Made by a program: the position numbers and the translations under genes. A stretch of DNA of 64,000 bases, from the NCBI GenBank assembly GCA_024398435.1, contig JAKSJD010000009.1, forward strand, positions 28,987 through 92,986. Direction: 5' to 3'. Shown here piece by piece: positions 1 to 64,000 of this stretch (the first letter of the stretch is position 1; every line of letters begins with the position of its first letter). This stretch comes from Bacteroidaceae bacterium. GTDB lineage: Bacteria > Bacteroidota > Bacteroidia > Bacteroidales > Bacteroidaceae. The notes under the pieces are model-generated. The model searched no databases. It had not been told where the DNA came from and saw nothing but the letters and a program-made list of their open reading frames with translations.

Positions 1-1793
1 GCCTCATCGAAGAGGATATCATTTCCAGCAGGAGCACTGAGGAGCATACCCATACGAACACCATCGGCTCCAAACTTATCGATAAGAAGCAATGGGTCAG
101 GTGAGTTGCCAAGGCTCTTCGACATCTTGCGGCCAAGCTTGTCACGTACAATACCTGTGAAGTAAACATTACGGAAAGGAATGTCCTTCATGTATTCCTC
201 GCCTGCCATAATCATGCGGGCAACCCAGAAGAAGATGATATCCGGACCTGTTACGAGGTCACAAGTTGGATAATAGTATTTGATTTCCTCATTGTCGGGA
301 TTGATTATTCCATCGAAGAGTGAGATTGGCCAAAGCCATGAAGAGAACCATGTATCAAGTGCATCTTCATCTCTACGGAGTTGGTCGATTGTGATATTCT
401 CATATCCAGGGATTGCCTTTGCCTTTGCAAGAGCATCTTCTGGAGTGAGGGCTACAACGAACTTCTCATCCTCTTCATTCTCTGAAGGAAGGAAGTAAGC
501 AGGAATACGATGTCCCCACCAGAGCTGTCGACTGATACACCAATCTTGGATGTTCTCAAGCCAATTTCTGTATGTTGTCACATACTTTGTTGGATAGAAC
601 TTGAGCTGTCCGTTGAGTACTGGTGGAAGAGCAATGTCAGCAAAGTGCTGCATTGAAAGGAACCACTGCTTGCAAAGACGAGGTTCAACGGCTGTGTCTG
701 GATTTCTTTCGCTATAGCCAACCTTATTGTCATAGTCTTCAATCTTCTCGAGCAAACCTGCATCACCGAGGTCGATTGCAATCTGCTTACGAACATCAAA
801 GCGATCCTGACCCACATACATGCCTGCAGCCTCAGAAAGAGTTCCGTCAGGATTGAAGATATCGATTGTCTCGAGGTTGTGAGTCTTACCGAGCATATAG
901 TCGTTTGCATCGTGAGCTGGAGTTACCTTCAAGCAACCAGTACCGAATTCAACATCTACATAGCGGTCTTCGATTACAGGAATCACTCTGCCTACGAGCG
1001 GAACAATCACCTTATGCCCCTTCAACCACTGGTTCTTTGGGTCTTTTGGATTGATACACATTGCTGTATCACCCATGATTGTCTCTGGGCGAGTGGTTGC
1101 AACTACTGCATAGTAGCCTTTTTCATCCTTATGTATGATTTCACCTTCTTCGCCAGTTGGCTGTATTGCTTCCTGATCGGCTACATAATATTTCAGATAA
1201 TAGAGTTTCGACTTCTCCTCCTTGAACACGACTTCCTCTCCTGAAAGCACTGTCTGTGCCTTTGGATCCCAGTTGACCATACGAAGGCCACGATAGATAA
1301 GGCCTTTGTCGTAGAGGTCGACGAATACTCGAATAACGCTTTCGCTTCGCTTTTCATCCATTGTGAAGGCTGTACGATCCCAATCACAACTTGCACCAAG
1401 TTTGCGAAGTTGCTTGAGGATGATGCCTCCGTGTTCTTCTGTCCAAGCCCAAGCATGCTCGAGGAACTGCTCGCGTGTAAGGTCGCGCTTGCGGATTCCT
1501 TCCTTAGCGAGTTTGCCAACGACCTTTGCTTCTGTTGCAATTGAAGCATGGTCGGTTCCTGGTACCCAACATGCGTTCTTTCCATCCATGCGGGCCTTGC
1601 GGATAAGAATGTCCTGTATAGTATTGTTGAGCATGTGGCCCATATGGAGCACACCTGTCACATTTGGTGGCGGAATAACAATTGTATAAGGTTCACGACC
1701 ATCGGGTTTTGAACTGAAGAGCTTGTTATCTTCCCAATACTGATACCATTTTCCTTCTACCTCTGAAGGATTGTACTTAGATGCTAATTCCAT
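1..1793 (-). CDS. valS: Valyl-tRNA synthetase, partial (C-terminus beyond left edge)
   Basis: Class I aminoacyl-tRNA synthetase that charges tRNA-Val with valine in the cytoplasm. About 597 residues are visible, roughly two thirds of a family that normally runs to 870-950 residues; the anticodon-binding C-terminal part lies off the window. The HIGH-type ATP-binding motif reads HMGHM at residues 50-54, inside [13 protein letters not shown], and the second class I motif KMSKS is at residues 556-560 (bases 114-128), followed by LGNSPDP. A stretch typical of the editing insertion lies between them. The ATG at 1793 is chosen because it opens the family-typical [16 protein letters not shown] and sits about 50 nt after a good promoter. 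No frameshift is visible. Identification is secure; only the end is missing. Confidence 0.96.
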
Positions 1794-1849
1794 CTTATCA
1801 ATACTTTGTTTATGTTGTTTGAATTAATTTGCTTTTACTAAAACGGGTG

Positions 1850-1880
1850 CAAAGGTACAAAAATATTTCCATTCGGCAAC
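1850..1880 (-). promoter_or_regulatory. Promoter of valS
   Basis: On the minus strand TTG (1880-1878), a 20-bp spacer and TACCTTTG (1857-1850) match the Bacteroidetes TTTG / TAnnTTTG promoter. Predicted start of transcription is near 1843, about 50 nt before the valS ATG. Confidence 0.75.
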
Positions 1881-1943
1881 CTCTTACGCGCGATAAATTA
1901 TAATAATGTGTAGCTTTATATCTTTTTGGCCTTCCAAACAAGT

Positions 1944-1987
1944 AGGGCGGATTGCAATCGCCCTCTCCTATCTGGCATTGGGAGAGG
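1944..1987. other. Pair of intergenic hairpins between divergent valS and blaI
   Basis: The 347-bp gap between valS and the BlaI gene holds two adjacent stem-loops: an AGGGC...GCCCT stem enclosing GATTGCAATC (1944-1963), then CCTCTCC (1962-1968) against GGAGAGG (1981-1987). Neither is followed by a T-tract, so a terminator role is unlikely. The rest of the gap holds the two divergent promoters; no gene is seen. Confidence 0.35.
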
Positions 1988-2081
1988 AGGGGAAATCGCC
2001 TCATTTCGATTAATAAACGTTGTATTTCTAATAATAAATGTTAAAAACGAATGTATTTCGTAAGTTTTCGAATTCTAAATA

Positions 2082-2112
2082 TTTCGAAATACAATTTATT
2101 TCATTTACTTTG
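2082..2112 (+). promoter_or_regulatory. Promoter and candidate operator of first blaI/M56 operon
   Basis: TTACTTTG (2105-2112) with TTTCG (2082-2086) 20 bp upstream is a near-consensus Bacteroidetes promoter, 29 nt before the ATG at 2141. A perfect 10-bp palindrome ATTTCGAAAT (2081-2090) overlies the -33 region, and GTATTTCG (2053-2060) faces CGAAATAC (2085-2092). These symmetrical sequences are plausible sites for the BlaI-type repressor encoded just downstream; that is inference. Confidence 0.55.
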
Positions 2113-2140
2113 CAAGCAGAAAACAAAAAACTCGAATAAT

Positions 2141-2539
2141 ATGAAGCGAAAAGACAACACTTTGACACGGATTGAGTTTCAGGTAATGTCAATCCTCTGG
2201 GACATCAACAGTCCTGCCTGTGGACATGATATTCTTGAACGTTATGACGAACCAAAACCTTCCTACACCACTATTGCCACCTATATGCGCATTCTTTACG
2301 AAAAGGGATTTGTGGATTATTTCAAGAAAGAAGGTGGAGGCAAAACTCAATGGTATATTGCAAAGATAACCCGTGCAGAATACACGAGAATGACAATGGA
2401 AACCGTGAAGAAGAATTTCTTCGACGGCAATCTAAAGTCGATGTTCAGCTATTTCCTGGAAGAGGAGAATCTTTCGATTGAGGAGATGAAGGAATTGCTC
2501 GACAAGCTGGAAGACGAGAACAACGATGTAGAACTATAA
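2141..2539 (+). CDS. BlaI/MecI-family transcriptional repressor (first copy)
   Basis: A 132-residue winged-helix repressor of the BlaI/MecI (penicillinase repressor) family. Family features are LTRIEFQVMSILWD at the N-terminus, PSYTTIATYMRILYEKGFVDY for the recognition helix and wing, and an acidic helical C-terminal dimerisation part. In this family the repressor is cleaved or released when a partner M56 membrane protease senses a signal; here that partner starts 13 bp downstream, so the two are one operon. The reading frame is open upstream to 2051, but the ATG at 2141 is chosen because the family homology starts there and the promoter -7 box (2105-2112) lies inside the longer frame. The second copy in this window starts at 37585. 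The inducing signal is unknown; nothing nearby suggests beta-lactam resistance. Confidence 0.88.
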   Translation: MKRKDNTLTRIEFQVMSILWDINSPACGHDILERYDEPKPSYTTIATYMRILYEKGFVDYFKKEGGGKTQWYIAKITRAEYTRMTMETVKKNFFDGNLKSMFSYFLEEENLSIEEMKELLDKLEDENNDVEL

Positions 2540-2552
2540 AACCTATCGACCT

Positions 2553-4373
2553 ATGAGTGATTTCCTTTTATATGCAATCAAGTCGGCATTCGTACTTTCG
2601 ATACTTTATGTGCCTTACATGCTGATGCTGAGAAACGAGAAGTTCTTCCGTTTCAACCGAATGACTATCATCAGTATTCTGTTACTTTCCGTCTTGTTGC
2701 CTCTTTGCAACCTTCCTTTCCTTTCGCTCGACCAGCAACCAGTGGTACAGGCAGCTCAGCAACAAATTATAGAGATTGGCATTCCCATCAAGACGAATTA
2801 TGTGGTTGTAGCGACCGAAAAGTCGCATTCCATCTCATGGTTCCAAGTTGTGAGCATCATCTATTTGATAGGAATGGCAGTTGTTTTGCTTATTCGTTCC
2901 ATCCAGTTCTGCCGAATGGGAATGGTGATTCGAGGTGGAACATTGTGGAAGGAGAAGCAGGATGGAATCAACATTTATTGTCATGCTGATGAAGTTGCGC
3001 CTTTCAGTTGGCTCAACAACATTGTGATTGGCAAGAACGATTATGACAGTAATGGCCATGAAATCATACTTCATGAGAAGGGGCACATCCTATGCCGCCA
3101 CTCGCTCGACATAATTTTCCTCACACTCGTCCAGATGCTCCAATGGTGGAATCCGTTGGTTTACATCCTTGGCATGAGCCTTCGGGATGTCCACGAATAT
3201 GAAGCAGATGATTATGTACTTCGTGAAGGTGTAAGCCTCAATGGCTATCAAAAGATACTAATAACAAAGGCAATCGAATCAAGTAGCTACACTTTTGCCA
3301 ACAATTTCAACCATAGTTTAATCAAAAAAAGAATTTTCATGATGAGCAAGAAGAATTCAAATCCATGGCGAAGAAGTAAAGCTTTGTACTTCATCCCAAT
3401 GGTGGCAATTGCCTTGAGTGCGTTCGCCACTCCAAAGTTTATCGCTCCCATCGAAGAGGCAGTGGAAAACCTCAACGATAATCCTGTAATGGTAGAACCC
3501 GTAGATACCTGCAATGCCGAAATCAATCCTGATGACTACACTATCCTTATAGACGGAAAAATGTCAACATCTGAAGAATTGAAGAATCTCGACAAATCCA
3601 TGATTGCCCATGCCACCATCATCGACGATGTAGATAAAGTAAAGCAGCAGTTTGGCAATCAAATGACGAAACCTGCCATTGTCATTCAAACTATGACAGA
3701 GAAGGATGATAATGTGGCAAAGGGAAAGGCCAAATATGTTCGGGTAATGAAAGACGAACACAATCGAATCATCGGTTTCAAGCCTACGAATGAAAGCATT
3801 GGCAATCCTGTTGCCGGTCAAATCAATGAGGTTCCAGTCGATCATGTATACATTTTCAATGGCACCGAAGGCGGAAATGTCTATGATGTCACACTCGACC
3901 AATGCCGACAAGCCACAGAAGATGAAGTTGCCAATATAGAGAAACTGCATTACAATCAGTATTTACTGACTACCAGTCCTGATGGTTCTGCTAAGTTCAA
4001 CAATAAGGACAAGGGAGGCCTCTTGATTCTAAGCATAATATCCGAATCAGAACTTAAAGCCAAGCTAGAAGAATCTGCAAGTGCTTCTCCATCCATTATT
4101 GAAGTCAAACAAGATAATGGTGTGAATAGCAAGAGCATCAAAATCGAAATCAAGGAGAATGGCGACGTTCTCTTCGGTGAAGATGGAAAGAAAATGAGAG
4201 TGGTTTCGGATGAGGAACTAAAGCAGGAAATTCGCAACTTGAGCAACACTACATTGCAAGCAAAGGTAACTACCGATATGAATGCAGCACAGGAACAGCT
4301 TGATACAGTGAGGGACATCTTTAGAATTGCAGAAAAAGTCCAAGTGACATACAAAATGGAAAAAGAGAAATAG
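2553..4373 (+). CDS. M56 (BlaR1/MecR1-type) membrane metallopeptidase, first copy
   Basis: A 606-residue sensor-protease partner of the BlaI repressor upstream. Membrane segments lie near residues 4-25, 37-57 and 96-117. The zinc-protease motif is HEKGH at residues 174-178, followed by the family's RDVHEYEADDYVLREG segment that carries the third metal ligand. A last hydrophobic segment (about 277-292) leads into a C-terminal domain of some 310 residues. In contrast to the second M56 copy (37978-39717), that domain shows no TonB-like signature and is not recognised. The family anchors in the inner membrane with an intracellular protease loop and an exported C-terminal sensor. A strong terminator follows at 4461. 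Protease assignment is firm; substrate (BlaI) is inferred from adjacency. Confidence 0.88.
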   Translation: MSDFLLYAIKSAFVLSILYVPYMLMLRNEKFFRFNRMTIISILLLSVLLPLCNLPFLSLDQQPVVQAAQQQIIEIGIPIKTNYVVVATEKSHSISWFQVVSIIYLIGMAVVLLIRSIQFCRMGMVIRGGTLWKEKQDGINIYCHADEVAPFSWLNNIVIGKNDYDSNGHEIILHEKGHILCRHSLDIIFLTLVQMLQWWNPLVYILGMSLRDVHEYEADDYVLREGVSLNGYQKILITKAIESSSYTFANNFNHSLIKKRIFMMSKKNSNPWRRSKALYFIPMVAIALSAFATPKFIAPIEEAVENLNDNPVMVEPVDTCNAEINPDDYTILIDGKMSTSEELKNLDKSMIAHATIIDDVDKVKQQFGNQMTKPAIVIQTMTEKDDNVAKGKAKYVRVMKDEHNRIIGFKPTNESIGNPVAGQINEVPVDHVYIFNGTEGGNVYDVTLDQCRQATEDEVANIEKLHYNQYLLTTSPDGSAKFNNKDKGGLLILSIISESELKAKLEESASASPSIIEVKQDNGVNSKSIKIEIKENGDVLFGEDGKKMRVVSDEELKQEIRNLSNTTLQAKVTTDMNAAQEQLDTVRDIFRIAEKVQVTYKMEKEK

Positions 4374-4460
4374 CAATAGACATAAGGTTAATTTAGCCTC
4401 TAAAAGTTAAACAAAGCAAAGAAAGTAAAACAGTAATCAATTAATCAAATGCAATTGCTC

Positions 4461-4504
4461 AATCGCACTGAACTGCGAAGTTCGGTGCGATTTTTTCTTT
4501 TCCT
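4461..4504 (+). terminator. Intrinsic terminator after the first blaI/M56 operon
   Basis: A 13-bp stem (4461-4473 with 4480-4492, one wobble pair) closes a TGCGAA loop and runs into a T-rich tract. Confidence 0.85.
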
Positions 4505-4612
4505 CGAATCACAATACTCTGAAAAATCATTCCTCCACTTTTACTTATGCCTTCTCGCCTTTCACTTTCGTTTCGGGACCTTTCTATTTAATCCCATTCA
4601 AGCTTCCAAAGC

Positions 4613-4700
4613 ACTCCACTTATATTTCCTCAAACATTTTCTTTCATTTCCACAAGCATTTTCCGACATTTTCCCTAACATTTCCTTTGTCAATCAAAAA
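4613..4700. repeat. 22-bp-period pyrimidine-rich array upstream of the HU-type gene
   Basis: CATTTTC or CATTTCC begins at 4635, 4657 and 4679, exactly 22 bp apart, with a second CATTT copy inside the units at 4645 and 4667 (again 22 bp apart). A weaker unit (4613-4634) precedes them. The last unit contains the -33 element of the promoter at 4686-4716. The sequence word is unrelated to the array at 4733. Confidence 0.55.
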
Positions 4701-4716
4701 TAAAGTACTATCTTTG
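4686..4716 (+). promoter_or_regulatory. Promoter of the HU-type gene
   Basis: TTTG (4686-4689), 19-bp spacer, TATCTTTG (4709-4716): full Bacteroidetes consensus. Transcription should start near 4723, giving a leader of about 180 nt that contains the palindromic array at 4733-4819. Confidence 0.8.
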
Positions 4717-4732
4717 CAGCGAAAAAGTTAGA

Positions 4733-4819
4733 GTCATAAGTTATGACTTCAACGTCATAAGGTTATGTCTCACAAATCATAATGTTACGACTTCAGAGTC
4801 ATAAGTTATGACTTGCAAA
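4733..4819. repeat. Four-unit, 21-22-bp palindromic array in the leader of the HU-type gene
   Basis: Units start at 4733, 4754, 4776 and 4798 (steps 21, 22, 22). The core is the palindrome GTCATAAGTTATGAC, perfect in the first and last units and degenerate in the middle two. In RNA each unit could form a small hairpin; in DNA each could be a dimeric protein site. Confidence 0.7.
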
Positions 4820-4903
4820 ATGAAGCAAGGAATTTTGACGAATGCAAAACGGAAAAGGCAGATTATCAAGTAAATAAAATATAAAACTAAAACAAACATT
4901 ATC

Positions 4904-5524
4904 ATGAAGTACATCAAACAGGAATTTGCGGATTTCCATGCCAAGGGCACTCCTCAGCACTACATCCGCCCTCAAATCGAGGCTCACATCCATTGGAAGG
5001 AACTCATTAGCCGAATGCGCTACCATAACCAAAGTCTTTCGGAAGGCGAAATCGTGACCGTCATGGAACAACTCGAAAAGACGGTGAGCGAACTCTTGGC
5101 TCAGGGATTTGCAGTGGAAATCGGCAATCTCGGCTACCTCTCCCCTTCTCTCGGCCTTAAGAAAGGCAAGGAAATGGATTCGCTCGAAGGCAATGACCCT
5201 AAGCGAAATGCCCAAAGCATCAAGGTGGACGGAATCGATGTGAGCATCAACCGAAAGTTCGTGGAAAAGGTGGACAAGATGGCTCATATAGAATATGGAG
5301 GCACAGTTCGTTTGCGTCAAAAGGTGTACACCAAAACGCAACGACTCGAGAAAGCAAAGGAACACATCCAGAGATACGGTTTTATCCGCATTTTCGACTA
5401 CATGAACCTCGTAAATATCTCTCACACTCAGGCAGTTGTCGAACTTCGCGAATTCGCAAACGACCCAGAAACCCACATTACTCGTCAAGGCAAGAAGGCT
5501 TCGCTCATGTACGTCTTAAAATAA
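4904..5524 (+). CDS. HU-family DNA-binding protein (HU-HIG-like, with C-terminal winged-helix-like part)
   Basis: A 206-residue protein. Residues about 1-125 look like the Bacteroidetes HU-like domain (HU-HIG group): a helical part followed by the beta-arm region FAVEIGNLGYLSPSLGLKKG and a basic IDVSINRKFVEKV segment. Residues about 145-206 (KAKEHIQRYGFIRIFDYMNL then VNISHTQAVVELREF and a short basic tail) read as a helix-turn-helix or winged-helix unit, a fusion known for HU-HIG proteins. Ordinary HU is about 90 residues, so this is more than double. Such proteins bind DNA in the nucleoid and may regulate genes. It stands alone between its own promoter and the amidase promoter; its upstream region holds two 22-bp arrays, which could be its own binding sites (inference). 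Confidence 0.75.
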   Translation: MKYIKQEFADFHAKGTPQHYIRPQIEAHIHWKELISRMRYHNQSLSEGEIVTVMEQLEKTVSELLAQGFAVEIGNLGYLSPSLGLKKGKEMDSLEGNDPKRNAQSIKVDGIDVSINRKFVEKVDKMAHIEYGGTVRLRQKVYTKTQRLEKAKEHIQRYGFIRIFDYMNLVNISHTQAVVELREFANDPETHITRQGKKASLMYVLK

Positions 5525-5589
5525 TACACTTTCCTTCGCTTTCGCACTCCCTTTATGTTGAAAAGTCGGAAAGAATAGAATATTTATCT

Positions 5590-5649
5590 GCCGAAGGACA
5601 AGATTTCGGCCCTTCGGCTTGGAATATTCGGTAATTTGTCGTATCTTTG
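5590..5649 (+). promoter_or_regulatory. Hairpin and promoter upstream of the amidase gene
   Basis: TATCTTTG (5642-5649) with TTG (5619-5621) 20 bp upstream forms the promoter. Just before it an 8-bp stem GCCGAAGG (5590-5597) / CCTTCGGC (5611-5618) may end transcription from the HU-type gene, although no T-tract follows. Confidence 0.6.
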
Positions 5650-5699
5650 CATTGAATATTGCACGTTGCATAGCAACATGCAAGTGAAGAACGTTTACA

Positions 5700-7139
5700 A
5701 TGATCAAGAAAACAATTCATACCATACTCGTCCTCTGCTTGGCCCTCGCCTTGCCTCTCACGGCCATGGGACAAAACGACAAGTTCATCGTCGTTCTCGA
5801 TGCCGGACACGGAGGCCATGATGCAGGTGCAGTAGGACGACCAACCACCAACCGCGAGAAAGACATCAACCTCGCAATCACACTGAAAGTCGGCCAGTTG
5901 CTGAAGAAAAACTGTCCCGATGTGCAGGTGCTCTACACTCGCGACACTGACGTTTTCGTCACTCTCGACGGCCGAGCAAACATTGCCAACAAGGCAAAGG
6001 CAAACCTCTTCGTCAGCATCCACACCAACGCAATCGAGCGCTCGCCTTCGCGTCAGCCAGTGGGTGTACAATCCTACACATTGAGCCTCAAGACGGTAGG
6101 TACAAACCTCGAAGTGGAAAAGCGCGAGAACTCGGTCATCCAGTTTGAAGCCGACGGAGAGCAGAAATACAGTTTTGCCAATCCAAACTCCAGCGAATCG
6201 GACATTATCTTCGAACTCATGCAAGACCAGGACATGCAGGAAAGTGTGAACTTCGCCAAGCTTGCCCAGGAAGAAATGGTAAGAAGCGGTGGACGAAACG
6301 ATATGGGAGTGCTCCAAGCCAATTTGGCCGTACTCCGACTCACCTACATGCCTTCAGTGCTTCTTGAGGTAGGATTCATCTCAACCCCAGCCGAAGAAAC
6401 ATTTCTCATGTCGGACGAAGGACGAACAGTAATGGCTCAGTGTATCTACAACGCCATTTCAAGATACAAAACCCAACATACGGGTCGAATGTCAAACCTT
6501 GAAAAGATTGACACAAAGGCAGCTAACAAAATCGTTGAGGAACGAGAGGCAGAACGCCTGAAACAGGAAGCCGCCCAAGCCGAAGCCGATGCGAAGAAAG
6601 CAGAAGATGAAAGAAAAGCAGATGAAGCACGTGCAGCTCAAGCTGCTGAAGCACAAGCCAAAGCACAGGAAGCTCGCGAAATAGCTGAACGAGACAATGC
6701 CGAAGCTAAGCAAGCCACTGCTAACCGAAAGGCCGCAGAAGCACAACTCAAACAAGCTGACGATGCTCTCAAGAAGGCAGAAAACGAACTCAAACTGGCT
6801 CAGGCAGCGACTCAAAACCCTGCCCTACTATCGAAAATTCCGACTTCTTCAAATTCAAAGACAACTCAACCAACTGCCGGAATCGTGTTCAAAGTTCAGC
6901 TCTTTGCCTCACAAAGAGAAATCAAGAAAGGCAGTGCCGAAATGAAAGGACTTGATGCTGATTCGTTCAAGGAAGGCGACCTCTACAAATACACTTATGG
7001 AGCAACAACCGACTACAACGAGATTCTTCGCATCAAGAAGGAAATCGCAAGCAAGTTCCCCGACACATTCATCGTTGCCTTCAAGGATGGAGTCAAGATG
7101 AACACAAACGAAGCCATCAAACAATGGAGGGCTAAATAA
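5700..7139 (+). CDS. N-acetylmuramoyl-L-alanine amidase (Amidase_3) with coiled coil and SPOR-like C-terminus
   Basis: Secreted zinc amidase that cuts the bond between N-acetylmuramic acid and the stem peptide, used in daughter-cell separation. A signal peptide covers residues 1-24 (hydrophobic core, then TAMG/QN). The Amidase_3 domain spans about 29-260: zinc ligands His37 (DAGHGGHDAG), Glu53 (NREKD) and His108 (SIHTNA), catalytic Glu223 (LLEVGF). An Ala/Glu/Lys-rich coiled coil (about 265-385) links to a C-terminal domain (about 397-475, beginning FKVQLFASQREIKKGSAEM) that resembles a SPOR peptidoglycan-binding domain. The gene for an MCE-domain protein follows after 78 bp in the same direction, an arrangement common in Bacteroidales. 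Length, 479 residues, is normal for this architecture. Confidence 0.92.
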   Translation: MIKKTIHTILVLCLALALPLTAMGQNDKFIVVLDAGHGGHDAGAVGRPTTNREKDINLAITLKVGQLLKKNCPDVQVLYTRDTDVFVTLDGRANIANKAKANLFVSIHTNAIERSPSRQPVGVQSYTLSLKTVGTNLEVEKRENSVIQFEADGEQKYSFANPNSSESDIIFELMQDQDMQESVNFAKLAQEEMVRSGGRNDMGVLQANLAVLRLTYMPSVLLEVGFISTPAEETFLMSDEGRTVMAQCIYNAISRYKTQHTGRMSNLEKIDTKAANKIVEEREAERLKQEAAQAEADAKKAEDERKADEARAAQAAEAQAKAQEAREIAERDNAEAKQATANRKAAEAQLKQADDALKKAENELKLAQAATQNPALLSKIPTSSNSKTTQPTAGIVFKVQLFASQREIKKGSAEMKGLDADSFKEGDLYKYTYGATTDYNEILRIKKEIASKFPDTFIVAFKDGVKMNTNEAIKQWRAK

Positions 7140-7217
7140 CAAGAAAAAAGAAACAGACGCTCACGCGCATATATAATATATAATAATGTGTAACCAAACT
7201 ACATACAAGTTCTAAGG

Positions 7218-8132
7218 ATGAAATCGAAGGAAATAAAAATAGCAATCATAGCAATCATAGCAGTCGTCATAGTTTATCTCGGCATAATCTTCCTAAAGGG
7301 CCTCAAGCTCTTCAGCACTGATAACGTCTACTATGTAGAAATGGCCAACGTAGGAGGACTTGCAAAGTCGGCTGAAGTAACTGCAAGCGGTATGAACATC
7401 GGACAAGTAAAGGACATCACCTACAATGCCGCAAGCCAAATGCTCACAGTGGCTGTAGAACTGAAAGAGGGAATGTCACTCACCAAAGGCAGTCACGCCA
7501 ACATCACAAAAGAACTCCTCGGAGCTCCTAAACTCAATATCGTACTCGGCACAAACCCAAGTGCAACACTCGCAAAGGGTGATACAATCTTCGGTGAAGC
7601 AGGTTCCGACCTCATGGCAGCCGCAGGAAACATGATTCCACAGATAGAGCAAATGATGCCAAAACTCGATTCAATCCTCACTGCTCTGTCTGCCCTCACC
7701 TCCGACCCAGCTCTCATGCAGTCGCTCCACAACCTTGAAGACATTACAAGCAACCTCAAGACAACAACCACAGACATCAACTCAATGCTCGGGAAAGACA
7801 TTCCTCAACTCATGACAAAAGCAAACAACATCTGTGGAAACCTTGAGACAACAACTAGTAAACTCAACCGAATCGACATAGAAGGAATTGCAAACAATGC
7901 CAACAACACACTCAATTCGGCCAACAAGACAATGAACGAGCTCCAACTCTTCACTGGCAAGCTCAACAATCCCAACTCATCACTCGGCAAGCTCCTCAAC
8001 GACGCAAGCGTCTACAACAATCTCGACGCAACAATGGAAAATGCATCCAAGCTGCTCGAGGATATGAGGGAACACCCTTCACGCTATGTACACTTCTCCG
8101 TATTCGGCAAGAAGGACAAGCCACAGGAATAA
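7218..8132 (+). CDS. MCE-domain (MlaD family) lipid-transport protein
   Basis: A 304-residue periplasmic protein anchored by one N-terminal membrane helix (about residues 8-28, KIAIIAIIAVVIVYLGIIFL). The MCE domain occupies about 36-115 (VYYVEMANVGGLAKSAEVT, GMNIGQVKDI, ELLGAPKLNIVLG). The rest is helical and Asn/Thr/Leu-rich, as in the family's channel-forming or needle-like C-termini. MlaD-type proteins form hexamers that move phospholipids between the inner and outer membranes with an ABC transporter; no ABC subunits are encoded nearby, so partners must lie elsewhere. It probably shares a transcript with the amidase, and a terminator follows immediately. Family call is firm; substrate is inferred. 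Confidence 0.88.
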   Translation: MKSKEIKIAIIAIIAVVIVYLGIIFLKGLKLFSTDNVYYVEMANVGGLAKSAEVTASGMNIGQVKDITYNAASQMLTVAVELKEGMSLTKGSHANITKELLGAPKLNIVLGTNPSATLAKGDTIFGEAGSDLMAAAGNMIPQIEQMMPKLDSILTALSALTSDPALMQSLHNLEDITSNLKTTTTDINSMLGKDIPQLMTKANNICGNLETTTSKLNRIDIEGIANNANNTLNSANKTMNELQLFTGKLNNPNSSLGKLLNDASVYNNLDATMENASKLLEDMREHPSRYVHFSVFGKKDKPQE

Positions 8133-8139
8133 GCCACTA

Positions 8140-8166
8140 CCCCACACCTCCGTGGGGTTTGTGCTT
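8140..8166 (+). terminator. Intrinsic terminator after the amidase/MCE operon
   Basis: CCCCAC (8140-8145) pairs with GTGGGG (8152-8157) and is followed by TTTGTGCTTT. Confidence 0.75.
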
Positions 8167-8489
8167 TAAATAATTGCCTTCAAAAACGCAAAAACGAATA
8201 CAAAGCCACGCAAATAGAGAATTGTCTTATTTAAATTTCATACAAATAAAACATTCTCAACAAGCAAAATTGGCAAATAAACGTAAAGTGCTGATTTTTC
8301 AGCAATATAGAGATGCTTTTACAAGATGAAAAAATAAGCATTTCATAAGTTAAAAAATGATAAACCGCTGAATAGCAAAGGTATGATAAAATACGCTTTA
8401 AAATGTGCAAAAACCTTATACAATTGTGTAAGTTGCTGAAACAAAAACAATTAAGCATAAAAACCTTAAAACTACACAACAAAACACAT

Positions 8490-8520
8490 TTTGCCATTCC
8501 AAAAAGAAGTTGTACCTTTG
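8490..8520 (+). promoter_or_regulatory. Promoter of dnaA
   Basis: TTTG (8490-8493), 19-bp spacer, TACCTTTG (8513-8520). The AT-rich 320 bp before it (8167-8489) hold no gene, and no TTATCCACA-type DnaA box was noticed there. Confidence 0.8.
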
Positions 8521-8575
8521 CAGCGTAGGAATTAAAATGGTAAGCTAAACGCAAGCTAAATTCGAAATCAAAGAG

Positions 8576-9979
8576 ATGAACAAAGAGTTGAAAGAAATGT
8601 GGAATGCGTGCGTTGAGATCATCAAAGACAACATAACTCCTAGCCAATTCGACACATGGTTTTCATGCATTGAGCCAAAATCCTATGACGGACAACAGCT
8701 CATTATTACAGTGCCAAGCCATTTTGTGTACGAGCAACTGGAAGCTAACTACTGCGACTTATTAGCTAAAGTAATAGCCAGAGTGTATGGCAAAGGCACA
8801 AAACTCGCCTATAGCATACAGGAGATACAACATAAGTCTGAAATCAACAAACCATCTACAGCCAACCATAACATAACCAAGCAAGGGAAGGCATCATCTG
8901 CAGTGACCAACACTCCAGATGCTGCAATACAGTCCACTTCTGCAGAAGATCTGGATTCCCAGCTGAAGGAAAACTACACCTTCGACAACTTTATCGAAGG
9001 CGATAGCAACCGCTTGGCTCGAAGCGTTGGCGAAGCCATTGCCAAAAATCCGGCAAAGACTTTCAACCCAATGTTCATTTACGGACCTTCTGGATGTGGA
9101 AAAACCCACCTCATCAATGCTATCGGATGGAGCCTCAAAGAGCAACACCCAAGCATGAGAGTACTCTACATATCTGCCCACCTCTTCCAAGTGCAGTACA
9201 CAGAAGCCGTAAGACAAAACAAGACAAACGACTTCATAAACTTCTATCAAACAATAGATGCTCTCTTGATTGATGACGTTCACGAACTGTCAGGTCAGAC
9301 AAAGACACAGAACACGTTCTTCCACATCTTCAACCATCTGCACCTCAACAACAAGCAAATCATTCTTACAGCCGACAGACCTCCTATCGACATCATCGGA
9401 TTGGAAGACAGATTGCTCACACGTTTCAAATGGGGACTTCAGGCAGAAATTGAAAAGCCAACAAAAGCACTTTGCAGAGCTATTATCAATCATAGAGTAA
9501 AACAGCAAAACCTCCAAATCCCAGTCAATGTAATCAACTACATTGCAGAAAAGGTAAATGGAAGCGTGAGAGATATCGAAGGAATCATCAATTCCATGCT
9601 CGCATATTCGGTAGTATATAAGAGCGATATCACAATGAAGTTGGCCGACCTTGTGTTGCCAAGATACATAAAGGTAGATACCACTCCAATCAATATCGAC
9701 GATATCAAGAAACTGGTTTGCAAGCACTACCACATTACGGAAACCGAACTCTGTTCACAATCCCGTCGCCAGCCAATCAACCTCATCAGGCAGACAACAG
9801 CATATCTGGCAAGCAAGCTCACAGAGATGTCGAACTCACAGATAGGTCAGAACCTGGGCGGAAGAACTCATGCAACCATACTCCACTCTATCAAACACGT
9901 TCAGGAATTGGCAGAAGTCGACGACAACTTCAGGAATGATGTCGAAGAACTTACCAACGAAATCAAACGAAGTAAATAA
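8576..9979 (+). CDS. dnaA: Chromosomal replication initiator protein DnaA
   Basis: AAA+ ATPase that binds DnaA boxes at oriC and opens the origin. 467 residues, normal length. Domain I (about 1-75) starts LKEMWNACVEIIKDNITPSQF; a variable linker follows; the AAA+ core begins near 120 (YTFDNFIEGDSNRLA) with Walker A GPSGCGKT at 170-177 and Walker B LLIDDVHEL (Asp233-Asp234); domain IV (about 360-467) has the DNA-binding signature IGQNLGGRTHATILHSIKHV. The gene is monocistronic: own promoter, strong terminator at 10022. dnaN and recF are not adjacent, as is usual in Bacteroidetes, so dnaA alone does not locate oriC. Confidence 0.97.
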   Translation: MNKELKEMWNACVEIIKDNITPSQFDTWFSCIEPKSYDGQQLIITVPSHFVYEQLEANYCDLLAKVIARVYGKGTKLAYSIQEIQHKSEINKPSTANHNITKQGKASSAVTNTPDAAIQSTSAEDLDSQLKENYTFDNFIEGDSNRLARSVGEAIAKNPAKTFNPMFIYGPSGCGKTHLINAIGWSLKEQHPSMRVLYISAHLFQVQYTEAVRQNKTNDFINFYQTIDALLIDDVHELSGQTKTQNTFFHIFNHLHLNNKQIILTADRPPIDIIGLEDRLLTRFKWGLQAEIEKPTKALCRAIINHRVKQQNLQIPVNVINYIAEKVNGSVRDIEGIINSMLAYSVVYKSDITMKLADLVLPRYIKVDTTPINIDDIKKLVCKHYHITETELCSQSRRQPINLIRQTTAYLASKLTEMSNSQIGQNLGGRTHATILHSIKHVQELAEVDDNFRNDVEELTNEIKRSK

Positions 9980-10021
9980 AAAGTCTATTCAAGTTCACTA
10001 AAAACATAATGAAATCTTCTT

Positions 10022-10053
10022 TGGGGTTGCAGCAATGCAATCCCATTATTTTT
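10022..10053 (+). terminator. Intrinsic terminator of dnaA
   Basis: TGGGGTTGCA (10022-10031) and TGCAATCCCA (10036-10045) form a 10-bp stem with a GCAA loop, then TTATTTTTT. A TTACTTTG (10053-10060) follows directly. Between here and the nrdJ promoter (10060-10460) only AT-rich DNA is seen; the short open frames there have no recognisable product. Confidence 0.85.
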
Positions 10054-10459
10054 TACTTTGGATTAACATCCGAAACAAAACATTTACCAAAAGGAATAAC
10101 ATTTTCATAATCATTCTCCTAAAAACATCCAATAAAAAAGATAACACAATGGCATTGAAGAATATCCAAATGACACAATTATCACAAACAAAATCACAAT
10201 TCACGCACACAAAACTTACATTATGTCAAACATTACAATAATGCAAAAACAAATACTTAACAAAAGCAATTGCCAACACCGATTTTACACCTTTTGCAGA
10301 TAAAACAATGTAAACCATTCTAAACACCTCATTATCAGCGGAATTTTCCGTTTTGGAAAACTTTTCGCATAACTAAAATTTTTATTTCGTTAAAAATCAG
10401 TCATTTAACGATTCAAAATGGAAAACTTTTAACTTTTATTAAAAATTTTTCTAAAAACA

Positions 10460-10491
10460 TTTGGTAAATTCAAATAAGTGTTGTAGCTTTG
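10460..10491 (+). promoter_or_regulatory. Promoter of nrdJ
   Basis: TTTG (10460-10463), 20-bp spacer, TAGCTTTG (10484-10491). It gives a leader of about 155 nt in which no cobalamin-riboswitch box was found. Confidence 0.75.
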
Positions 10492-10652
10492 CAAGCGATT
10501 TCGATTTAGCAATGTGAGAAGATTACCAAAATGTATCATTGGCGAATGATATTTGTTCCTTAAACAAGAAAACCAACAAACCAACAATTTTATTTTTTAA
10601 GGAAACTAATCAATTCATCTGTACACAAAAATAAATAAGAAATATAAAAGAA

Positions 10653-13220
10653 ATGGAAACAAAAAAGACGTACAGTTACGATGAGGCATTTGATGCTTCA
10701 TTGAAGTATTTCGACGGCGATGAACTTGCTGCACGTGTGTGGGTCAACAAGTATGCTGTCAAAGATTCATTCGGCAACATCTATGAGCAATCACCAGAAG
10801 ATATGCACTGGAGAATTGCCAACGAGATTGCCAGAGTGGAAAATAAGTACAACAACCCAATGTCGGCACAGGAAGTGTTCGACCTCTTGGATCACTTCCG
10901 CTACATTGTACCAGCTGGAAGTCCTATGACTGGTATTGGCAACAACTATCAGGTTGCATCACTTAGCAATTGCTTTGTGATTGGTCTTGATGGTTCTGCC
11001 GACAGCTATGGTGCTATCATCAAGATTGATGAAGAGCAGGTACAACTCATGAAGCGTAGAGGTGGTGTTGGACACGACCTTTCTCACATTCGTCCAAAAG
11101 GCACTCCTGTCAAGAACTCCGCATTGACTTCTACAGGTCTTGTTCCTTTCATGGAGAGATACAGCAATTCCACTCGTGAAGTTGCTCAAGACGGTCGTCG
11201 TGGAGCTTTGATGCTTTCCGTTTCTATCAAGCATCCAGATTCAGAGTCATTCATCGATGCAAAGATGACAGAAGGTAAGGTAACTGGAGCCAACGTCAGT
11301 GTCCGTATCACAGACGACTTCATGAATGCAGCCATCAACGGACAGAAATTCATTCAACAATACCCTATTGATGCAGCTGTTCCTTCTGTAAGCAAGGAAA
11401 TCGAAGCAAGCGAATTGTGGAAGAAGATTGTACACAATGCATGGAAGAGTGCAGAACCTGGAGTATTGTTCTGGGATACAATCATCCGCGAAAGTGTACC
11501 TGATTGCTATGCTGACCTTGGTTACAAGACAATCAGTACAAACCCTTGCGGAGAAATTCCTCTTTGTCCTTATGACAGTTGCCGTTTGCTTGCAATCAAC
11601 CTTTATTCTTATGTTGACAATCCATTCACAAAGGATGCCAAGTTCAACTTTGATAAGTTCAGAAATCACGTTAGGGCAGCTCAACGCATCATGGATGACA
11701 TCATCGACCTCGAACTTGAGAAGATTGAACTCATCCAAAAGAAGGTTGAAAGCGATCCTGAAAGCGAAGAAGTGAAAGGCAGCGAACGCCACCTTTGGGA
11801 AAAGATATATAAGAAGAGTAAGCAAGGCCGTCGTACAGGTGTTGGTATTACTGCAGAAGGCGATATGCTTGCAGCTCTCGGCTTGACATACGGAACTCCT
11901 GAAGCATCATACTTCTCAACAGAGGTTCACAAGACTGTTGCTGTGGAAGCTTACCGCAGTTCGGTTCAGATGGCAAAGGAAAGAGGAGCATTCGATGTTT
12001 ACGATTCAGAAAGAGAAAAGAACAATCCATTCGTTAACCGCATCAAGAGTGTTGACCCTCAGCTCTATGAAGAGATGGTTAAGTACGGACGTAGAAATAT
12101 TGCCTGTCTTACTATTGCTCCAACTGGAACAACAAGCCTCATGACCCAGACGACATCAGGTATCGAGCCTGTATTCATGCCAGTTTACAAGCGTAGAAGA
12201 AAAGTCAATCCAAATGATACTAACGTTCACGTTGACTATACTGATGAAACAGGCGACTCATTCGAGGAATACATCGTTTACCATCCAAAGTTCCTCACAT
12301 GGATGAAGGTCAATGGTCTTGACACAACAAAAAGATATACTCAGGCAGAAATTGATGAACTCGTTCAGAAGTCTCCATATTTCAAGGCAACAGCAAATGA
12401 TGTCAACTGGCTTGAAAAGGTAAGAATGCAGGGAGCAATCCAGAAGTGGGTTGACCATTCAATCTCTGTAACCATCAACCTCCCAAGTGATGTTTCAGAA
12501 GAACTTGTAAACCAACTCTACATCGAAGCATGGAAGTGTGGCTGTAAGGGATGTACGGTTTATCGCGACGGAAGCCGCAGCGGTGTGCTTATCTCTACAA
12601 AGGGTGATGGCGAAAACAAGAAGAAAGCAGAAGGACAGGAAGAAGAACCTTGCAACTGCCCACCACCAGTAGTGACTGAAGTTCGTCCAAGAAGTCTTGA
12701 ATGTGATGTTGTCCGTTTCCAGAACAATAAGGAAAGATGGGTTGCATTCGTAGGTCTTCTCAATGGTTATCCATACGAAATCTTCACCGGTGTGCTTGAC
12801 GACGAAGATGGTATTGCATTGCCAAAGACAGTTGTAAAGGGTCACATCATCAAGAACTATGATGACGAAGGCAACAAGAGATACGACTTCCAGTTCGAGA
12901 ACCGCAGAGGATACAAGACAACAATCGAAGGTCTGTCAGAAAAGTTCAATAAGGAATACTGGAACTATGCAAAGCTTATCAGTGGAGTGCTTCGCTATCG
13001 TATGCCACTGACAAATGCCATCAAGCTCGTTGCTTCACTTCAACTCGAGAGCGAAAGCATCAACACTTGGAAGAATGGTGTAGAAAGAGCCCTCAAGAAA
13101 TACGTTCAGGATGGAGAAAAGGCAACTGGACAGAAGTGTCCAAACTGTGGACAGGAAACCCTCGTTTATCAGGAAGGTTGCTTGATTTGCACTAACTGTG
13201 GTCATTCAAGATGTGGATAG
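10653..13220 (+). CDS. nrdJ: Adenosylcobalamin-dependent (class II) ribonucleoside-diphosphate reductase
   Basis: Makes deoxyribonucleotides from ribonucleotides using a B12-derived radical, without oxygen. 855 residues. Active-site elements visible are SNCF with Cys107, NPCGE at 297-301 with its cysteine, and the conserved LTIAPTGTTSLM segment. The C-terminal part carries Cys-rich sequences (CGCKGCTVYRDGSRSGVL, then CPNCGQE and CLICTNCGHSRCG at the very end), consistent with the redox and zinc-binding tail of the B12-dependent family. No second subunit is adjacent, as expected. folB overlaps its last codons by 10 bp, so translation is probably coupled. The enzyme implies a need for cobalamin, in line with the MetH activation protein at 52374-53111. 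Confidence 0.95.
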   Translation: METKKTYSYDEAFDASLKYFDGDELAARVWVNKYAVKDSFGNIYEQSPEDMHWRIANEIARVENKYNNPMSAQEVFDLLDHFRYIVPAGSPMTGIGNNYQVASLSNCFVIGLDGSADSYGAIIKIDEEQVQLMKRRGGVGHDLSHIRPKGTPVKNSALTSTGLVPFMERYSNSTREVAQDGRRGALMLSVSIKHPDSESFIDAKMTEGKVTGANVSVRITDDFMNAAINGQKFIQQYPIDAAVPSVSKEIEASELWKKIVHNAWKSAEPGVLFWDTIIRESVPDCYADLGYKTISTNPCGEIPLCPYDSCRLLAINLYSYVDNPFTKDAKFNFDKFRNHVRAAQRIMDDIIDLELEKIELIQKKVESDPESEEVKGSERHLWEKIYKKSKQGRRTGVGITAEGDMLAALGLTYGTPEASYFSTEVHKTVAVEAYRSSVQMAKERGAFDVYDSEREKNNPFVNRIKSVDPQLYEEMVKYGRRNIACLTIAPTGTTSLMTQTTSGIEPVFMPVYKRRRKVNPNDTNVHVDYTDETGDSFEEYIVYHPKFLTWMKVNGLDTTKRYTQAEIDELVQKSPYFKATANDVNWLEKVRMQGAIQKWVDHSISVTINLPSDVSEELVNQLYIEAWKCGCKGCTVYRDGSRSGVLISTKGDGENKKKAEGQEEEPCNCPPPVVTEVRPRSLECDVVRFQNNKERWVAFVGLLNGYPYEIFTGVLDDEDGIALPKTVVKGHIIKNYDDEGNKRYDFQFENRRGYKTTIEGLSEKFNKEYWNYAKLISGVLRYRMPLTNAIKLVASLQLESESINTWKNGVERALKKYVQDGEKATGQKCPNCGQETLVYQEGCLICTNCGHSRCG

Positions 13221-13606
13221 TACTGAACAACCTTAGGTTCTACTCCTATCATGGAGTGCTGCCTCAAGAATCAATAGTCGGAGGTTACTACACGGTAAAC
13301 CTCCGACTTGGTATCAGCAGCAATGAAGCCTTGCACAAAGACGACATCGACTGCACGGTAAACTATGCAGAAGTCTTTGAGGCAGTCAAGGCAGAAATGC
13401 AGATTCCGTCAAAGCTGATTGAGCGCGTTTGCGGCCGAATCATCAGTCGTCTTTTCGCTTCGTTCCCTTTAATCGACTGCATCGAACTGTCAGTCGTCAA
13501 GGAAAATCCGCCGATGGGAGCAGAAACTTCAGGATGCGGAGTTGAGGTAAGTATTAGCCGAAGCAATTGGGAAAATGAATGCTTTGTCAATGAAAAGGAA
13601 GAATAA
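13211..13606 (+). CDS. folB: Dihydroneopterin aldolase
   Basis: A 131-residue folate-pathway enzyme that cleaves 7,8-dihydroneopterin to 6-hydroxymethyl-dihydropterin and glycolaldehyde. Family features are the start LNNLRFYSYHGVLPQE, DDIDCTVNYAEVFEAVKAEM, the lysine-containing IELSVVKENPPMGAE and a beta-strand end. The ATG at 13211 lies inside the last codons of nrdJ (stop at 13220), so both are on one transcript and likely coupled; folate and deoxynucleotide synthesis are metabolically linked through thymidylate. A terminator that overlaps the next promoter follows at 13625. Confidence 0.93.
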   Translation: MWIVLNNLRFYSYHGVLPQESIVGGYYTVNLRLGISSNEALHKDDIDCTVNYAEVFEAVKAEMQIPSKLIERVCGRIISRLFASFPLIDCIELSVVKENPPMGAETSGCGVEVSISRSNWENECFVNEKEE

Positions 13607-13624
13607 ATAAGGTTAATATATAAT

Positions 13625-13671
13625 AAAATGTGCTTTGTAGGTTGTACATTGCACATTTTTTATTATCTTTG
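13625..13671 (+). promoter_or_regulatory. folB terminator overlapping the MFS-transporter promoter
   Basis: AAAATGTGC (13625-13633) pairs with GCACATTTT (13651-13659), followed by more T: an intrinsic terminator. Its loop carries TTG (13642-13644), and TATCTTTG (13664-13671) comes right after the T-tract, with a 19-bp spacer. One element thus ends folB and starts the next gene. Confidence 0.65.
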
Positions 13672-13719
13672 CAAATGAAATCCTATAATACCGATATTAA
13701 TTAATCAATTCAATAAACT

Positions 13720-15195
13720 ATGGTACAAACCGAATCTACACAGCAAAAGTTGATGACAAACTGGAGATGGTGGCTTTGCTCACTCCTCTTTGTTGCAACT
13801 ACAGTCAACTATCTCGACCGTCAGGTGCTTAGTTTGACTTACGAAGAATTCATCAAGCCAGAGTTCCACTGGAGTGATGCCGACTATGGAACAATCACAT
13901 CGTTCTTCTCTATTTTCTATGCAATCGCATGCCTCTTCGCAGGTAAGTTCGTCGATTGGATGGGAACTAAGAAGGGTTACATCATCAGCATCTTTGTTTG
14001 GAGCCTTGGTGCCTGTCTGCATGCAGCATGTGGTTGGGCTACAACAAGCATTGTCGGAGCCGACCTCATTGGTCCTCAGGGACTTCAAGCACTCGAAGCC
14101 GGAAGCAATGTCACCTTGGCTGTAGCTACTACTTCCGTCTATCTGTTCCTCCTCTGCCGCGGTATTCTCGCTCTTGGTGAAGCAGGAAACTTCCCTGCAG
14201 CCATCAAGGTTGTAGCTGAATACTATCCAAAGAAAGACCGCGCATTCGCAACAAGTATCTTCAATGCCGGTGCTTCAGTAGGTGCACTTGCAGCTCCTCT
14301 CTGCATTCCTGTATTGGCAAAGAACTACGGATGGGAAATGGCATTCATCATCATTGGTGCTCTCGGATTCATCTGGATATTCTTCTGGCAGTTCATGTAT
14401 GAAAAGCCTGAGAACAGCAAGCATGTAAATGCAGCCGAACTCGAATACATCCACCTTGACGACAATGCAGAAGGCGAAGAAGTGAAGGCTGAACCTGCAA
14501 AGGAAGAAAAGGCTATTCCTTTCCTCCAGTGCTTCAAGTACAAGCAGACATGGTCGTTCATCACTGGTAAGTTCTTCACTGATGGTGTTTGGTGGTTCTT
14601 CCTCTTCTGGGCACCTTCTTACTTCGACAATCAGTTCGGAGCAAAGGCATCAAGTCCACTTGGTCAGGGCCTTATCTTCACACTTTATGCAATCGTGACT
14701 GTAGTCAGCATTGGTGGTGGTTATCTTCCAAAGGTATTTGTCGACAAGAAGGGTATGGAGCCTTACAGCGGACGAATGCTCGCAATGCTCATCTTTGCAT
14801 TCTTCCCAATTGCAGCCCTCTTTGCTCAGCCACTCGGCATCAAGCTCGACACTCCTTGGTGGCCAGCAATTCTCATCGGTATTGCAGCAGCCGGACACCA
14901 GGCATGGTCGGCTAACCTGTTCTCAACTATCGGCGACATGTTCCCAAAGAGCACAATTGCCAGCATCACAGGTATTGGTGCAACAGCCGGAGGTATTGGT
15001 TCAATGATTATCCAGAAGGCAGCCGGCAACCTCTTCACTTATGCTGAAGAACAAGGAAGTGCATTCCAATTCTTCGGATTCGAAGGCAAGCCAGCTGGTT
15101 ATTTCATCGTGTTCTGCTTCTGCGGAATCGCTTACCTTCTCGCATGGGTTATCATGAAGGGCCTCGTACCAAAGTATAAGCCAATCAAGGCATAA
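13720..15195 (+). CDS. MFS transporter, ACS family (hexuronate-transporter-like)
   Basis: A 491-residue inner-membrane permease of the major facilitator superfamily with about twelve hydrophobic segments. The N-terminal NWRWWLCSLLFVATTVNYLDRQVLS and the loop AGKFVDWMGTKKGY (MFS motif A, residues about 77-90) are typical of the anion:cation symporter branch containing ExuT-like hexuronate carriers. A charged cytoplasmic loop (EEVKAEPAKEEKAI, about 256-269) separates the halves. The hexuronate assignment rests on resemblance only; no uronate catabolic genes are nearby, although xylan and mannan enzymes in this window could release acidic sugars. It has its own promoter; downstream is a 22-bp-period repeat region separating it from the convergent GH26 gene. 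Confidence 0.82.
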   Translation: MVQTESTQQKLMTNWRWWLCSLLFVATTVNYLDRQVLSLTYEEFIKPEFHWSDADYGTITSFFSIFYAIACLFAGKFVDWMGTKKGYIISIFVWSLGACLHAACGWATTSIVGADLIGPQGLQALEAGSNVTLAVATTSVYLFLLCRGILALGEAGNFPAAIKVVAEYYPKKDRAFATSIFNAGASVGALAAPLCIPVLAKNYGWEMAFIIIGALGFIWIFFWQFMYEKPENSKHVNAAELEYIHLDDNAEGEEVKAEPAKEEKAIPFLQCFKYKQTWSFITGKFFTDGVWWFFLFWAPSYFDNQFGAKASSPLGQGLIFTLYAIVTVVSIGGGYLPKVFVDKKGMEPYSGRMLAMLIFAFFPIAALFAQPLGIKLDTPWWPAILIGIAAAGHQAWSANLFSTIGDMFPKSTIASITGIGATAGGIGSMIIQKAAGNLFTYAEEQGSAFQFFGFEGKPAGYFIVFCFCGIAYLLAWVIMKGLVPKYKPIKA

Positions 15196-15231
15196 GCCTC
15201 AAAGACTCGACTTTTCTGATTCATCGGAAAA

Positions 15232-15341
15232 TTCATTATAAGGTTTGACCTCATTTCTTATTAGAAGTGAGGTCATTTCTTATAAGACTCACGCCTATTT
15301 CTTATAATGTTTCGGATGTTTTCTTATAATGTTTTCTAGAA
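15232..15341. repeat. Five-unit 22-bp array, TTTCTTATAA word
   Basis: TTTCTTAT starts at 15254, 15276, 15298 and 15320, each exactly 22 bp apart; a variant TTCATTAT at 15232 makes a fifth unit. The first 10 bp are conserved and the remaining 12 drift, with GAGGTCA or similar before the next unit. It lies between the convergent MFS and GH26 genes. Confidence 0.8.
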
Positions 15342-15363
15342 AGCATATTGCTTCGCAAATCAT

Positions 15364-15429
15364 ACGATCATGGTCGTAAGGCCATACGATCATGTTCGTA
15401 AGGCGATACGATCGTGATCGTATCGATAA
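15364..15429. repeat. Three-unit 22-bp array, ACGATCATGNTCGTA word
   Basis: Three units (15364, 15386, 15408) share a near-palindromic core TACGATCATGATCGTA. They stay in the same 22-bp phase as the neighbouring array (15320 + 2 x 22 = 15364), with one unrelated 22-bp segment between. A second locus at 37320 uses almost the same word. Confidence 0.8.
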
Positions 15430-15480
15430 AACTCCTATAGAAATTTACGAATGAAGCAAGAATAGGAAAAATATGGAGCT

Positions 15481-16908
15481 TTAATTATTGGAAATGTTTT
15501 CCAAAGTGATGACACGGGAATCTTCCATACATTTGTGCCATTCCTCATTGCTTGTCTTGCTGACAAACCGACCATTCCACGTCTGATACCAAGGCATCCA
15601 CCACGACCAAACGGCCTCATCGTCGAATTCGCTCTGAATATCAGGTATCGGGCCATTCTCTGACAGAGCTATTATCTTCTTTCCCTTAGTAAGCGTCTTC
15701 AGTAAATCGAATGTCGTGTAACTGCTCGAGTAGTCAAAATTACCATTATAAATATCGGCTGAAACCACATCATAATACTCGTTTCCAGGATTCCAAGGGG
15801 CATCATCCACACCGGCATTCCATACCCAAATCACATTGTGGACACCTTTCACCTTGACCATTTCATCGAATATCAACTTATAAAGTTGGCGGAAGGCAGA
15901 TGAACCTTCCCTTCCCCACCAAAACCATCCACCACTGGCCTCGTGCAAAGGACGGAAAATGCAAGCGATTCCTTCCTCTTGAAGTTGAAGCAAGCAATCG
16001 GCCACACGGTCAATATCTTTCAAGACGTACTTATAAAGTTGGGATGAAGTATTCCAACTGCCGTCTGGATTCAGGGCATTCGAGATCTTCATATCCGACT
16101 TTTCGGTGTAGAATTCTTCTGTTTTCCGACTTGGATCTCTCCAATGCCAAGTGAAAGCAGGTATTCCTCCCTTGCGATAAATATCTTTCGCCAAAGCCAT
16201 TGTCTTTCGGGAATAATCACTCATTCCGTTGGAATCTTCGCTTCTTCCCGTTGTGTTCATAAAGTCGAAGCCGACAAGTGCCGGATATTTCCCAGAAGCA
16301 TTATAGACAGCAACCATATCTGCATGCTGACAGACATTGCCGTTTGCCGAACTCATATCGCCGGTCATTATACCAGAGATTGTTTTCTTTCCGAAGTTGT
16401 CGAGAAGGAATGAATACAACTTTCGGGCAGCATCCGTTGCCTCAGGGTCAACCGGAACAGGAGAAATATCAAATTTCAGAGTCGTTTTGCTTCTTTCTAT
16501 TCGGATGTAGTCAATGTCAAACCATGTCCAACTTGGTTTTATCACGATTTCGTTTGTTCCTTTCTTCATGATGAAAGTTCCGACTTCCACTTCTCCATAG
16601 CTATTAAGCTTGAATGTGGAAGTGTTGCCTCTAACCGAACAATTCACGTGTTTCTCCCCTCCTACACCTGAACCAGTAACATACACTTTATACTTACCTT
16701 GTTTCCCAGCCTTAAATGAAAAACTTATGCTGCCATTGCCTTCCGTGATTCTTACAGCTTTGCCTTTGGAGAATTGACTATCGCTAACAACACTGCTATG
16801 CAAACATTTGGCTTTTTCCGCCTCCAACTTAGTTGCTGCAGTAATATTATGCCAAGCCAAGCCGCACAATAATATGCAGAAAAGAAATAATCGTCTAAAC
16901 ATACTCAT
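15481..16908 (-). CDS. Secreted GH26 beta-mannanase with N-terminal carbohydrate-binding module
   Basis: A 475-residue exported enzyme expected to cut beta-1,4-mannan or glucomannan. A signal peptide (about 1-24, FRRLFLFCILLCGLAWHNITA) is followed by a CBM6/35-like beta-sandwich (about 28-140, ending WFDIDYIRIE). The GH26 domain follows (about 150-460): acid/base Glu323 in RPLHEASGGWFWWG and nucleophile Glu417 in IIALSENGPI, with WHWRDPS and VIWVWNAG typical of the clan A barrel. It is 31 bp behind the EFR1-type gene, so may be co-transcribed with it and corA, an odd partner set for a polysaccharide enzyme. No convincing terminator was seen before the 22-bp arrays. An ATG two codons in (16902) is an alternative start. 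Confidence 0.9.
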   Translation of the reverse strand: MSMFRRLFLFCILLCGLAWHNITAATKLEAEKAKCLHSSVVSDSQFSKGKAVRITEGNGSISFSFKAGKQGKYKVYVTGSGVGGEKHVNCSVRGNTSTFKLNSYGEVEVGTFIMKKGTNEIVIKPSWTWFDIDYIRIERSKTTLKFDISPVPVDPEATDAARKLYSFLLDNFGKKTISGIMTGDMSSANGNVCQHADMVAVYNASGKYPALVGFDFMNTTGRSEDSNGMSDYSRKTMALAKDIYRKGGIPAFTWHWRDPSRKTEEFYTEKSDMKISNALNPDGSWNTSSQLYKYVLKDIDRVADCLLQLQEEGIACIFRPLHEASGGWFWWGREGSSAFRQLYKLIFDEMVKVKGVHNVIWVWNAGVDDAPWNPGNEYYDVVSADIYNGNFDYSSSYTTFDLLKTLTKGKKIIALSENGPIPDIQSEFDDEAVWSWWMPWYQTWNGRFVSKTSNEEWHKCMEDSRVITLENISNN

Positions 16909-16939
16909 TAATAAGATTTTTGATTGGTATTATCTTTAT

Positions 16940-17704
16940 CTACTTTGCGTTCTTGAATAAGTATTGACCTTTATTCTTCGTGAACACTCCCCATTCTATT
17001 GCATGGGATTCGCAACTATGATAGCATCGCATGCACTGGACACATTCCTTGCCCCACTCAGGCAACTTATCGCCATCAAGAGTTATATTGTGGTAAGGAC
17101 AAACTTTCACGCATTTACCACATTTGCGGCAATTGTCATTAGTCTTGAAATGCTTTGAAGTGATGAGGAAACGATTGAAAAACGGACGGATAATATTACT
17201 CTTTGCCCACTTGAATCCACCAGGAATAGTGTCGAACAATTCTCGCTTATCTATAATATCATCGACAATCTGCTCAAGGCGAACCTGAGCATTGCGAAGC
17301 TTCATCTGTTCCTTATCCTCTGGATCCACATCGAAACCTGGCAGACACACATAAGATTCCGGCATCTGGACAGCATAACCGAGGTCACACTTCCAACCTT
17401 TTTTTTCCACATCCTTGCAGAATATTTCCGCTGTCTTGCCCGTATCATCTCCACAAGTTGTAACGAAATAGACATACGAAGGCGTACTTTCAAGTTGCAT
17501 TCGCTCGATAAACTGCTCCACAAACACTGGCACTCCCCAACCATAGCAAGGGAAAATGAAGCCAAGACGCTCTTCTGGTCTCAACTTATAGTGCATGTTG
17601 CCAGCAAACTCATCAGGGATGAACTTCAGTTCGTCCCCGATTTCCTGAGCTACATATTCTGCAACCCATCCGCTGTTTCCCGTTCCTGTGAAATAGAATA
17701 TCAT
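16940..17704 (-). CDS. EFR1-type protein: flavodoxin-like domain plus two [4Fe-4S] clusters
   Basis: A 254-residue cytoplasmic electron-transfer protein. The N-terminal half is flavodoxin-like with the FMN phosphate loop FTGTGNSGWVAEYVA and FIFPCYGWGVPVFVEQF; the C-terminal half has two ferredoxin cluster motifs, CRKCGKCVKVCP and CVQCMRCYHSCE. This is the EFR1-family layout; such proteins shuttle electrons between ferredoxin and flavin partners, but the reaction is unknown. A longer frame would begin with TTG at 17710; the ATG at 17704 is preferred because the flavodoxin strand IFYFTGTGN begins right there. It sits 50 bp after corA and 31 bp before the GH26 gene, all leftward. Confidence 0.85.
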   Translation of the reverse strand: MIFYFTGTGNSGWVAEYVAQEIGDELKFIPDEFAGNMHYKLRPEERLGFIFPCYGWGVPVFVEQFIERMQLESTPSYVYFVTTCGDDTGKTAEIFCKDVEKKGWKCDLGYAVQMPESYVCLPGFDVDPEDKEQMKLRNAQVRLEQIVDDIIDKRELFDTIPGGFKWAKSNIIRPFFNRFLITSKHFKTNDNCRKCGKCVKVCPYHNITLDGDKLPEWGKECVQCMRCYHSCESHAIEWGVFTKNKGQYLFKNAK

Positions 17705-17754
17705 GGGCAATTAGGATTTTTCAATTGCGATTATGCTTTATTTCCTTCGAATGA

Positions 17755-18681
17755 TTACAACCACTGCTTCCTGCGGAAATACCACCAACCTATAACCGTA
17801 ATGATGATGCTTATGATGATTGCAACGATGAATCCCCACGAACTCTTCTCCATACCATTGATAAGGTTCATACCGAAGAGACTTGCAACGAGGGTTGGCA
17901 ACATGATAATCATGTTAAGACTCGTGAGCAGACGCATCACACGGTTCATATTGTTGTTGATAAGATTGGCATAAGTATCCATCGTACTGTCAAGGATGTT
18001 CGTATAGATAGCGGTCATTTCCCTGGCCTGCTGCATCTCAATATTCACATCTTCGATAAGTTCGGCATCAAGGTCATCGACCGGAAGACGGAACTTCAGT
18101 TTTGAAAGGAGTGTCTCATTGCCTCGGATACTTGTAGCGAAATATGTCAAGCTATCCTGAAGACGGGAAAGACTAGTAAGGTCCTTATTATCAATATTTC
18201 TGTCGAGATTGCGCTTTGCCTTTTCAATCAATCCGTTCACCTGCTTCAGGTACTTCAGATACCAAACACTGGCACTGAGAAAGAGGCGGAACACAAGGTC
18301 GGTTGCATCTATGAATCCTTCTGCCCTACGCATCTGATGACTGATGAAGTCGACCATCATCTTGGTTTCCTGATGGCAAATCGTGATAATCTTATCATCC
18401 TTCACCAATATACCAAGAGGGATTGTGGTGTAAGGACTTCGGCTCGTGATATTCTTAAGATGCGGAATACGAAGGATAATCATCAACCATCCTTCATCAT
18501 AGTCGTAACGGGCACGCTCATCGGTATCGGAAATGTCTTCTACGAAATAATCTGGAATCTGCAATTCATCTACCAGATACTTCACGTCTTCCTCTACCGG
18601 ACAAGTAACTTGAATCCAACATCCCGACTGCCACTGGTCAAGATGCTTTATGCCCTTATTAAAGTTCCAATAAGTACGCAT
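17755..18681 (-). CDS. corA: CorA-family magnesium/divalent-cation channel
   Basis: A 308-residue inner-membrane pentameric cation channel. The long cytoplasmic N-terminal funnel ends in two C-terminal membrane helices; the hallmark GMN motif is present at the end of the first (SLFGMNLINGMEKSSWGF), followed by IIISIIITVIGWWYFRRKQWL. Length is typical of CorA (about 310-350). The leader between its promoter (18908-18937) and the ATG is about 220 nt and folds into stem-loops, so RNA-level control of magnesium uptake is possible, though it does not match the known M-box consensus. The downstream EFR1-type and GH26 genes may be co-transcribed. Confidence 0.93.
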   Translation of the reverse strand: MRTYWNFNKGIKHLDQWQSGCWIQVTCPVEEDVKYLVDELQIPDYFVEDISDTDERARYDYDEGWLMIILRIPHLKNITSRSPYTTIPLGILVKDDKIITICHQETKMMVDFISHQMRRAEGFIDATDLVFRLFLSASVWYLKYLKQVNGLIEKAKRNLDRNIDNKDLTSLSRLQDSLTYFATSIRGNETLLSKLKFRLPVDDLDAELIEDVNIEMQQAREMTAIYTNILDSTMDTYANLINNNMNRVMRLLTSLNMIIMLPTLVASLFGMNLINGMEKSSWGFIVAIIISIIITVIGWWYFRRKQWL

Positions 18682-18900
18682 AGTTTAAACTCTTCTAAGT
18701 TAGTATTAATGTTTTATAACCTCAAAAGTTCAGATAAAGTCTTTGTGATGCAACTAATCATTGCCATAAAGTCCACAAACTGCTGAACTTTGTGTTGGGG
18801 GAAGAGTCTAAACCTACTATTCTTCTGTTAAGACCCTACCCTGCTTTTAGTTAAATTATTCGCCGGATAACTGTCGTCCATAATGAATTTTAATTTGTTT
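18682..18900 (-). ncRNA. Candidate structured leader RNA of corA
   Basis: Read on the minus strand, AAAGTTCAG (18791-18783) pairs perfectly with CTGAACTTT (18733-18725), enclosing a nested TTTGTG/CACAAA stem and a GCAA/TTGC tip. Upstream, GGGTCT and AGACTC form another stem. No known riboswitch class was recognised. The structure was judged by eye only. Confidence 0.35.
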
Positions 18901-18907
18901 TCGGCTG

Positions 18908-18947
18908 CAAAGATACAAAAAAAAGCATAAAGCCAAACGCCTTATGC
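18908..18947 (-). promoter_or_regulatory. Terminator of the BadF-type kinase overlapping the corA promoter
   Basis: On the minus strand a hairpin (18947-18925, one mismatch, loop GTTTG) is followed by eight T: the kinase terminator. Its loop holds TTTG (18937-18934), and TATCTTTG (18915-18908) follows the T-tract, making a promoter with an 18-bp spacer. Confidence 0.65.
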
Positions 18948-18977
18948 CTAATAATTTGCTATTTATTTGCTTCTTTT

Positions 18978-19811
18978 TTACATTTTTCGATGAAAATCTA
19001 TCAATCCTTGCATTGGCGAACGCACAATCTTACCAATTTGATAGCCAAGCGAAGAGGCTGTTGCCTTCAGTTCATCTTCATAAGCCCATGCTATCGAACC
19101 AACAAACGAAACTGGCAATTCAGGATGACTGTAATTGGCTATATTACGATTGAAGAACTCTCCGAAACAATCCAAAAGGAACTGATGCATCTCTTCTTCA
19201 TCGCGATGATGATGGCAGAACTGGGAAACCTGACCAAGGAACCTGTTTGGAAGAGGCTGACGATACACATTATTTATTATATTGGCAGCATCAAGTTCGG
19301 TTTCCTTAAAGAACTTATAGCACAATCCATCCGAGAACTGATGCTTCAGAACATTGCCAATCAAGCGCTTACCAATGTATGCCCCACTTCCCTCATCTCC
19401 GAGAATATAGCCAAGAGGAGGAATGTTTTGCATGATGACCGAACCATCATAGTAGCAAGAATTTGAACCAGTACCAAGAATACATGCAATGCCCGGTTCG
19501 TGGCCAAGCAAAGCACGAGCTGCCCCAAGCATATCGCTGCCTACCGACACATTGCAGCCAACCACCTCCTGAAGATATAGTTTCATCAAAGGAACGGCTG
19601 CGGGAGTGCAACCGGCACCATAGAAATAAACGTCAGACACTTCCTTGCCTTCAAGTTGGGGCAGCAATTCGTTACGAAGCAAGCCACAAACTTGCTCACG
19701 CGACTGATGAACGGGATTGATTCCCTGAGTTGGTTTCAATTGCTCCACTTGAGAAGCATCCACCAAGGTCCAATCCGTCTTCGTTGACCCACTATCGGCT
19801 ATAAGTATCAT
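18978..19811 (-). CDS. BadF/BadG/BcrA/BcrD-type ATPase, probable N-acetylglucosamine kinase
   Basis: A 277-residue protein of the acetate/sugar kinase/Hsp70/actin ATPase fold. The N-terminal phosphate-1 motif reads ILIADSGSTKTDWTLV; phosphate-2 and adenosine regions are seen as IACILGTGSNSCYYDG, and LGYILGDEGSGAYIGKRLI is characteristic of the N-acetylglucosamine kinase branch. It likely phosphorylates an amino sugar in the cytoplasm with ATP; the exact substrate is inferred. The gene starts 28 bp after manC, so the pair is probably one operon joining amino-sugar salvage and GDP-mannose supply. A terminator/promoter element at 18908-18947 closes the unit. Confidence 0.82.
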   Translation of the reverse strand: MILIADSGSTKTDWTLVDASQVEQLKPTQGINPVHQSREQVCGLLRNELLPQLEGKEVSDVYFYGAGCTPAAVPLMKLYLQEVVGCNVSVGSDMLGAARALLGHEPGIACILGTGSNSCYYDGSVIMQNIPPLGYILGDEGSGAYIGKRLIGNVLKHQFSDGLCYKFFKETELDAANIINNVYRQPLPNRFLGQVSQFCHHHRDEEEMHQFLLDCFGEFFNRNIANYSHPELPVSFVGSIAWAYEDELKATASSLGYQIGKIVRSPMQGLIDFHRKM

Positions 19812-19839
19812 TATTCGAATGCTTGTTGTATTGGTTGTG

Positions 19840-20904
19840 TCAATCCTGACTGAATTCCTTTATTCTCTGTTCTTCCGAAAGCTTGCAAATGAGCAAGGTA
19901 TCGTCTTTCTCTGCAATGATGTAGCCATCAAGACCTTGAACAACCACTCGTTTTTCCTCGCTCGTATGAACAATACAATTCTTGGAATCGTGCAATTCGA
20001 TGCGATTGCCTATCTTTGCATTGCCGTCAGAATCCTTATCAACAAGTGTAATGAGCGAACCCCAAGTTCCTACATCACTCCAACCGAAATCGGCTGGGAA
20101 CACAAAGATTTCCTCTGCTTTTTCCATAACTGCATAGTCGATGGAAATGCTTGGACACTGTGGGAAACGTTCGTCAATCATCTTCTGCTCATTCTCAGTT
20201 GCGAGATAAGGCATAAGTTCCTCAAACACTTGAGCGATGTCGCTTTGATAGATTCTAAGGGCATTCACGATGGTTTCAACGTTCCATACGAAGATTCCTG
20301 AATTCCAGAAAAACTCTGAATGCTTAACATATTCCTTTGCTGTTGCCAAATCTGGTTTCTCACGGAACTTGTCAACGCGATAAATTGATTTGTGGCGAAG
20401 GGAAGGAGTAGTTAAATCCGCCTGAATGTATCCATATCCCGTCTCTGGGCGAGTTGGTTTCATACCAAGCGTGACAATAGCATCTGAATCTGCAGTGAAG
20501 TCGAGTGCTTCTGTGATTACACGGCGGAACTCGTCCTGGTCGACTACCATGTGGTCGCTTGGAGTGACAACAAGGTTGGCACGAGGGTTTTTCTTCTTGA
20601 TTCGCCAACATACATAGGCGATGCAAGGAGCGGTGTTGCGTCGGCAAGGTTCGAGAAGAATGTTCTCCTCTGGCACTTCTGGCAATTGTTGTTTTACTAT
20701 CTCTGCATACTTTGCAGATGTGACCACCCACACATTCTCTGCTGGAACTATCCCCTTGAAACGGTCCATCGTGAGTTGGATGAAAGTGCGTCCGCATCCC
20801 ATCACGTCGATGAATTGCTTTGGGCATTCAGGGGTGCTCATTGGCCAGAAGCGGCTTCCCACTCCACCTGCCATAATGACCAAATGATTGTTGTTTCTGT
20901 TCAT
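19840..20904 (-). CDS. manC: Mannose-1-phosphate guanylyltransferase
   Basis: Makes GDP-mannose from mannose-1-phosphate and GTP in the cytoplasm, feeding glycan and protein mannosylation. 354 residues. The nucleotidyltransferase signature is VIMAGGVGSRFWPMSTPECP with KQFIDVMG right after; VVTPSDHMVVD and FFWNSGIFVWNVETI are family-typical. It lacks the fused C-terminal isomerase domain of long ManC proteins; the separate isomerase is manA at 39836-40810, and the polyprenol-phosphate-mannose synthase at 54505-55254 is a plausible user of the product. The promoter overlaps the rpsP terminator. Confidence 0.92.
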   Translation of the reverse strand: MNRNNNHLVIMAGGVGSRFWPMSTPECPKQFIDVMGCGRTFIQLTMDRFKGIVPAENVWVVTSAKYAEIVKQQLPEVPEENILLEPCRRNTAPCIAYVCWRIKKKNPRANLVVTPSDHMVVDQDEFRRVITEALDFTADSDAIVTLGMKPTRPETGYGYIQADLTTPSLRHKSIYRVDKFREKPDLATAKEYVKHSEFFWNSGIFVWNVETIVNALRIYQSDIAQVFEELMPYLATENEQKMIDERFPQCPSISIDYAVMEKAEEIFVFPADFGWSDVGTWGSLITLVDKDSDGNAKIGNRIELHDSKNCIVHTSEEKRVVVQGLDGYIIAEKDDTLLICKLSEEQRIKEFSQD

Positions 20905-20944
20905 GATTGCTATCGTTTATCTTTTATGCTTGCCTTACAGAGTG

Positions 20945-20987
20945 CAAATATACAAAAAAGACGGTTAACTGCAATAGAGTTAACCGT
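20945..20987 (-). promoter_or_regulatory. rpsP terminator overlapping the manC promoter
   Basis: ACGGTTAACT (20961-20970) and AGTTAACCGT (20978-20987) form a perfect 10-bp stem with T-tracts on both sides, so it can terminate in either direction. On the minus strand its loop carries TTG (20974-20972), and TATATTTG (20952-20945) follows the T6 tract with a 19-bp spacer, giving the manC promoter. Confidence 0.7.
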
Positions 20988-21039
20988 TTTTCTTTTGAAT
21001 TTCTCAAAAAGTCCTGCTTGCGCAGGAGCAAAGATGCCA

Positions 21040-21579
21040 TTAAGCCTCTGCAGGAGCTTCTTCTGTAGCTGGTTCTTCAGCTGGAGCTTCTTCTGCTGCA
21101 GGTTCAGCAGCTGCGAGAGCAGCAGCCTTCTTTTCTGCAACCTTCTGAGCGATAGCATCGTTGACTTTCTTTTCAGCAGCAAGGCGAGCTTCGTAAGCAG
21201 CCTTCTTTGCTGAAGCCTTCTTAGCCTCGAGAGCAGTGAGCTTGTTATCCTTCTCTGCCTTCCAAGCATCAAACTTAGCCTGAGCAGCAGCTTCGTCGAA
21301 AGCGCCCTTCTTAACACCACCGAGGAGGTGCTTCATCATGTAAACGCCTTCCTTTGAAAGGATATTGCGAACTGTGTCTGTAGGCTGAGCACCTACTTGT
21401 ACCCAATAAAGAGCACGTTCGAAGTTCAAATCAATTGTTGAAGGATTGGTGTTAGGGTTGTAAGTACCAATCTTTTCTACGAAGCGACCATCACGTGGTG
21501 CATCGGCATGTGCGATAACGATTGAGAAGAATGCATAGTTCTTTCTACCGTGACGCTGTAATCTAATTTTAACTGCCAT
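21040..21579 (-). CDS. rpsP: 30S ribosomal protein bS16 with Ala/Glu-rich extension
   Basis: Small-subunit ribosomal protein needed for 30S assembly. The first 80 or so residues are the conserved bS16 fold ([59 protein letters not shown]). Residues about 95-179 are an extra Lys/Ala-rich helix that ends in a low-complexity Ala/Glu/Pro tail; this elongated form is common in Bacteroidetes, whereas E. coli bS16 has 82 residues. The gene is monocistronic, with its own promoter and a strong terminator; in many other bacteria it is followed by rimM and trmD, which are not here. Confidence 0.95.
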
Positions 21580-21639
21580 TTGTTTGTTTTTTATTGATTA
21601 ATATGATTTGAATATGCCACTAACTCGTAATGGCGGGTG

Positions 21640-21666
21640 CAAAGGTAGGAATTTATTGAGAATAAA
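21640..21666 (-). promoter_or_regulatory. Promoter of rpsP
   Basis: TACCTTTG (21647-21640) is a perfect -7 box about 60 nt before the ATG; the -33 side is weak (TTT at 21666-21664). Confidence 0.6.
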
Positions 21667-21790
21667 TCGTTAAGAATCGGCAATTATTTTACTTCATTGG
21701 GTGTTTTTTCATTGTTTTTGCCCGATTTCTTGCTGTTCAGAGAGCAAAGGCTTGCCAATAATGAGGTTGTGTTTAGCAAAAAATTACCTC

Positions 21791-21878
21791 TCGAACCGCA
21801 AACAATTGGCCTTCGAACCGCGAACAATTGGCCTTCGAACCGCGAATAATTGACCTTCGAACCGCGATGTTTTTTCAA
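21791..21878. repeat. Four-unit 22-bp array, TCGAACCGCGAA word
   Basis: TCGAACCGC starts at 21791, 21813, 21835 and 21857, exactly 22 bp apart. The first three units continue with AACAATTGGCCT or a close variant; the fourth decays after CGCGA. The reverse complement aligns with the arrays at 31014 and 44569. It lies between the GH43-GH8 gene's end and the rpsP promoter. Confidence 0.85.
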
Positions 21879-21909
21879 GAAAGAAATAGGGCAACTTGCG
21901 TCGCCCTAT
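21871..21909 (-). terminator. Terminator of the GH43-GH8 gene
   Basis: On the minus strand ATAGGGC (21909-21903) pairs with GCCCTAT (21892-21886), followed by a T-rich tract. It directly abuts the 22-bp array. Confidence 0.6.
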
Positions 21910-21916
21910 CCTATTG

Positions 21917-24427
21917 TTATTCTCCGAAGTTCTGATACTGTCCACTGAGATGGAGAAGTGCGAAGATATAGAGAAGGCCATCATAATATACATCATAGTA
22001 GCCATCCTCGTATGGTTCGAGTTTCATGTCCCAGAGATGACGAACAAAGTCCTTGCTGTACTGGTTGTCGGTCATAAGACTTGCAGCAGCTGTTGTACCA
22101 ACAAGACCGATTGAGTGGCGAAGAGTACGATAACCACCTGCTCCCATAACGAATGCAGGCTTGCCTCCATTGAGTGCAAACTGGTCAGGGAATGTAGTGA
22201 TGCCGCCCTTTGCCATTGTTGCCTGGAACTTGTCTGCATATTCCTTCTGCCATTCAGCATCCTTATTGTACCAGCAGAAGTCCATTGCAATGTTCATTGG
22301 AACGCGCCAAGAGTCGTAGTGGAATTCTGAACCACGAGTTGGAGTTCCATCAAACTGACTCTGGTCAGGATTGATACCTGTTACAGGGTCTGTTGCCTTA
22401 TGGAGATACTGGCGAGCATTGTCGGCAAGTTCGCGATAGAGGGCTTCGCGTCCGTCGTTTGCTGTCTCTGCCCAGATTTCATAGAATGCAGGAAGATGAT
22501 ATGAAGGGTCTGTCCATTCGTTTGAACGAGAATCTGGACAGAAGTTTATCAACTTATGTTCCATATTGATGATGTTTGTAACACCATTTGAACCATCCTT
22601 TGAGAAGAGGTCGTTGAGCAATGTCTGAGCTTCCTTCAAGTAGTTGATTTCGCCATTGTTGCCCCAACGACGGCTTGCAAGGAGAAGGTCGGTTACGAAA
22701 TAGAGTTCACCATCACTTGCGGAACCGCGAGCACGGCGTGAAACTCCATCAGGAGAGATTGACCAATCGAACAAACCTTTGCGAGGACCTTCCTTCACTT
22801 GCATATTCTTCTTTGACCAACGCCAAATGCGGTTGAAGATGTCTTGCTTGTCCAACTGAACTGCAACCATCATTCCGTATGACTGTCCTTCAGTGCGGAC
22901 ATCATGATTTTTCACGTCTGATACGTATCCGAGTGTGTCGCCAACTGCCTTGTAAGCTGCTCTTTCGCTTTCGAACACTTCATAAAAAGCATCGGCAATC
23001 TTCTTATCGATTTCAGCCTGAGAGTAACCTAATTCGCGAAAGTAGTTGCGATAAATGGGAGTCTTTGGAGTCATAATGCCTGTTTCCTTTGCTGAAGAGA
23101 ATGAAACCCAGTCAATTTCTACATTATTGTCAGTTGCAGAAGCCACTGTAATGTCTGCAACGCCCTTTGGCATCTTGCACTTTGCAGCAAATTCTGTCAT
23201 CTTTGCCAATGCAGGAACCTTTACGGTTGCGATTGTCTTGCCCTTGATTCCGCCTTGCTTGATAAGGAGAGTTGCACCCTTTTCGGCCTTAACCATGAGG
23301 TGAACAGTCTTCAAACTGCCAGTCTTGCCGAAGTCAACCTTATTGTACTTAACCCAACCTTGCTTTGAAGTGAAGATTGTCTTCCAACCCTTGAATGTGT
23401 TTTCAGGATTGTTGAAAGCGATTTCAGCACCTTCAGCAGAAATTTCACTGTAGCGGTCGATCTGTACCTTACCTTCTGCACGGCTGATACCGACGCCACG
23501 CTTTGTTGGAGTTACTTGCTGGATTGTTCCGTCTTCGTTGAAGAAGATAGAATCGGCACATACTGAACGGTTCTTATCAAACTCAGGAGAGAGGTCGTTG
23601 CGGTGGTAGAAGAGGTACCACTGACCATTGTATTCAACCAATGAATGGTGGTTTGTCCAGCATCCAGTCTCTTCCATAATTACACCCTGATACTTGAATG
23701 GGCCGAGAGGATTATCGCTGGTACAGTAAACGAGTGCTTCCTGTACATCGCGTGCCCAAGGGAATGTGAGGTAGTAGATGCCATTGCGCTTGAATACGAA
23801 AGGACCTTCTTTCAAACCTTTAGCAGGGAGATCACCGTCAAGCTTGACCGACTTGCCTACAAGTGCAGTCATTGAGTCGTTGAGTTCTGCTCCGGCAATA
23901 CCGTTCATACCCCAATAAATATACATCTTGCCATCATCGTCCTGAAGAATGCAAGGGTCGATACCCATAAGGCCCTTGATTGGTTCGGTACGAGGAGTGA
24001 ATGGTCCATGAGGAGTTGGTGCTGTAGCAATTCCCACTGCAAAACCTCTGAAACCACCCTTTCCATTAGCTGGGAAGAAGAAATAGTAAGTTCCATCGCG
24101 CTTTATACAGTCAGGAGCCCACATAGAATAGGATGTATTGTTCACCCATTCCACATTGTTCTGGTCGACAATCACACCATGATCGGTCCAATCAGTAAGA
24201 TTTTCAGAAGAGAAAACATGATAGTCCTTCATCTTGAACCATGCATTCTTGTTAGTCACATCTGGATTCTTCTCATCGTGAGAAGGATAAACATAAATCT
24301 TACCATCGAATACGCGTGCTGTAGGGTCAGCAGAGAACTGATCCGTGATGATTGGGTTTTGAGCCATTGCTGCAGTTCCCACCATCAATGCGAATGCCAT
24401 GATAATAGACCTCTTAATACTTTTCAT
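21917..24427 (-). CDS. Secreted bifunctional GH43 - CBM6-like - GH8 xylan-degrading enzyme
   Basis: An 836-residue exported enzyme combining two catalytic domains. Signal peptide 1-22 (ending TAAMA/QN). GH43 five-blade propeller about 25-330: Asp34 in SADPTARVF as likely base, GIDPCIL for the pKa modulator, KEGPFVFKRNGIYYL for the acid Glu. A CBM6-like beta-sandwich follows (about 335-465, ending NVEIDWVSF). GH8 (alpha/alpha)6 barrel about 475-836: EGQSYGMMVAVQ with the likely proton donor, and DGELYFVTDLLLASRRW. GH43 suggests xylosidase or arabinofuranosidase activity and GH8 reducing-end xylose release or xylanase activity, so the protein probably finishes xylo-oligosaccharides. It has its own promoter and terminator, with no SusC/SusD neighbours in view. 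Confidence 0.9.
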   Translation of the reverse strand: MKSIKRSIIMAFALMVGTAAMAQNPIITDQFSADPTARVFDGKIYVYPSHDEKNPDVTNKNAWFKMKDYHVFSSENLTDWTDHGVIVDQNNVEWVNNTSYSMWAPDCIKRDGTYYFFFPANGKGGFRGFAVGIATAPTPHGPFTPRTEPIKGLMGIDPCILQDDDGKMYIYWGMNGIAGAELNDSMTALVGKSVKLDGDLPAKGLKEGPFVFKRNGIYYLTFPWARDVQEALVYCTSDNPLGPFKYQGVIMEETGCWTNHHSLVEYNGQWYLFYHRNDLSPEFDKNRSVCADSIFFNEDGTIQQVTPTKRGVGISRAEGKVQIDRYSEISAEGAEIAFNNPENTFKGWKTIFTSKQGWVKYNKVDFGKTGSLKTVHLMVKAEKGATLLIKQGGIKGKTIATVKVPALAKMTEFAAKCKMPKGVADITVASATDNNVEIDWVSFSSAKETGIMTPKTPIYRNYFRELGYSQAEIDKKIADAFYEVFESERAAYKAVGDTLGYVSDVKNHDVRTEGQSYGMMVAVQLDKQDIFNRIWRWSKKNMQVKEGPRKGLFDWSISPDGVSRRARGSASDGELYFVTDLLLASRRWGNNGEINYLKEAQTLLNDLFSKDGSNGVTNIINMEHKLINFCPDSRSNEWTDPSYHLPAFYEIWAETANDGREALYRELADNARQYLHKATDPVTGINPDQSQFDGTPTRGSEFHYDSWRVPMNIAMDFCWYNKDAEWQKEYADKFQATMAKGGITTFPDQFALNGGKPAFVMGAGGYRTLRHSIGLVGTTAAASLMTDNQYSKDFVRHLWDMKLEPYEDGYYDVYYDGLLYIFALLHLSGQYQNFGE

Positions 24428-24476
24428 TTTAATTCTTTGATTTGATTATTTTGACTGTTAATATTTATTTCGATTG

Positions 24477-24507
24477 CAAAGATACACAATAAATGGCAAT
24501 TGTCAAA
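24477..24507 (-). promoter_or_regulatory. Promoter of the GH43-GH8 gene
   Basis: TTTG (24507-24504), 19-bp spacer, TATCTTTG (24484-24477) on the minus strand. The 409-bp divergent gap to the Rnf operon otherwise shows no gene. Confidence 0.8.
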
Positions 24508-24772
24508 GCAGAACCACGATTTATTTCATGATTATGCATTCTTTTACGTTTTTCATCTAAAAGATTTCTCGAATTGCCATCCGAGCCATACAATGTTTCG
24601 CCCGAGACAACTATCAAGCCACAACAGAAATCTCCATTTTTCAACGCACAGTTTACACTTTTATTGCCACACATATTTATATAATATTGCGCGCGAGAGT
24701 CACGAAGGGAATATAATGAAAGCAGAAAAGAGGAAAAAAATCTGCCAAAAGCAAAATAATCACGGTCAGGAG

Positions 24773-24803
24773 ATTCAAAATTGTGAATATTTTATTATCT
24801 TTG
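24773..24803 (+). promoter_or_regulatory. Promoter of the Rnf operon
   Basis: TATCTTTG (24796-24803) is a perfect -7 box 33 nt before the first ATG; the -33 element is weak. Confidence 0.55.
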
Positions 24804-24836
24804 CACTGACTTTACACTATACCCAACGGATTCATA

Positions 24837-25253
24837 ATGGCAGAGAAGATTGAACACAGAGGCATCGTCGAACGGATTGAGGGCAATCTGGTCAGTGTAC
24901 GCATCTCTCAATCCACCGCTTGCAGCGGCTGCCAAGCCCGTCATCTCTGCAACAGCAGCGAAAGTCAGGAGAAAATCGTCTCGGCTCAAACCACTGAAAC
25001 AGACTTGAAAATAGGCGAAGAAGTGAATGTCATTGCCGCCGAATCGATGGGAAAGAAAGCTGTTGCTCTGGCATTCGTCGTACCACTCGTTATTCTGGTT
25101 TTACTGACGTTTGCGGCAGTTCTTCTATTGCGTTGGAGCGAAGGTATGGCCATAGTGACTGCATTGGTGGTGGTAGCCGCATATTACGGAGTGCTTGCCA
25201 TCAACAGGAAAAAGCTGAATAAGGAGTTCAACTTCTGGGTGGAACGACTTTAA
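24837..25253 (+). CDS. RseC/MucC-family protein, first gene of the Rnf operon
   Basis: A 138-residue inner-membrane protein. The N-terminal part has a conserved cysteine cluster (STACSGCQARHLCNSS), followed by two membrane helices (about 79-98 and 104-121) and a basic end. RseC-family members belong to SoxR-reducing/Rnf electron-transfer systems in proteobacteria and are typically placed ahead of rnfB in Bacteroidales. It is followed after 65 bp by rnfB and shares its direction through rnfA, so it belongs to the same operon. Its exact role in Rnf assembly or regulation is not established. Confidence 0.85.
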   Translation: MAEKIEHRGIVERIEGNLVSVRISQSTACSGCQARHLCNSSESQEKIVSAQTTETDLKIGEEVNVIAAESMGKKAVALAFVVPLVILVLLTFAAVLLLRWSEGMAIVTALVVVAAYYGVLAINRKKLNKEFNFWVERL

Positions 25254-25318
25254 AAGGGAACGCCCAAATGAGGATGGAAAAAGAAAGAACGTGTTAAAAT
25301 TTAATAAATAAAAATGTT

Positions 25319-26440
25319 ATGGTAAATGTAATTCTTATCGCTGTACTTGTTCTTGGTGCCGTAGGACTTATATCAGCATTGATATTGTTCTTCGTGGCTA
25401 AGAAATTTGCAGTAAAGGAAGATCCACGCATTGCACAGGTTTCTGAGGTTTTGCCTCAAGCCAACTGTGGCGGTTGCGGTTTCCCAGGATGCTCCGGAAT
25501 GGCAGCTGCTTGTGTGAAAGCTGCTGATAAAGGTTCGCTCGAAGGACTCAGCTGCCCTGTTGGAGGACAGGAATGCATGGACAAGGTAGCAGCCATCCTT
25601 GGAATGGAAGCTGCAAAAACCGCTCCAAAGATTGCAGTCGTTCGTTGCAACGGCTCATGCGAGAATCGCCCTAAAGTGGTTCATTACGATGGTGTGAAGA
25701 GTTGCCGAGTTGCCAATGCTACAAGCAGAGGCGAAACTCTCTGCCAGTATGGTTGCCTCGGTTGCGGCGATTGCGTCAGTGCTTGTCAGTTCGGAGCAAT
25801 CAAGATGAATGAGGAAACTGGTCTTCCAGAAGTGGACGCAACAAAATGTACTGCTTGTGGAGCTTGTGCAAAGGCTTGTCCTCGCGCCATCATCGAGATT
25901 CGCCAAGTAGACGAAGCAAAGACAGGAATGGTGGTTGAGTGCGTCAACAAGGACAAGGGTGCCGTTGCACAGAAAGCATGTGCAGTGGCTTGTATCGGTT
26001 GCGGCAAGTGTGTTCAGGTTTGTGGTTCGGAAGCAATCACACTCGAAAACAACCTCGCCTACATCGATGCAGCGAAGTGTACGATGTGTCGCTCTTGCGA
26101 AGAAGCTTGTCCAAAGGGAAGCATCCTTGCAATCGGTCTTGAACCTCATCCAAACAAGGCAAAACCAAAAGCAAAGAAGGAAGCAGCTCCAGCTACTCAA
26201 GCAGCTGCCGCTCAAGGCGAGACAAAGGCAGTGAAGAACACCAACACCCGCCCTTATGCAGAGCCAATCGAAGTGAAATTCGACGCTCCATTGCTCCCTT
26301 CACAGCAATACATGCTTGCAGGAACAGTCGACCTCGTTGCTGCCGAGCAGAAACAATCAGAACAGACAGAGCAGGCAGAACATTCATACGATGCTCCGCT
26401 CCTGCCTTCACAGCAAATATTATTGGGCATTAAAAAGTAG
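25319..26440 (+). CDS. rnfB: Rnf complex subunit RnfB with extended C-terminus
   Basis: Iron-sulfur subunit that takes electrons from ferredoxin in the ion-pumping Rnf complex. One N-terminal membrane helix (about 4-27) is followed by the Fe-S domain with Cys50, Cys53 and Cys58 (ANCGGCGFPGC) and a fourth cysteine near 79. Several ferredoxin motifs follow: CLGCGDCVSACQ, CTACGACAKACP, CIGCGKCVQVCG and CTMCRSCEEACP. From about residue 280 the chain is Ala/Lys/Gln-rich and ends with two copies of DAPLLPSQQ (322-330 and 358-366), an extra not part of the catalytic core. rnfC follows after 6 bp. Identification is secure. Confidence 0.96.
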   Translation: MVNVILIAVLVLGAVGLISALILFFVAKKFAVKEDPRIAQVSEVLPQANCGGCGFPGCSGMAAACVKAADKGSLEGLSCPVGGQECMDKVAAILGMEAAKTAPKIAVVRCNGSCENRPKVVHYDGVKSCRVANATSRGETLCQYGCLGCGDCVSACQFGAIKMNEETGLPEVDATKCTACGACAKACPRAIIEIRQVDEAKTGMVVECVNKDKGAVAQKACAVACIGCGKCVQVCGSEAITLENNLAYIDAAKCTMCRSCEEACPKGSILAIGLEPHPNKAKPKAKKEAAPATQAAAAQGETKAVKNTNTRPYAEPIEVKFDAPLLPSQQYMLAGTVDLVAAEQKQSEQTEQAEHSYDAPLLPSQQILLGIKK

Positions 26441-26446
26441 AAGAGC

Positions 26447-27790
26447 ATGAAGACATTTAAGATAGGCGGAGTACATCCAGCAGAAAATAAATTGTCAGCA
26501 GCACAGCCAATAAAGGTTGCTGAACTTCCAAAGATTGCAGTTTTCCCAATGGGACAGCACATCGGTGCTCCTGCCAAGCCAATCGTTCAGAAGGGCGATA
26601 AGGTGAAGGTAGGTCAGAAGATAGCTGAGGCAGGCGGATTCGTCAGTGCCCCTATCCACTCTTCCGTATCGGGAACAGTACTTAAAGTAGATACAATAGT
26701 AGAGGCAAGCGGCTATGCAAAGCCAGCAGTTTACATAACAGTCGAAGGCGACGAATGGGAAGAAGGCATTGACCGTTCCGACACTCTCGTCACACTCAAC
26801 GACCGTCCTGAACTCACAGACAAGGACATAATCAGCAAGATTCAGAATGCAGGTGTCGTAGGAATGGGTGGAGCATGTTTCCCTTGCCACGTAAAGCTCA
26901 TGCCTCCTTCAGGCAGCAAACCTGAATGGGTTATCATCAATGCAGTGGAATGCGAACCTTACCTCACTGCCGACCATCGCCTGATGCTCGAACATGCTGA
27001 CGAAATCCTCGTGGGAGTCACTCTTCTCATGAAGGCAGTCAACGTGAACAAGGGCTTCATTGCCATTGAAAAGAACAAGCCAGATGCAATTGCTCTCCTT
27101 ACAGAGAAGGCAAAGGCTTATCCTGAGATTGAGGTTGTTCCACTCAACGTGAAATATCCACAAGGTGGCGAAAAGCAACTTATCGATGCAGTGGTTGGCC
27201 GTCAGGTGCCAGCTCCTCCTGCACTTCCAGTAAGCGTTGGTGCTATTATTCAGAATGTAGGTACTGCATTTGCCGTTTATCAGGCAGTAATGAAGAACAA
27301 GCCTCTCTTTGAGCGCATCATCACTGTCACGGGCAAGAGCCTTGCCAACCCAAGCAACTTCCTTGCAAGAATGGGTACTCCAATGGCTCAGCTCATCGAT
27401 GCTTGCGGCGGACTTCCAGAAGACACTGGCAAGGTTATCGGTGGCGGACCTATGATGGGAAAGGCATTGCTCAATACTGACGTTCCTGTATGCAAGGGTT
27501 CGTCGGGCATTCTCATAATGAACGAAAAGGAATCACTTCGAGGCGAGGTACAGAACTGTATCCGATGCGCAAAGTGTGTGGGTGCCTGCCCTATGGGCCT
27601 CGAACCTTATCTCCTCAGTGCATGTGCCGAACAGCAAATGTGGGATAAGCTCGAGAAGGAAGACATCACATCATGCATCGAATGTGGCTGTTGCCAGTTC
27701 ACATGTCCTTCCAACCGTCCTCTGCTCGACCTCGTTCGCATGGGTAAGTCGACCGTAATGGGAATCATCAAAAGCAGAAACGCTAAATAA
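26447..27790 (+). CDS. rnfC: Rnf complex subunit RnfC
   Basis: Peripheral subunit that binds NADH/NAD+ and FMN and passes electrons through two [4Fe-4S] clusters. 447 residues, at the short end of the family. Visible parts are the N-terminal barrel (FKIGGVHPAENKLSA), the nucleotide/flavin domain with GVVGMGGACFPCHVKL and INAVECEPYLTADHRLMLEH, and cluster motifs CIRCAKCVGACPMGLEP and CIECGCCQFTCPSNRPL near the end. It lies 6 bp after rnfB and 22 bp before rnfD, so all are co-transcribed. Confidence 0.96.
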   Translation: MKTFKIGGVHPAENKLSAAQPIKVAELPKIAVFPMGQHIGAPAKPIVQKGDKVKVGQKIAEAGGFVSAPIHSSVSGTVLKVDTIVEASGYAKPAVYITVEGDEWEEGIDRSDTLVTLNDRPELTDKDIISKIQNAGVVGMGGACFPCHVKLMPPSGSKPEWVIINAVECEPYLTADHRLMLEHADEILVGVTLLMKAVNVNKGFIAIEKNKPDAIALLTEKAKAYPEIEVVPLNVKYPQGGEKQLIDAVVGRQVPAPPALPVSVGAIIQNVGTAFAVYQAVMKNKPLFERIITVTGKSLANPSNFLARMGTPMAQLIDACGGLPEDTGKVIGGGPMMGKALLNTDVPVCKGSSGILIMNEKESLRGEVQNCIRCAKCVGACPMGLEPYLLSACAEQQMWDKLEKEDITSCIECGCCQFTCPSNRPLLDLVRMGKSTVMGIIKSRNAK

Positions 27791-27812
27791 GTAATCGTTA
27801 AGAACAAGAAAC

Positions 27813-28799
27813 ATGAAACAATTAACAATATCACTTTCACCACATGTCCATGCAAACGACTCGGTGAAGAAGAACATGTACGGTGTGTGCATTGCACTCA
27901 TCCCTGCCCTTCTTTGCTCTTTCGTATTCTTCGGCATTGGTGCGATTGCGGTAACTGCTGTATCAGTTGCCTCTTGCGTATTCTTTGAGTGGGCAATCAA
28001 CAAATACCTTCTGAAGAACGATAAGCCAACCGTTACCGACGGTTCGGCTATCCTCACTGGTATTCTCCTTGCATTCAACCTCCCATCAAATCTTCCTCTT
28101 TGGATTGTAATCATCGGAGCCTTGTTTGCTATTGGAGTTGTTAAGATGACATTCGGCGGACTTGGTTGCAATCTCTTCAACCCTGCCCTTGCCGGCCGTG
28201 CATTCCTGCTCATCTCCTTCCCTGTTCAGATGACCACATGGCCAGAACCTCTTCAGGGATTCATGACACTCGACGGCACTACAGGAGCCACTCCTCTTTC
28301 AATTATGAAGGCTGCCATCAAGGGAAATGATGCAAGTTTGCTCAATAACCTTCCTGACGGCATACACATGTTGACAGGACAGACAGGCGGTTGCCTTGGC
28401 GAAGTTTGTGCTCTCGCCATTCTCATCGGCCTTGTCTACCTTCTCGTTAAGAAGATTATCACATGGCACATTCCTGTAGCCATTCTTGCTACAGTATTTG
28501 TATTCTCAGGTCTTATGCACCTTGCCAACCCTATCTATGCCGACCCAGTGGCAGAACTCCTCAGTGGTGGACTTCTTCTCGGTGCGGTGTTCATGGCAAC
28601 AGATTATGTCACTTCTCCAATGACGAAGAAGGGTCAGTTGATTTATGGTGTGGCAATCGGTTTCCTCACAGTGGTTATCCGTACATGGGGAGCTTATCCA
28701 GAAGGAATGTCGTTCGCAATCCTCATCATGAATGCATTCACACCTCTTATTAATAACTATTGTAAACCAAAGCGATTCGGGGAGGTAGTCAAGAAATGA
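27813..28799 (+). CDS. rnfD: Rnf complex subunit RnfD
   Basis: Membrane subunit of 328 residues with multiple transmembrane helices that carries covalently bound FMN and is related to NqrB. The flavin-attachment threonine lies in the segment LDGTTGATPLSIMK (about residues 150-163). GGLGCNLFNPALAGRAFL is family-typical. The stop codon overlaps the start of rnfG by 4 bp (ATGA), indicating coupled translation. Part of the complex that links ferredoxin oxidation to Na+ or H+ export. Confidence 0.95.
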   Translation: MKQLTISLSPHVHANDSVKKNMYGVCIALIPALLCSFVFFGIGAIAVTAVSVASCVFFEWAINKYLLKNDKPTVTDGSAILTGILLAFNLPSNLPLWIVIIGALFAIGVVKMTFGGLGCNLFNPALAGRAFLLISFPVQMTTWPEPLQGFMTLDGTTGATPLSIMKAAIKGNDASLLNNLPDGIHMLTGQTGGCLGEVCALAILIGLVYLLVKKIITWHIPVAILATVFVFSGLMHLANPIYADPVAELLSGGLLLGAVFMATDYVTSPMTKKGQLIYGVAIGFLTVVIRTWGAYPEGMSFAILIMNAFTPLINNYCKPKRFGEVVKK

Positions 28800-29383
28800 A
28801 AAAGCTAAAGTCATCATTATTGAACATGGTGTTGGTGCTCACACTCATCACCATCATAGCTGGAGCTGCACTTGCTGCCGTCAACGACGTTACTTCAGTG
28901 CAGATTGAGAAAATCAATGCCGAGAATCTTGCTAAGGGAATCAAGCAAGTGATGGGCGTAGATGCCAACTCAAACTTTGAATATACCGAAGACGAAGTCG
29001 AAGGTTTCACATTCTATAAGTCGGAACTCGGAACAGCCGTAAAGACTACATCCAATGGTTTCGGTGGTCCTCTCGAAGTGCTTGTAGGTTTCGACAACGA
29101 AGGCACAATCATGGGTTATACAATCCTTTCACATTCTGAAACTCCAGGACTCGGAGCAAAGGCTCAGGAATGGTTCCAGAAGGGCCAGAAGGGCGACATT
29201 GTCGGAAAGAACCCAGGTCAGTGTAACTTCACAGTAAGCAAGGACGGCGGCGATGTTGATGCTATCACTGCATCTACAATCACATCACGCGCATTCCTTC
29301 TTGCCGTACAGAACGCTTACGATAAAGTCTATAACAATCAAGACGGCACAACAAGTGCTACACAGAAAGGAGGCCAGCAATGA
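28796..29383 (+). CDS. rnfG: Rnf complex subunit RnfG
   Basis: A 195-residue FMN-binding subunit anchored by one N-terminal helix (about 7-30) with the rest outside the cytoplasm. The covalent FMN site is seen in DAITASTITSRAFL (about 158-171). ILSHSETPGLGAKAQEWF is the conserved core of the family. The start overlaps the rnfD stop, and the stop overlaps the rnfE start (ATGA at both ends). Confidence 0.95.
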   Translation: MKKLKSSLLNMVLVLTLITIIAGAALAAVNDVTSVQIEKINAENLAKGIKQVMGVDANSNFEYTEDEVEGFTFYKSELGTAVKTTSNGFGGPLEVLVGFDNEGTIMGYTILSHSETPGLGAKAQEWFQKGQKGDIVGKNPGQCNFTVSKDGGDVDAITASTITSRAFLLAVQNAYDKVYNNQDGTTSATQKGGQQ

Positions 29384-29964
29384 ATAATTTCAAGGTTTTA
29401 ATCAACGGAATCGTTAAGGAGAACCCTACATTCGTACTCCTTCTCGGTATGTGCCCTACTCTCGGTACAACTTCAAGCGCAATCAACGGAATGTCGATGG
29501 GATTGGCCACTACCTTCGTGCTCATCCTCTCCAATTTCCTCATCTCTGCCATCAAAAATCTCATTCCTGATGCAGTGCGCATTCCTTCCTACATCGTTGT
29601 GATTGCATCATTGGTGACAATCCTTCAGATGGTGATGCAGGCCTATGTGCCAACTATCTATGCAACTCTCGGATTGTTCATTCCGCTCATTGTGGTCAAC
29701 TGTATCATCCTCGGCCGAGCTGAGGCATTTGCAGCAAAGAACGGCCCTATCGCCAGCATCTTCGACGGAATCGGTATCGGTATTGGTTTCACCCTCGCAC
29801 TCACACTCCTCGGAGCCGTTCGTGAGTTCCTCGGCACTGGAGCCATCTTCGGATTCTCTCTCCAAGGCGAACAATACGGAATGCTCATGTTCGTTCTCGC
29901 ACCAGGTGCATTCATCGTACTTGGCTATCTTATCGCAATCGTTAACAAAATAAGAAAGGCTTGA
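29380..29964 (+). CDS. rnfE: Rnf complex subunit RnfE
   Basis: A 194-residue, six-helix membrane subunit, homologous to RnfA and NqrD. Family segments are VKENPTFVLLLGMCPTLGTT at the start and LFIPLIVVNCIILGRAEAFA in the centre, where the conserved cysteines hold the intramembrane iron centre. It is translationally coupled to rnfG and followed by rnfA after 2 bp. Confidence 0.95.
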   Translation: MNNFKVLINGIVKENPTFVLLLGMCPTLGTTSSAINGMSMGLATTFVLILSNFLISAIKNLIPDAVRIPSYIVVIASLVTILQMVMQAYVPTIYATLGLFIPLIVVNCIILGRAEAFAAKNGPIASIFDGIGIGIGFTLALTLLGAVREFLGTGAIFGFSLQGEQYGMLMFVLAPGAFIVLGYLIAIVNKIRKA

Positions 29965-29966
29965 TT

Positions 29967-30569
29967 ATGGAATATGTATTGATATTTATCACCGCTATAT
30001 TTGTCAACAATATAGTTCTTTCACAGTTCCTCGGCATCTGTCCGTTCCTCGGAGTGTCGAAGAAAATCAGCACAGCATCCGGAATGGGAGCTGCCGTTAC
30101 ATTCGTGCTTACACTTGCCACTATCGTAACATACGGCATTCAGAAACTCGTGCTCGACCCTAACGGACTTGGCTACCTCCAGACGATTGCATTCATCCTC
30201 GTCATCGCTGCCCTCGTGCAGATGGTGGAAATCATTCTCAAGAAGGTGTCTCCATCTCTCTATCAGGCTCTCGGAGTGTTCCTCCCTCTCATCACCACCA
30301 ACTGCTGCATCCTCGGTGTGGCAATCCTCGTGATTCAGAAGGACTACTCATTGCTTCAGGGCATCGTATTCGCCATCTCAACAGCTCTCGGCTTTGCCCT
30401 TGCAATGATTATCTTTGCAGGCCTCCGCGAGCAACTTCAGTTCTCACGCGTACCAAAGGCAGTACAGGGAATGCCTATAGCTCTCATCACAGCAGGACTC
30501 CTTGCAATGGCTTTCATGGGCTTCAGCGGAGTGGACGGAGGTCTCAAGGTTTTGTTCGGATTGGAATAA
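29967..30569 (+). CDS. rnfA: Rnf complex subunit RnfA
   Basis: A 200-residue, six-helix membrane subunit paired with RnfE across the membrane. Signatures are NNIVLSQFLGICPFLGVSKK near the start and GVFLPLITTNCCILGVAI in the centre with the iron-binding cysteines. The ATG at 29967 is preferred over a TTG two codons upstream that would overlap the rnfE stop. Last gene of the operon; a strong terminator follows at 30630. Confidence 0.95.
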   Translation: MEYVLIFITAIFVNNIVLSQFLGICPFLGVSKKISTASGMGAAVTFVLTLATIVTYGIQKLVLDPNGLGYLQTIAFILVIAALVQMVEIILKKVSPSLYQALGVFLPLITTNCCILGVAILVIQKDYSLLQGIVFAISTALGFALAMIIFAGLREQLQFSRVPKAVQGMPIALITAGLLAMAFMGFSGVDGGLKVLFGLE

Positions 30570-30629
30570 TCACAATCGTTTAGCTAAAACAAGTTCTGAC
30601 ACACACTGAACTCTCTCATACACAAACGA

Positions 30630-30663
30630 GGGGACAATCACACGATGGTTGTTCCCTTTTTTA
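30630..30663 (+). terminator. Intrinsic terminator of the Rnf operon
   Basis: GGGGACAATC (30630-30639) pairs with GGTTGTTCCC (30647-30656, two wobble pairs), followed by seven T. Confidence 0.85.
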
Positions 30664-30669
30664 TTGTCA

Positions 30670-31005
30670 AAGCGTTGCGCGTTGCAGCGTTGCAGTCGAT
30701 TTTGTCATGTATGCAGTTCTTTCTTTTCCTAAGATTTTCCAGGATTCTTATTATTAATTATAATTATAATATTAATAATATATAATAATATAATATAATA
30801 TATACACTATATCTATACTACTATACTATTACTATATTATTATTACTTATTATTACTATACTATATTCTTATATACTATATATATAAAATATAATAATAT
30901 ATAAATATAATATATATAATATATTGATATATAGATAGTTAGGTGAGAAAGTGGAAAAATGCAGGTATTACAAAAACAGCTGCAACGCTGCAACGCGCAA
31001 CGCTT
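30670..31005. repeat. Exact 26-bp inverted repeat flanking an A/T-only block
   Basis: The left arm (30670-30695, core GCGTTGCGCGTTGCAG) is the exact reverse complement of the right arm (30980-31005). Each arm is built from short GCGTTGC words. The 284 bp between them include 30736-30945, almost free of G and C and made of TATAAT-like strings. It sits between convergent rnfA and the secreted-protein gene. There is no open frame of note, no flanking target duplication was noticed, and its origin is unknown. Confidence 0.8.
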
Positions 31006-31013
31006 GTGGGATA

Positions 31014-31079
31014 ATTTCTCGCGGTTCATGAGGTCATTTCTCGCGGTTCGGGAGGTGATTTCTTGCGGTTCGGAGAGTC
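31014..31079. repeat. Three-unit 22-bp array, ATTTCTCGCGGTTC word
   Basis: ATTTCTCGCGGTTC or its variant starts at 31014, 31036 and 31058, exactly 22 bp apart, each unit ending GAGGTC or similar; a decayed fourth may begin at 31080. It starts 8 bp after the right arm of the 26-bp inverted repeat and ends just before the terminator of the convergent gene. Confidence 0.8.
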
Positions 31080-31090
31080 ATTGTCAGCTA

Positions 31091-31132
31091 AACAAAAACA
31101 AAGAATGCCCGGACGCGATTGTCCGAGCATTC
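31091..31132 (-). terminator. Terminator of the large secreted-protein gene
   Basis: On the minus strand GAATGCTCGGAC and GTCCGGGCATTC (31132-31103) form a 12-bp stem with one wobble, then TTTGTTTTTG. Confidence 0.85.
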
Positions 31133-31176
31133 CTTTATTTATTCCCCCATTGAAGGGAGATAGGTTCGTAAGTTGA

Positions 31177-34100
31177 TTACTTGATGAAACGCTTTGAAAC
31201 CTTTCCGTCTTCGCTTACGATGATGTTCATACCCCTCTGGAGGCTGTTAACCTTAGCACCGCTGAGAGTGTAGATACCAGCAGCCTTGATAGTTGTAGCC
31301 TTCTTAACTGTGTTGATTGCATCTGGGAGATCATTTTCTCCGTAGCCAACCTTCATAGAGAGAACTGTAGTGTTAACCCAGTTAGCACCCTTGACAGCGT
31401 GGAGGTGGCAGTAGCCGTATTCAGCTACGATGCGAGCGATATCAACAACGTAAGTCTTTGAACCGTCACCATTGTCTGTGATTGTCCAGTAGTCAGCATC
31501 GCGTGGAACTTCTACCTGAACTGTACCACCGTCTGTGATACGGTTGAAGAGGCAACGAGGCTGTCCTTCTGTAGCAACGATTGTAAGGCGGTTAGCGTTA
31601 GAAAGGTCTGCGAAGTTGAGGTAGTAAACATTACCGTCGCCATAAGGCATACCAGTTGAAATACCTACATCATAAGCACAACCTGCCTGACCGATCTTAA
31701 CAGCACCAGCTTCTGGCTGATCCCAAGAGCAGAAGTCTTCTGGGAGAAGGTCAACATCGTAGATAACTGGCATGAGACCCTTAGCACAGTCGTTCATCTT
31801 CTGAACGAGTTCAGCGAGTTCTTCGTTAGTGTTGTTGAGGCTTGCCATTGCTTCTTCAGCGTCAGCGAGAGCTTCGTTAGCTGCGAGGATTGCATCGTCG
31901 TGAGCTGTTTCACCCCACTTAATCAAAGCATCGTTAAGGTCGTTGTAAGCCTTTTCAACTGCTGCATAAGCTTCAACTGAAGCCTTTGCATATGCGAGAG
32001 CGTCTGTACCTTCCTTGATTGCGTCAACACACTTAGTAACATCACCGCTTGCGAGAGCTGCGAGAAGAGAAGTGATAGCTGCGTCAACCTTTGCCTGAGC
32101 TGCTGAACTTGCGATTACATCTTCTGGAAGAGCGTTCTGGAGGTTAGCTACGAGGTCGTTGATAGCGTCTTTATAAGCTTCTGCATCAGCACCATTGTAA
32201 ACGAGGTTGAAGTTATCGAAGATTACCCAGCTGTTAGTGTGAGCGTTCTTAAGACCGATTGTGATGTCCTGACCAGCTTCAGCGAGTGTGAAGTTAACCT
32301 TTACCTGATAAGTTTCAGGAGAGATGTTGAAGAAGAAGTTAGCACCTGTCATTGAGTTAGGGAGATAACCACCAACTACTTCATTGTAGATATCTGATTC
32401 CCAGCTTTCGTTAGAGCTGTGGAATACTTCTTCTTCCTGTGCACCTGCTGCGAAGTTGCAAATCTTAGATTCGAATTCGTTAGCATAGAGAACTGCTGTG
32501 ATACCTTCTTCAGGACCTACGAAATAGTCAGATACCCAACGATCATTATCCTGGTTACGCTGGAATGCCTGGCAAGTAAGAGTGAAGCTACCCTTTGGCA
32601 TGTTCTTGATTGTCTGGAACATATCGAATGCAGCGCAATAAACTTCTGCGTTTCCGCTTTCGAGAACTTCGATGTCGCCGAGAGTGTTTGTACCGTTACC
32701 TGCCTTACCACCGAATGCAGGACGGTTACCAGTATTTGACCAAGAGTCGAAGCCATCCTTGAAGTCAGGGTTCTTGATAAGTGGAGTTACGAAGTCACCT
32801 GGCTGGAGGTTAGCTGAGATGTAGTCAGCGATGATCTGTTCAACAGTTTCACGAGCATTGTTGCAAAGTTCGCTTTCTGCAGTTCCGTCTTCATACATCT
32901 GGTTCCATCCTTCTTCTGAGAGTCCATCAACACCAAACTCGAGGAGGTCGGCGATGAGTTCAGAAAGGTCTGGCCATGTATCTTCGAATTCAAGACGGCG
33001 GTTGTCTGCATATTCCATTGCAGAATAGAACTTCTGATAGTCAGCGATTGATGCATCTACTGAAGCTGCAAGTTCTTCGAGGAGAGCCTTTTCTTCCTTG
33101 AAGCCGTCAGTAGCATCCTTAGCCTTTTCGATTTCGTCGAGGAGAGCCTGCTTAACTTCTGCGTTCAAGAATTCATCGTCGATGCCAGCATACTTTTCTT
33201 CGAGTACTGCGATATAGTCGTTGAGGATTTCCTGGTTAGGATCGCCTTGGAATTCACCGTAGAACCAGAGTTCCCAATCGTCAACTGCAACCCAGTTAGC
33301 AGTTGTTCCTTCGAGAACGCGGAGACCGATTTCAACATCGCCACCATCGCTTACGAAATTGAATTCGAAACGTTCAGGAGCATTGTTGCCAGTAGCAATC
33401 TTAAGTGCAGTTTCAATTGTACCACCGATAGCGAAGAGTTCAACGCCAGTTGTAGGGTCGCCATTGCGCTGGTTGACTGCGATTGCAGTAACAGCGATAG
33501 AATACTTACCAGCAGGGAGCTTAGGCAATACCTGGCTAATCTTACCTGGAGAAAGAGCAGCACCATTCTTCCATGTCTGACCGAATGTATTGATAGTTAC
33601 ATCACCATTAGTGTAATGGTCTGCCTGGCGACCGCGTGCTGAAGAGTTAGGAATTGTGAATGTCCAACCTTCATCAGTTGTGTCGAAGCTTGGGTTCTTG
33701 ATGAGTTGTGTACCATCGCGAGGGTCGTCTTGTGATGCGCCTTCGAGAATGATATTAACTTCTTCATAATATCTTTCGAGGTCAGCAGCAGCCTTACCTT
33801 CGTTGAGGTTTGTCATAGCTGAATCAAGTTCTTCCATTGTAGAAGATGTGTTAGCAAATACGCCTTCCGCAAATGTGAAGTCGATTTCCGTGTCTGCGTA
33901 TTCAGACTTAAGTTCATCAAGGAGTTCCAGGAGCTGCATAGCACGATTGTAGAGAGCGAATTCTTCTGAAAGGTTCTCATAGCTTGCAGCTTCAACGAGT
34001 GACCAATCCATTGCATAAGCACCTTCGTATGGTTCGTTCCATGGTTCGAGAGTTGCGCTTACTACTGTATTGCCTTCAACTGAAAGGTCAACACCCATAC

Positions 34101-34593
34101 GAACTTCATTGTCGGTAAATCTTACATTGAAAACAGATGGAGCAATCTGGAATGAGAATACTTCATCATCGTTTTCGAAGATTTCCCACATTTCGCCCTG
34201 GAAGTTGTTCTGGTCAGAAGGAAGACCGTCACAATAACCAGCTGCATTACCATCCAAGAAAGTAGTCATCCAGCTTGACTTACTTGGTACAGAGTCGCGA
34301 AGAATGTAGTGAGGGAATTCAGCCCATTCTGCTTCGTTCTCTTCATCAACGAAATTCTTCTGGAAGTAGATCTTGATTGGGTTAGCACTAATACTCATCT
34401 GGGTACCCCATGCGTTACCAGCACAGAAGAAAGCCTGAGCTTCAACATTGTAGAGGTAGAAATAAGTACCAGATGTTTCAAAATCCTCGACTGTCTGGAA
34501 AGGAACAAACTTCAAAGCAGGCTGTACCCACTGAGCCATTGCTCCAACAGTCATCAGCATTGCGATGCTGAGTGAAAGTAATTTTTTCATCAT
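31177..34593 (-). CDS. Large secreted multidomain protein with two binding-module-like domains and a sorting-type C-terminus
   Basis: A 1138-residue exported protein of unknown activity. Signal peptide about 1-20 (KKLLSLSIAMLMTVGAMA/Q). An N-terminal beta-rich region is followed by helical linkers and two similar beta-sandwich modules that each open with LIKNPxF (LIKNPSFDTTDEGW and LIKNPDFKDGFDSW) and resemble carbohydrate-binding modules. A Glu/Ala-rich helical bundle (FIVAR-like) and a beta domain follow. The last 40 residues (AGIYTLSGAKVNSLQRGMNI and a basic end) look like the Bacteroidales C-terminal sorting tail also seen in the sialidase at 60214-63342. The chain is strongly acidic. The ATG at 34593 is chosen over 34620 because the signal peptide starts there. 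No catalytic motif was recognised; surface glycan binding or adhesion is a guess. Confidence 0.7.
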   Translation of the reverse strand: MMKKLLSLSIAMLMTVGAMAQWVQPALKFVPFQTVEDFETSGTYFYLYNVEAQAFFCAGNAWGTQMSISANPIKIYFQKNFVDEENEAEWAEFPHYILRDSVPSKSSWMTTFLDGNAAGYCDGLPSDQNNFQGEMWEIFENDDEVFSFQIAPSVFNVRFTDNEVRMGVDLSVEGNTVVSATLEPWNEPYEGAYAMDWSLVEAASYENLSEEFALYNRAMQLLELLDELKSEYADTEIDFTFAEGVFANTSSTMEELDSAMTNLNEGKAAADLERYYEEVNIILEGASQDDPRDGTQLIKNPSFDTTDEGWTFTIPNSSARGRQADHYTNGDVTINTFGQTWKNGAALSPGKISQVLPKLPAGKYSIAVTAIAVNQRNGDPTTGVELFAIGGTIETALKIATGNNAPERFEFNFVSDGGDVEIGLRVLEGTTANWVAVDDWELWFYGEFQGDPNQEILNDYIAVLEEKYAGIDDEFLNAEVKQALLDEIEKAKDATDGFKEEKALLEELAASVDASIADYQKFYSAMEYADNRRLEFEDTWPDLSELIADLLEFGVDGLSEEGWNQMYEDGTAESELCNNARETVEQIIADYISANLQPGDFVTPLIKNPDFKDGFDSWSNTGNRPAFGGKAGNGTNTLGDIEVLESGNAEVYCAAFDMFQTIKNMPKGSFTLTCQAFQRNQDNDRWVSDYFVGPEEGITAVLYANEFESKICNFAAGAQEEEVFHSSNESWESDIYNEVVGGYLPNSMTGANFFFNISPETYQVKVNFTLAEAGQDITIGLKNAHTNSWVIFDNFNLVYNGADAEAYKDAINDLVANLQNALPEDVIASSAAQAKVDAAITSLLAALASGDVTKCVDAIKEGTDALAYAKASVEAYAAVEKAYNDLNDALIKWGETAHDDAILAANEALADAEEAMASLNNTNEELAELVQKMNDCAKGLMPVIYDVDLLPEDFCSWDQPEAGAVKIGQAGCAYDVGISTGMPYGDGNVYYLNFADLSNANRLTIVATEGQPRCLFNRITDGGTVQVEVPRDADYWTITDNGDGSKTYVVDIARIVAEYGYCHLHAVKGANWVNTTVLSMKVGYGENDLPDAINTVKKATTIKAAGIYTLSGAKVNSLQRGMNIIVSEDGKVSKRFIK

Positions 34594-34725
34594 AATTGTT
34601 GATAATTGAAAGTTAAACATATAGTTATTTAAAAAAATTTCTTTGTGTCTCGGTTAAGTATGGAATATTCCCTGTGCCTATTTCAGCAGTAAGGCGGTTG
34701 TGTATTCTTTTCTATATTTGTTCTG

Positions 34726-34757
34726 CAAATTAAACACTTTTTCACTGAATGACCAAA
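34726..34757 (-). promoter_or_regulatory. Promoter of the large secreted-protein gene
   Basis: TTTG (34757-34754), 20-bp spacer, TTAATTTG (34733-34726) on the minus strand, giving a leader of about 125 nt. The rest of the gap to 34902 shows no gene. Confidence 0.6.
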
Positions 34758-34902
34758 CAATTACACATTATTTTTATCATATACGCGCGAATAAAGCAAA
34801 AACATGTACGATTTTTCCGTATACTTTTCTTTTTTGGGGATTATTTTCAAAGAAGATAACGACATTTTATGGATTATTGTATCCGTATGGAGGAAAAGGA
34901 AA

Positions 34903-34935
34903 CAAAAAAGAGCTTACTGAAGGGAAGCAAGCTCT
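34903..34935 (-). terminator. Terminator at the end of the ECF sigma cluster
   Basis: On the minus strand AGAGCTTGCT (34935-34926) pairs with AGTAAGCTCT (34918-34909), then six T. The stem includes the last codons and the stop of the DUF5056-like gene. Confidence 0.75.
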
Positions 34936-35276
34936 GTGAAATGATTGAAAAGGTGGGTTATTTGGTTGAGTTGTGAGAAATCTACGAAGCGAAACATTCC
35001 GTAAAGCAGGAATATGCAAGCAACATATTTCAACACTTCCATCGTGTAGTAGAGAATATCAGGCAAATGGAGCATGAGGCGCATTGTGAATCCTCCATCA
35101 CCGACTGGTCGGGAATGGTCGGAAAGGAATTTCCTCACGAGTTCGTCGTCTGCATCCCATGCCCAATCTTCCTTTGCCGAAGAGGCAGAAGATTGAACTG
35201 CTTGCTGCTGATTATCAGCAAGATGTACGGAAAGTGTGATTTCCCTTGTATGTTCGTCTTTGCTATTCATATCCAT
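34914..35276 (-). CDS. Small membrane protein, DUF5056-like, partner of the ECF sigma factor
   Basis: A 120-residue protein with a polar N-terminal half and one membrane helix (about 82-99, LKYVACIFLLYGMFRFV). The segment DDELVRKFLSDHS followed by GDGGFTMRLMLHLPD resembles the Bacteroidales DUF5056 family, which often sits beside ECF sigma genes. Its start overlaps the sigma gene's end by 14 bp, a layout usual for anti-sigma factors, so it may hold the sigma factor at the membrane. It lacks the His-Cys zinc motif of common anti-sigma factors. Function is inferred from context. Confidence 0.6.
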   Translation of the reverse strand: MDMNSKDEHTREITLSVHLADNQQQAVQSSASSAKEDWAWDADDELVRKFLSDHSRPVGDGGFTMRLMLHLPDILYYTMEVLKYVACIFLLYGMFRFVDFSQLNQITHLFNHFTELASLQ

Positions 35277-35808
35277 GTTGCTTTAGGTAGGTTGCCATTT
35301 TCTGTTTCCCTCTGGAGAGGTGACTCTTTACGGTAGATTCGGGCATCGAAGTGATGTTGGCCACTTGCCGAATCGGGAGGTCGTCGAGATAGAAGAGTGT
35401 GATGCAGGTTCGCTCTGTGTCAGTGAGGAGTTTCAATGCTTCGTAGAGGTCGATTTTCATGTCCACAGCATTATGTTTTCCTTCTTCCGAAGCCACTGGA
35501 AGAGCCTCATCGAGCTGAATCGTTTGGTGTTTCGCTCGAAGATGGTCGAGCCAAACGTTGTAGGCAATGGAATAGAGCCAAGTTTGGAAGCTCGAAAGCG
35601 AGCGGAATGATGCAATCTGGCGATAGGCCTTGATGAATGTTTCCTGCGAGAGGTCGTCGCTTTGCATTCGGTCGCCCAACGTTTGATGGAGGAAGAACCT
35701 ACGGACTTGGCCTTGGTACTTCCTTACCAACAACTCGAAAGCACGGCCGTTTGCTCCCGCAATGACCTGTGCCACGAGTGACAAATCGTTGAGTTTCGAC
35801 AGATTCAT
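35263..35808 (-). CDS. ECF-type RNA polymerase sigma factor
   Basis: A 181-residue sigma-70-family factor of the extracytoplasmic-function class. Region 2 is seen as DDLSQETFIKAYRQIASFRS with SSFQTWLYSIAYNVWLDHLR; region 4 as LDDLPIRQVANITSMPESTV followed by KSHLSRGKQKMATYL, the -35-binding helix-turn-helix. Length is normal. The overlapping downstream membrane protein may be its inhibitor. The DUF6249 gene ends 64 bp upstream. The regulon cannot be told from this window. Confidence 0.93.
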   Translation of the reverse strand: MNLSKLNDLSLVAQVIAGANGRAFELLVRKYQGQVRRFFLHQTLGDRMQSDDLSQETFIKAYRQIASFRSLSSFQTWLYSIAYNVWLDHLRAKHQTIQLDEALPVASEEGKHNAVDMKIDLYEALKLLTDTERTCITLFYLDDLPIRQVANITSMPESTVKSHLSRGKQKMATYLKQHGYE

Positions 35809-35872
35809 CCCTAATTTAAACCGTTTACTTTTACGAACTAAATGCTATTAATCTTATTTCTTACTTGCTTGT

Positions 35873-36532
35873 CTATTCGTTCTTTGCCTGCTTGTCCCAT
35901 TTGTGGAGAATGTGGGATGAGAGAAGCAATGCTGCTCCGATGCCAGCTGGAATCAAACCTAACATATAACCTGTTATACTATTTAAGTCTTTAAAACCAC
36001 TTCTGAAATCAAGAATAAAGATGCACACGCTGACCAACAAGCCGCCAACTAAGAGAATCATTCCCCAAATCAACATTTGACTGCCTCGGCGACTAGGGGT
36101 TTCGGTCACTTTTTTCTCCGCTGCGATGAATTCGCTCACATCTTCTCCCTTGTCAATCAACTTATCGATGATGGCCATTCGTGCCGCCTCTTTCTTCCTC
36201 TTATTATAGAACACAATCAGTAGGACAGCAATTGGCAAAACCACACAAATGCAAATCGGAACCATAGTGTCTCTAAGTGTATACATAAACCTCCTAAACA
36301 TCTCTTCGGAATTGGCGGCTCTATTGGTCTTCACATAATACTCTTGCTCTGCCTTAATCTTCTGAAGTTCAATCTTTGCCAATTCGACATCATACTGGTT
36401 TGCATGCGAATCCTGAACAGTATCCACTGCTTCAATGGCTGCCTCATCATTGTTATCTTCCGTTTGAGCCATCATAGAGAGCGGAATCATTGTGCCGATA
36501 AGGAAGGCACACACCTTAATCATTCGTTTCAT
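35873..36532 (-). CDS. DUF6249-like membrane protein upstream of the ECF sigma factor
   Basis: A 219-residue membrane protein. A signal-like hydrophobic segment (about 5-22) is followed by a charged helical stretch (YDVELAKIELQKIKAEQEYY), a membrane helix (about 90-109), a cytoplasmic-type basic loop (NKRKKEAARMAIIDKLIDKG), and two more membrane helices (about 152-173 and 187-206). This layout matches the DUF6249 family, regularly found beside ECF sigma factors in Bacteroidales; its role is unknown. It may be the first gene of a three-gene stress-sensing unit. Confidence 0.7.
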   Translation of the reverse strand: MKRMIKVCAFLIGTMIPLSMMAQTEDNNDEAAIEAVDTVQDSHANQYDVELAKIELQKIKAEQEYYVKTNRAANSEEMFRRFMYTLRDTMVPICICVVLPIAVLLIVFYNKRKKEAARMAIIDKLIDKGEDVSEFIAAEKKVTETPSRRGSQMLIWGMILLVGGLLVSVCIFILDFRSGFKDLNSITGYMLGLIPAGIGAALLLSSHILHKWDKQAKNE

Positions 36533-36613
36533 TTCTTTTTTCTTGTTTTTGAGTTGTTTGAACTAATGTTTTTGAGTTTCTGCAACATTAGACGCAACGA
36601 ATTTACGAAAAGT

Positions 36614-36646
36614 TGCAGACATACGAAAATTTTTCACTAACTTTGC
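36614..36646 (+). promoter_or_regulatory. Promoter of the FNT-like gene
   Basis: TAACTTTG (36639-36646), with TTG (36614-36616) 22 bp upstream, 29 nt before the ATG. Confidence 0.6.
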
Positions 36647-36674
36647 ACCGAAATTCATTAACCTAAAAGAAATC

Positions 36675-37289
36675 ATGAACGCAATCAGCACTCTCAAAAG
36701 TTCAATCCTTGCAGGCGTTTGCATCGGAATTGCCGGCTTCGGCTTCCTCTCGAGCAAGGACATCATCGGTACAGTTCTCTTCACATTCGGCCTTTTGGCA
36801 GTTGTCCATTATGGATTCAAGCTCTACACCGGCACCGTCGGCTTCATGGGCGGTTCGAAAGGTTTGGCAGTGAAGGAGATTCCACTCGTACTTCTCGGCA
36901 ACATCATCGGCACACTCCTCGTGGCACTTCTCAGTTATGCTTCGCCAAACGACCTTCAATCCGTGGCTCAGGGAATACTCGAAGCCCGATTGAAGACAGG
37001 CATCCTTCCATGTGGATTGCTTGCAATCGGTTGCGGATTCATCATGACAACAGCCGTTAAGTTCGCAAAATTTGAGAATCGTTGGTTGCCTCTTCTCTTC
37101 GGAGTTTCCATTTTCATCGTTTGCGGATTCCCCCACTGCATTGCCGATGCATTCTATTATTTGGCAGTGCCAGTAAGTTTCTGGCAGGCAAATCTGTTCG
37201 ACATTCTCCTTCTCTACATAAGCATCGTGATTGGCAACGGCATTGGCTGCAACCTCGTTCGCCTCATCATGTGGAACAAGGAAGCATAA
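36675..37289 (+). CDS. Formate/nitrite transporter (FNT)-like membrane channel, short form
   Basis: A 204-residue protein with about six hydrophobic segments. CGFPHCIADAFYY (about 151-163) resembles the FNT signature in which a conserved histidine lines the pore, and GNGIGCNLVRLIMW near the end resembles the last FNT helix hairpin. FNT proteins are pentameric channels for formate, nitrite or hydrosulfide. Most members have 250-290 residues, so this one is short and divergent, with tight N- and C-termini. It stands alone between its own promoter and terminator. A related small YeeE-like membrane family is an alternative. Confidence 0.65.
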   Translation: MNAISTLKSSILAGVCIGIAGFGFLSSKDIIGTVLFTFGLLAVVHYGFKLYTGTVGFMGGSKGLAVKEIPLVLLGNIIGTLLVALLSYASPNDLQSVAQGILEARLKTGILPCGLLAIGCGFIMTTAVKFAKFENRWLPLLFGVSIFIVCGFPHCIADAFYYLAVPVSFWQANLFDILLLYISIVIGNGIGCNLVRLIMWNKEA

Positions 37290-37319
37290 ACATCGGAAAA
37301 AACTTATAGAGGTTTCGCT

Positions 37320-37385
37320 CATACGAACATTATCGTATTGCCATACGAACATGATCGTATCGCCGTACGAACATGATCGTATTTC
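37320..37385. repeat. Three-unit 22-bp array, CATACGAACATGATCGTA word
   Basis: Units start at 37320, 37342 and 37364, exactly 22 bp apart. The word is nearly the same as at 15361-15426, with AACAT for ATCAT, and its core TACGAACATGATCGTA is close to a perfect palindrome. It lies between the stop of the FNT-like gene and that gene's terminator, so it is probably transcribed. Confidence 0.85.
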
Positions 37386-37406
37386 TGACGGAGCAATAGA
37401 AAATTG

Positions 37407-37436
37407 CCGACGGACATTGGTTCGTCGGTTTTTCTT
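37407..37436 (+). terminator. Terminator after the FNT-like gene
   Basis: CCGACGGAC (37407-37415) pairs with GTTCGTCGG (37420-37428, one wobble) around an ATTG loop, followed by five T. Confidence 0.85.
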
Positions 37437-37524
37437 TATATAAATATAATAATGTGAGCCAATAGCTACTACTATTAAATTATGTTAAAAAACGAGGAAA
37501 ACACAAAAAAAGTTCTACGAAAGT

Positions 37525-37555
37525 TTTAGTTACTAAAGAAATAGTTTTAACTTTG
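37525..37555 (+). promoter_or_regulatory. Promoter and candidate operator of the second blaI/M56 operon
   Basis: TAACTTTG (37548-37555) is the -7 box, 29 nt before the ATG. A perfect 13-bp palindrome TTTAGTTACTAAA (37525-37537) replaces the -33 region and is a plausible BlaI-type operator; MecI/BlaI sites elsewhere are also short palindromes over the promoter. Confidence 0.55.
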
Positions 37556-37584
37556 CCAGCAAGAAACAAATAAACCATTAGAAT

Positions 37585-37956
37585 ATGAAAGAAGAAAAGA
37601 ACCTCACGCTCACCAAGGGCGAAATGCAAGTAATGAACATACTTTGGGCTGCCGGAAAGGCTTGTGACGTACACGAAGTGGTGGACAAATACGAAGATCC
37701 TAAACCTGCCTACACCACTGTAGCCACTTTCCTGAAGATACTCACGACTAAACAATTCGTAGATTACAAGAAAAGCGAAGGCCGTCAATATCTCTTCTTC
37801 CCCCTACTCTCAAAAGCTGAATACACCCGAAGAATACTCCAGGATGTGAAGGACAACTTCTTCCAAGGCAGTGCCTCATCGCTTCTCAGCTTCTTCATGC
37901 AAGAGGAAAACCTCAGCGAAGACGAGATTCAGGAACTCATCAACATGGTAAAGTAA
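37585..37956 (+). CDS. BlaI/MecI-family transcriptional repressor (second copy)
   Basis: A 123-residue winged-helix repressor, paralogous to the one at 2141-2539. Shared features are LTLTKGEMQVMNILWAAGKA, DPKPAYTTVATFLKILTTKQ with FVDY, and the dimerisation tail SFFMQEENLSEDEIQELINM, which nearly repeats the first copy's SYFLEEENLSIEEMKELLDK. It is followed after 21 bp by its M56 partner. The two pairs probably arose by duplication and sense different signals; no resistance gene is near either. Confidence 0.9.
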   Translation: MKEEKNLTLTKGEMQVMNILWAAGKACDVHEVVDKYEDPKPAYTTVATFLKILTTKQFVDYKKSEGRQYLFFPLLSKAEYTRRILQDVKDNFFQGSASSLLSFFMQEENLSEDEIQELINMVK

Positions 37957-37977
37957 CCCTAAAACAGCACGAATCGT

Positions 37978-39717
37978 ATGGGAACACTATTCATTTATGC
38001 AATAAAATCGGCAATCTGTCTGGCTCTGCTTTATCTGCCCTACACCTTGCTCATGCGGAAAGAGACATTCCACAGTTTCAACCGCAAGGCCCTTCTCATG
38101 GTCATTCTCCTCTCGCTCATCTTGCCTTTCATCAGCATTCCGATGTGGAATTCGGCCATTCTCACTGCTCTTCAAGGTCAGAAAGAAGCAATCATCGAGA
38201 TTGGAATCCCTACTCTATCGGGCGCATCCACAGTTTCGAGTCAGGCAATTGAAGTCGATGCGACTGCAGAAAGCTCAATCAGTTGGGCAAATCTGCTCGT
38301 ATTAATATATATAATAGGTGTAATCGTCTGCCTCATTTGGAAGGTAGTGGAAGTAGTTCGTCTCGAAAGATTCATCCCGAAAAGTTGCCTCTGGACAGAG
38401 AAGAAAGACGGAATCAACATCTTCTGCCATGTAGGAAAGGTAAGTCCTTTCAGTTGGATGAAGAACATCGTGATTGGAGAAGACGACTACAACCAGCATC
38501 CATCCGTGCTCATCCACGAAAAGGCACACATCAAGCTTTTGCACTCATGGGACACAATCCTCCTCTCGCTGGTCGAAGTGTTGCAATGGTTCAACCCTTG
38601 CATCTGGATGCTCGACCTCACAATGAAGGAAGTTCACGAGTTCGAAGCCGATGATGCAGTACTTCGTTCAGGCATTTCAGCAAAACAATATCAATTATTA
38701 TTAATCGAGAAAGCAGTGGCCGGCAGCAAATATTCGTTTGCAAACGGATTCAACCACAGCCTTCTAAAAAAACGTTTTATTATGATGATGAAAGACAAAT
38801 CAAACAAGTGGAACCGTACAAAGATGTTGTACTTGATTCCAGCAGCTGCAATCGCACTCACAGCCTTTGCAACGAACGAGAGCCTTACAGAGGCATTCGC
38901 ACCAGAAGAAAAGGCTGACTCTCAACAGGCAACAGCCATTGCCACCGACTCACAAACAGGCGAAATCGTCACTCAGAAAGCAAATTTGGCAGCAAACAAC
39001 GATTCTCCTGCTAACAATGATGCTGTTTACAGTGAGCCAGATGATTCCATAACCGAACTCATGAAGAAAATCCCAGGAGCAAAGATTGACGAAAACGGAA
39101 AAGCCACACTCAATGGCAAGGACATCACGAAGGTTCTTGTCAATGGAAAGGAAGTATCAGTTGACAACAATGAGAGAAAGTTGTTAGACGTGACCGTATC
39201 AAGAACAGACAAGGCAAAATCACAGGCAGACAATGAAAGAAAGTTGTTAGATGTAACCGTATCAAGAACAGACAAGGCTAATGAAGCTACAGACACCGAC
39301 GATGACATTTGGCAAGTTGTAGAAGAAATGCCAGAGTTCGAGGGCGGAGCGGAAGCAATGATGGCATTCCTTGCCAAAACTATTAAATATCCAGCATCAG
39401 CAATAGAGATGGGCATTCAGGGAAGAGTGATGGTTAAATTTGTGGTCGACAAGACAGGAATCATAAGAGATACAGAGATTGCTAAATCACTGGATGCCGA
39501 CCATACATACATGCCATCACGCAAAAACGAACAGGGAGAAGAACTCACACCCGAACAATACCAACAACTCTATGCAAAATATGAGGCAGGTTGCAAGGCT
39601 TGCGATGATGAAGCACTCAGATGCGTCAAGGCAATGCCAAAATGGAAACCAGGCAAACAAAGAGGAAAGGCAGTCAATGTGTCATTCACCATCCCTATCT
39701 CATTCCGTTTGCGATAA
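37978..39717 (+). CDS. M56 membrane metallopeptidase with TonB-type C-terminal domain (second copy)
   Basis: A 579-residue BlaR1-type protein paralogous to the one at 2553-4373 over its first 300 residues. Membrane segments lie near 4-25, 38-58, 100-121 and 283-298. The zinc motif is HEKAH at 180-184, with MKEVHEFEADDAVLRSG carrying the third ligand. Beyond the last helix, LMKKIPGAKIDENG and LNGKDITKVLVNGKEV resemble a plug-like segment seen in Bacteroidetes TonB-linked proteins. A 21-residue unit containing NERKLLDVTVSRTDKA occurs twice in tandem, and a TonB C-terminal domain ends the protein (about 450-579, PEFEGGAEAMMAFLAKTIKY to the end). This architecture suggests envelope sensing linked to proteolysis of the repressor. 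Confidence 0.9.
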   Translation: MGTLFIYAIKSAICLALLYLPYTLLMRKETFHSFNRKALLMVILLSLILPFISIPMWNSAILTALQGQKEAIIEIGIPTLSGASTVSSQAIEVDATAESSISWANLLVLIYIIGVIVCLIWKVVEVVRLERFIPKSCLWTEKKDGINIFCHVGKVSPFSWMKNIVIGEDDYNQHPSVLIHEKAHIKLLHSWDTILLSLVEVLQWFNPCIWMLDLTMKEVHEFEADDAVLRSGISAKQYQLLLIEKAVAGSKYSFANGFNHSLLKKRFIMMMKDKSNKWNRTKMLYLIPAAAIALTAFATNESLTEAFAPEEKADSQQATAIATDSQTGEIVTQKANLAANNDSPANNDAVYSEPDDSITELMKKIPGAKIDENGKATLNGKDITKVLVNGKEVSVDNNERKLLDVTVSRTDKAKSQADNERKLLDVTVSRTDKANEATDTDDDIWQVVEEMPEFEGGAEAMMAFLAKTIKYPASAIEMGIQGRVMVKFVVDKTGIIRDTEIAKSLDADHTYMPSRKNEQGEELTPEQYQQLYAKYEAGCKACDDEALRCVKAMPKWKPGKQRGKAVNVSFTIPISFRLR

Positions 39718-39789
39718 GCTATTCCTCAAGCGAAATGCTTAAAACAACATAAAAGAAAAATAAAGTAAATCAGTTTAAAGTAAACAACA

Positions 39790-39831
39790 AAGCCAGATTG
39801 ACTGTGAAGTCCATCTGGCTTATTCTTTTGC
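39790..39831. terminator. Bidirectional terminator between M56 and manA
   Basis: AAGCCAGAT (39790-39798) pairs with ATCTGGCTT (39823-39831), continued inside by GACT/AGTC. T-rich sequence follows on both strands, so it can serve both convergent genes. Confidence 0.8.
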
Positions 39832-39835
39832 AAGG

Positions 39836-40810
39836 TCAATTGAAGTGCTTATTGTCGATATAAACCTCAAGCAATTCAGTCATTCCCTGTTCGGTTGCAG
39901 GCATAAGGTCGAGGTCGGCAATGCTTGCAGGAATCACACACGATTCGCCTTTCTTCAGTTCCACAACCTCAATGGCCGAAGCCTTGTCCCTCATCTTTAT
40001 CTTCAAACCTCCATTGAGACAAGTATAGACAATGAACGAATCGTACTTATATAGTTTGCGATGGAATGCTCGTGTAATATTGTGAATCTTAACCGTAAAG
40101 AACGGACTTTCCGTAATGGCAACTGGCTTGTTGATTGCCGCAAGATAATCGGTTCGGTAGGTTGGATAGAGAGTGTAATCGATTGCATCGCGAGCCATTT
40201 CGGTATGAAGTTGGCGAGGACGGCCATCAAGACCTGGACGATTGTAGTCGAAGATACGATAAGTGACATCACTGCTCTGCTGAACCTCAGCCAATCGAAT
40301 GCCTCCGCAAATGGCATGAACACGGCCGGAAGGAATGAAGAACACATCGCCTCGATGCACTGGATGGGATTGCAGAACCTCCATAATCGTTCCATCATTC
40401 ACCCGTTGCTCATATTCATCAGGCGTAATCTGGCGGTTGAAACCCGAATAAAGCCTTGCTCCCGGTTCGGCATCCATAATAAACCACATCTCCGTCTTGC
40501 CCATCGAGTTGTGTCTTTCCTTTGCAATCGCATCGTTTGGATGCACCTGAATCGACAAATCATCATGGGCATCGATGAACTTTATGAGCAAAGGGAACTG
40601 CAAACCATAAATATCCACAACCTTCTTGCCAAGCAATGCCTCTCCATGTTCCCCTGCCAATTGGCTCAAGGAACTGCCTGCAAGTGAGCCATTCTCAACG
40701 ACCGATTCCTTGCCAGGCACTGCACTGACAATCCAATCTTCGCTTCCCCACACAAGTGTGAAAGGATTGTGGCGGAAGAGCAATGGATAAAGTGATTTAC
40801 TGTCTGCCAA
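39836..40810 (-). CDS. manA: Mannose-6-phosphate isomerase, type I (TTG start)
   Basis: Cytoplasmic zinc enzyme that interconverts mannose-6-phosphate and fructose-6-phosphate. 324 residues, typical of the short Bacteroidetes form. Metal-site signatures are LIKFIDAHDDLSIQVHPND and KTEMWFIM; GDVFFIPSGRVHAICGGI is the conserved active-site segment. A stop lies one codon above the TTG at 40810 and no ATG precedes the homology, so TTG is the likely start. It is 22 bp after rfbC, last of a leftward group with aroB and rfbC. With manC it supplies GDP-mannose, though the two genes are far apart. Confidence 0.92.
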   Translation of the reverse strand: MADSKSLYPLLFRHNPFTLVWGSEDWIVSAVPGKESVVENGSLAGSSLSQLAGEHGEALLGKKVVDIYGLQFPLLIKFIDAHDDLSIQVHPNDAIAKERHNSMGKTEMWFIMDAEPGARLYSGFNRQITPDEYEQRVNDGTIMEVLQSHPVHRGDVFFIPSGRVHAICGGIRLAEVQQSSDVTYRIFDYNRPGLDGRPRQLHTEMARDAIDYTLYPTYRTDYLAAINKPVAITESPFFTVKIHNITRAFHRKLYKYDSFIVYTCLNGGLKIKMRDKASAIEVVELKKGESCVIPASIADLDLMPATEQGMTELLEVYIDNKHFN

Positions 40811-40832
40811 AACTTATCGCAATTATCTTGTT

Positions 40833-41402
40833 TTACTGAATCTCGTTATAAATGAAAGGGCTGTCAATGTCCTTCAAGAGTGGATGATTGCTGTCTTTCT
40901 CGCTGAGAAGAATATCATCGGTATTCAACTGCCAATCAATGCCAAGGTCGGGGTCGTCCCATGCAATTGCGCCCTCACTCTGTGGAGCATAATAGTTGTC
41001 GCACTTGTACTGAAACACCGCGATTTCACTCAAAACGGCAAAACCATGAGCAAAACCACGTGGAATGAAGAACTGACGATGGTTGTCTTCAGTAAGTTCC
41101 ACGGCTACATACTTGCCGAATGTAGGACTTCCCTTGCGAATATCCACAGCAACATCAAGTACTCTGCCCTTCACCACTCTCACCAACTTTGCCTGTGCAA
41201 AAGGAGGTTTCTGGAAATGAAGGCCACGAACAACTCCTCGGCTCGACTTGCTTTCATTGTCCTGAACAAAGTTAACCTTCCCGACTTTCTCCTCAAAATC
41301 CCTTTGTGAGAATGATTCGAAGAAATAACCTCTCGCATCGTTAAATATGCGAGGTTCAATGATTTTCACATCATCAATTGCTGTATCTACTACTGTTATC
41401 AT
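40833..41402 (-). CDS. rfbC: dTDP-4-dehydrorhamnose 3,5-epimerase
   Basis: A 189-residue cupin-fold enzyme of dTDP-L-rhamnose synthesis for surface polysaccharide. Features are EPRIFNDARGYFFESFSQRD, the catalytic-His segment RGVVRGLHFQKPPFAQAKLV, FIPRGFAHGFAVLSE and WDDPDLGIDW. The start overlaps the aroB stop (ATGA), so translation is coupled. Usual partners rfbA, rfbB and rfbD are absent here. Confidence 0.95.
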   Translation of the reverse strand: MITVVDTAIDDVKIIEPRIFNDARGYFFESFSQRDFEEKVGKVNFVQDNESKSSRGVVRGLHFQKPPFAQAKLVRVVKGRVLDVAVDIRKGSPTFGKYVAVELTEDNHRQFFIPRGFAHGFAVLSEIAVFQYKCDNYYAPQSEGAIAWDDPDLGIDWQLNTDDILLSEKDSNHPLLKDIDSPFIYNEIQ

Positions 41403-42388
41403 TGTCCGTCTCTATAAAAATCCAATGCTTCAAATATCTGTTCCTTTGTTACGGTTCGATTGATTCTGACCTTTCCAACCTCTGAAAGAAGAGCCATCTT
41501 CACCTTGTCTGCAACATTCTTCTTATCATGACGCATGAGTTGGAAGAGAGCTTCATAATCATCACAACCGATTTCGAACTTTCCATAATGCTCTGTAATG
41601 AACTTCACAACCTCTCGCATTGTCTCGGTTGGGAACTCATAATAGGCACTCGAAAGATACAATTCACAAATCATACCCCAAGCCACTGCATAACCATGAA
41701 GAACAGGTGTGCCTTTCTGAAGTGCGAAACTTTCGACAGCATGACCAACCGTATGGCCGAAGTTCAATGCCTTGCGGATTCCCTGTTCGTATGGGTCGGT
41801 TTCCACAATCTTCTTCTTCACGGCAACACTCTTGCGAATCATTCCGTCGAGAAGGGAATAATCGATTTCGTCGAGATCGAAAGCAAGAAGTTGGGCAAGA
41901 TGTTCCTTATCAGAAATCAATCCATGTTTGAGCATTTCGGCATAACCCGAAAGAATATTCTCATGGTCGAGAGTGCGAAGGAATGCAGTGTCGAGAATGA
42001 CTTTCACTGGTTCGCGGAATACTCCGACCTCATTCTTGAAGCCGTTGAAGTTGACTCCCGTCTTTCCTCCCACCGAGGCATCAACCATCGAGAGCAATGT
42101 TGTTGGGATGTTGATGAACTTGATTCCACGCTTGAAAGTGGCTGCAGCAAAACCACCGAGATCCGTAACCATTCCTCCTCCAAGATTGATGAGAAGGCTG
42201 TGGCGAGTGGCACCCTTGTTGCCGAGTTCACTCCAAACGATTGATGCAGTTTCGAGTGTTTTGTTTGCATCGGTTGCAGGAATGACTATATGCTGGGCAT
42301 CCTTCATGGATTCCGAATCTTTCACAACTGGCCAACACAATTCGTGTGTGGTTTCGTCAGTCAGAACAAATACTTTATCGTAAGTCAC
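41399..42388 (-). CDS. aroB: 3-dehydroquinate synthase (GTG start)
   Basis: Second enzyme of the shikimate pathway, turning DAHP into 3-dehydroquinate with NAD+ and a divalent metal. 329 residues, slightly short for the family. Signatures are LLINLGGGMVTDLGGFAAAT, NIPTTLLSMVDASVGGKTG, SGYAEMLKHGLI and the metal-site LNFGHTVGHAVES. The GTG at 42388 is the only candidate after the in-frame TAA a few codons upstream. It is coupled to rfbC and starts 53 bp after the GH97 gene. Confidence 0.95.
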   Translation of the reverse strand: MTYDKVFVLTDETTHELCWPVVKDSESMKDAQHIVIPATDANKTLETASIVWSELGNKGATRHSLLINLGGGMVTDLGGFAAATFKRGIKFINIPTTLLSMVDASVGGKTGVNFNGFKNEVGVFREPVKVILDTAFLRTLDHENILSGYAEMLKHGLISDKEHLAQLLAFDLDEIDYSLLDGMIRKSVAVKKKIVETDPYEQGIRKALNFGHTVGHAVESFALQKGTPVLHGYAVAWGMICELYLSSAYYEFPTETMREVVKFITEHYGKFEIGCDDYEALFQLMRHDKKNVADKVKMALLSEVGKVRINRTVTKEQIFEALDFYRDGQ

Positions 42389-42441
42389 CTTATTTCTTTA
42401 TTATAAATATATACGTTTAATTTCCGTTTGAGAGAATGAAT

Positions 42442-44496
42442 TTACTTCACGATTACAAAGCCGCCATCATGGAGCAAATGAAGCTTCACCTTCTTAGGGT
42501 CCTTGATTTTGAGCTGGCTCTTCACTGGTTCGCGGTTGGCATCATCGCTGTAGAGGGTGACAACATCGCCCTTGCTGACAAATCGGGAAAGGTCGAACAC
42601 CTTATCACACTCTTCTGCAGCATTGTTGCCTGCAATGTACCAAGTGCCTTCGTGCTGACGGGCAAGAACTGCAAACTGCCCAGGATAACCATCAACATAC
42701 TTTGTATCGTCCCATGTGGTTGGAACCTGCTTCATAAATTCAACGCTTACCTTTGGTGCTCCGCCTTCTGCCTCTGGCTTGAGGTTCTCTGGAGTGACAG
42801 CAAAGTTCTGGATTGGATTCTGGAAGAGAACTGCCTGTGCAAGTTCGTGACAATCAGTTGTCTTACGAGTTACACCGCCCTTGTTGCCTCTTGCAAGATG
42901 TCGATTGAGGAACGAGCCACCGAATTCCATACAACCAACCGTGTTGCGAATGAATGGATGAGTGGAAGTGTCCTTTGCCTCACGGTCGGCTGAACCCTGA
43001 CCGAAGATTAGGTTTTCGCTGGCGAGAACTGCCTCACTGCCTACATAGTTTGGATACATTCTTTCCCAACCGCGAGGGAGTGTGCATCCGTGGAAGATTA
43101 CCATAATACCATTATCATAAGCATCGCTGAGAACGGCCTCATACTGGCGGATTGTCTCTTGCTTATCGCCTCCCCAGAAGTCGACCTTTATACCTTTCAC
43201 ACCATTCTTGTTCATCCATTTCATCACTTCCTTGCGATAGATTGGATTGTCCATCTTGTTGATAGGACTCTGAACAATATCGTTCCAATAGCCACTTGAA
43301 CTGAACCAAAGGAACACATCAACATTCTTGCTGTGAGCATACTTTATGAGGTCTTCCATCTTTTCGTAGCCGATTTGTTCGTCCCAACCAGCATCGATGA
43401 GAATGTAAGGGTAACCCATTTCGCTTGCAAGGTCGATGAATGCAACCTGGTCGTTCCAGTTCATACTTGCATCCTGCCAAACAATCCAACTCCATGTGCT
43501 CTTTCCGAACTTGAAGTCCTTCTTTGGATAGTTCTTGAGAATCTTATCATCAACGAGTGTTGAAGCCTTAACTCCAGGACCATAAAGAGGTTCGACTGTA
43601 TTCCAAGCAGCAGTGGTTTCCACGATTGGAGCAAGTGTCTTTCCCACTGTGATTGTGCGCCAAGGGGTTGCATTTGGAAGACCGAAAGCAGGTTCGATGG
43701 TTCCGTTTCCATTGTTTTCCTCTGGCATTGGGAAGTCGACTGTGAAGAGATTTCCTTCTTTCACATCGCTCAGGCGGCAACCACAATACTTGCTGTCAAC
43801 GCCTGTTTCGCTTACGAGGACCCATCCGTCCTCACCCACCTTGAAGAGGCAAGGGAATGTGAAACCGTGACGAGAATGAGATTCTGCTATTGGACGGTCA
43901 TATGCATACACTTCCTCATAACTTGGTTTTGAGCGCTTCCATCCTACCATTGCATCGCTTTGTGGGCACATGAATGTAGTTGTTTGTGATGGGAAACGGA
44001 AACCTGTCTCTTCGTTCATCACTCGGATGCTGCCTGTATCGCCCTGACGAGGAACAAAGTAACGGAAAGCAATGTCGTTGTCGCTTACATAGAACTGAAT
44101 GTCGTAACGGATTGCACGACGGCCTTCGCCTGCCTGAAGATGCAGGGTATATACGTTTGCCTTGTAGTTGACAGTGCTCTTCTTACATTTTTCGAGTGTG
44201 TAGGAATAGTCGACTTCGGCAAGTTCCTTTGTTGCACCTGCTGGCAATTTGGCTACAGAAAGGTTGGAACTGAAATCACCTATATTGCTCTTGAAGCCGA
44301 GAGGACTTTCTGCGAGCATCTGCTTGCCATCATAAGTTACTGAATAGACAGCCTTGCCGCCTTTCACATCGATATCCACTTTGAGGCGACCATCAGGTCC
44401 GCTTACCGTTGCTGTCTGTCCGAATGCCATTACCGACTGGAACAAACACATTGCTGCCAAAGCAGCTGTTTTCATGAGGAAATGTTTCATATACAT
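42442..44496 (-). CDS. Secreted GH97 glycoside hydrolase
   Basis: A 684-residue exported enzyme of family GH97 (alpha-glucosidase or alpha-galactosidase type). Signal peptide about 1-27 (ending SVMAFG/Q). An N-terminal beta-sandwich (about 30-290), a central (beta/alpha)8 barrel (about 300-580, with WSWIVWQDASMNWNDQVAFI and YILIDAGWDEQIGYEKMEDL) and a C-terminal beta domain match the family layout. Asp439 in GIKVDFWGGDKQE is at the place of the nucleophile of retaining members, which would favour an alpha-galactosidase-like retaining enzyme over the inverting SusB type; this is inference. It lies between nrnA and aroB in the same direction, with a 22-bp array upstream and no clear promoter of its own. 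Confidence 0.88.
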   Translation of the reverse strand: MYMKHFLMKTAALAAMCLFQSVMAFGQTATVSGPDGRLKVDIDVKGGKAVYSVTYDGKQMLAESPLGFKSNIGDFSSNLSVAKLPAGATKELAEVDYSYTLEKCKKSTVNYKANVYTLHLQAGEGRRAIRYDIQFYVSDNDIAFRYFVPRQGDTGSIRVMNEETGFRFPSQTTTFMCPQSDAMVGWKRSKPSYEEVYAYDRPIAESHSRHGFTFPCLFKVGEDGWVLVSETGVDSKYCGCRLSDVKEGNLFTVDFPMPEENNGNGTIEPAFGLPNATPWRTITVGKTLAPIVETTAAWNTVEPLYGPGVKASTLVDDKILKNYPKKDFKFGKSTWSWIVWQDASMNWNDQVAFIDLASEMGYPYILIDAGWDEQIGYEKMEDLIKYAHSKNVDVFLWFSSSGYWNDIVQSPINKMDNPIYRKEVMKWMNKNGVKGIKVDFWGGDKQETIRQYEAVLSDAYDNGIMVIFHGCTLPRGWERMYPNYVGSEAVLASENLIFGQGSADREAKDTSTHPFIRNTVGCMEFGGSFLNRHLARGNKGGVTRKTTDCHELAQAVLFQNPIQNFAVTPENLKPEAEGGAPKVSVEFMKQVPTTWDDTKYVDGYPGQFAVLARQHEGTWYIAGNNAAEECDKVFDLSRFVSKGDVVTLYSDDANREPVKSQLKIKDPKKVKLHLLHDGGFVIVK

Positions 44497-44568
44497 TATA
44501 TATTATATTATTGTTTTTTGTTGTTTTGATTCAATTTTTTATGCCTATGAAGGTTCCGAAAAAAGAAA

Positions 44569-44678
44569 CGCGAGAAATGACTCTGAGTTTCGCGAGAAAT
44601 TGCCTTGAGTTTCGCGAGAAATGACCTCGAGTTTCGCGAGGTTTTTTCGAGGGGTTCGCAAGACTTATTTTTCGATGG
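44569..44678. repeat. Five-unit 22-bp array, CGCGAGAAAT word
   Basis: CGCGAGAAAT starts at 44569, 44591 and 44613; CGCGAGGTTT at 44635 and CGCAAGACTT at 44657 continue the same exact 22-bp step with growing divergence. Reverse-complemented units contain ATTTCTCGCG and GAGGTC as in the array at 31014. It lies between nrnA and the GH97 gene. Confidence 0.8.
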
Positions 44679-44693
44679 CAAAACCCGATGTTT

Positions 44694-45731
44694 TCACTCT
44701 GCCTGAAGCAAGTCTTTGTAAGCCTCAATCGCCTTCTTCGCAATCTCAATTGCCTCATCCATAGGACAATGGAGTTGACCTCCAGCGGCATTCAAGTGGC
44801 CTCCTCCATTGAAGAATTCGGCTGCAACCTTGTTTGCCGGAAAATCATCAACCGAACGAAGCGAAACGAAGATTCGAGGTTTCTCTGTGTCTTCATGCAT
44901 GAAGATTGAGAGTTTCGTACCCTTTATCTCGAGCGGCATATTCACAACGCCTTCGGTGTCGCCCTTCAAATAGTGGAAGTTGCGAAGTTCTTCCCTATTG
45001 AGAGTAAACAAAGACGCATGGTATTCAGGGAACACCTGCAACTTTTCGGAGAGAATGTAACCGAGCAAACGGAAACGTGCCTCCGTATAGTTGTTGTAGA
45101 TTCTTCGGTTGATTTTGTCCTTATCAATTCCCTTCTTCAGCAATTCGGCCAGAATCATATAAATATCGGGGTCGTTGGAATTGTATGAGAACTTGCCCGT
45201 ATCGGTACACATTCCGGCATAAATATCCTCGGCTCCTGCCTTCGAGAGATTCTGCAAACCGCCAATCGAATCTATGATTCGGAAGACGAGTTCACTCGTA
45301 CTGCTCGCATCGGGATACGAAATCACCAAATCACAGAATTGTTCTGGATGAAGATGATGGTCAATCATCACTTTCTTGGCATTTGATGCAAGCACCGGCT
45401 GAGCCAACTCCTCCATTCTTCCTGGCTCGTTGAGGTCGAGACAGACAATCAGGTCGGCCATTGCAATTATATTGCGGCAACGGGCTTTCTGCCTGTCGTA
45501 AAGCAGAATCTTATCGGCATCCTTCATCCATTTCAGGAAGTCGGGATAGTAGCCAGGCACCATTACGGTTACCATTTTCCCCTTTCGGGTAAGATATTCG
45601 TAAAGGCCAAGCGACGAACCGATTGCATCTCCATCCGACGACACATGAGTGGTGATTACGACATTCTTGCATTGCTCGAACATTCGCTTCACCTCTGCCA
45701 ACTCTGTATGTGATATTTTATTTGATAACAC
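44694..45731 (-). CDS. nrnA: DHH/DHHA1 phosphoesterase, NrnA type (GTG start)
   Basis: A 345-residue cytoplasmic phosphodiesterase. NrnA enzymes degrade very short RNA and may also remove the 3'-phosphate of pAp. The DHH domain shows THVSSDGDAIGSSLGLYEYL, LIVCLDLNEPGR and the name-giving VMIDHHLHPEQ; the DHHA1 domain ends in FFNGGGHLNAAGGQL. No ATG is available at the N-terminus; the GTG at 45731 follows AAGGAACGGAAA and lies about 25 nt after the predicted transcription start. Leftward, divergent from rpe. Confidence 0.92.
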   Translation of the reverse strand: MLSNKISHTELAEVKRMFEQCKNVVITTHVSSDGDAIGSSLGLYEYLTRKGKMVTVMVPGYYPDFLKWMKDADKILLYDRQKARCRNIIAMADLIVCLDLNEPGRMEELAQPVLASNAKKVMIDHHLHPEQFCDLVISYPDASSTSELVFRIIDSIGGLQNLSKAGAEDIYAGMCTDTGKFSYNSNDPDIYMILAELLKKGIDKDKINRRIYNNYTEARFRLLGYILSEKLQVFPEYHASLFTLNREELRNFHYLKGDTEGVVNMPLEIKGTKLSIFMHEDTEKPRIFVSLRSVDDFPANKVAAEFFNGGGHLNAAGGQLHCPMDEAIEIAKKAIEAYKDLLQAE

Positions 45732-45762
45732 TTTCCGTTCCTTTATATTTATAAATGATGTG

Positions 45763-45793
45763 CAAAGATAAGGAATTTTGACGAAAGAAACAA
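45763..45793 (-). promoter_or_regulatory. Promoter of nrnA
   Basis: TTG (45793-45791), 20-bp spacer, TATCTTTG (45770-45763) on the minus strand. Confidence 0.7.
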
Positions 45794-45918
45794 TAACTTA
45801 TCCGTATTTATTCACTCAAAATCAACAAAATTGCCCTTGGCAAATCTGCATTCGCGCTTTTTGGGCCTTTAATCGTAAAAAAAACTAACAAGAAAGCGAA
45901 AGTTTGCAAATAAATTAC

Positions 45919-45926
45919 TAACTTTG
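45919..45926 (+). promoter_or_regulatory. -7 box of the rpe-glmM operon
   Basis: TAACTTTG at 45919-45926, 30 nt before the rpe ATG; no good -33 element at the usual distance. Confidence 0.55.
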
Positions 45927-45956
45927 CAACGTAAAAAAACAAAACGCAATTCGATA

Positions 45957-46601
45957 ATGATTGTATCTCCATCTCTTCTCGCTGCCGATTTCACAAGGCT
46001 CAGCGAGGAAATTGACATGATAAATCGTAGTGAAGCCGATTGGCTCCACCTCGACATAATGGACGGCGTGTTCGTGCCAAACATCAGCTTTGGATTCTCC
46101 GTACTCGATGCCATCAAACCAATCTGCAAAAAACCTCTCGATGTTCATCTCATGATTGTAGAACCAGAGAAATTCATCGGCCGCATTGCAGAACTTGGCG
46201 CAATGATGATGAACGTACACTATGAGGCTTGCACTCATCTCAACCGTACTATCCACGAAATCCACGAAGCAGGAATGAAAGCTGCCGTAACCCTCAACCC
46301 TTCTACCCCCGTTTGCATGCTTGCCGACGTGATAAAGGATGTGGATATGGTATTGCTCATGACTGTCAATCCAGGTTTCGGCGGACAAAGTTTCATCGAA
46401 CACTCACTTGATAAAGTCGTAGAACTCAGACAGTTGATCAAAGCCACTGGTTCGAAAGCCCTTATCGAAGTCGATGGAGGAGTAAACAAAACGACGGCTC
46501 CTAAATTGGCTGAAGCCGGAGTCGATGTACTCGTTGCAGGAAGTTACGTATTCAAGGCTGAAAAGCCAGAAGAAAAGATAAAGGAACTAAAACAATTGTA
46601 A
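45957..46601 (+). CDS. rpe: Ribulose-phosphate 3-epimerase
   Basis: Pentose-phosphate enzyme interconverting ribulose-5-phosphate and xylulose-5-phosphate. 214 residues forming a TIM barrel: IVSPSLLAADFTRLSEEIDM at the start, LHLDIMDGVFVPNISFG with catalytic Asp and metal ligands, PLDVHLMIVEPEKFI, MTVNPGFGGQSFI and ALIEVDGGVN. The ATG at 45957 is chosen because the homology begins there; an earlier ATG at 45924 lies inside the -7 box. The next gene starts 2 bp after the stop, so this is the first gene of a three-gene operon ending with glmM. Confidence 0.96.
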   Translation: MIVSPSLLAADFTRLSEEIDMINRSEADWLHLDIMDGVFVPNISFGFSVLDAIKPICKKPLDVHLMIVEPEKFIGRIAELGAMMMNVHYEACTHLNRTIHEIHEAGMKAAVTLNPSTPVCMLADVIKDVDMVLLMTVNPGFGGQSFIEHSLDKVVELRQLIKATGSKALIEVDGGVNKTTAPKLAEAGVDVLVAGSYVFKAEKPEEKIKELKQL

Positions 46602-46603
46602 TC

Positions 46604-47263
46604 ATGAAGAAACTATTATACATTCTCTTGGCAGTTTGCTGCATTTCATCGGTTTTCAGTTGTAGGGATGAGGAAACTTATGCCGACATGAAAAACAAGG
46701 AAAAGAATGCTATCAAGAAATTCTTGAAGGACAACGAATTCGTAGGTCCTATCACGGAAATCTCTGAAGCTCAGTTCTATGCTCAGGATTCCATCACCGA
46801 CACTCTCAAGAACGAGTTCGTCCTCTTCAAGGAAGACGGTATCTACATGCAAATCGTCAACCGAGGCGAAGGCAAGTCAATGATTGAAATGGCAAAGGAA
46901 CAATCTTCCGACAGCACAATCAGCAAGACAATCATCTGCCGATTCCTCGAATACGATATCGAAGGCGGAAGCATCACATACAGCAACATCTACTCTGCTG
47001 CCATCATCGACAAGATGCTTTGCACCTACACCCATTTCGGAAGAAGCTATAAAGCCTCATTCACAGAAGGTTACATGAAGAACTACTACGAATCAGCAGT
47101 ACCAAAAGGCTGGATAAAGCCTCTCGACTACATCCGCCTCACTCGCAATGCAGGTCGAATTGCAAAGGTTCGCCTCATCGTTCCTCATTCTTCCGGAACA
47201 GGCAATGCTCAGGGATACGTTCTTCCAATGTATTACGAAATCAGTTATCAGTTAGGAATTTAA
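46604..47263 (+). CDS. DUF4827-type lipoprotein
   Basis: A 219-residue predicted lipoprotein. The signal peptide ends in a lipobox SVFSC with Cys20 as lipid-attachment site. The mature part has a charged helix (KNKEKNAIKKFLKDNEF) followed by a mixed beta-rich domain, with LDYIRLTRNAGRIAKVRLIV and PMYYEISYQLG near the end; this looks like the Bacteroidales DUF4827 family, whose length and fold recall FKBP-type domains. Function is unknown. It is placed tightly between rpe (2 bp) and glmM (15 bp), which suggests a cell-envelope role coupled to amino-sugar supply. Confidence 0.75.
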   Translation: MKKLLYILLAVCCISSVFSCRDEETYADMKNKEKNAIKKFLKDNEFVGPITEISEAQFYAQDSITDTLKNEFVLFKEDGIYMQIVNRGEGKSMIEMAKEQSSDSTISKTIICRFLEYDIEGGSITYSNIYSAAIIDKMLCTYTHFGRSYKASFTEGYMKNYYESAVPKGWIKPLDYIRLTRNAGRIAKVRLIVPHSSGTGNAQGYVLPMYYEISYQLGI

Positions 47264-47278
47264 GCAAAAAGCAATCAT

Positions 47279-48673
47279 ATGAGTTTAATCAAATCAATAT
47301 CAGGAATCAGAGGCACAATCGGAGGAAAGGCAGGAGAAGGCCTTAACCCTCTCGATATCGTGAAGTTCACATCCGCCTATGCAACTCTTATCCGCAGAAC
47401 AACTCCTGTTCAGGGCAATAAAATAGTTGTCGGCAGAGATGCACGTATTTCTGGCGAAATGGTAAAGAACGTAGTTTGCGGAACTCTCATGGGAATGGGA
47501 TTCGATGTAGTCAACATCGGTTTGGCTTCCACACCAACTACAGAACTTGCCGTCACAATGGAAGGTGCATGTGGAGGTATCATCATCACTGCCAGCCACA
47601 ATCCTCGCCATTGGAACGCACTCAAGCTCCTCAACCACAGAGGCGAATTCCTCAATGCAGCCGAAGGTAATGAAGTGCTTGCAATCGCTGAAGCTGAAGA
47701 CTTCGAATATGCTGATGTTGACCACCTCGGCCACTACGAAGAGAACAACACCTACAACCAGCGCCACATCGACCTCGTTCTCGGTTTGCCTCTCGTTGAT
47801 GTTGAAGCAATTCGTGAAGCACAGTTCCGTGTTGCATTCGATTCTGTGAACTCAGTCGGTGGCATTATTCTCCCCATGTTGCTCGAACAACTCGGAGTCG
47901 AAACCGTCACTCCTCTCTATGCCGAACCAACCGGTGATTTCCAGCACAATCCAGAACCACTCGAGAAGAATCTCAGTGATATAATGAATCTCATGCGCGA
48001 AGGCAAGCACGATGTTGCTTTCGTTGTGGATCCAGATGTCGACCGCCTCGCATTCATTTGTGAAGATGGTACAATGTACGGAGAAGAATACACACTCGTA
48101 ACCGTTGCTGATTATGTTCTCAGCATCACTCCTGGCAACACCGTAAGCAACCTTTCTTCAACTCGAGCCCTTCGTGATGTCACTCTCAAATATGGTAAGG
48201 AATACAATGCTGCTGCCGTTGGCGAAGTCAACGTTGTTACAAAGATGAAGGACACCAACGCAATCATCGGTGGCGAAGGCAATGGTGGAGTCATTTATCC
48301 ACAGGCACACTATGGTCGTGATGCCCTCGTTGGCATTGCCCTCTTCCTCAGCCATTTGGCACACAAGGGTTGCACAGTAAGTGAACTTCGCAAGACTTAT
48401 CCTGACTATCAGATAGCAAAGAACCGCATCGACCTCGACCCTTCTACTGATGTTGATGCTATCCTTGCAAAAGTTAAGGAAATGTTCGCAACCGACCCTT
48501 CTGTAACAGTAAATGACATCGATGGTGTCAAGATTGACTTTGAAGACAAGTGGGTTCATCTCCGCAAGTCAAACACCGAACCAATCATCCGCGTTTACAG
48601 TGAAGCTGCCACAATCGAAGATGCCGACGAAATCGGTAAGCGCATTATGGATGTTGTTTATTCAATGAAATAA
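47279..48673 (+). CDS. glmM: Phosphoglucosamine mutase
   Basis: Converts glucosamine-6-phosphate to glucosamine-1-phosphate for UDP-GlcNAc and peptidoglycan. 464 residues, normal. The phosphoserine loop reads GIIITASHNPRHWNALK; the metal-binding loop is FVVDPDVDRLAF; the sugar-binding loop GGEGNGGVIYP and the C-terminal phosphate-binding RKSNTEPIIRVYSEA are all present. The start SLIKSISGIRGTIGG is family-typical. Final gene of the rpe operon, closed by a terminator. Confidence 0.95.
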   Translation: MSLIKSISGIRGTIGGKAGEGLNPLDIVKFTSAYATLIRRTTPVQGNKIVVGRDARISGEMVKNVVCGTLMGMGFDVVNIGLASTPTTELAVTMEGACGGIIITASHNPRHWNALKLLNHRGEFLNAAEGNEVLAIAEAEDFEYADVDHLGHYEENNTYNQRHIDLVLGLPLVDVEAIREAQFRVAFDSVNSVGGIILPMLLEQLGVETVTPLYAEPTGDFQHNPEPLEKNLSDIMNLMREGKHDVAFVVDPDVDRLAFICEDGTMYGEEYTLVTVADYVLSITPGNTVSNLSSTRALRDVTLKYGKEYNAAAVGEVNVVTKMKDTNAIIGGEGNGGVIYPQAHYGRDALVGIALFLSHLAHKGCTVSELRKTYPDYQIAKNRIDLDPSTDVDAILAKVKEMFATDPSVTVNDIDGVKIDFEDKWVHLRKSNTEPIIRVYSEAATIEDADEIGKRIMDVVYSMK

Positions 48674-48713
48674 ACTTCCCTACAAGAGAGGAATTCATAA
48701 TACATCAACAATA

Positions 48714-48757
48714 AAAGCGGAGCAACTTATCCAACAAGTTTGCTTCGCTTTCTTTAT
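48714..48757 (+). terminator. Terminator of the rpe-glmM operon
   Basis: A long stem (48714-48728 with 48736-48751, one wobble and one bulge) with AAAGCGG...TTCGCTTT ends, followed by T-rich sequence. Confidence 0.8.
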
Positions 48758-48789
48758 TTTCGATATGCTTCCAATAATTCTCCGAAAAA

Positions 48790-49593
48790 TCAAAGCATAT
48801 TTGAAATGGTTTCGTAATAACGCTTACTAACTGGTATTTGAGGAGATTGAGGTGAATCAAGTTCTGCAAGAATAATACCGTCTTTATCCCTTCGAAGCAA
48901 CTTCACATGCTTCTGATTGATAAAGAATGAGCGATGGCATCGGATAAGGCCATTTACCTGGCAAAGTTCTTCAATGCTCTTCATCGTTGCTCTCAATTGG
49001 TACGACTTCATCTTTGTGTTCTCTATATAATAGATAATAATGTAGTTTTCCTTCGATTCAATATAGAACACATTATCCGAAGCAACAAGAAGTTTCAAGT
49101 TACCTTTATCATCATAGAATCTCATTCTGAGATTTTCCTCCGGTTCAAGCTTTCTGTTTCGAGCATCAGTCAAACTGAGTGACAACGCAATCAATACATA
49201 CGGATAGATAAGAATGAAAAACATGTATTCAACGACCTTGCCAAGAACTTCGAAATATGGCATTGTATGCTGAAGCATCAACCAAAGATACAAAGCCTCA
49301 AAGTGTGAAATGACCACAATCTCCATTCCACACCAGAACAGGTACCACCCCGTGGAAAGGTTCAAAACATTTCTAAGGAAATAGAATGTCAGGCGGGTAA
49401 TCACCATCGTAACAAGCACTATACAACTCATTATCGTGATATTGAACGGATACAATCCCCTTCCCATATCCAGGAACTGGTCAATATCAAATGGGCGGTA
49501 TACCAACACGAATACAACAAAGAACACAGGCACCATCATAAAGTATATTACCTGCGAGCCTAATTTCTTATAAGAAGGGCCAATTTTATCCAT
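48790..49593 (-). CDS. Membrane-anchored LytTR-type transcriptional regulator
   Basis: A 267-residue protein with about four N-terminal membrane helices (roughly 15-140) and a cytoplasmic LytTR DNA-binding domain (about 165-267: LLVASDNVFYIESKENYIII, TMKSIEELC, LIRCHRSFFINQKHVKLLRR). There is no response-regulator receiver; in Bacteroidetes such membrane-LytTR proteins are thought to sense membrane signals directly. The ATG at 49593 is used: a longer frame from a TTG at 49620 would begin inside the promoter's -7 box (49625-49618). Divergent from the truncated ANL gene. Confidence 0.85.
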   Translation of the reverse strand: MDKIGPSYKKLGSQVIYFMMVPVFFVVFVLVYRPFDIDQFLDMGRGLYPFNITIMSCIVLVTMVITRLTFYFLRNVLNLSTGWYLFWCGMEIVVISHFEALYLWLMLQHTMPYFEVLGKVVEYMFFILIYPYVLIALSLSLTDARNRKLEPEENLRMRFYDDKGNLKLLVASDNVFYIESKENYIIIYYIENTKMKSYQLRATMKSIEELCQVNGLIRCHRSFFINQKHVKLLRRDKDGIILAELDSPQSPQIPVSKRYYETISNML

Positions 49594-49617
49594 ATTCTCG
49601 TCACTTTTAATGTGGGA

Positions 49618-49648
49618 CAAAAGTAAATCTTACAGAATTTCGTCACAA
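49618..49648 (-). promoter_or_regulatory. Promoter of the LytTR gene
   Basis: TTTG (49648-49645), 19-bp spacer, TACTTTTG (49625-49618); decides the LytTR start in favour of 49593. Confidence 0.75.
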
Positions 49649-49711
49649 ATATAGAGTTTTTATCCCAAAACAAATGTTTTTGTCAACAAAAACTTGCGAT
49701 AATCACATAAA

Positions 49712-49743
49712 TTTGTTCACAATATAGGTTTATTGTAATTTTG
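49712..49743 (+). promoter_or_regulatory. Promoter of the truncated ANL gene
   Basis: TTTG (49712-49715), 20-bp spacer, TAATTTTG (49736-49743); leader of about 90 nt. Its presence argues that the short downstream gene is expressed. Confidence 0.75.
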
Positions 49744-49839
49744 CAGCGTCGAAGTTGAAATATTATCAGTTATTCTGATTTCATACAACGACAAACCAAC
49801 AACTAACGAATAATACATTATATTAATATTAGACTAAAT

Positions 49840-50736
49840 ATGAAGAGATTTGAACACATCTGCAGTTTTGCAACAGACAACATTGCCTTAACCGACTATT
49901 GCAATGGCAAACAAATCACATATAGTCAAATATCAGAAATGATGGACATCCTGCTTTCCAAGATGTGTGAAGCAGGAATCAAGAAAGGCGATAGGATTGG
50001 AATCGTAAATGACAATTCTATCGAATGGATAGTGAATTTGATGTCAACAATAACATACGGAGCTTGTGCAATAGTATTTCCAGCAAACAGCCAAATATCG
50101 GACTTGACGAATCAAGCTAATATAAAGATGATGATTGATGAGATAAATGGCATTGAAATCGATGAAGATAATGAACACGACTGGGTTTCTGCAGTTACAG
50201 GCAATACCCTTTCCGGCAATGATGAGGTTATTATCAATTATAAGACAAATAATTTCGGTCAGACAATAGCTCAAACCATCACAGTTCAAGATATTGCCGT
50301 TGCAACCGAAACCGTTTCGGAAAAGTATGCTGGAATGCGTCTCACCCGCAATCTCACTATACTCACCGACGGAAACAACAACGCCACGAATCTTTCCGAT
50401 TTGCTTGCATCCCTTTCACTCGGTGCGAGCATCACAATGGTTAGCAAATCTGATGAGGACACAATCCTAAAATGCATAAAGAAGAACCGTCCTCACCTCA
50501 TTAACATAGAAAGCACGATTGCAGAACAACTGATACGAAAAGACATTCTGCCTCTTTTCTCTACGCCAATGATAAGTTCTCACACTCGACGTGCATTCAT
50601 GAAGCAGGTAAAGAAGCAGATGATGTATGGTCTCGGAGGATGCGTACTATGCCTCAACGTATTTGGAAGTAAGTTCAGCCCTGACATAGAGCACCTGCTT
50701 CAAAAAATACAGTTCCCTTATCAAATATTCGCATAA
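49840..50736 (+). CDS. Truncated adenylate-forming (ANL/AMP-binding) enzyme relative lacking the P-loop
   Basis: A 298-residue protein resembling the N-terminal half of long-chain acyl-CoA ligases: FATDNIALTDYCNGKQITYS, then GIKKGDRIGIVNDNSIEWIV and TYGACAIVFPANSQISDLTN. Where these enzymes carry the glycine/threonine P-loop (TSGTTG-like), this protein reads LTILTDGNNNATNLSDLLAS, so ATP binding is probably lost. It ends at FSPDIEHLLQKIQFPYQIFA, the place just before the GYGMTE-type motif, so the rest of the N-domain and the whole C-domain are missing (full enzymes have 550-600 residues). The frame is intact and has a good promoter, which speaks for a retained, non-catalytic role rather than a fresh pseudogene. 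No remainder was found downstream. Confidence 0.65.
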   Translation: MKRFEHICSFATDNIALTDYCNGKQITYSQISEMMDILLSKMCEAGIKKGDRIGIVNDNSIEWIVNLMSTITYGACAIVFPANSQISDLTNQANIKMMIDEINGIEIDEDNEHDWVSAVTGNTLSGNDEVIINYKTNNFGQTIAQTITVQDIAVATETVSEKYAGMRLTRNLTILTDGNNNATNLSDLLASLSLGASITMVSKSDEDTILKCIKKNRPHLINIESTIAEQLIRKDILPLFSTPMISSHTRRAFMKQVKKQMMYGLGGCVLCLNVFGSKFSPDIEHLLQKIQFPYQIFA

Positions 50737-50757
50737 GGAAACATAATCTAAAGATAT

Positions 50758-51498
50758 TTATGAATTGGCTATGGTCCTGTGCTTTTCAGGCAAGCCATCA
50801 TTGATAACATCAAACACCTCCTGCATGAGTTGTTTGGTGTTTTTTCCTTCTCTTTGCTCAGCAGTGATCGGTTCGTGAATTGTCATTGTGAGAGGATGAC
50901 GACTGACCATGGCAGAATGGCGACTGAAGATATCAAACGAACCATCAATGGTAATAGGAACGATAGGCAAACCTATTTCGTTTGCGAGCATAAAGGCCCC
51001 TCGCTTGAATGGTTGCATCTTTCCGTCATGAGTTCTTGTGCCTTCTGGGAATATCACCATCGACATTCCGTTCTGTAATGTTTTGCGAGCCTTTCCAACA
51101 GCCTTTCCTATTGCAGAAATTGAATCACCAACGAAGATTTGTCCTGAAGCTATACATGCAACACCTACAAACGGCATTTTCTTGATGTATTCCTTCATCA
51201 TCCATTTAAAGTTGTGGCCGATATATCCATAGACAAGGAATATATCAAAGTAGCCTTGATGGTTTGCGAGGAACACATACGACTGCTTGTCGGAGATATT
51301 CTCCTTACCAACGACATTTACCTTAATCAAGAACAGCCAACAAGCTATTTTTGCCCACATTTTCGGAAGGTAATATGCGGTGTAAGTTCTGTCGCCAAGC
51401 AGAGAGAAGATTACAACGAGTGTTCCCGTAATAATGGTATCCACGGCAAACAAAGGCCATGCTATCAAAATTGTGTATATTTGATACAGCAGTTTCAT
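50758..51498 (-). CDS. plsC: 1-acyl-sn-glycerol-3-phosphate acyltransferase
   Basis: A 246-residue membrane-associated enzyme that acylates lysophosphatidic acid to phosphatidic acid. N-terminal hydrophobic helix (about 4-35); catalytic motif NHQGYFD (HxxxxD type) near 79-85; the substrate motif VIFPEGTRTHDGKMQPFKRG near 150; IVPITIDGS near 180. It starts 7 bp after the metallophosphoesterase gene and ends the leftward operon that begins with the polyprenol-phosphate-mannose synthase. Confidence 0.92.
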   Translation of the reverse strand: MKLLYQIYTILIAWPLFAVDTIITGTLVVIFSLLGDRTYTAYYLPKMWAKIACWLFLIKVNVVGKENISDKQSYVFLANHQGYFDIFLVYGYIGHNFKWMMKEYIKKMPFVGVACIASGQIFVGDSISAIGKAVGKARKTLQNGMSMVIFPEGTRTHDGKMQPFKRGAFMLANEIGLPIVPITIDGSFDIFSRHSAMVSRHPLTMTIHEPITAEQREGKNTKQLMQEVFDVINDGLPEKHRTIANS

Positions 51499-51505
51499 TT
51501 CTAAA

Positions 51506-52384
51506 TTATTTACGTTTCAAAGTGATTACATTGATTTCTGGCCAAGCTCCCAGTCTGAAAGGAAGAATAACGCATCCGACGCCTTCATTGACATTGAGGT
51601 AGCGACCTTTATCTTCGTATATTCCCGACCATTCTTTATAGAGCCACTGGGCATGCGACCAACCGAACATTTTAATCTGTCCGGCATGTGTATGGCCCGA
51701 CAAAGTCAGTTGGACATCTGTTCGTGGCAGCACTTCCTTCTTCCAATGCGAAGGATCGTGAGAAAGAAGCACTTTGAAGACATTCTTGTCCAAGCCATCG
51801 AGAGCCAAAGGCAGATTGCCACGGGATGGATAGTGAGGAAAACTCCCGACATTCTCCACTCCGACGATAGCTATCGACTGACCTCCGCGTTTTACTATCT
51901 GATTAGCGTTTAGCAGCATTTTCCAGCCAAACGACTTTTCCTTTTTCTGCAAAGCCACCACATCAGCCTGTTTTTCCATCTCACTCATTCCCTTGTTGTA
52001 CATGGCATAGTCGTGGTTTCCCATAATAGAGAACACGCCATCGCGGGCCTTAATGCCAGAAAGCACCGATTCAAAGCCTTCCAGCTCTGAAGACAGACGT
52101 GTGACTATATCCCCCGTGAAACAAACGGCATCAGCATTCTGAGCGTTTATCAGTTCCACCATTTTCCCGACTAAATCCTCATGGCCGAACCTATGGAAAG
52201 ATTCTGCGTGGAAGTCGGAGAATTGCACAATCCGATAACCATCAAATGCTGCAGGAAGATTCTCGAAATAGAGAGTCTTCTCGTTCACGACAAAATGCTT
52301 GCTGCCATAAGTTATGCCAAACACCACAACAACAGCAATGGCAAGCACTGCAATTATAGTTCTTTTCAGTTTTTTACCTATCAT
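51506..52384 (-). CDS. Membrane-anchored calcineurin-type metallophosphoesterase
   Basis: A 292-residue phosphoesterase with an N-terminal membrane helix (about 6-26). Metal-site motifs: VQFSDFHAES, CFTGDIV, SIMGNHDY, LLSHDPSHW and LSGHTHAGQI, the YkuE-like layout. Substrate unknown; some relatives act on lipid-linked or UDP-linked substrates. The ATG at 52384 overlaps the preceding gene's end by 11 bp and gives a proper signal anchor; the frame upstream to 52453 lies inside that gene. Confidence 0.87.
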   Translation of the reverse strand: MIGKKLKRTIIAVLAIAVVVVFGITYGSKHFVVNEKTLYFENLPAAFDGYRIVQFSDFHAESFHRFGHEDLVGKMVELINAQNADAVCFTGDIVTRLSSELEGFESVLSGIKARDGVFSIMGNHDYAMYNKGMSEMEKQADVVALQKKEKSFGWKMLLNANQIVKRGGQSIAIVGVENVGSFPHYPSRGNLPLALDGLDKNVFKVLLSHDPSHWKKEVLPRTDVQLTLSGHTHAGQIKMFGWSHAQWLYKEWSGIYEDKGRYLNVNEGVGCVILPFRLGAWPEINVITLKRK

Positions 52385-53111
52385 AAATAAATTGACGCAT
52401 TCTTTCCTGACTGAATCCACGCCTATGGGCATAGTCAGCCAACTGTTCCTCACTTATTGGCCTCACTGCAAAATATTTGCTATTGGGGTCTGAAAGGATG
52501 AAACCACTGACCGATGCATGCGGCATCATCATTCCCGTTTCCGTGAGATGAATTCCAATGCTCTCCAGGTTACATATATCGTTCACGAGGAAATTGATTG
52601 ACAAGTCGGGAATCGACGGATACCCCACAGCAGGTCTTACGCCTTTCAGGCCCGAATCCTCATGAAGTTTCTCTGCAGCAGCCTCAGCCAGTCTATCAGC
52701 CAAAGTCTTTGCCAGCAATCCTTTATATTCATCGTCGGGGAACATTTGTTCCAAACGTTTATCAGCCGAAGTGGCAAACACACTTATTTCGCCATCCGTC
52801 TCTCCCACATAGTCGGTTAGGCATAAGCACACACCGTTTTCATTTGGGATTTGCTGACGGAGGAAAGGCACTCGGATGCCACTTTCCTCAAACACCAAAT
52901 CATCGGTATCAACAATGACCTTATATGCCTTTATCAGATAGTTTACTTTAATGTCGGAAGGCAACGAAGCCAGCAATTTCAAGGCATCTTGTTTGATGTC
53001 AGCCGAAGCCTCACCCGAACGACTTACGCTCCAGGTGTGGTAGAAATGTTCCCAACTGATATACGGAATAAGTTCTTCTATTGAATAAGTGCCTGTCATG
53101 CTATTCGACAT
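52374..53111 (-). CDS. Stand-alone methionine synthase (MetH) reactivation domain protein
   Basis: A 245-residue protein corresponding to the C-terminal activation domain of B12-dependent methionine synthase, which binds S-adenosylmethionine during reductive re-methylation of oxidised cobalamin. The SAM-site motif is GVRPAVGYPSIPDLS, followed by LESIGIHLTETGMMMPHASV and YFAVRPISEEQLADYAHRRG. In most bacteria this domain is fused to MetH (about 1200 residues); here it is free, so the catalytic part must be encoded elsewhere. Its start overlaps the pyrC stop by 11 bp, indicating coupling. Fits with the B12-dependent reductase at 10653. Confidence 0.87.
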   Translation of the reverse strand: MSNSMTGTYSIEELIPYISWEHFYHTWSVSRSGEASADIKQDALKLLASLPSDIKVNYLIKAYKVIVDTDDLVFEESGIRVPFLRQQIPNENGVCLCLTDYVGETDGEISVFATSADKRLEQMFPDDEYKGLLAKTLADRLAEAAAEKLHEDSGLKGVRPAVGYPSIPDLSINFLVNDICNLESIGIHLTETGMMMPHASVSGFILSDPNSKYFAVRPISEEQLADYAHRRGFSQERMRQFIYDR

Positions 53112-54447
53112 TGTATCTCAGTTCACGACCACGAACGCTATCCACTACAATGCCATTAGCGAAAGCGGTAGCACCATTCACGATAGTTCTCTCCACTTTC
53201 CACTTGAATACCTTTCCCTCCATTGGAGTCCATCCGCATTTCGTGTAGTAGCAGCCAGAAGTAACTTGCCAATTAGCGTTAGGATTGACAAGCACTAGGT
53301 CGGCATAGTATCCACGACGGATAAATCCACGTCGGTCTATCTTATAGAGTTGTGCAGGATTATGACTCATCAGCCGAACCACCTGTTCGATTGGCAACAC
53401 TCCCTCGCTTGTGAGTTCAAGCATTGTAACGAGAGAGAATTGAATGAGAGGCATTCCAGAAGATGCTTTCAATGCTCCGCCTTCTTTTTCGCTCAGCAAA
53501 TGAGGGGCATGGTCAGTTGCCACAACGTCTATCTTTCCATCTGTCAGGGCATCACGCAGAGCATCCCTATCCTCAGAAGTCTTCACGGAAGGATTACACT
53601 TTATCTTAGTTCCCAAGCTGTCATAATCTTCAGTTGTGAACATCAGATGGGCAATGCAAGCCTCGGCGGTAATCTGCTTATCCTCAAGAGGTTTCTGTTC
53701 GAAGAGGTCAAGTTCCCTTTCCGACGAAACATGAGCTATATGCAGTCGTGCTCCCGTTTCCTTTGCCATTTGCACAGCCTTCGATGAAGCTTCGTAGCAT
53801 GCCTCTATACTGCGAATGCGTGAATGGTAGCGAACGGGAAAGTCATTCTGTCCCTTATATTTTTTCTTGAATTGCTTTATGTTCTGTTCGATGATGGCAT
53901 CGTCCTCGCAATGGGCCACGATGAGCAGAGGCGATTTCTCAAACACTTTCCTCACGGCATCACTATCGCCAACGCACATATTGCCTGTACTTGAACCCAT
54001 AAACAATTTCACTCCTGGCACACGATGAGGGTCGAGGAGAGGTAACAAGTCGGAATTGTCGGCGGAAGCACCGAAGAAGAATGAATAGTTTACTCGGCTC
54101 TTCTCTGCTCCGAGTTGGAATTTCTCTTCAAGAAGTTCGAGATTGGTAGTAGCAGGTTTTGTGTTAGGCATTTCCATGTATGAAGTCACACCACCGGCAG
54201 CAGCAGTTCTACTTTCCGATTCGATGTCGGCCTTGTGAGTAAGTCCCGGCTCACGGAAATGCACATGATCGTCTATAACACCAGGCAGAAGCCAAAGTCC
54301 CGTAGCGTCGATGATGGTGTCATCGGCATTGGGTTCGATGGTTTCGCCCACAATAATATCTTCGATAAATTCATCACGAATGACGACTGTGCCCACAAAG
54401 CACTTGCCCTCGTTCACGATGTTTGCGTTGCTTATTATTGTTCTCAT
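53101..54447 (-). CDS. pyrC: Dihydroorotase
   Basis: Pyrimidine-pathway zinc amidohydrolase that cyclises carbamoyl-aspartate to dihydroorotate. 448 residues, the long class. Metal-site elements: DDHVHFREPG, VKLFMGSS with the lysine usually carboxylated, LIVAHCEDD, LHIAHVSS and VVATDHAPH. PGVIDDHVHFREPGLTHKAD is family-typical. It is 57 bp after the glycosyltransferase gene and overlaps the MetH-activation gene; the operon mixes nucleotide, cofactor and lipid functions. Confidence 0.94.
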   Translation of the reverse strand: MRTIISNANIVNEGKCFVGTVVIRDEFIEDIIVGETIEPNADDTIIDATGLWLLPGVIDDHVHFREPGLTHKADIESESRTAAAGGVTSYMEMPNTKPATTNLELLEEKFQLGAEKSRVNYSFFFGASADNSDLLPLLDPHRVPGVKLFMGSSTGNMCVGDSDAVRKVFEKSPLLIVAHCEDDAIIEQNIKQFKKKYKGQNDFPVRYHSRIRSIEACYEASSKAVQMAKETGARLHIAHVSSERELDLFEQKPLEDKQITAEACIAHLMFTTEDYDSLGTKIKCNPSVKTSEDRDALRDALTDGKIDVVATDHAPHLLSEKEGGALKASSGMPLIQFSLVTMLELTSEGVLPIEQVVRLMSHNPAQLYKIDRRGFIRRGYYADLVLVNPNANWQVTSGCYYTKCGWTPMEGKVFKWKVERTIVNGATAFANGIVVDSVRGRELRYNVE

Positions 54448-54504
54448 TGACGAAATGATTTGTTTCTACCTTTTCCTTGTTTTGCTAATATTATGGAGTA
54501 AATA

Positions 54505-55254
54505 CTAATCCTTTGGAGTTGGGTACTTCTTGAACCAACCGTCGAATCTCAGGCGAATGACACCGAGCAGAGCCTCGCTGAAAATTCCACCGCTCATCTT
54601 GGATGTACCTTCTACCCTATTTACGAATACCACTGGCACTTCCTTGATTTTGAAGCCACACTTGAAAGCAGTGTATTTCATTTCGATTTGGAAGGCATAG
54701 CCTTTGAATCTCACTGCATCGAGGTCGATTGTTTCAAGTACTCTACGTTTATAGCATTTGAATCCAGCGGTAGTGTCGTGGATGTGGCAACCCGTAACCA
54801 TTCTGACATACATCGAAGCGAAATACGACATCAACACACGTCCCATTGGCCAGTTCACCACGTTCACACCCGTAATGTATCTCGAACCGATGGCAAGGTC
54901 GTAGCCCTCGTCGGCACAAGCCGCATAGAGTCGAGGCAAGTCGGAAGGAGCATGTGAGAAGTCGGCATCCATTTCGAACACATAGTCGTACTTATGTTCG
55001 ATGGCCCATTTGAAACCTGCGATATAGGCAGTTCCCAAACCCAGTTTGCCCGATCTCTCGAGGATGAACAAGCGGTCGGCGAATTCTGTAGCCATGAGAT
55101 TTTTCACGATATCTGCAGTTCCGTCAGGCGAACCGTCATCGATTACGAGTATGTGGAAACACTTATCGAGAGCAAACACGGCACGGGTGATTTTCTCGAT
55201 ATTTTCCTTCTCATTATAGGTAGGAATGATTACAATACTGTCACTGGTATTCAT
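54505..55254 (-). CDS. Polyprenol-phosphate-mannose synthase (GT2)
   Basis: A 249-residue GT-A glycosyltransferase predicted to move mannose from GDP-mannose to polyprenol phosphate on the cytoplasmic side of the membrane. Motifs: SIVIIPTYNEKENIEKITRA, VIDDGSPDGTADIV, FEMDADFSHAPSDLPRLYAA with the metal-binding DAD, and AGFKCYKRRVLETIDLDAV. No membrane helix at the C-terminus, as in soluble DPM1-like forms. The ATG at 55254 is chosen, 17 nt after the predicted transcription start; the frame upstream runs through the promoter. First gene of the leftward operon down to plsC. Confidence 0.9.
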   Translation of the reverse strand: MNTSDSIVIIPTYNEKENIEKITRAVFALDKCFHILVIDDGSPDGTADIVKNLMATEFADRLFILERSGKLGLGTAYIAGFKWAIEHKYDYVFEMDADFSHAPSDLPRLYAACADEGYDLAIGSRYITGVNVVNWPMGRVLMSYFASMYVRMVTGCHIHDTTAGFKCYKRRVLETIDLDAVRFKGYAFQIEMKYTAFKCGFKIKEVPVVFVNRVEGTSKMSGGIFSEALLGVIRLRFDGWFKKYPTPKD

Positions 55255-55276
55255 ATACTGTATTAATTTTAAAGTG

Positions 55277-55307
55277 CAAATATAGGAGTTTTTCTGATAA
55301 CAGCCAA
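55277..55307 (-). promoter_or_regulatory. Promoter of the polyprenol-phosphate-mannose synthase operon
   Basis: TTG (55307-55305), 20-bp spacer, TATATTTG (55284-55277) on the minus strand; sets the start at 55254. Confidence 0.75.
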
Positions 55308-55350
55308 GCCTTTCTCCGAAAAAGTTTAAAAATAATGTAGTGATATACAC

Positions 55351-55818
55351 AATGACACTAACTCATCGGCTTTGAATTCTTAGTTTCACGCAGAGAAGGT
55401 TTTGCCTTCTCCGAAGGTTCTATCCCTTCATCTTGTTCCACATATGTGAACGAGTTCCCATAAGTGACCAATCTGAATGGATAAGGCCGATTGCTTCGCC
55501 CTCAAAACCTTGGCGAGAGAGCAAGAGTTCGCAAAGGCTATCCAGATCTTTTTTATAAGAGGGGAACAGAGGAAATTATTATCCCAGCGGTCTCTTTCCC
55601 CCTTTAGGGGGTTAGGGGGCTTTGCGGTCTCTGCGCCTCTGCGTGAGATGCTGTGGAACTACGAAGTAGGGCCTGGCTTGACTTTGATGCTCTTCTGAAA
55701 GCTTGCTTGCATGAAGAGTAGCCAAGGCAAGGCAATCACCACGAATTGTGGACAGCATCGACTCTGCGAGAAACTGAAAAACGCCATTGGTGTCAATATG
55801 TTAGTCAGTTCCAAAAAT
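55351..55818. other. 468-bp stretch without a recognised gene
   Basis: Between mfd and the glycosyltransferase operon. It holds a G-run element (CCCCCTTTAGGGGGTTAGGG at about 55599-55618) and two oppositely oriented CACGCAGAG words (about 55387 and 55643). A 72-codon frame reaching in from mfd has no recognisable product. The patchwork look suggests decayed sequence; no terminator for mfd is evident. Confidence 0.4.
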
Positions 55819-58800
55819 TTATTTGCTTTGTATTTCATCCACCACCTCAAGCGCCTTCGTGATTGATTTGATATCATTCACTATGAGTGAACGTTTTTCC
55901 CCGTCGCGCAAGCGAGTGGTACGAGGGTGTGAAGTGGCATAGTTTATCAGCTTGTAGAATGTGTCCGACTTGTAGTACGGACTGTCGAAATTGCTTACCA
56001 TCACGAGAATCATGTTGCCACCCTTGAGCATCACTTTCTCTATGCCCAGACGCTGGCATTGCCATTTAAGAGGCATGATTCGGATGAGTTCCTCTGCCAC
56101 ATCAGGAATCTGTCCGAAGCGGTCGACGAGTCGGGTCCTGTAAGCCTCGAGTTGCTGGCGCGAAGTGATTGAATCCAGTTCGCGATAGAGGCTCATTCTC
56201 TCTCCGCTGCTTGGTACGAATTCCTCTGGGAAGTAAGCAATCAACTCGCTTTCCACCACGCATTCAGCCACATACATGGTCTGTTGCAAGTGGTCGCCGT
56301 TTTCATCGTTTATCTCCGTATCTTCAGGGTTGTCGAATGTTCCGAGCAAGTCAGGGAATTCCGTTTCCTTCAGTTCGGCCACTGCCTCGTTCAGCACCTT
56401 CTGATAAGTTTCGTAGCCAAGGTCGGCGATGAATCCGCTTTGTTCGGCTCCGAGCATATTGCCGGCACCACGGATGTCGAGGTCCTGCATTGCAATATGA
56501 ATACCCGAACCGAGGTCGGAGAAGTTTTCGAGGGCTTGCAACCTACGGCGCGACTGTTCGTTGAGCGAAGCAAGCGGAGGAGCCAAGAGATAGCAGAAGG
56601 CCTTCTTGTTGCTGCGTCCCACACGTCCACGCATCTGATGCAGGTCGCTCAATCCATAGTTTTGTGCGGCATTTATGATGATAGTGTTGGCATTAGGGAT
56701 GTCGACACCATTCTCCACGATAGTGGTGGAGAGCATCACGTCGTAGTCGTAGTTCATGAAGTCGAACACGATCTGCTCCAGTTCCTGAGGGTTCATCCTT
56801 CCGTGTCCTATGCAGATGCGGACATCCGGAATTCGTTCCTGAATCATTTCCTTGATGGAATATAAGTCGTTGATTCGGTTGTTTACGAAGAACACCTGTC
56901 CGTTTCGGCTCATCTCGAAGTTGATGGCCTCGCATACGATTTCCGGACTGAACGTATGAATCTCCGTCTGTATCGGGTATCGGTTTGGAGGAGGAGTCTG
57001 GATGATACTAAGGTCGCGTGCTCCCATGAGCGAGAATTGCAGAGTGCGAGGTATTGGTGTAGCAGTCATCGTGAGAGTGTCCACGTTCACCTTCAGTTGG
57101 CGAAGTCGTTCCTTCACAGCCACACCAAACTTCTGTTCCTCATCTATGATGAGCAGACCGAGGTCCTTGAATCCTACGGTCTTGCCAATCAGTTTGTGTG
57201 TACCTATGATGATATCTATCTTACCCTGTTTCAGTCGGTCGAGGATGTCGGAGATTTGCTTAGCCGTTCTTGCTCTCGTCAGATATTCCACCGTCACGGG
57301 GAAGTCCTTCAGGCGTTCCGAGAAAGTCTGATAATGCTGATAAGCCAGGATGGTTGTAGGCACCATCACGGCCACTTGCTTTCCATCGGTGGCAGCCTTG
57401 AAGGCAGCACGCACAGCCACTTCCGTCTTTCCGAATCCCACATCGCCACACACCAGTCGGTCCATAGGCACAGATTTCTCCATGTCGGCCTTCACGTCCT
57501 GCGTGGCCTTGTTTTGGTCTGGAGTGTCCTCATAGATGAAACTTGCCTCCAGTTCGTGTTGCATATAGCTGTCGGGCGAATAGGCAACTCCCTTTTCCTG
57601 TCGGCGCTGGGCATATAGTCGGATGAGGTCGCGGGCAATGTCCTTCACCTTCGTCTTCACCCTGTCCTTCATTCGTTCCCACGCACCCGTACCTATTCGG
57701 TTCAGTCGAGGCTGTTCACCTTCCCTACCCTTATATTTCGACACCTTGTGCAAGGCATGAATCGACACATACACCACGTCGTCGTTCTGGTACACCAACT
57801 TGATCATCTCCTGCATCTGTCCGTTTTGCGGCACTCTCACGAGTCCGCCAAACTTACCCACGCCATGGTCGATATGCACCACGTAGTCGCCAATCTCAAA
57901 CTGTTGGATTTCCTTCAGCGTGAGCGCCACCTTTCCCCTGTGGGCCTTGTCGCTCTTGAGACTGTATTTATGGAAGCGGTCGAATATCTGATGGTCGGTG
58001 AAGTAACACTGTTTCGAGTGGTTGTCGATGAATCCCTCATGGATGGCACCCTTCACGGCATTGAAGGCAATCTGTTTCCATTCCACTCCGTCGGCCAAGC
58101 TGCCGAAGATATCCTTCAATCGCTTGATTTGCTTGTCGCTGTCGCTAGAGATATTTATAGAGTAGCCCTCGCTCTTCAGGCGCAGCAATTCCTCGGAGAG
58201 CAATTCGAAGTTTTTGTGGAACAGAGGTTGAGGAGAGATATCAAAAGCCACGTCGGCATTCTCGCCGCTGTTCAGAGCCACCATTCGCTTTCCTTCCATA
58301 CCCTTTTCAAAGTCGGAACGAGTGGAAAGCATGGCGAAGTCACCGCCCCTTGCATCTTTGGTTGTTTCAGCAATCACGGCCTGTCGGCTGATTCCCTCCC
58401 TGTGGATGATGTCGATGCGGTCGGCCACAAAGTCGAAGTTGCTGGCCACGACAATTGCTTCGTCGCTGACGAAACTGAGGAAAGGCACCATATCGCCTCT
58501 CTTGGCCGAAACCTCAGGCACGATGTCCACCCCTTTCAGGCGTTCCTGTGAAAGCTGCGACTGAATGTCGAACGTGCGGATGCTGTCCACCTCGTCGCCC
58601 ATGAAGTCGATGCGTACAGGGATTTCCTTGCTGAACGAATAAATATCAACGATACTGCCACGAATGGCGAACTGACCAGGTTCATATACATAGTCGGTGC
58701 GGTTGAAACCCAAGTCGAACAATCGCTGTTCCAATTCCGTCACATCATACGTTCCGCCCACACTGATTCCAATCGTATCATCGGCCAACATCTTCTCCGA

Positions 58801-59223
58801 CACCACCATCTCGGCCAAAGCCTCAGGGTAAGTGACGATGAGCAGACTGGAGTCGGTTCTCAAACGAGTGAGCACCTCAGTACGTAGAATCACGTTGGCA
58901 TCGTCCTTCTGGTTGTATTTTATCGCTCTGCGATAAGAAGAAGGGAAAAAGAAGAGGTTATCGGTTGAATCTCCCGAAGCAATTAGATTACGAAGGTCAT
59001 TATAGAAATAGCCGGCAGATTCTTCATCGTCGAGGATGAAGAGAACGGAAGGAAGTCCACCCTTCTGCAAGGCAGCAAACACAAGCGGAGCGGACGAACC
59101 GAAGAGTCCCCCCACTCTGATAAGTTTTTTCTTGCCGCCGATCAGTCGGGCCAATTTTCTGACATCCTCCGACCTGGCTACATTATCCAAGAAATTATGC
59201 ACTGATGTGTACTTCCCTTGCAA
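55819..59223 (-). CDS. mfd: Transcription-repair coupling factor (non-ATG start)
   Basis: A DNA translocase that removes stalled RNA polymerase from damaged DNA and recruits UvrA. 1134 residues, close to the family norm. Order: UvrB-like N-terminal modules (about 20-330), RNA-polymerase-interaction domain near 460-520 (GDYVVHIDHGVGKFGGLVRV), helicase core with Walker A CGDVGFGKTEVA (Lys599), DEEQ box LLIIDEEQKFG, TMTATPIPRTLQ, and QMRGRVGRS, then the TRCF C-terminal domain. No ATG exists at the N-terminus; TTG at 59223 or GTG at 59202 must serve. The GTG overlaps the stop of the small ORF at 59195-59332 (GTGCATAA), so coupled translation is plausible. The gene is visibly richer in G and C than the downstream sialidase region. 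Confidence 0.95.
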   Translation of the reverse strand: MQGKYTSVHNFLDNVARSEDVRKLARLIGGKKKLIRVGGLFGSSAPLVFAALQKGGLPSVLFILDDEESAGYFYNDLRNLIASGDSTDNLFFFPSSYRRAIKYNQKDDANVILRTEVLTRLRTDSSLLIVTYPEALAEMVVSEKMLADDTIGISVGGTYDVTELEQRLFDLGFNRTDYVYEPGQFAIRGSIVDIYSFSKEIPVRIDFMGDEVDSIRTFDIQSQLSQERLKGVDIVPEVSAKRGDMVPFLSFVSDEAIVVASNFDFVADRIDIIHREGISRQAVIAETTKDARGGDFAMLSTRSDFEKGMEGKRMVALNSGENADVAFDISPQPLFHKNFELLSEELLRLKSEGYSINISSDSDKQIKRLKDIFGSLADGVEWKQIAFNAVKGAIHEGFIDNHSKQCYFTDHQIFDRFHKYSLKSDKAHRGKVALTLKEIQQFEIGDYVVHIDHGVGKFGGLVRVPQNGQMQEMIKLVYQNDDVVYVSIHALHKVSKYKGREGEQPRLNRIGTGAWERMKDRVKTKVKDIARDLIRLYAQRRQEKGVAYSPDSYMQHELEASFIYEDTPDQNKATQDVKADMEKSVPMDRLVCGDVGFGKTEVAVRAAFKAATDGKQVAVMVPTTILAYQHYQTFSERLKDFPVTVEYLTRARTAKQISDILDRLKQGKIDIIIGTHKLIGKTVGFKDLGLLIIDEEQKFGVAVKERLRQLKVNVDTLTMTATPIPRTLQFSLMGARDLSIIQTPPPNRYPIQTEIHTFSPEIVCEAINFEMSRNGQVFFVNNRINDLYSIKEMIQERIPDVRICIGHGRMNPQELEQIVFDFMNYDYDVMLSTTIVENGVDIPNANTIIINAAQNYGLSDLHQMRGRVGRSNKKAFCYLLAPPLASLNEQSRRRLQALENFSDLGSGIHIAMQDLDIRGAGNMLGAEQSGFIADLGYETYQKVLNEAVAELKETEFPDLLGTFDNPEDTEINDENGDHLQQTMYVAECVVESELIAYFPEEFVPSSGERMSLYRELDSITSRQQLEAYRTRLVDRFGQIPDVAEELIRIMPLKWQCQRLGIEKVMLKGGNMILVMVSNFDSPYYKSDTFYKLINYATSHPRTTRLRDGEKRSLIVNDIKSITKALEVVDEIQSK

Positions 59224-59332
59224 AGAGACGAAGGAAATTCAGCGTTTCGCTACTTGCATGCAAAAGAGGCAATTCAGCAGAATTGAGCAGCGAAAAATCG
59301 TTGTTAAAATCATCGAGAGTAAAATCCGTCAT
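59195..59332 (-). CDS. Small ORF overlapping the start of mfd
   Basis: A 45-codon frame (MTDFTLDDFNNDFSLLNSAE start, ETLNFLRLFAREVHISA end) in a different frame from mfd, whose first codons it overlaps. The pattern of a polar N-terminus followed by a short TLNFLRLFAR helix resembles small uncharacterised Bacteroidales proteins, from memory only. Its TAA lies within GTGCATAA, where GTG may start mfd, the classical geometry of translational coupling. It could be a real peptide, a leader peptide governing mfd, or chance. Confidence 0.45.
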   Translation of the reverse strand: MTDFTLDDFNNDFSLLNSAELPLLHASSETLNFLRLFAREVHISA

Positions 59333-59599
59333 AGGCAGTGTGAGTTAATGTTAATACCAAACTTTCTGTTCGTTTATAACTATAACGCACATTCCTCCGA
59401 TTTATTATATCCGAATGAAAATATTTTTCTGAAAAGTGGAAAGGGGGCAAAGTTCATGGTTCATGGTTCAAAGACTTAAAATTGTACTTTTTACATGAGA
59501 GTGGCTTAGGAGATTTTGAAGATAAAAGAATCAAAAAAGTATCAGCCCAGGCGTGAAGCCCAGACTGACACAAGAATCCAAATACTATTGTCTAACAAT

Positions 59600-60010
59600 T
59601 CGAGTAGATTCGGCATGTGTCTCACGACAGAAAAATAAACCTACCCTTTGTCGTGAACCATTAGAAATAATAATAGTACAATTTAACTTAAACAAAATTC
59701 AAAGTACTCTGTGAAAGAATACGAACCGTCTCACGACGATTATGGGATATAATAATTAAATCATTTAACATTTAGATGCAAGGCCGGCCGTTTCGGCTGA
59801 TGCCTGTAGGCCAGCCCTACAGAAATAATTATAAAGAATTCTTGCACCGTCTCACGACGGTTGATGAAAAAAGTATAAATAATAACATTAAAAAAGCAGC
59901 CTACTCGTCGGCCACCGCCACTGGGCAGGCTGCTCAAAAAAAATTAAAAATTTACGTAATGTATAAATGATCGTACCAATTAATGATACATACCTGTCTC
60001 ACGACGGTTA
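59600..60010. repeat. Four dispersed GTCTCACGAC hairpin repeats
   Basis: GTCTCACGAC occurs at 59619, 59728, 59849 and 59995, spaced 109, 121 and 146 bp. In the better copies it extends to ACCGTCTCACGACGGT, a hairpin with a TCAC loop. A further perfect 7-bp hairpin (CTGTAGG 59804-59810 / CCTACAG 59816-59822) lies between. The intervals are AT-rich and non-coding, and the origin of the family is unknown. Confidence 0.65.
59889..59934 (-). terminator. Terminator of the sialidase unit
   Basis: On the minus strand AGCAGCCT (59934-59927) pairs with AGGCTGCT (59902-59895), then T5. It lies about 120 nt after the small ORF at 60053-60202. Confidence 0.65.
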
Positions 60011-60052
60011 CAGTATATAAGAATACTTTCAATTTCAACAACTATTGATTGA

Positions 60053-60202
60053 TTATTCTCCGAAGACCTCCCAATCATGTTGATCATTTCTGTCTTTTGC
60101 TAAGCCCTCATCTACCGACTGACTGCCAACGCCGATCATCAAATCTATCTGGTAGGCAGTTTTCAATGATGTCATTTGTGGCTGAATATACTCTTTCTTC
60201 AT
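60053..60202 (-). CDS. Small ORF (49 aa) directly downstream of the sialidase
   Basis: A 49-codon frame starting MKKEYIQPQMTSLKTAYQID and ending in an acidic tail with DWEVFGE, beginning 12 bp after the sialidase stop; an ATG three codons upstream (60211) is an alternative. Short proteins opening with MKKxYIxP followed by a hydrophobic stretch and a polar, acidic tail are frequent in Prevotella genomes (recalled, not checked). It lies between the sialidase and its terminator, so it is probably on the same transcript. Function unknown. Confidence 0.6.
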   Translation of the reverse strand: MKKEYIQPQMTSLKTAYQIDLMIGVGSQSVDEGLAKDRNDQHDWEVFGE

Positions 60203-60213
60203 ATCTTGCATTT

Positions 60214-63200
60214 TTATTTGATTAACACTTTCTTTCCGTTCACAATGTAAAGGCCCTTCTGTGGTTTGTTAACCTTGCGTCCGAGCATATCAAATACTTC
60301 ATCAGTACCGCGGAGAGAATTTGTTGCAATCTGCTTGATTCCATCCGACAATGGATTACCGAAATTCAGGGTAAGTCCCTTGGCTGCTGAAGCAGGACCA
60401 GTCATTTCGATATAAGCTTTATTATGTCCTAATGGTTTTGTATTTGCATACCTGTAGAATGCAACTCGACCATCTTTCTTTCCGAGAACATAATTAGTTA
60501 CTTCATCACTAAGTTTTTCTGCACCCAGTGTGCCCTTGAAGATATTGTTCACTCCTACGCCAAAATAGATATCCTGTGCAGGTACTGGTTCAAGATAAAT
60601 CTTCTTAGTGATATCTGCATCATTACCGTTGCGAGCCATCTTCAACAGGACTGCAGTTTCACGAGGCAACACTCTATCTGTCATCGTATATTCCACAAGA
60701 TTTACTGTTTCGTGCACTTCGGTAAATGGTGCTGCGTAATATACAGATATTCCTTCTGGGATATGTACTGCAAATGGCAATTTCAAGGTTGCATAGTAGT
60801 CGTAATCGTCCTTGCTTCTATCTTCCTTGTCGGTATAGTCGAAGCCCATATCGTCGTCGCTTCGTGTCATTGTTACTTCAAATCCATGATAGGTTGGATT
60901 AGCCATTGTACCATAGCTATTTGTATTTACATGTTCTACTTCAATAAATTCAAATTCTGTTGACCAGCCCAAATCGCCATGTGAACCAGAACAAGTTCTA
61001 ATCCAGTTAACTTTTCCTTCACTGCTTACACAAACGACAATATTCCTGTCAGCATAGCTGGTAGCGCCGTCATTTAATCTATAAAAACACATACCAACCT
61101 TTTCATCTGATAAACCGCGTTTGAAACCATCAAACCTAATCTCATTGTGATAATCGTTAGTAAATCCTGCTTGATTATGTACTAACACTGGCTCTGGACT
61201 AGCTTCGCTATAAGCCCAACCGTCTGTTCTTGCCATATATCCATCTCCAACAAAACTTGAAAAATAGTAATAGTCGTTCTGGCTATTGCCGAAATACAAA
61301 TATGCCTCATCTGGATTCTGTGGATAGTTTGGACCTTTTGAAAGCACCCAATAAAGCTCATCGCTTGGAGATGTCACCTCATCTGCTGGTACTGTTTCCA
61401 ACATGAAGGAATCGTCCGATCTCTTACCTCTAATATACCAGTCCTTGGTTTCAAAAACAGTTCCTCCTTCAGAGACCTTTTTGGCTGGAGTTGTTGCTTT
61501 TAGCATATATACTTTTCCTGTTTCGAAATTTTTATATATTTTAGCGGTGGCAGCACCATTTGTAATTTCGGAAAGCTTGATTGTCTTAAATGCTATATCA
61601 TAGCTCTGGCTATATCCTCCAACTGCCACATTATTCACTTCGTAGACTATAGCAATATTTCCATCTTGGTCTTCAATCATGGATGAATATGCAGATGTCA
61701 CGCCATCAGCCACTACTTTGTATGAACTCCATCCCGATTGATAGAAAGAAGGGGAAGTATAGCTATCTTGAGTAATATCGAAGATCTTGTAGTAAATACC
61801 CAAATTTTTTCTTTCAGTTGACATAGGTGCAGAGAGCAACACCACGTATTTGTTTGGATTGGATGTTCTGCAAACCAACAATTCGCCATTGCATGTTGCA
61901 GCTGTAATATTTGCGGTTACAGCAGTTTGCCATGCGCCGCTTGTAAATGTATTATCCGAGTATTTATAGGTTGTTAGCATGCGTGTTGCACTTCCTTGTA
62001 CTCTACAAGCAATTAAAAGGTCGCCATTTGGTAATTCTGCGACAGATGTCTCGTTAACATTTGAATTGATCAACGTTGCTGTTCCATTATAGCCTCCACC
62101 TGATAAGACTTCCCATGTGTCACCAAAATCATCTGAATACATAACATCCACTCCATATGTGCCTTCAGCTCTTGATGTTGCCAATGCAGCATAAATTCTG
62201 TATCTTGTGCCTTTCTTTATTATTCTACTTTGGCAAATTCGGCCACTTGTAAAGAATGCCCAGTTTACACCTTGGAGTTTTCCATATATTTGATCCGTCA
62301 AATCCTTTCCAACCGGTGTTTTATCTGCATTGAACCAATCAATGTATGTACTTAATCCTGTATTCAATTTTCCATGGAAATTCCCTATCCTTATGTGCTC
62401 ACCATTACGAGTTGAACCGTTTGTTCCTTGATTGCCAGATGCACACATTATTAAGATATCACCTTCTGACCAATCTGCCACTGCGGCAGCATCACCATGC
62501 GCATAATTAAAATTACCCGACACTTTATCTCCGGAAGCTTTAACTGCATAAGTAGAACCATCCCATGTGTGTCCTCCGTCGTGTGTAGAAATTTGCTTAA
62601 TTTGAATATGTCCGTCATAACCTATATCACCACCCACATACGTATCTCTTTCATCACAAAAAACTGTCAGCATGTTTGATGGAGCATTTATAATTGCAGG
62701 GATTCTGACATCAGTAGCAGGAGTAGTACCGTTTTTTCTTTCTGCATAATTACCGAATAAGACATATTCATCGGATACTCCTCTTGTATCAGATACGAAT
62801 TCACGCTTTCTATAATTAATTGTTAAATCCTTCAAATCCACATAATCGTAAGTCGCAGTTGTTGCTAAATTGATTTGGCATTTATTGCTGTTTATATTCT
62901 GAACATTAATTGCATGCTCGCTTACATCAGTTTTCGGTATCGAATATGAATTTCCATTAATATTTATAGAGATATCACCATTCATACTAAAATTCCCACT
63001 AATATTAGTTCTCTTAATCTTTGCACTAATTCCTGTGATTACATAATCTCCTGGGATAGTAAAGAACAAAACTGTACCTGGCTGATTTGAATAGATTTTA
63101 GCACTATAATCATTATTATCTGAGTATTTGCCAACCAATGCCGCCATGCGCTTCATGTCAAATCCTGACCATAATACCATTTTTGCTTGCGGAGAACCTT

Positions 63201-63342
63201 TGTAATCCCATCGATCAACCCATGCGCTTATATTAGTATTTTTACTATTTTTCACGGTCACTTTGATTGACCCCTCTCCTTCTGCTAAAGCCATCATAGG
63301 CAACAATAGCAGAACGAATAAATACAATAATTTTTGTTTCAT
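60214..63342 (-). CDS. Secreted sialidase (GH33-type) with sorting-type C-terminus
   Basis: A 1042-residue exported protein. Signal peptide about 1-20 (LLYLFVLLLLPMMALA/E). An N-terminal region of about 180 residues precedes a six-blade propeller: the arginine-containing VRIP motif (Arg213), Asp-boxes STHDGGHTW (252-260) and YSDDFGDTW (402-410), and ELPNGDLLIACRV. These mark exo-alpha-sialidases that remove terminal sialic acid from host glycans. The second half (about 590-970) is beta-rich and not recognised. The end reads EVFDMLGRKVNKPQKGLYIV and NGKKVLIK, a sorting-type tail of Bacteroidales secreted proteins. The gene and its surroundings look more AT-rich than the neighbours. A long leader with a terminator-like hairpin precedes it. 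Confidence 0.82.
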   Translation of the reverse strand: MKQKLLYLFVLLLLPMMALAEGEGSIKVTVKNSKNTNISAWVDRWDYKGSPQAKMVLWSGFDMKRMAALVGKYSDNNDYSAKIYSNQPGTVLFFTIPGDYVITGISAKIKRTNISGNFSMNGDISININGNSYSIPKTDVSEHAINVQNINSNKCQINLATTATYDYVDLKDLTINYRKREFVSDTRGVSDEYVLFGNYAERKNGTTPATDVRIPAIINAPSNMLTVFCDERDTYVGGDIGYDGHIQIKQISTHDGGHTWDGSTYAVKASGDKVSGNFNYAHGDAAAVADWSEGDILIMCASGNQGTNGSTRNGEHIRIGNFHGKLNTGLSTYIDWFNADKTPVGKDLTDQIYGKLQGVNWAFFTSGRICQSRIIKKGTRYRIYAALATSRAEGTYGVDVMYSDDFGDTWEVLSGGGYNGTATLINSNVNETSVAELPNGDLLIACRVQGSATRMLTTYKYSDNTFTSGAWQTAVTANITAATCNGELLVCRTSNPNKYVVLLSAPMSTERKNLGIYYKIFDITQDSYTSPSFYQSGWSSYKVVADGVTSAYSSMIEDQDGNIAIVYEVNNVAVGGYSQSYDIAFKTIKLSEITNGAATAKIYKNFETGKVYMLKATTPAKKVSEGGTVFETKDWYIRGKRSDDSFMLETVPADEVTSPSDELYWVLSKGPNYPQNPDEAYLYFGNSQNDYYYFSSFVGDGYMARTDGWAYSEASPEPVLVHNQAGFTNDYHNEIRFDGFKRGLSDEKVGMCFYRLNDGATSYADRNIVVCVSSEGKVNWIRTCSGSHGDLGWSTEFEFIEVEHVNTNSYGTMANPTYHGFEVTMTRSDDDMGFDYTDKEDRSKDDYDYYATLKLPFAVHIPEGISVYYAAPFTEVHETVNLVEYTMTDRVLPRETAVLLKMARNGNDADITKKIYLEPVPAQDIYFGVGVNNIFKGTLGAEKLSDEVTNYVLGKKDGRVAFYRYANTKPLGHNKAYIEMTGPASAAKGLTLNFGNPLSDGIKQIATNSLRGTDEVFDMLGRKVNKPQKGLYIVNGKKVLIK

Positions 63343-63697
63343 TTCTTCTTTTAAATTTTAAGTTAATACTATATTGTTCAAATCTTCAGCTATCGAGTAG
63401 CATTAACTTAAATCTAACAAAGAGACTTTGCAGTTTTATGGTATATAGAGACACAAAAAACGTGGACCAATTCCATATACGACATTGAGGTTTTCCACGA
63501 CCTATCACACAGTATACTTAAGAATAGCCCACGCTGAAAAACAACGCGAGCATTAACCTTACCCATCTGTGTGATTAATTGATTTGTGGAAATTTCAATG
63601 TCACAGATATAAGCTAACGCCTTATATATATTTACCCGGATGTCAAGAGACGCTTCTCCCGGTCATAAGCCAATAAAATGCATAAATCAGCAAAATG
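63343..63697 (-). promoter_or_regulatory. Structured leader of the sialidase gene with riboswitch-like fold
   Basis: About 355 nt from the predicted start of transcription to the ATG. On the minus strand a perfect 9-bp stem ATCACACAG (63575-63567) / CTGTGTGAT (63512-63504) encloses a 9-bp hairpin (63551-63543 with 63535-63527, wobbles). A terminator-like hairpin with T6 follows (63499-63455). Near the 5' end, GAGA/TCTC within CCGG arms forms a further stem. Together this resembles an aptamer plus expression platform, but no known class was recognised. Confidence 0.5.
63455..63499 (-). terminator. Leader (attenuator-type) terminator upstream of the sialidase
   Basis: CGTGG-AAA-ACC (63499-63489) pairs with GGTCCACG (63468-63461), an 8-bp stem with a three-base bulge, followed by six T. 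It lies about 110 nt before the sialidase ATG, so it could stop transcription before the gene. Confidence 0.5.
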
Positions 63698-63703
63698 ACG
63701 TTG

Positions 63704-63733
63704 CAAAGGTAAGAAGAAATTTTATTACAGCAA
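63704..63733 (-). promoter_or_regulatory. Promoter of the sialidase unit
   Basis: TTG (63733-63731), 19-bp spacer, TACCTTTG (63711-63704) on the minus strand. Beyond it, 63740-64000 has no gene; it contains a perfect 8-bp hairpin TTGCAAGG (63844-63851) / CCTTGCAA (63857-63864). Confidence 0.75.
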
Positions 63734-64000
63734 TGTTTTTTTCGAAAAAAATTTAGTTTTTCCACAAAATAGATACACTATCGCACAAAATGAAGGGTGG
63801 AAAAGTGCAAAAGTTATAAAAGTTATAAAAGGGCAAGAGTGCATTGCAAGGCGGGACCTTGCAACACGAAACCATATTCATGAACAATTTACCATGTACA
63901 AGGTGCAATTCAACAAGTCATACCGAACGAGACGGAATATACAAACAAAAATTTTGACCAATATACCGATTTGCACATATATAGAGTGCAAACGGTTGAT

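What the first reader, a model, noticed from the sequence alone, without database searches (positions are those of the whole stretch)
4613..44678. Intergenic arrays with an exact 22-bp period at six loci
Short tandem arrays occur in six gaps (4613-4700 plus 4733-4819, 15232-15429, 21791-21878, 31014-31079, 37320-37385, 44569-44678). Units abut directly, with no spacers, and start positions differ by exactly 22 bp (one 21-bp step). The sequence of the unit differs from locus to locus while the period does not. None lies in a coding region. The length is about two helical turns, which would put every unit on the same face of DNA, so an oligomerising DNA-binding protein is one possible reader; slippage-born minisatellites with a mechanically fixed unit length are another. 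P. gingivalis has MITEs with 22-23-bp tandem repeats, which may be a distant parallel. I know of no description of a period-conserved, word-variable class like this.
Basis: partly seen in the sequence, partly recalled or inferred. Interest (0 to 1): 0.85.

Follow-up and report, generated by a model that had tools for sequence, protein, structure and literature searches.

The report
HU-protein paralogs with private 22-bp arrays
Short 21-23-bp tandem repeats scattered between genes of this gut bacterium probably are the DNA addresses of a family of HU-like DNA-binding proteins, because the genes of such proteins usually carry their own version of the repeat at their own promoter.

Summary
The arrays are real: seven noncoding period-22 arrays in the window, none in 20 shuffles. 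In 729 kb of this genome noncoding arrays have period 22 (35) or 21 (6), at most 2 at any other. But words form families, and 22 is not universal. All nine HU-HIG genes (PF18291) over 140 aa found here have a 21/22-bp array within 450 nt upstream, mostly just after the -7 element, each with its own word except one duplicated pair; 53 of 481 genes do overall. Sister species: 22 of 33 against 5 of 155. Two other families: 8 of 10 with a C-terminal extension, 0 of 10 without. Of 63 noncoding arrays 38 match a reader word, 37 with its period. Best reading: HU-HIG paralogs each bind, and probably autoregulate through, a private tandem array.

The parts
4709..4716 (+). Bacteroidetes-type -7 promoter element TATCTTTG of the HU-HIG gene, 15 nt before the array
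   Evidence: read; motif TA..TTTG within 45 nt upstream of 19 of 32 reader arrays against 15.5% at random offsets in the same upstream regions; the -7 consensus is recalled
4732..4819 (+). promoter/5'UTR array of the window's own candidate reader gene, dyad word AGTCATAAGTTATGACTTCAA, steps 21,22,22
4904..5524 (+). candidate reader: HU-HIG protein, 206 aa, HU domain plus C-terminal winged-helix-like domain
   Evidence: PF18291 52.9 bits against cut-off 26.2; C-terminal 69 aa modelled as HHH-EE, pLDDT 76.6
4619..4701 (.). weak, irregular period-22 tract upstream of the same gene; doubtful
15361..15422 (.). array of word A (ATACGATCATGATCGTA), three dyads; same word as the promoter array of the HU-HIG gene at G000:C28:109-579
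21776..21867 (.). array of word B (rc of TTCGCGGTTCGAAGGTCAATTG), upstream of rpsP; reader not identified
31007..31082 (.). array of word B (ATTTCTCGCGGTTCGGGAGGTC) between convergent genes; reader not identified
37320..37383 (.). array of word A (CATACGAACATGATCGTATTGC), 30 nt after a stop codon
44569..44640 (.). array of word B (rc ATTTCTCGCGAAACTCAGAGTC) in the NrnA-GH97 gap; no array in the first 520 nt downstream in 12 of 13 sister genomes that have the gene; reader not identified

Best explanation
The arrays are tandem binding sites of a family of HU-HIG proteins (a HU domain with a C-terminal extension, often winged-helix-like). Each paralog has its own, often dyad-symmetric word, repeated about 2 to 6 times at a spacing that goes with the protein (22, 21 or 23 bp, about two helical turns). 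Readers and words turn over between species, which is why words are species-specific while the period stays. Shown: arrays, period, the link with HU-HIG promoters, matching words and periods. Inferred: binding, autorepression, effect of dispersed arrays, mode of spread.
For: All 9 HU-HIG genes over 140 aa found in this genome have a 21/22-bp array within 450 nt upstream (8, two of them near the threshold of 17 with scores 20 and 18; the window's); 53 of 481 genes do overall, HU-HIG genes in the sample included (Fisher p 4.9e-9). In sister species 22 of 33 (one of them the own word-A reader met again; some orthologs near-identical) against 5 of 155 control genes (p 4.2e-16). In two other families, 8 of 10 HU-HIG genes with a C-terminal extension have one, 0 of 10 without. 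The one HU-HIG-like gene that my model found in 1.36 Mb of named relatives (L088, 29.7 bits, 135 aa from the inner start, so under my 140-aa cut) follows TATCTTTG and a 23-bp array. Canonical HU genes here have none (L300, L301). With single linkage 54 of 61. Word units are dyad-rich: 12 of 35 own units with at least 7 of 9 pairs against 11.9% in shuffles.
Against: No binding or expression data. In the genus 11 of 33 HU-HIG genes show no 21/22-bp array (one had only 1 nt of upstream sequence). The window's own reader word and both words upstream of C29:41502 have no dispersed match in the sample. Readers L292, L294 and L296 have arrays but no winged helix by eye, so that domain is not needed. 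Promoter sequence shared by descent explains part of the protein-word correlation (driven by orthologs). None of the 8 promoter arrays in other families has TA..TTTG within 60 nt before it. Only 4 of 62 arrays have a suitably oriented -7 motif close by, two of them reader arrays, so autorepression does not carry over to dispersed arrays. A first word-dispersal test in sister species was weaker (one further locus in G005, none in G010).
Confidence: 0.77

Rival explanations
1. The arrays are cores of a selfish MITE-like repeat family (as BrickBuilt was described), which happens to have inserted near HU-HIG genes or carries promoters; the protein is not the reader.
For: D loci share outward flanks (60 of 312 flank pairs above every block shuffle). 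Arrays come and go between species at one gap (2 of 14 genomes). BrickBuilt has leader, tail and bidirectional promoter activity (PMC4596501 abstract).
Against: Does not explain why HU-HIG paralogs have different words at their promoters, nor that HU-HIG genes in another family carry the promoter array with no dispersed array in 100 kb sampled. No Y1 transposase in the genome, which is 77.6% complete; other transposases were not searched. Compatible with the best explanation as the way of spreading.
Confidence: 0.12
2. RNA-level element: hairpin arrays in the 5'UTR bound by the protein or acting on mRNA stability.
For: Reader arrays mostly lie downstream of a -7 element and so are probably transcribed; many words are dyads.
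Against: Word-D arrays lie in divergent gaps at 9 of 11 non-reader loci with both neighbours called, so many may be untranscribed; outward TA..TTTG motifs were present on 18 of 21 sides but also on 13 of 28 sides of divergent gaps without arrays, so this is weak. In word A the inner pairs of the dyad vary without compensation (by eye on the matches). RNA folding was not run.
Confidence: 0.07
3. Slippage-born minisatellites with a mechanically fixed unit length.
For: Copy number varies and some arrays look recent (7.5 copies in L195).
Against: Period 21 or 22 goes with the word and reader family within one genome; no array at 21-23 in the stretches sampled from other families of the order, the class and the phylum.
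Confidence: 0.02
4. Sequence-independent helical phasing: curved DNA for general nucleoid proteins.
For: 21-22 bp is about two turns.
Against: Words are conserved within families and match reader promoters, which curvature alone does not need. Curvature was not computed.
Confidence: 0.02

Closest known systems
BrickBuilt minisatellite/MITE of Porphyromonas gingivalis (PMC4596501)
   Same: Spacerless tandem repeat of 23 nt, intergenic, 19 dispersed loci; its smallest element, BrickBuilt_14 (84 nt), lies between PGN_0871 (-) and PGN_0872 (+), a 'DNA-binding protein (PF00216)' (section 5 and Table 1). PF00216 is the HU/Bac_DNA_binding family.
   Different: One word only, described as a MITE with leader and tail; no reader proposed in the abstract, sections 5 and 9 and passages that I saw. 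The reading of BrickBuilt_14 as a reader-promoter array is mine and untested.
HU-HIG domain proteins (Pfam PF18291)
   Same: The candidate reader is a member.
   Different: I found no paper on their function in the library: search 'HU-HIG' listed 4 papers, of which one passage of PMC11035120 was seen and only lists such a protein in a table; the other three have unrelated titles. Searches gave no listing on this subject. A 2017 analysis of the HU superfamily is recalled, not seen.
Plasmid iterons and their Rep proteins (recalled)
   Same: Direct repeats of about 17-22 bp near the gene of the protein that binds them, autoregulation.
   Different: Chromosomal, many word families in one genome, no replication initiator. 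Not tested here.
REP/BIME with RAYT transposases (recalled)
   Same: Dyad units in intergenic mosaics.
   Different: No Y1 transposase found here; fixed 21-22-bp direct period.
AspA centromere-binding protein (PDB 5k5q)
   Different: Weak match; no HU domain (recalled).

Membership tests
HU-HIG (PF18291) for the gene at 4904-5524 | score above the Pfam gathering cut-off | tested here: met
   52.9 bits against 26.2
HU-HIG (PF18291) for the gene at 4904-5524 | C-terminal winged helix (one of the three fusions in the family's name) | tested here: inconclusive
   single-sequence AF2 of 69 aa: HHH-EE, pLDDT 76.6; Foldseek best E 0.014, none at E 0.001 or below; the top 50 are mostly ribosomal chains that I take to be eS25, a winged helix (recalled), with 5k5q, 2vqc (named winged-helix) and regulators among them
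BrickBuilt | 23-nt repeat of the BrickBuilt word | tested here: not met
   period here 21-22; the BrickBuilt word itself was not compared
BrickBuilt | leader and tail with terminal inverted repeats | tested here: inconclusive
   shared outward flanks at D loci, termini not determined
CRISPR array | unique spacers between repeats | tested here: not met
   units abut; in 15231-15334 half of each unit varies
REP/BIME | RAYT (Y1) transposase in the genome | tested here: not met
   0 matches in the 77.6% complete genome
autoregulatory operator array | array at the promoter of the gene of its proposed binding protein | tested here: met
   9 of 9 own genes, by position only
autoregulatory operator array | specific binding and repression | not testable with these tools
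   needs bench work

The most novel reading that the evidence does not exclude
These bacteria run several mutually exclusive 'chromatin addresses' at once: a set of HU-HIG paralogs, each nucleating on its own private 21-23-bp word array at its own promoter and, for the widest words (A, D), at about a dozen other places, with family-specific positions (word D between divergent genes, word A mostly at gene ends). This would be a multi-channel, self-limiting nucleoid-marking system that continually invents new reader/word pairs.
Probability: 0.35. Interest if true: 0.93.

Novelty: new variant of a known kind. Interest (0 to 1): 0.8.

Why it matters
It gives a candidate function and targets to a protein family known here only as a domain architecture, explains a repeat class that is widespread in the stretches sampled from this bacterial family, may explain BrickBuilt, and offers natural sets of protein/word pairs for studying how DNA specificity and helical spacing evolve. 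It is directly testable, because each reader names its own site.

Tried and rejected
RAYT/REP hypothesis: no Y1 transposase. Word A is absent from 40 relatives at E 0.001. G015's word TGAATCATCAGTCTTTCATGGC is one array plus one distant match with 3 mismatches; G016 and G010 have 1 and 4 such matches. Rfam: no family in the window at gathering thresholds. Plasmid records: no match to word A. HU-HIG in viral contigs: 139 pattern matches, none a relative. PDB sequence search: one match at E 0.0077, named SAKe6BE-L3, judged spurious. The Mantel test of protein against word similarity (rho 0.23, 0 of 2000) is confounded by orthologs and not counted as main evidence.

Rows left out of counts. Of 112 PF18291 matches in the genus (14 own, 98 sister) 50 places were fetched (48 sister); so absence of a given reader in a sister genome is not established. 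In one search, 49 loci gave 45 proteins: 33 over 140 aa and 12 shorter (3 with an array 300 nt or more before the start); L313 duplicates the L312 protein or nearly so, L346 and L358 match my model only weakly and L356 not at all. Several had little upstream sequence (L340 1 nt, L338 82, L330 108, L350 150, L331 293). Of 14 own PF18291 rows, 9 are the readers, L291 (126 aa) has only a low-complexity trace, L300 and L301 are canonical HU without array, and the two at C32:233-824 showed no array in the scan of L024. In G107 and G114, 20 of 38 rows were looked at. In one search the window gene is represented by the doubtful 4619 tract, because the fixed-lag detector misses the 21,22,22 array. The trees are quick ones with weak inner branches (9 of 27 under 80).
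Full report
1. The observation. TRF and anchor-word spacing confirm period-22 arrays in all six gaps; only 4613-4700 is weak and irregular. Noncoding autocorrelation in the window peaks at 22 and again at 44, coding DNA does not. Seven period-22 arrays were found in 30 noncoding gaps, none in 20 shuffles. In 41 stretches of the same genome (728,576 bases with the window, of 2,315,765; a genome 77.6% complete) the noncoding counts were 35 at period 22, 6 at 21 and at most 2 at any other; a crude ORF mask put 4 more at 22 and 2 at 21 into coding DNA, and a codon-usage gene caller then placed the 4 at 22 between genes and left the 2 at 21 in genes.

2. Breadth. TRF on sampled stretches, noncoding arrays: same genus 10 at 22 and 2 at 23 (240 kb); same family 4 at 22 (158 kb); 80 named loci, mostly Bacteroidaceae/Prevotellaceae, 27 at 22, 10 at 21, 6 at 23, and also 14 at 14 (1.36 Mb); stretches from 16 genomes of other families of the order none at 21-23 (197 kb); class and phylum none (200 and 180 kb); E. 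coli none (100 kb). Later samples of five HU-HIG-rich genomes of other families (G107 and G114 100 kb each; G113, G124, G139 40 kb each) had no noncoding array at any period; a same-family genome (G018, 80 kb) had them.

3. Words form families. Word A (ATACGAWCATKWTCGTA) occurs at 13 places, two of them contig ends that may be one, and word D (GTACYWAACGTTWRGTAC) at 13 places in the genome as held. Words B and C share halves and grade into one another (by eye). Units are dyad-rich in all three sets tested: at least 7 of 9 pairs in 12 of 35 own, 10 of 28 named and 6 of 10 genus-and-family units, against 12%, 7% and 5% in shuffles.

4. The gene after the array at 4732-4819 is a HU-HIG protein. 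Looking upstream of the other PF18291 genes showed an array at every one over 140 aa: word A at C28:112, D at C4:36525, a C-type word at C2:82360 and C1:232760 (near-identical proteins with the same word), E at C10:10119, 21-bp words at C1:70246 and C28:153420, 21- and 22-bp arrays at C29:41502. Two canonical HU genes have none. Controls and sister species are given in the evidence fields. Among 42 HU-HIG proteins over 134 aa, 32 have an array at 21-23; it ends a median 81 nt before the ATG, and in 19 of the 32 TA..TTTG lies within 45 nt before it, against 15.5% at random offsets.

5. Word and period go together. Nine loci (L302-L310) had been fetched because they carry words A or D; without them it is 30 of 51. 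Period agrees in 37 of 38 (29 of 30). Single linkage at a 99.9% null gives 54 of 61, 53 of 54 with the period of their component's reader, with the caution that chaining joins two readers through one composite array. On a tree of 23 non-redundant readers period changes 4 times, as few in 3 of 300 shuffles.

6. A later test. A two-unit pattern from the G010/G006 reader (period 21) was searched in 17 genomes of the genus. Readers of this kind were seen only in G010 and G006, but only about half of the genus's HU-HIG places were looked at. The earlier test with another word gave less.

7. Outside the family. In G107 and G114, from two other families with many PF18291 genes, 8 of 10 genes with a C-terminal extension have a 21/22-bp array 45-71 nt before the start, 0 of 10 without; the extension was judged by eye on partly cut proteins, three of the arrays score 17-18, near the threshold of 17, and none has TA..TTTG within 60 nt. 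As no dispersed array was found there, the promoter array may be older and the dispersal a later step (inference).

8. Dispersed arrays. Of non-reader D loci with both neighbours called, 9 of 11 lie in divergent gaps, against 50 of 253 gaps of at least 80 nt overall; 6 of the 11 were fetched for their word. Outward TA..TTTG motifs lie 93-207 nt away on 18 of 21 sides, against 13 of 28 sides of divergent gaps without arrays (half-gaps, not quite the same measure). Flanks of D loci resemble one another outward (60 of 312 pairs above every shuffle). Word A lies at 8 of 9 loci with context in convergent or co-directional gaps. At the NrnA-GH97 gap only 2 of 14 genomes have an array, with different words: arrays come and go.

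9. Known work. No listing of my ten paper searches pointed to a description of this class beyond the single-word BrickBuilt element; apart from the listings I saw only the abstract, sections 5 and 9 and passages of PMC4596501 and one passage of PMC11035120. BrickBuilt_14 of P. gingivalis next to a HU-family gene fits the model.

10. What is not shown: binding, repression, any effect of dispersed arrays, and how they spread.

Noticed in passing
window 30752-30937: About 185 bp of nearly pure AT repeats beside the array at 31007, between convergent genes.
   Followed up: no
window 2553-4373 and 37585-39717: Two BlaR1-type M56 peptidase genes, the second with a TonB C-terminal domain and a BlaI/MecI-like repressor gene in front.
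   Followed up: no
named relatives L025-L104: A second noncoding period peak at 14 bp (14 arrays in 1.36 Mb), against 2 in the own sample of that call.
   Followed up: no
L294, L296: Two near-identical HU-HIG genes with near-identical promoters on different contigs: a recent duplication of reader plus array.
   Followed up: partly
L410, L412: Very long 19-, 22- and 23-bp arrays (up to about 20 units) in a same-family genome.
   Followed up: no
L195: A 7.5-copy 22-bp array that begins with the stop codon of the NrnA-like gene.
   Followed up: partly
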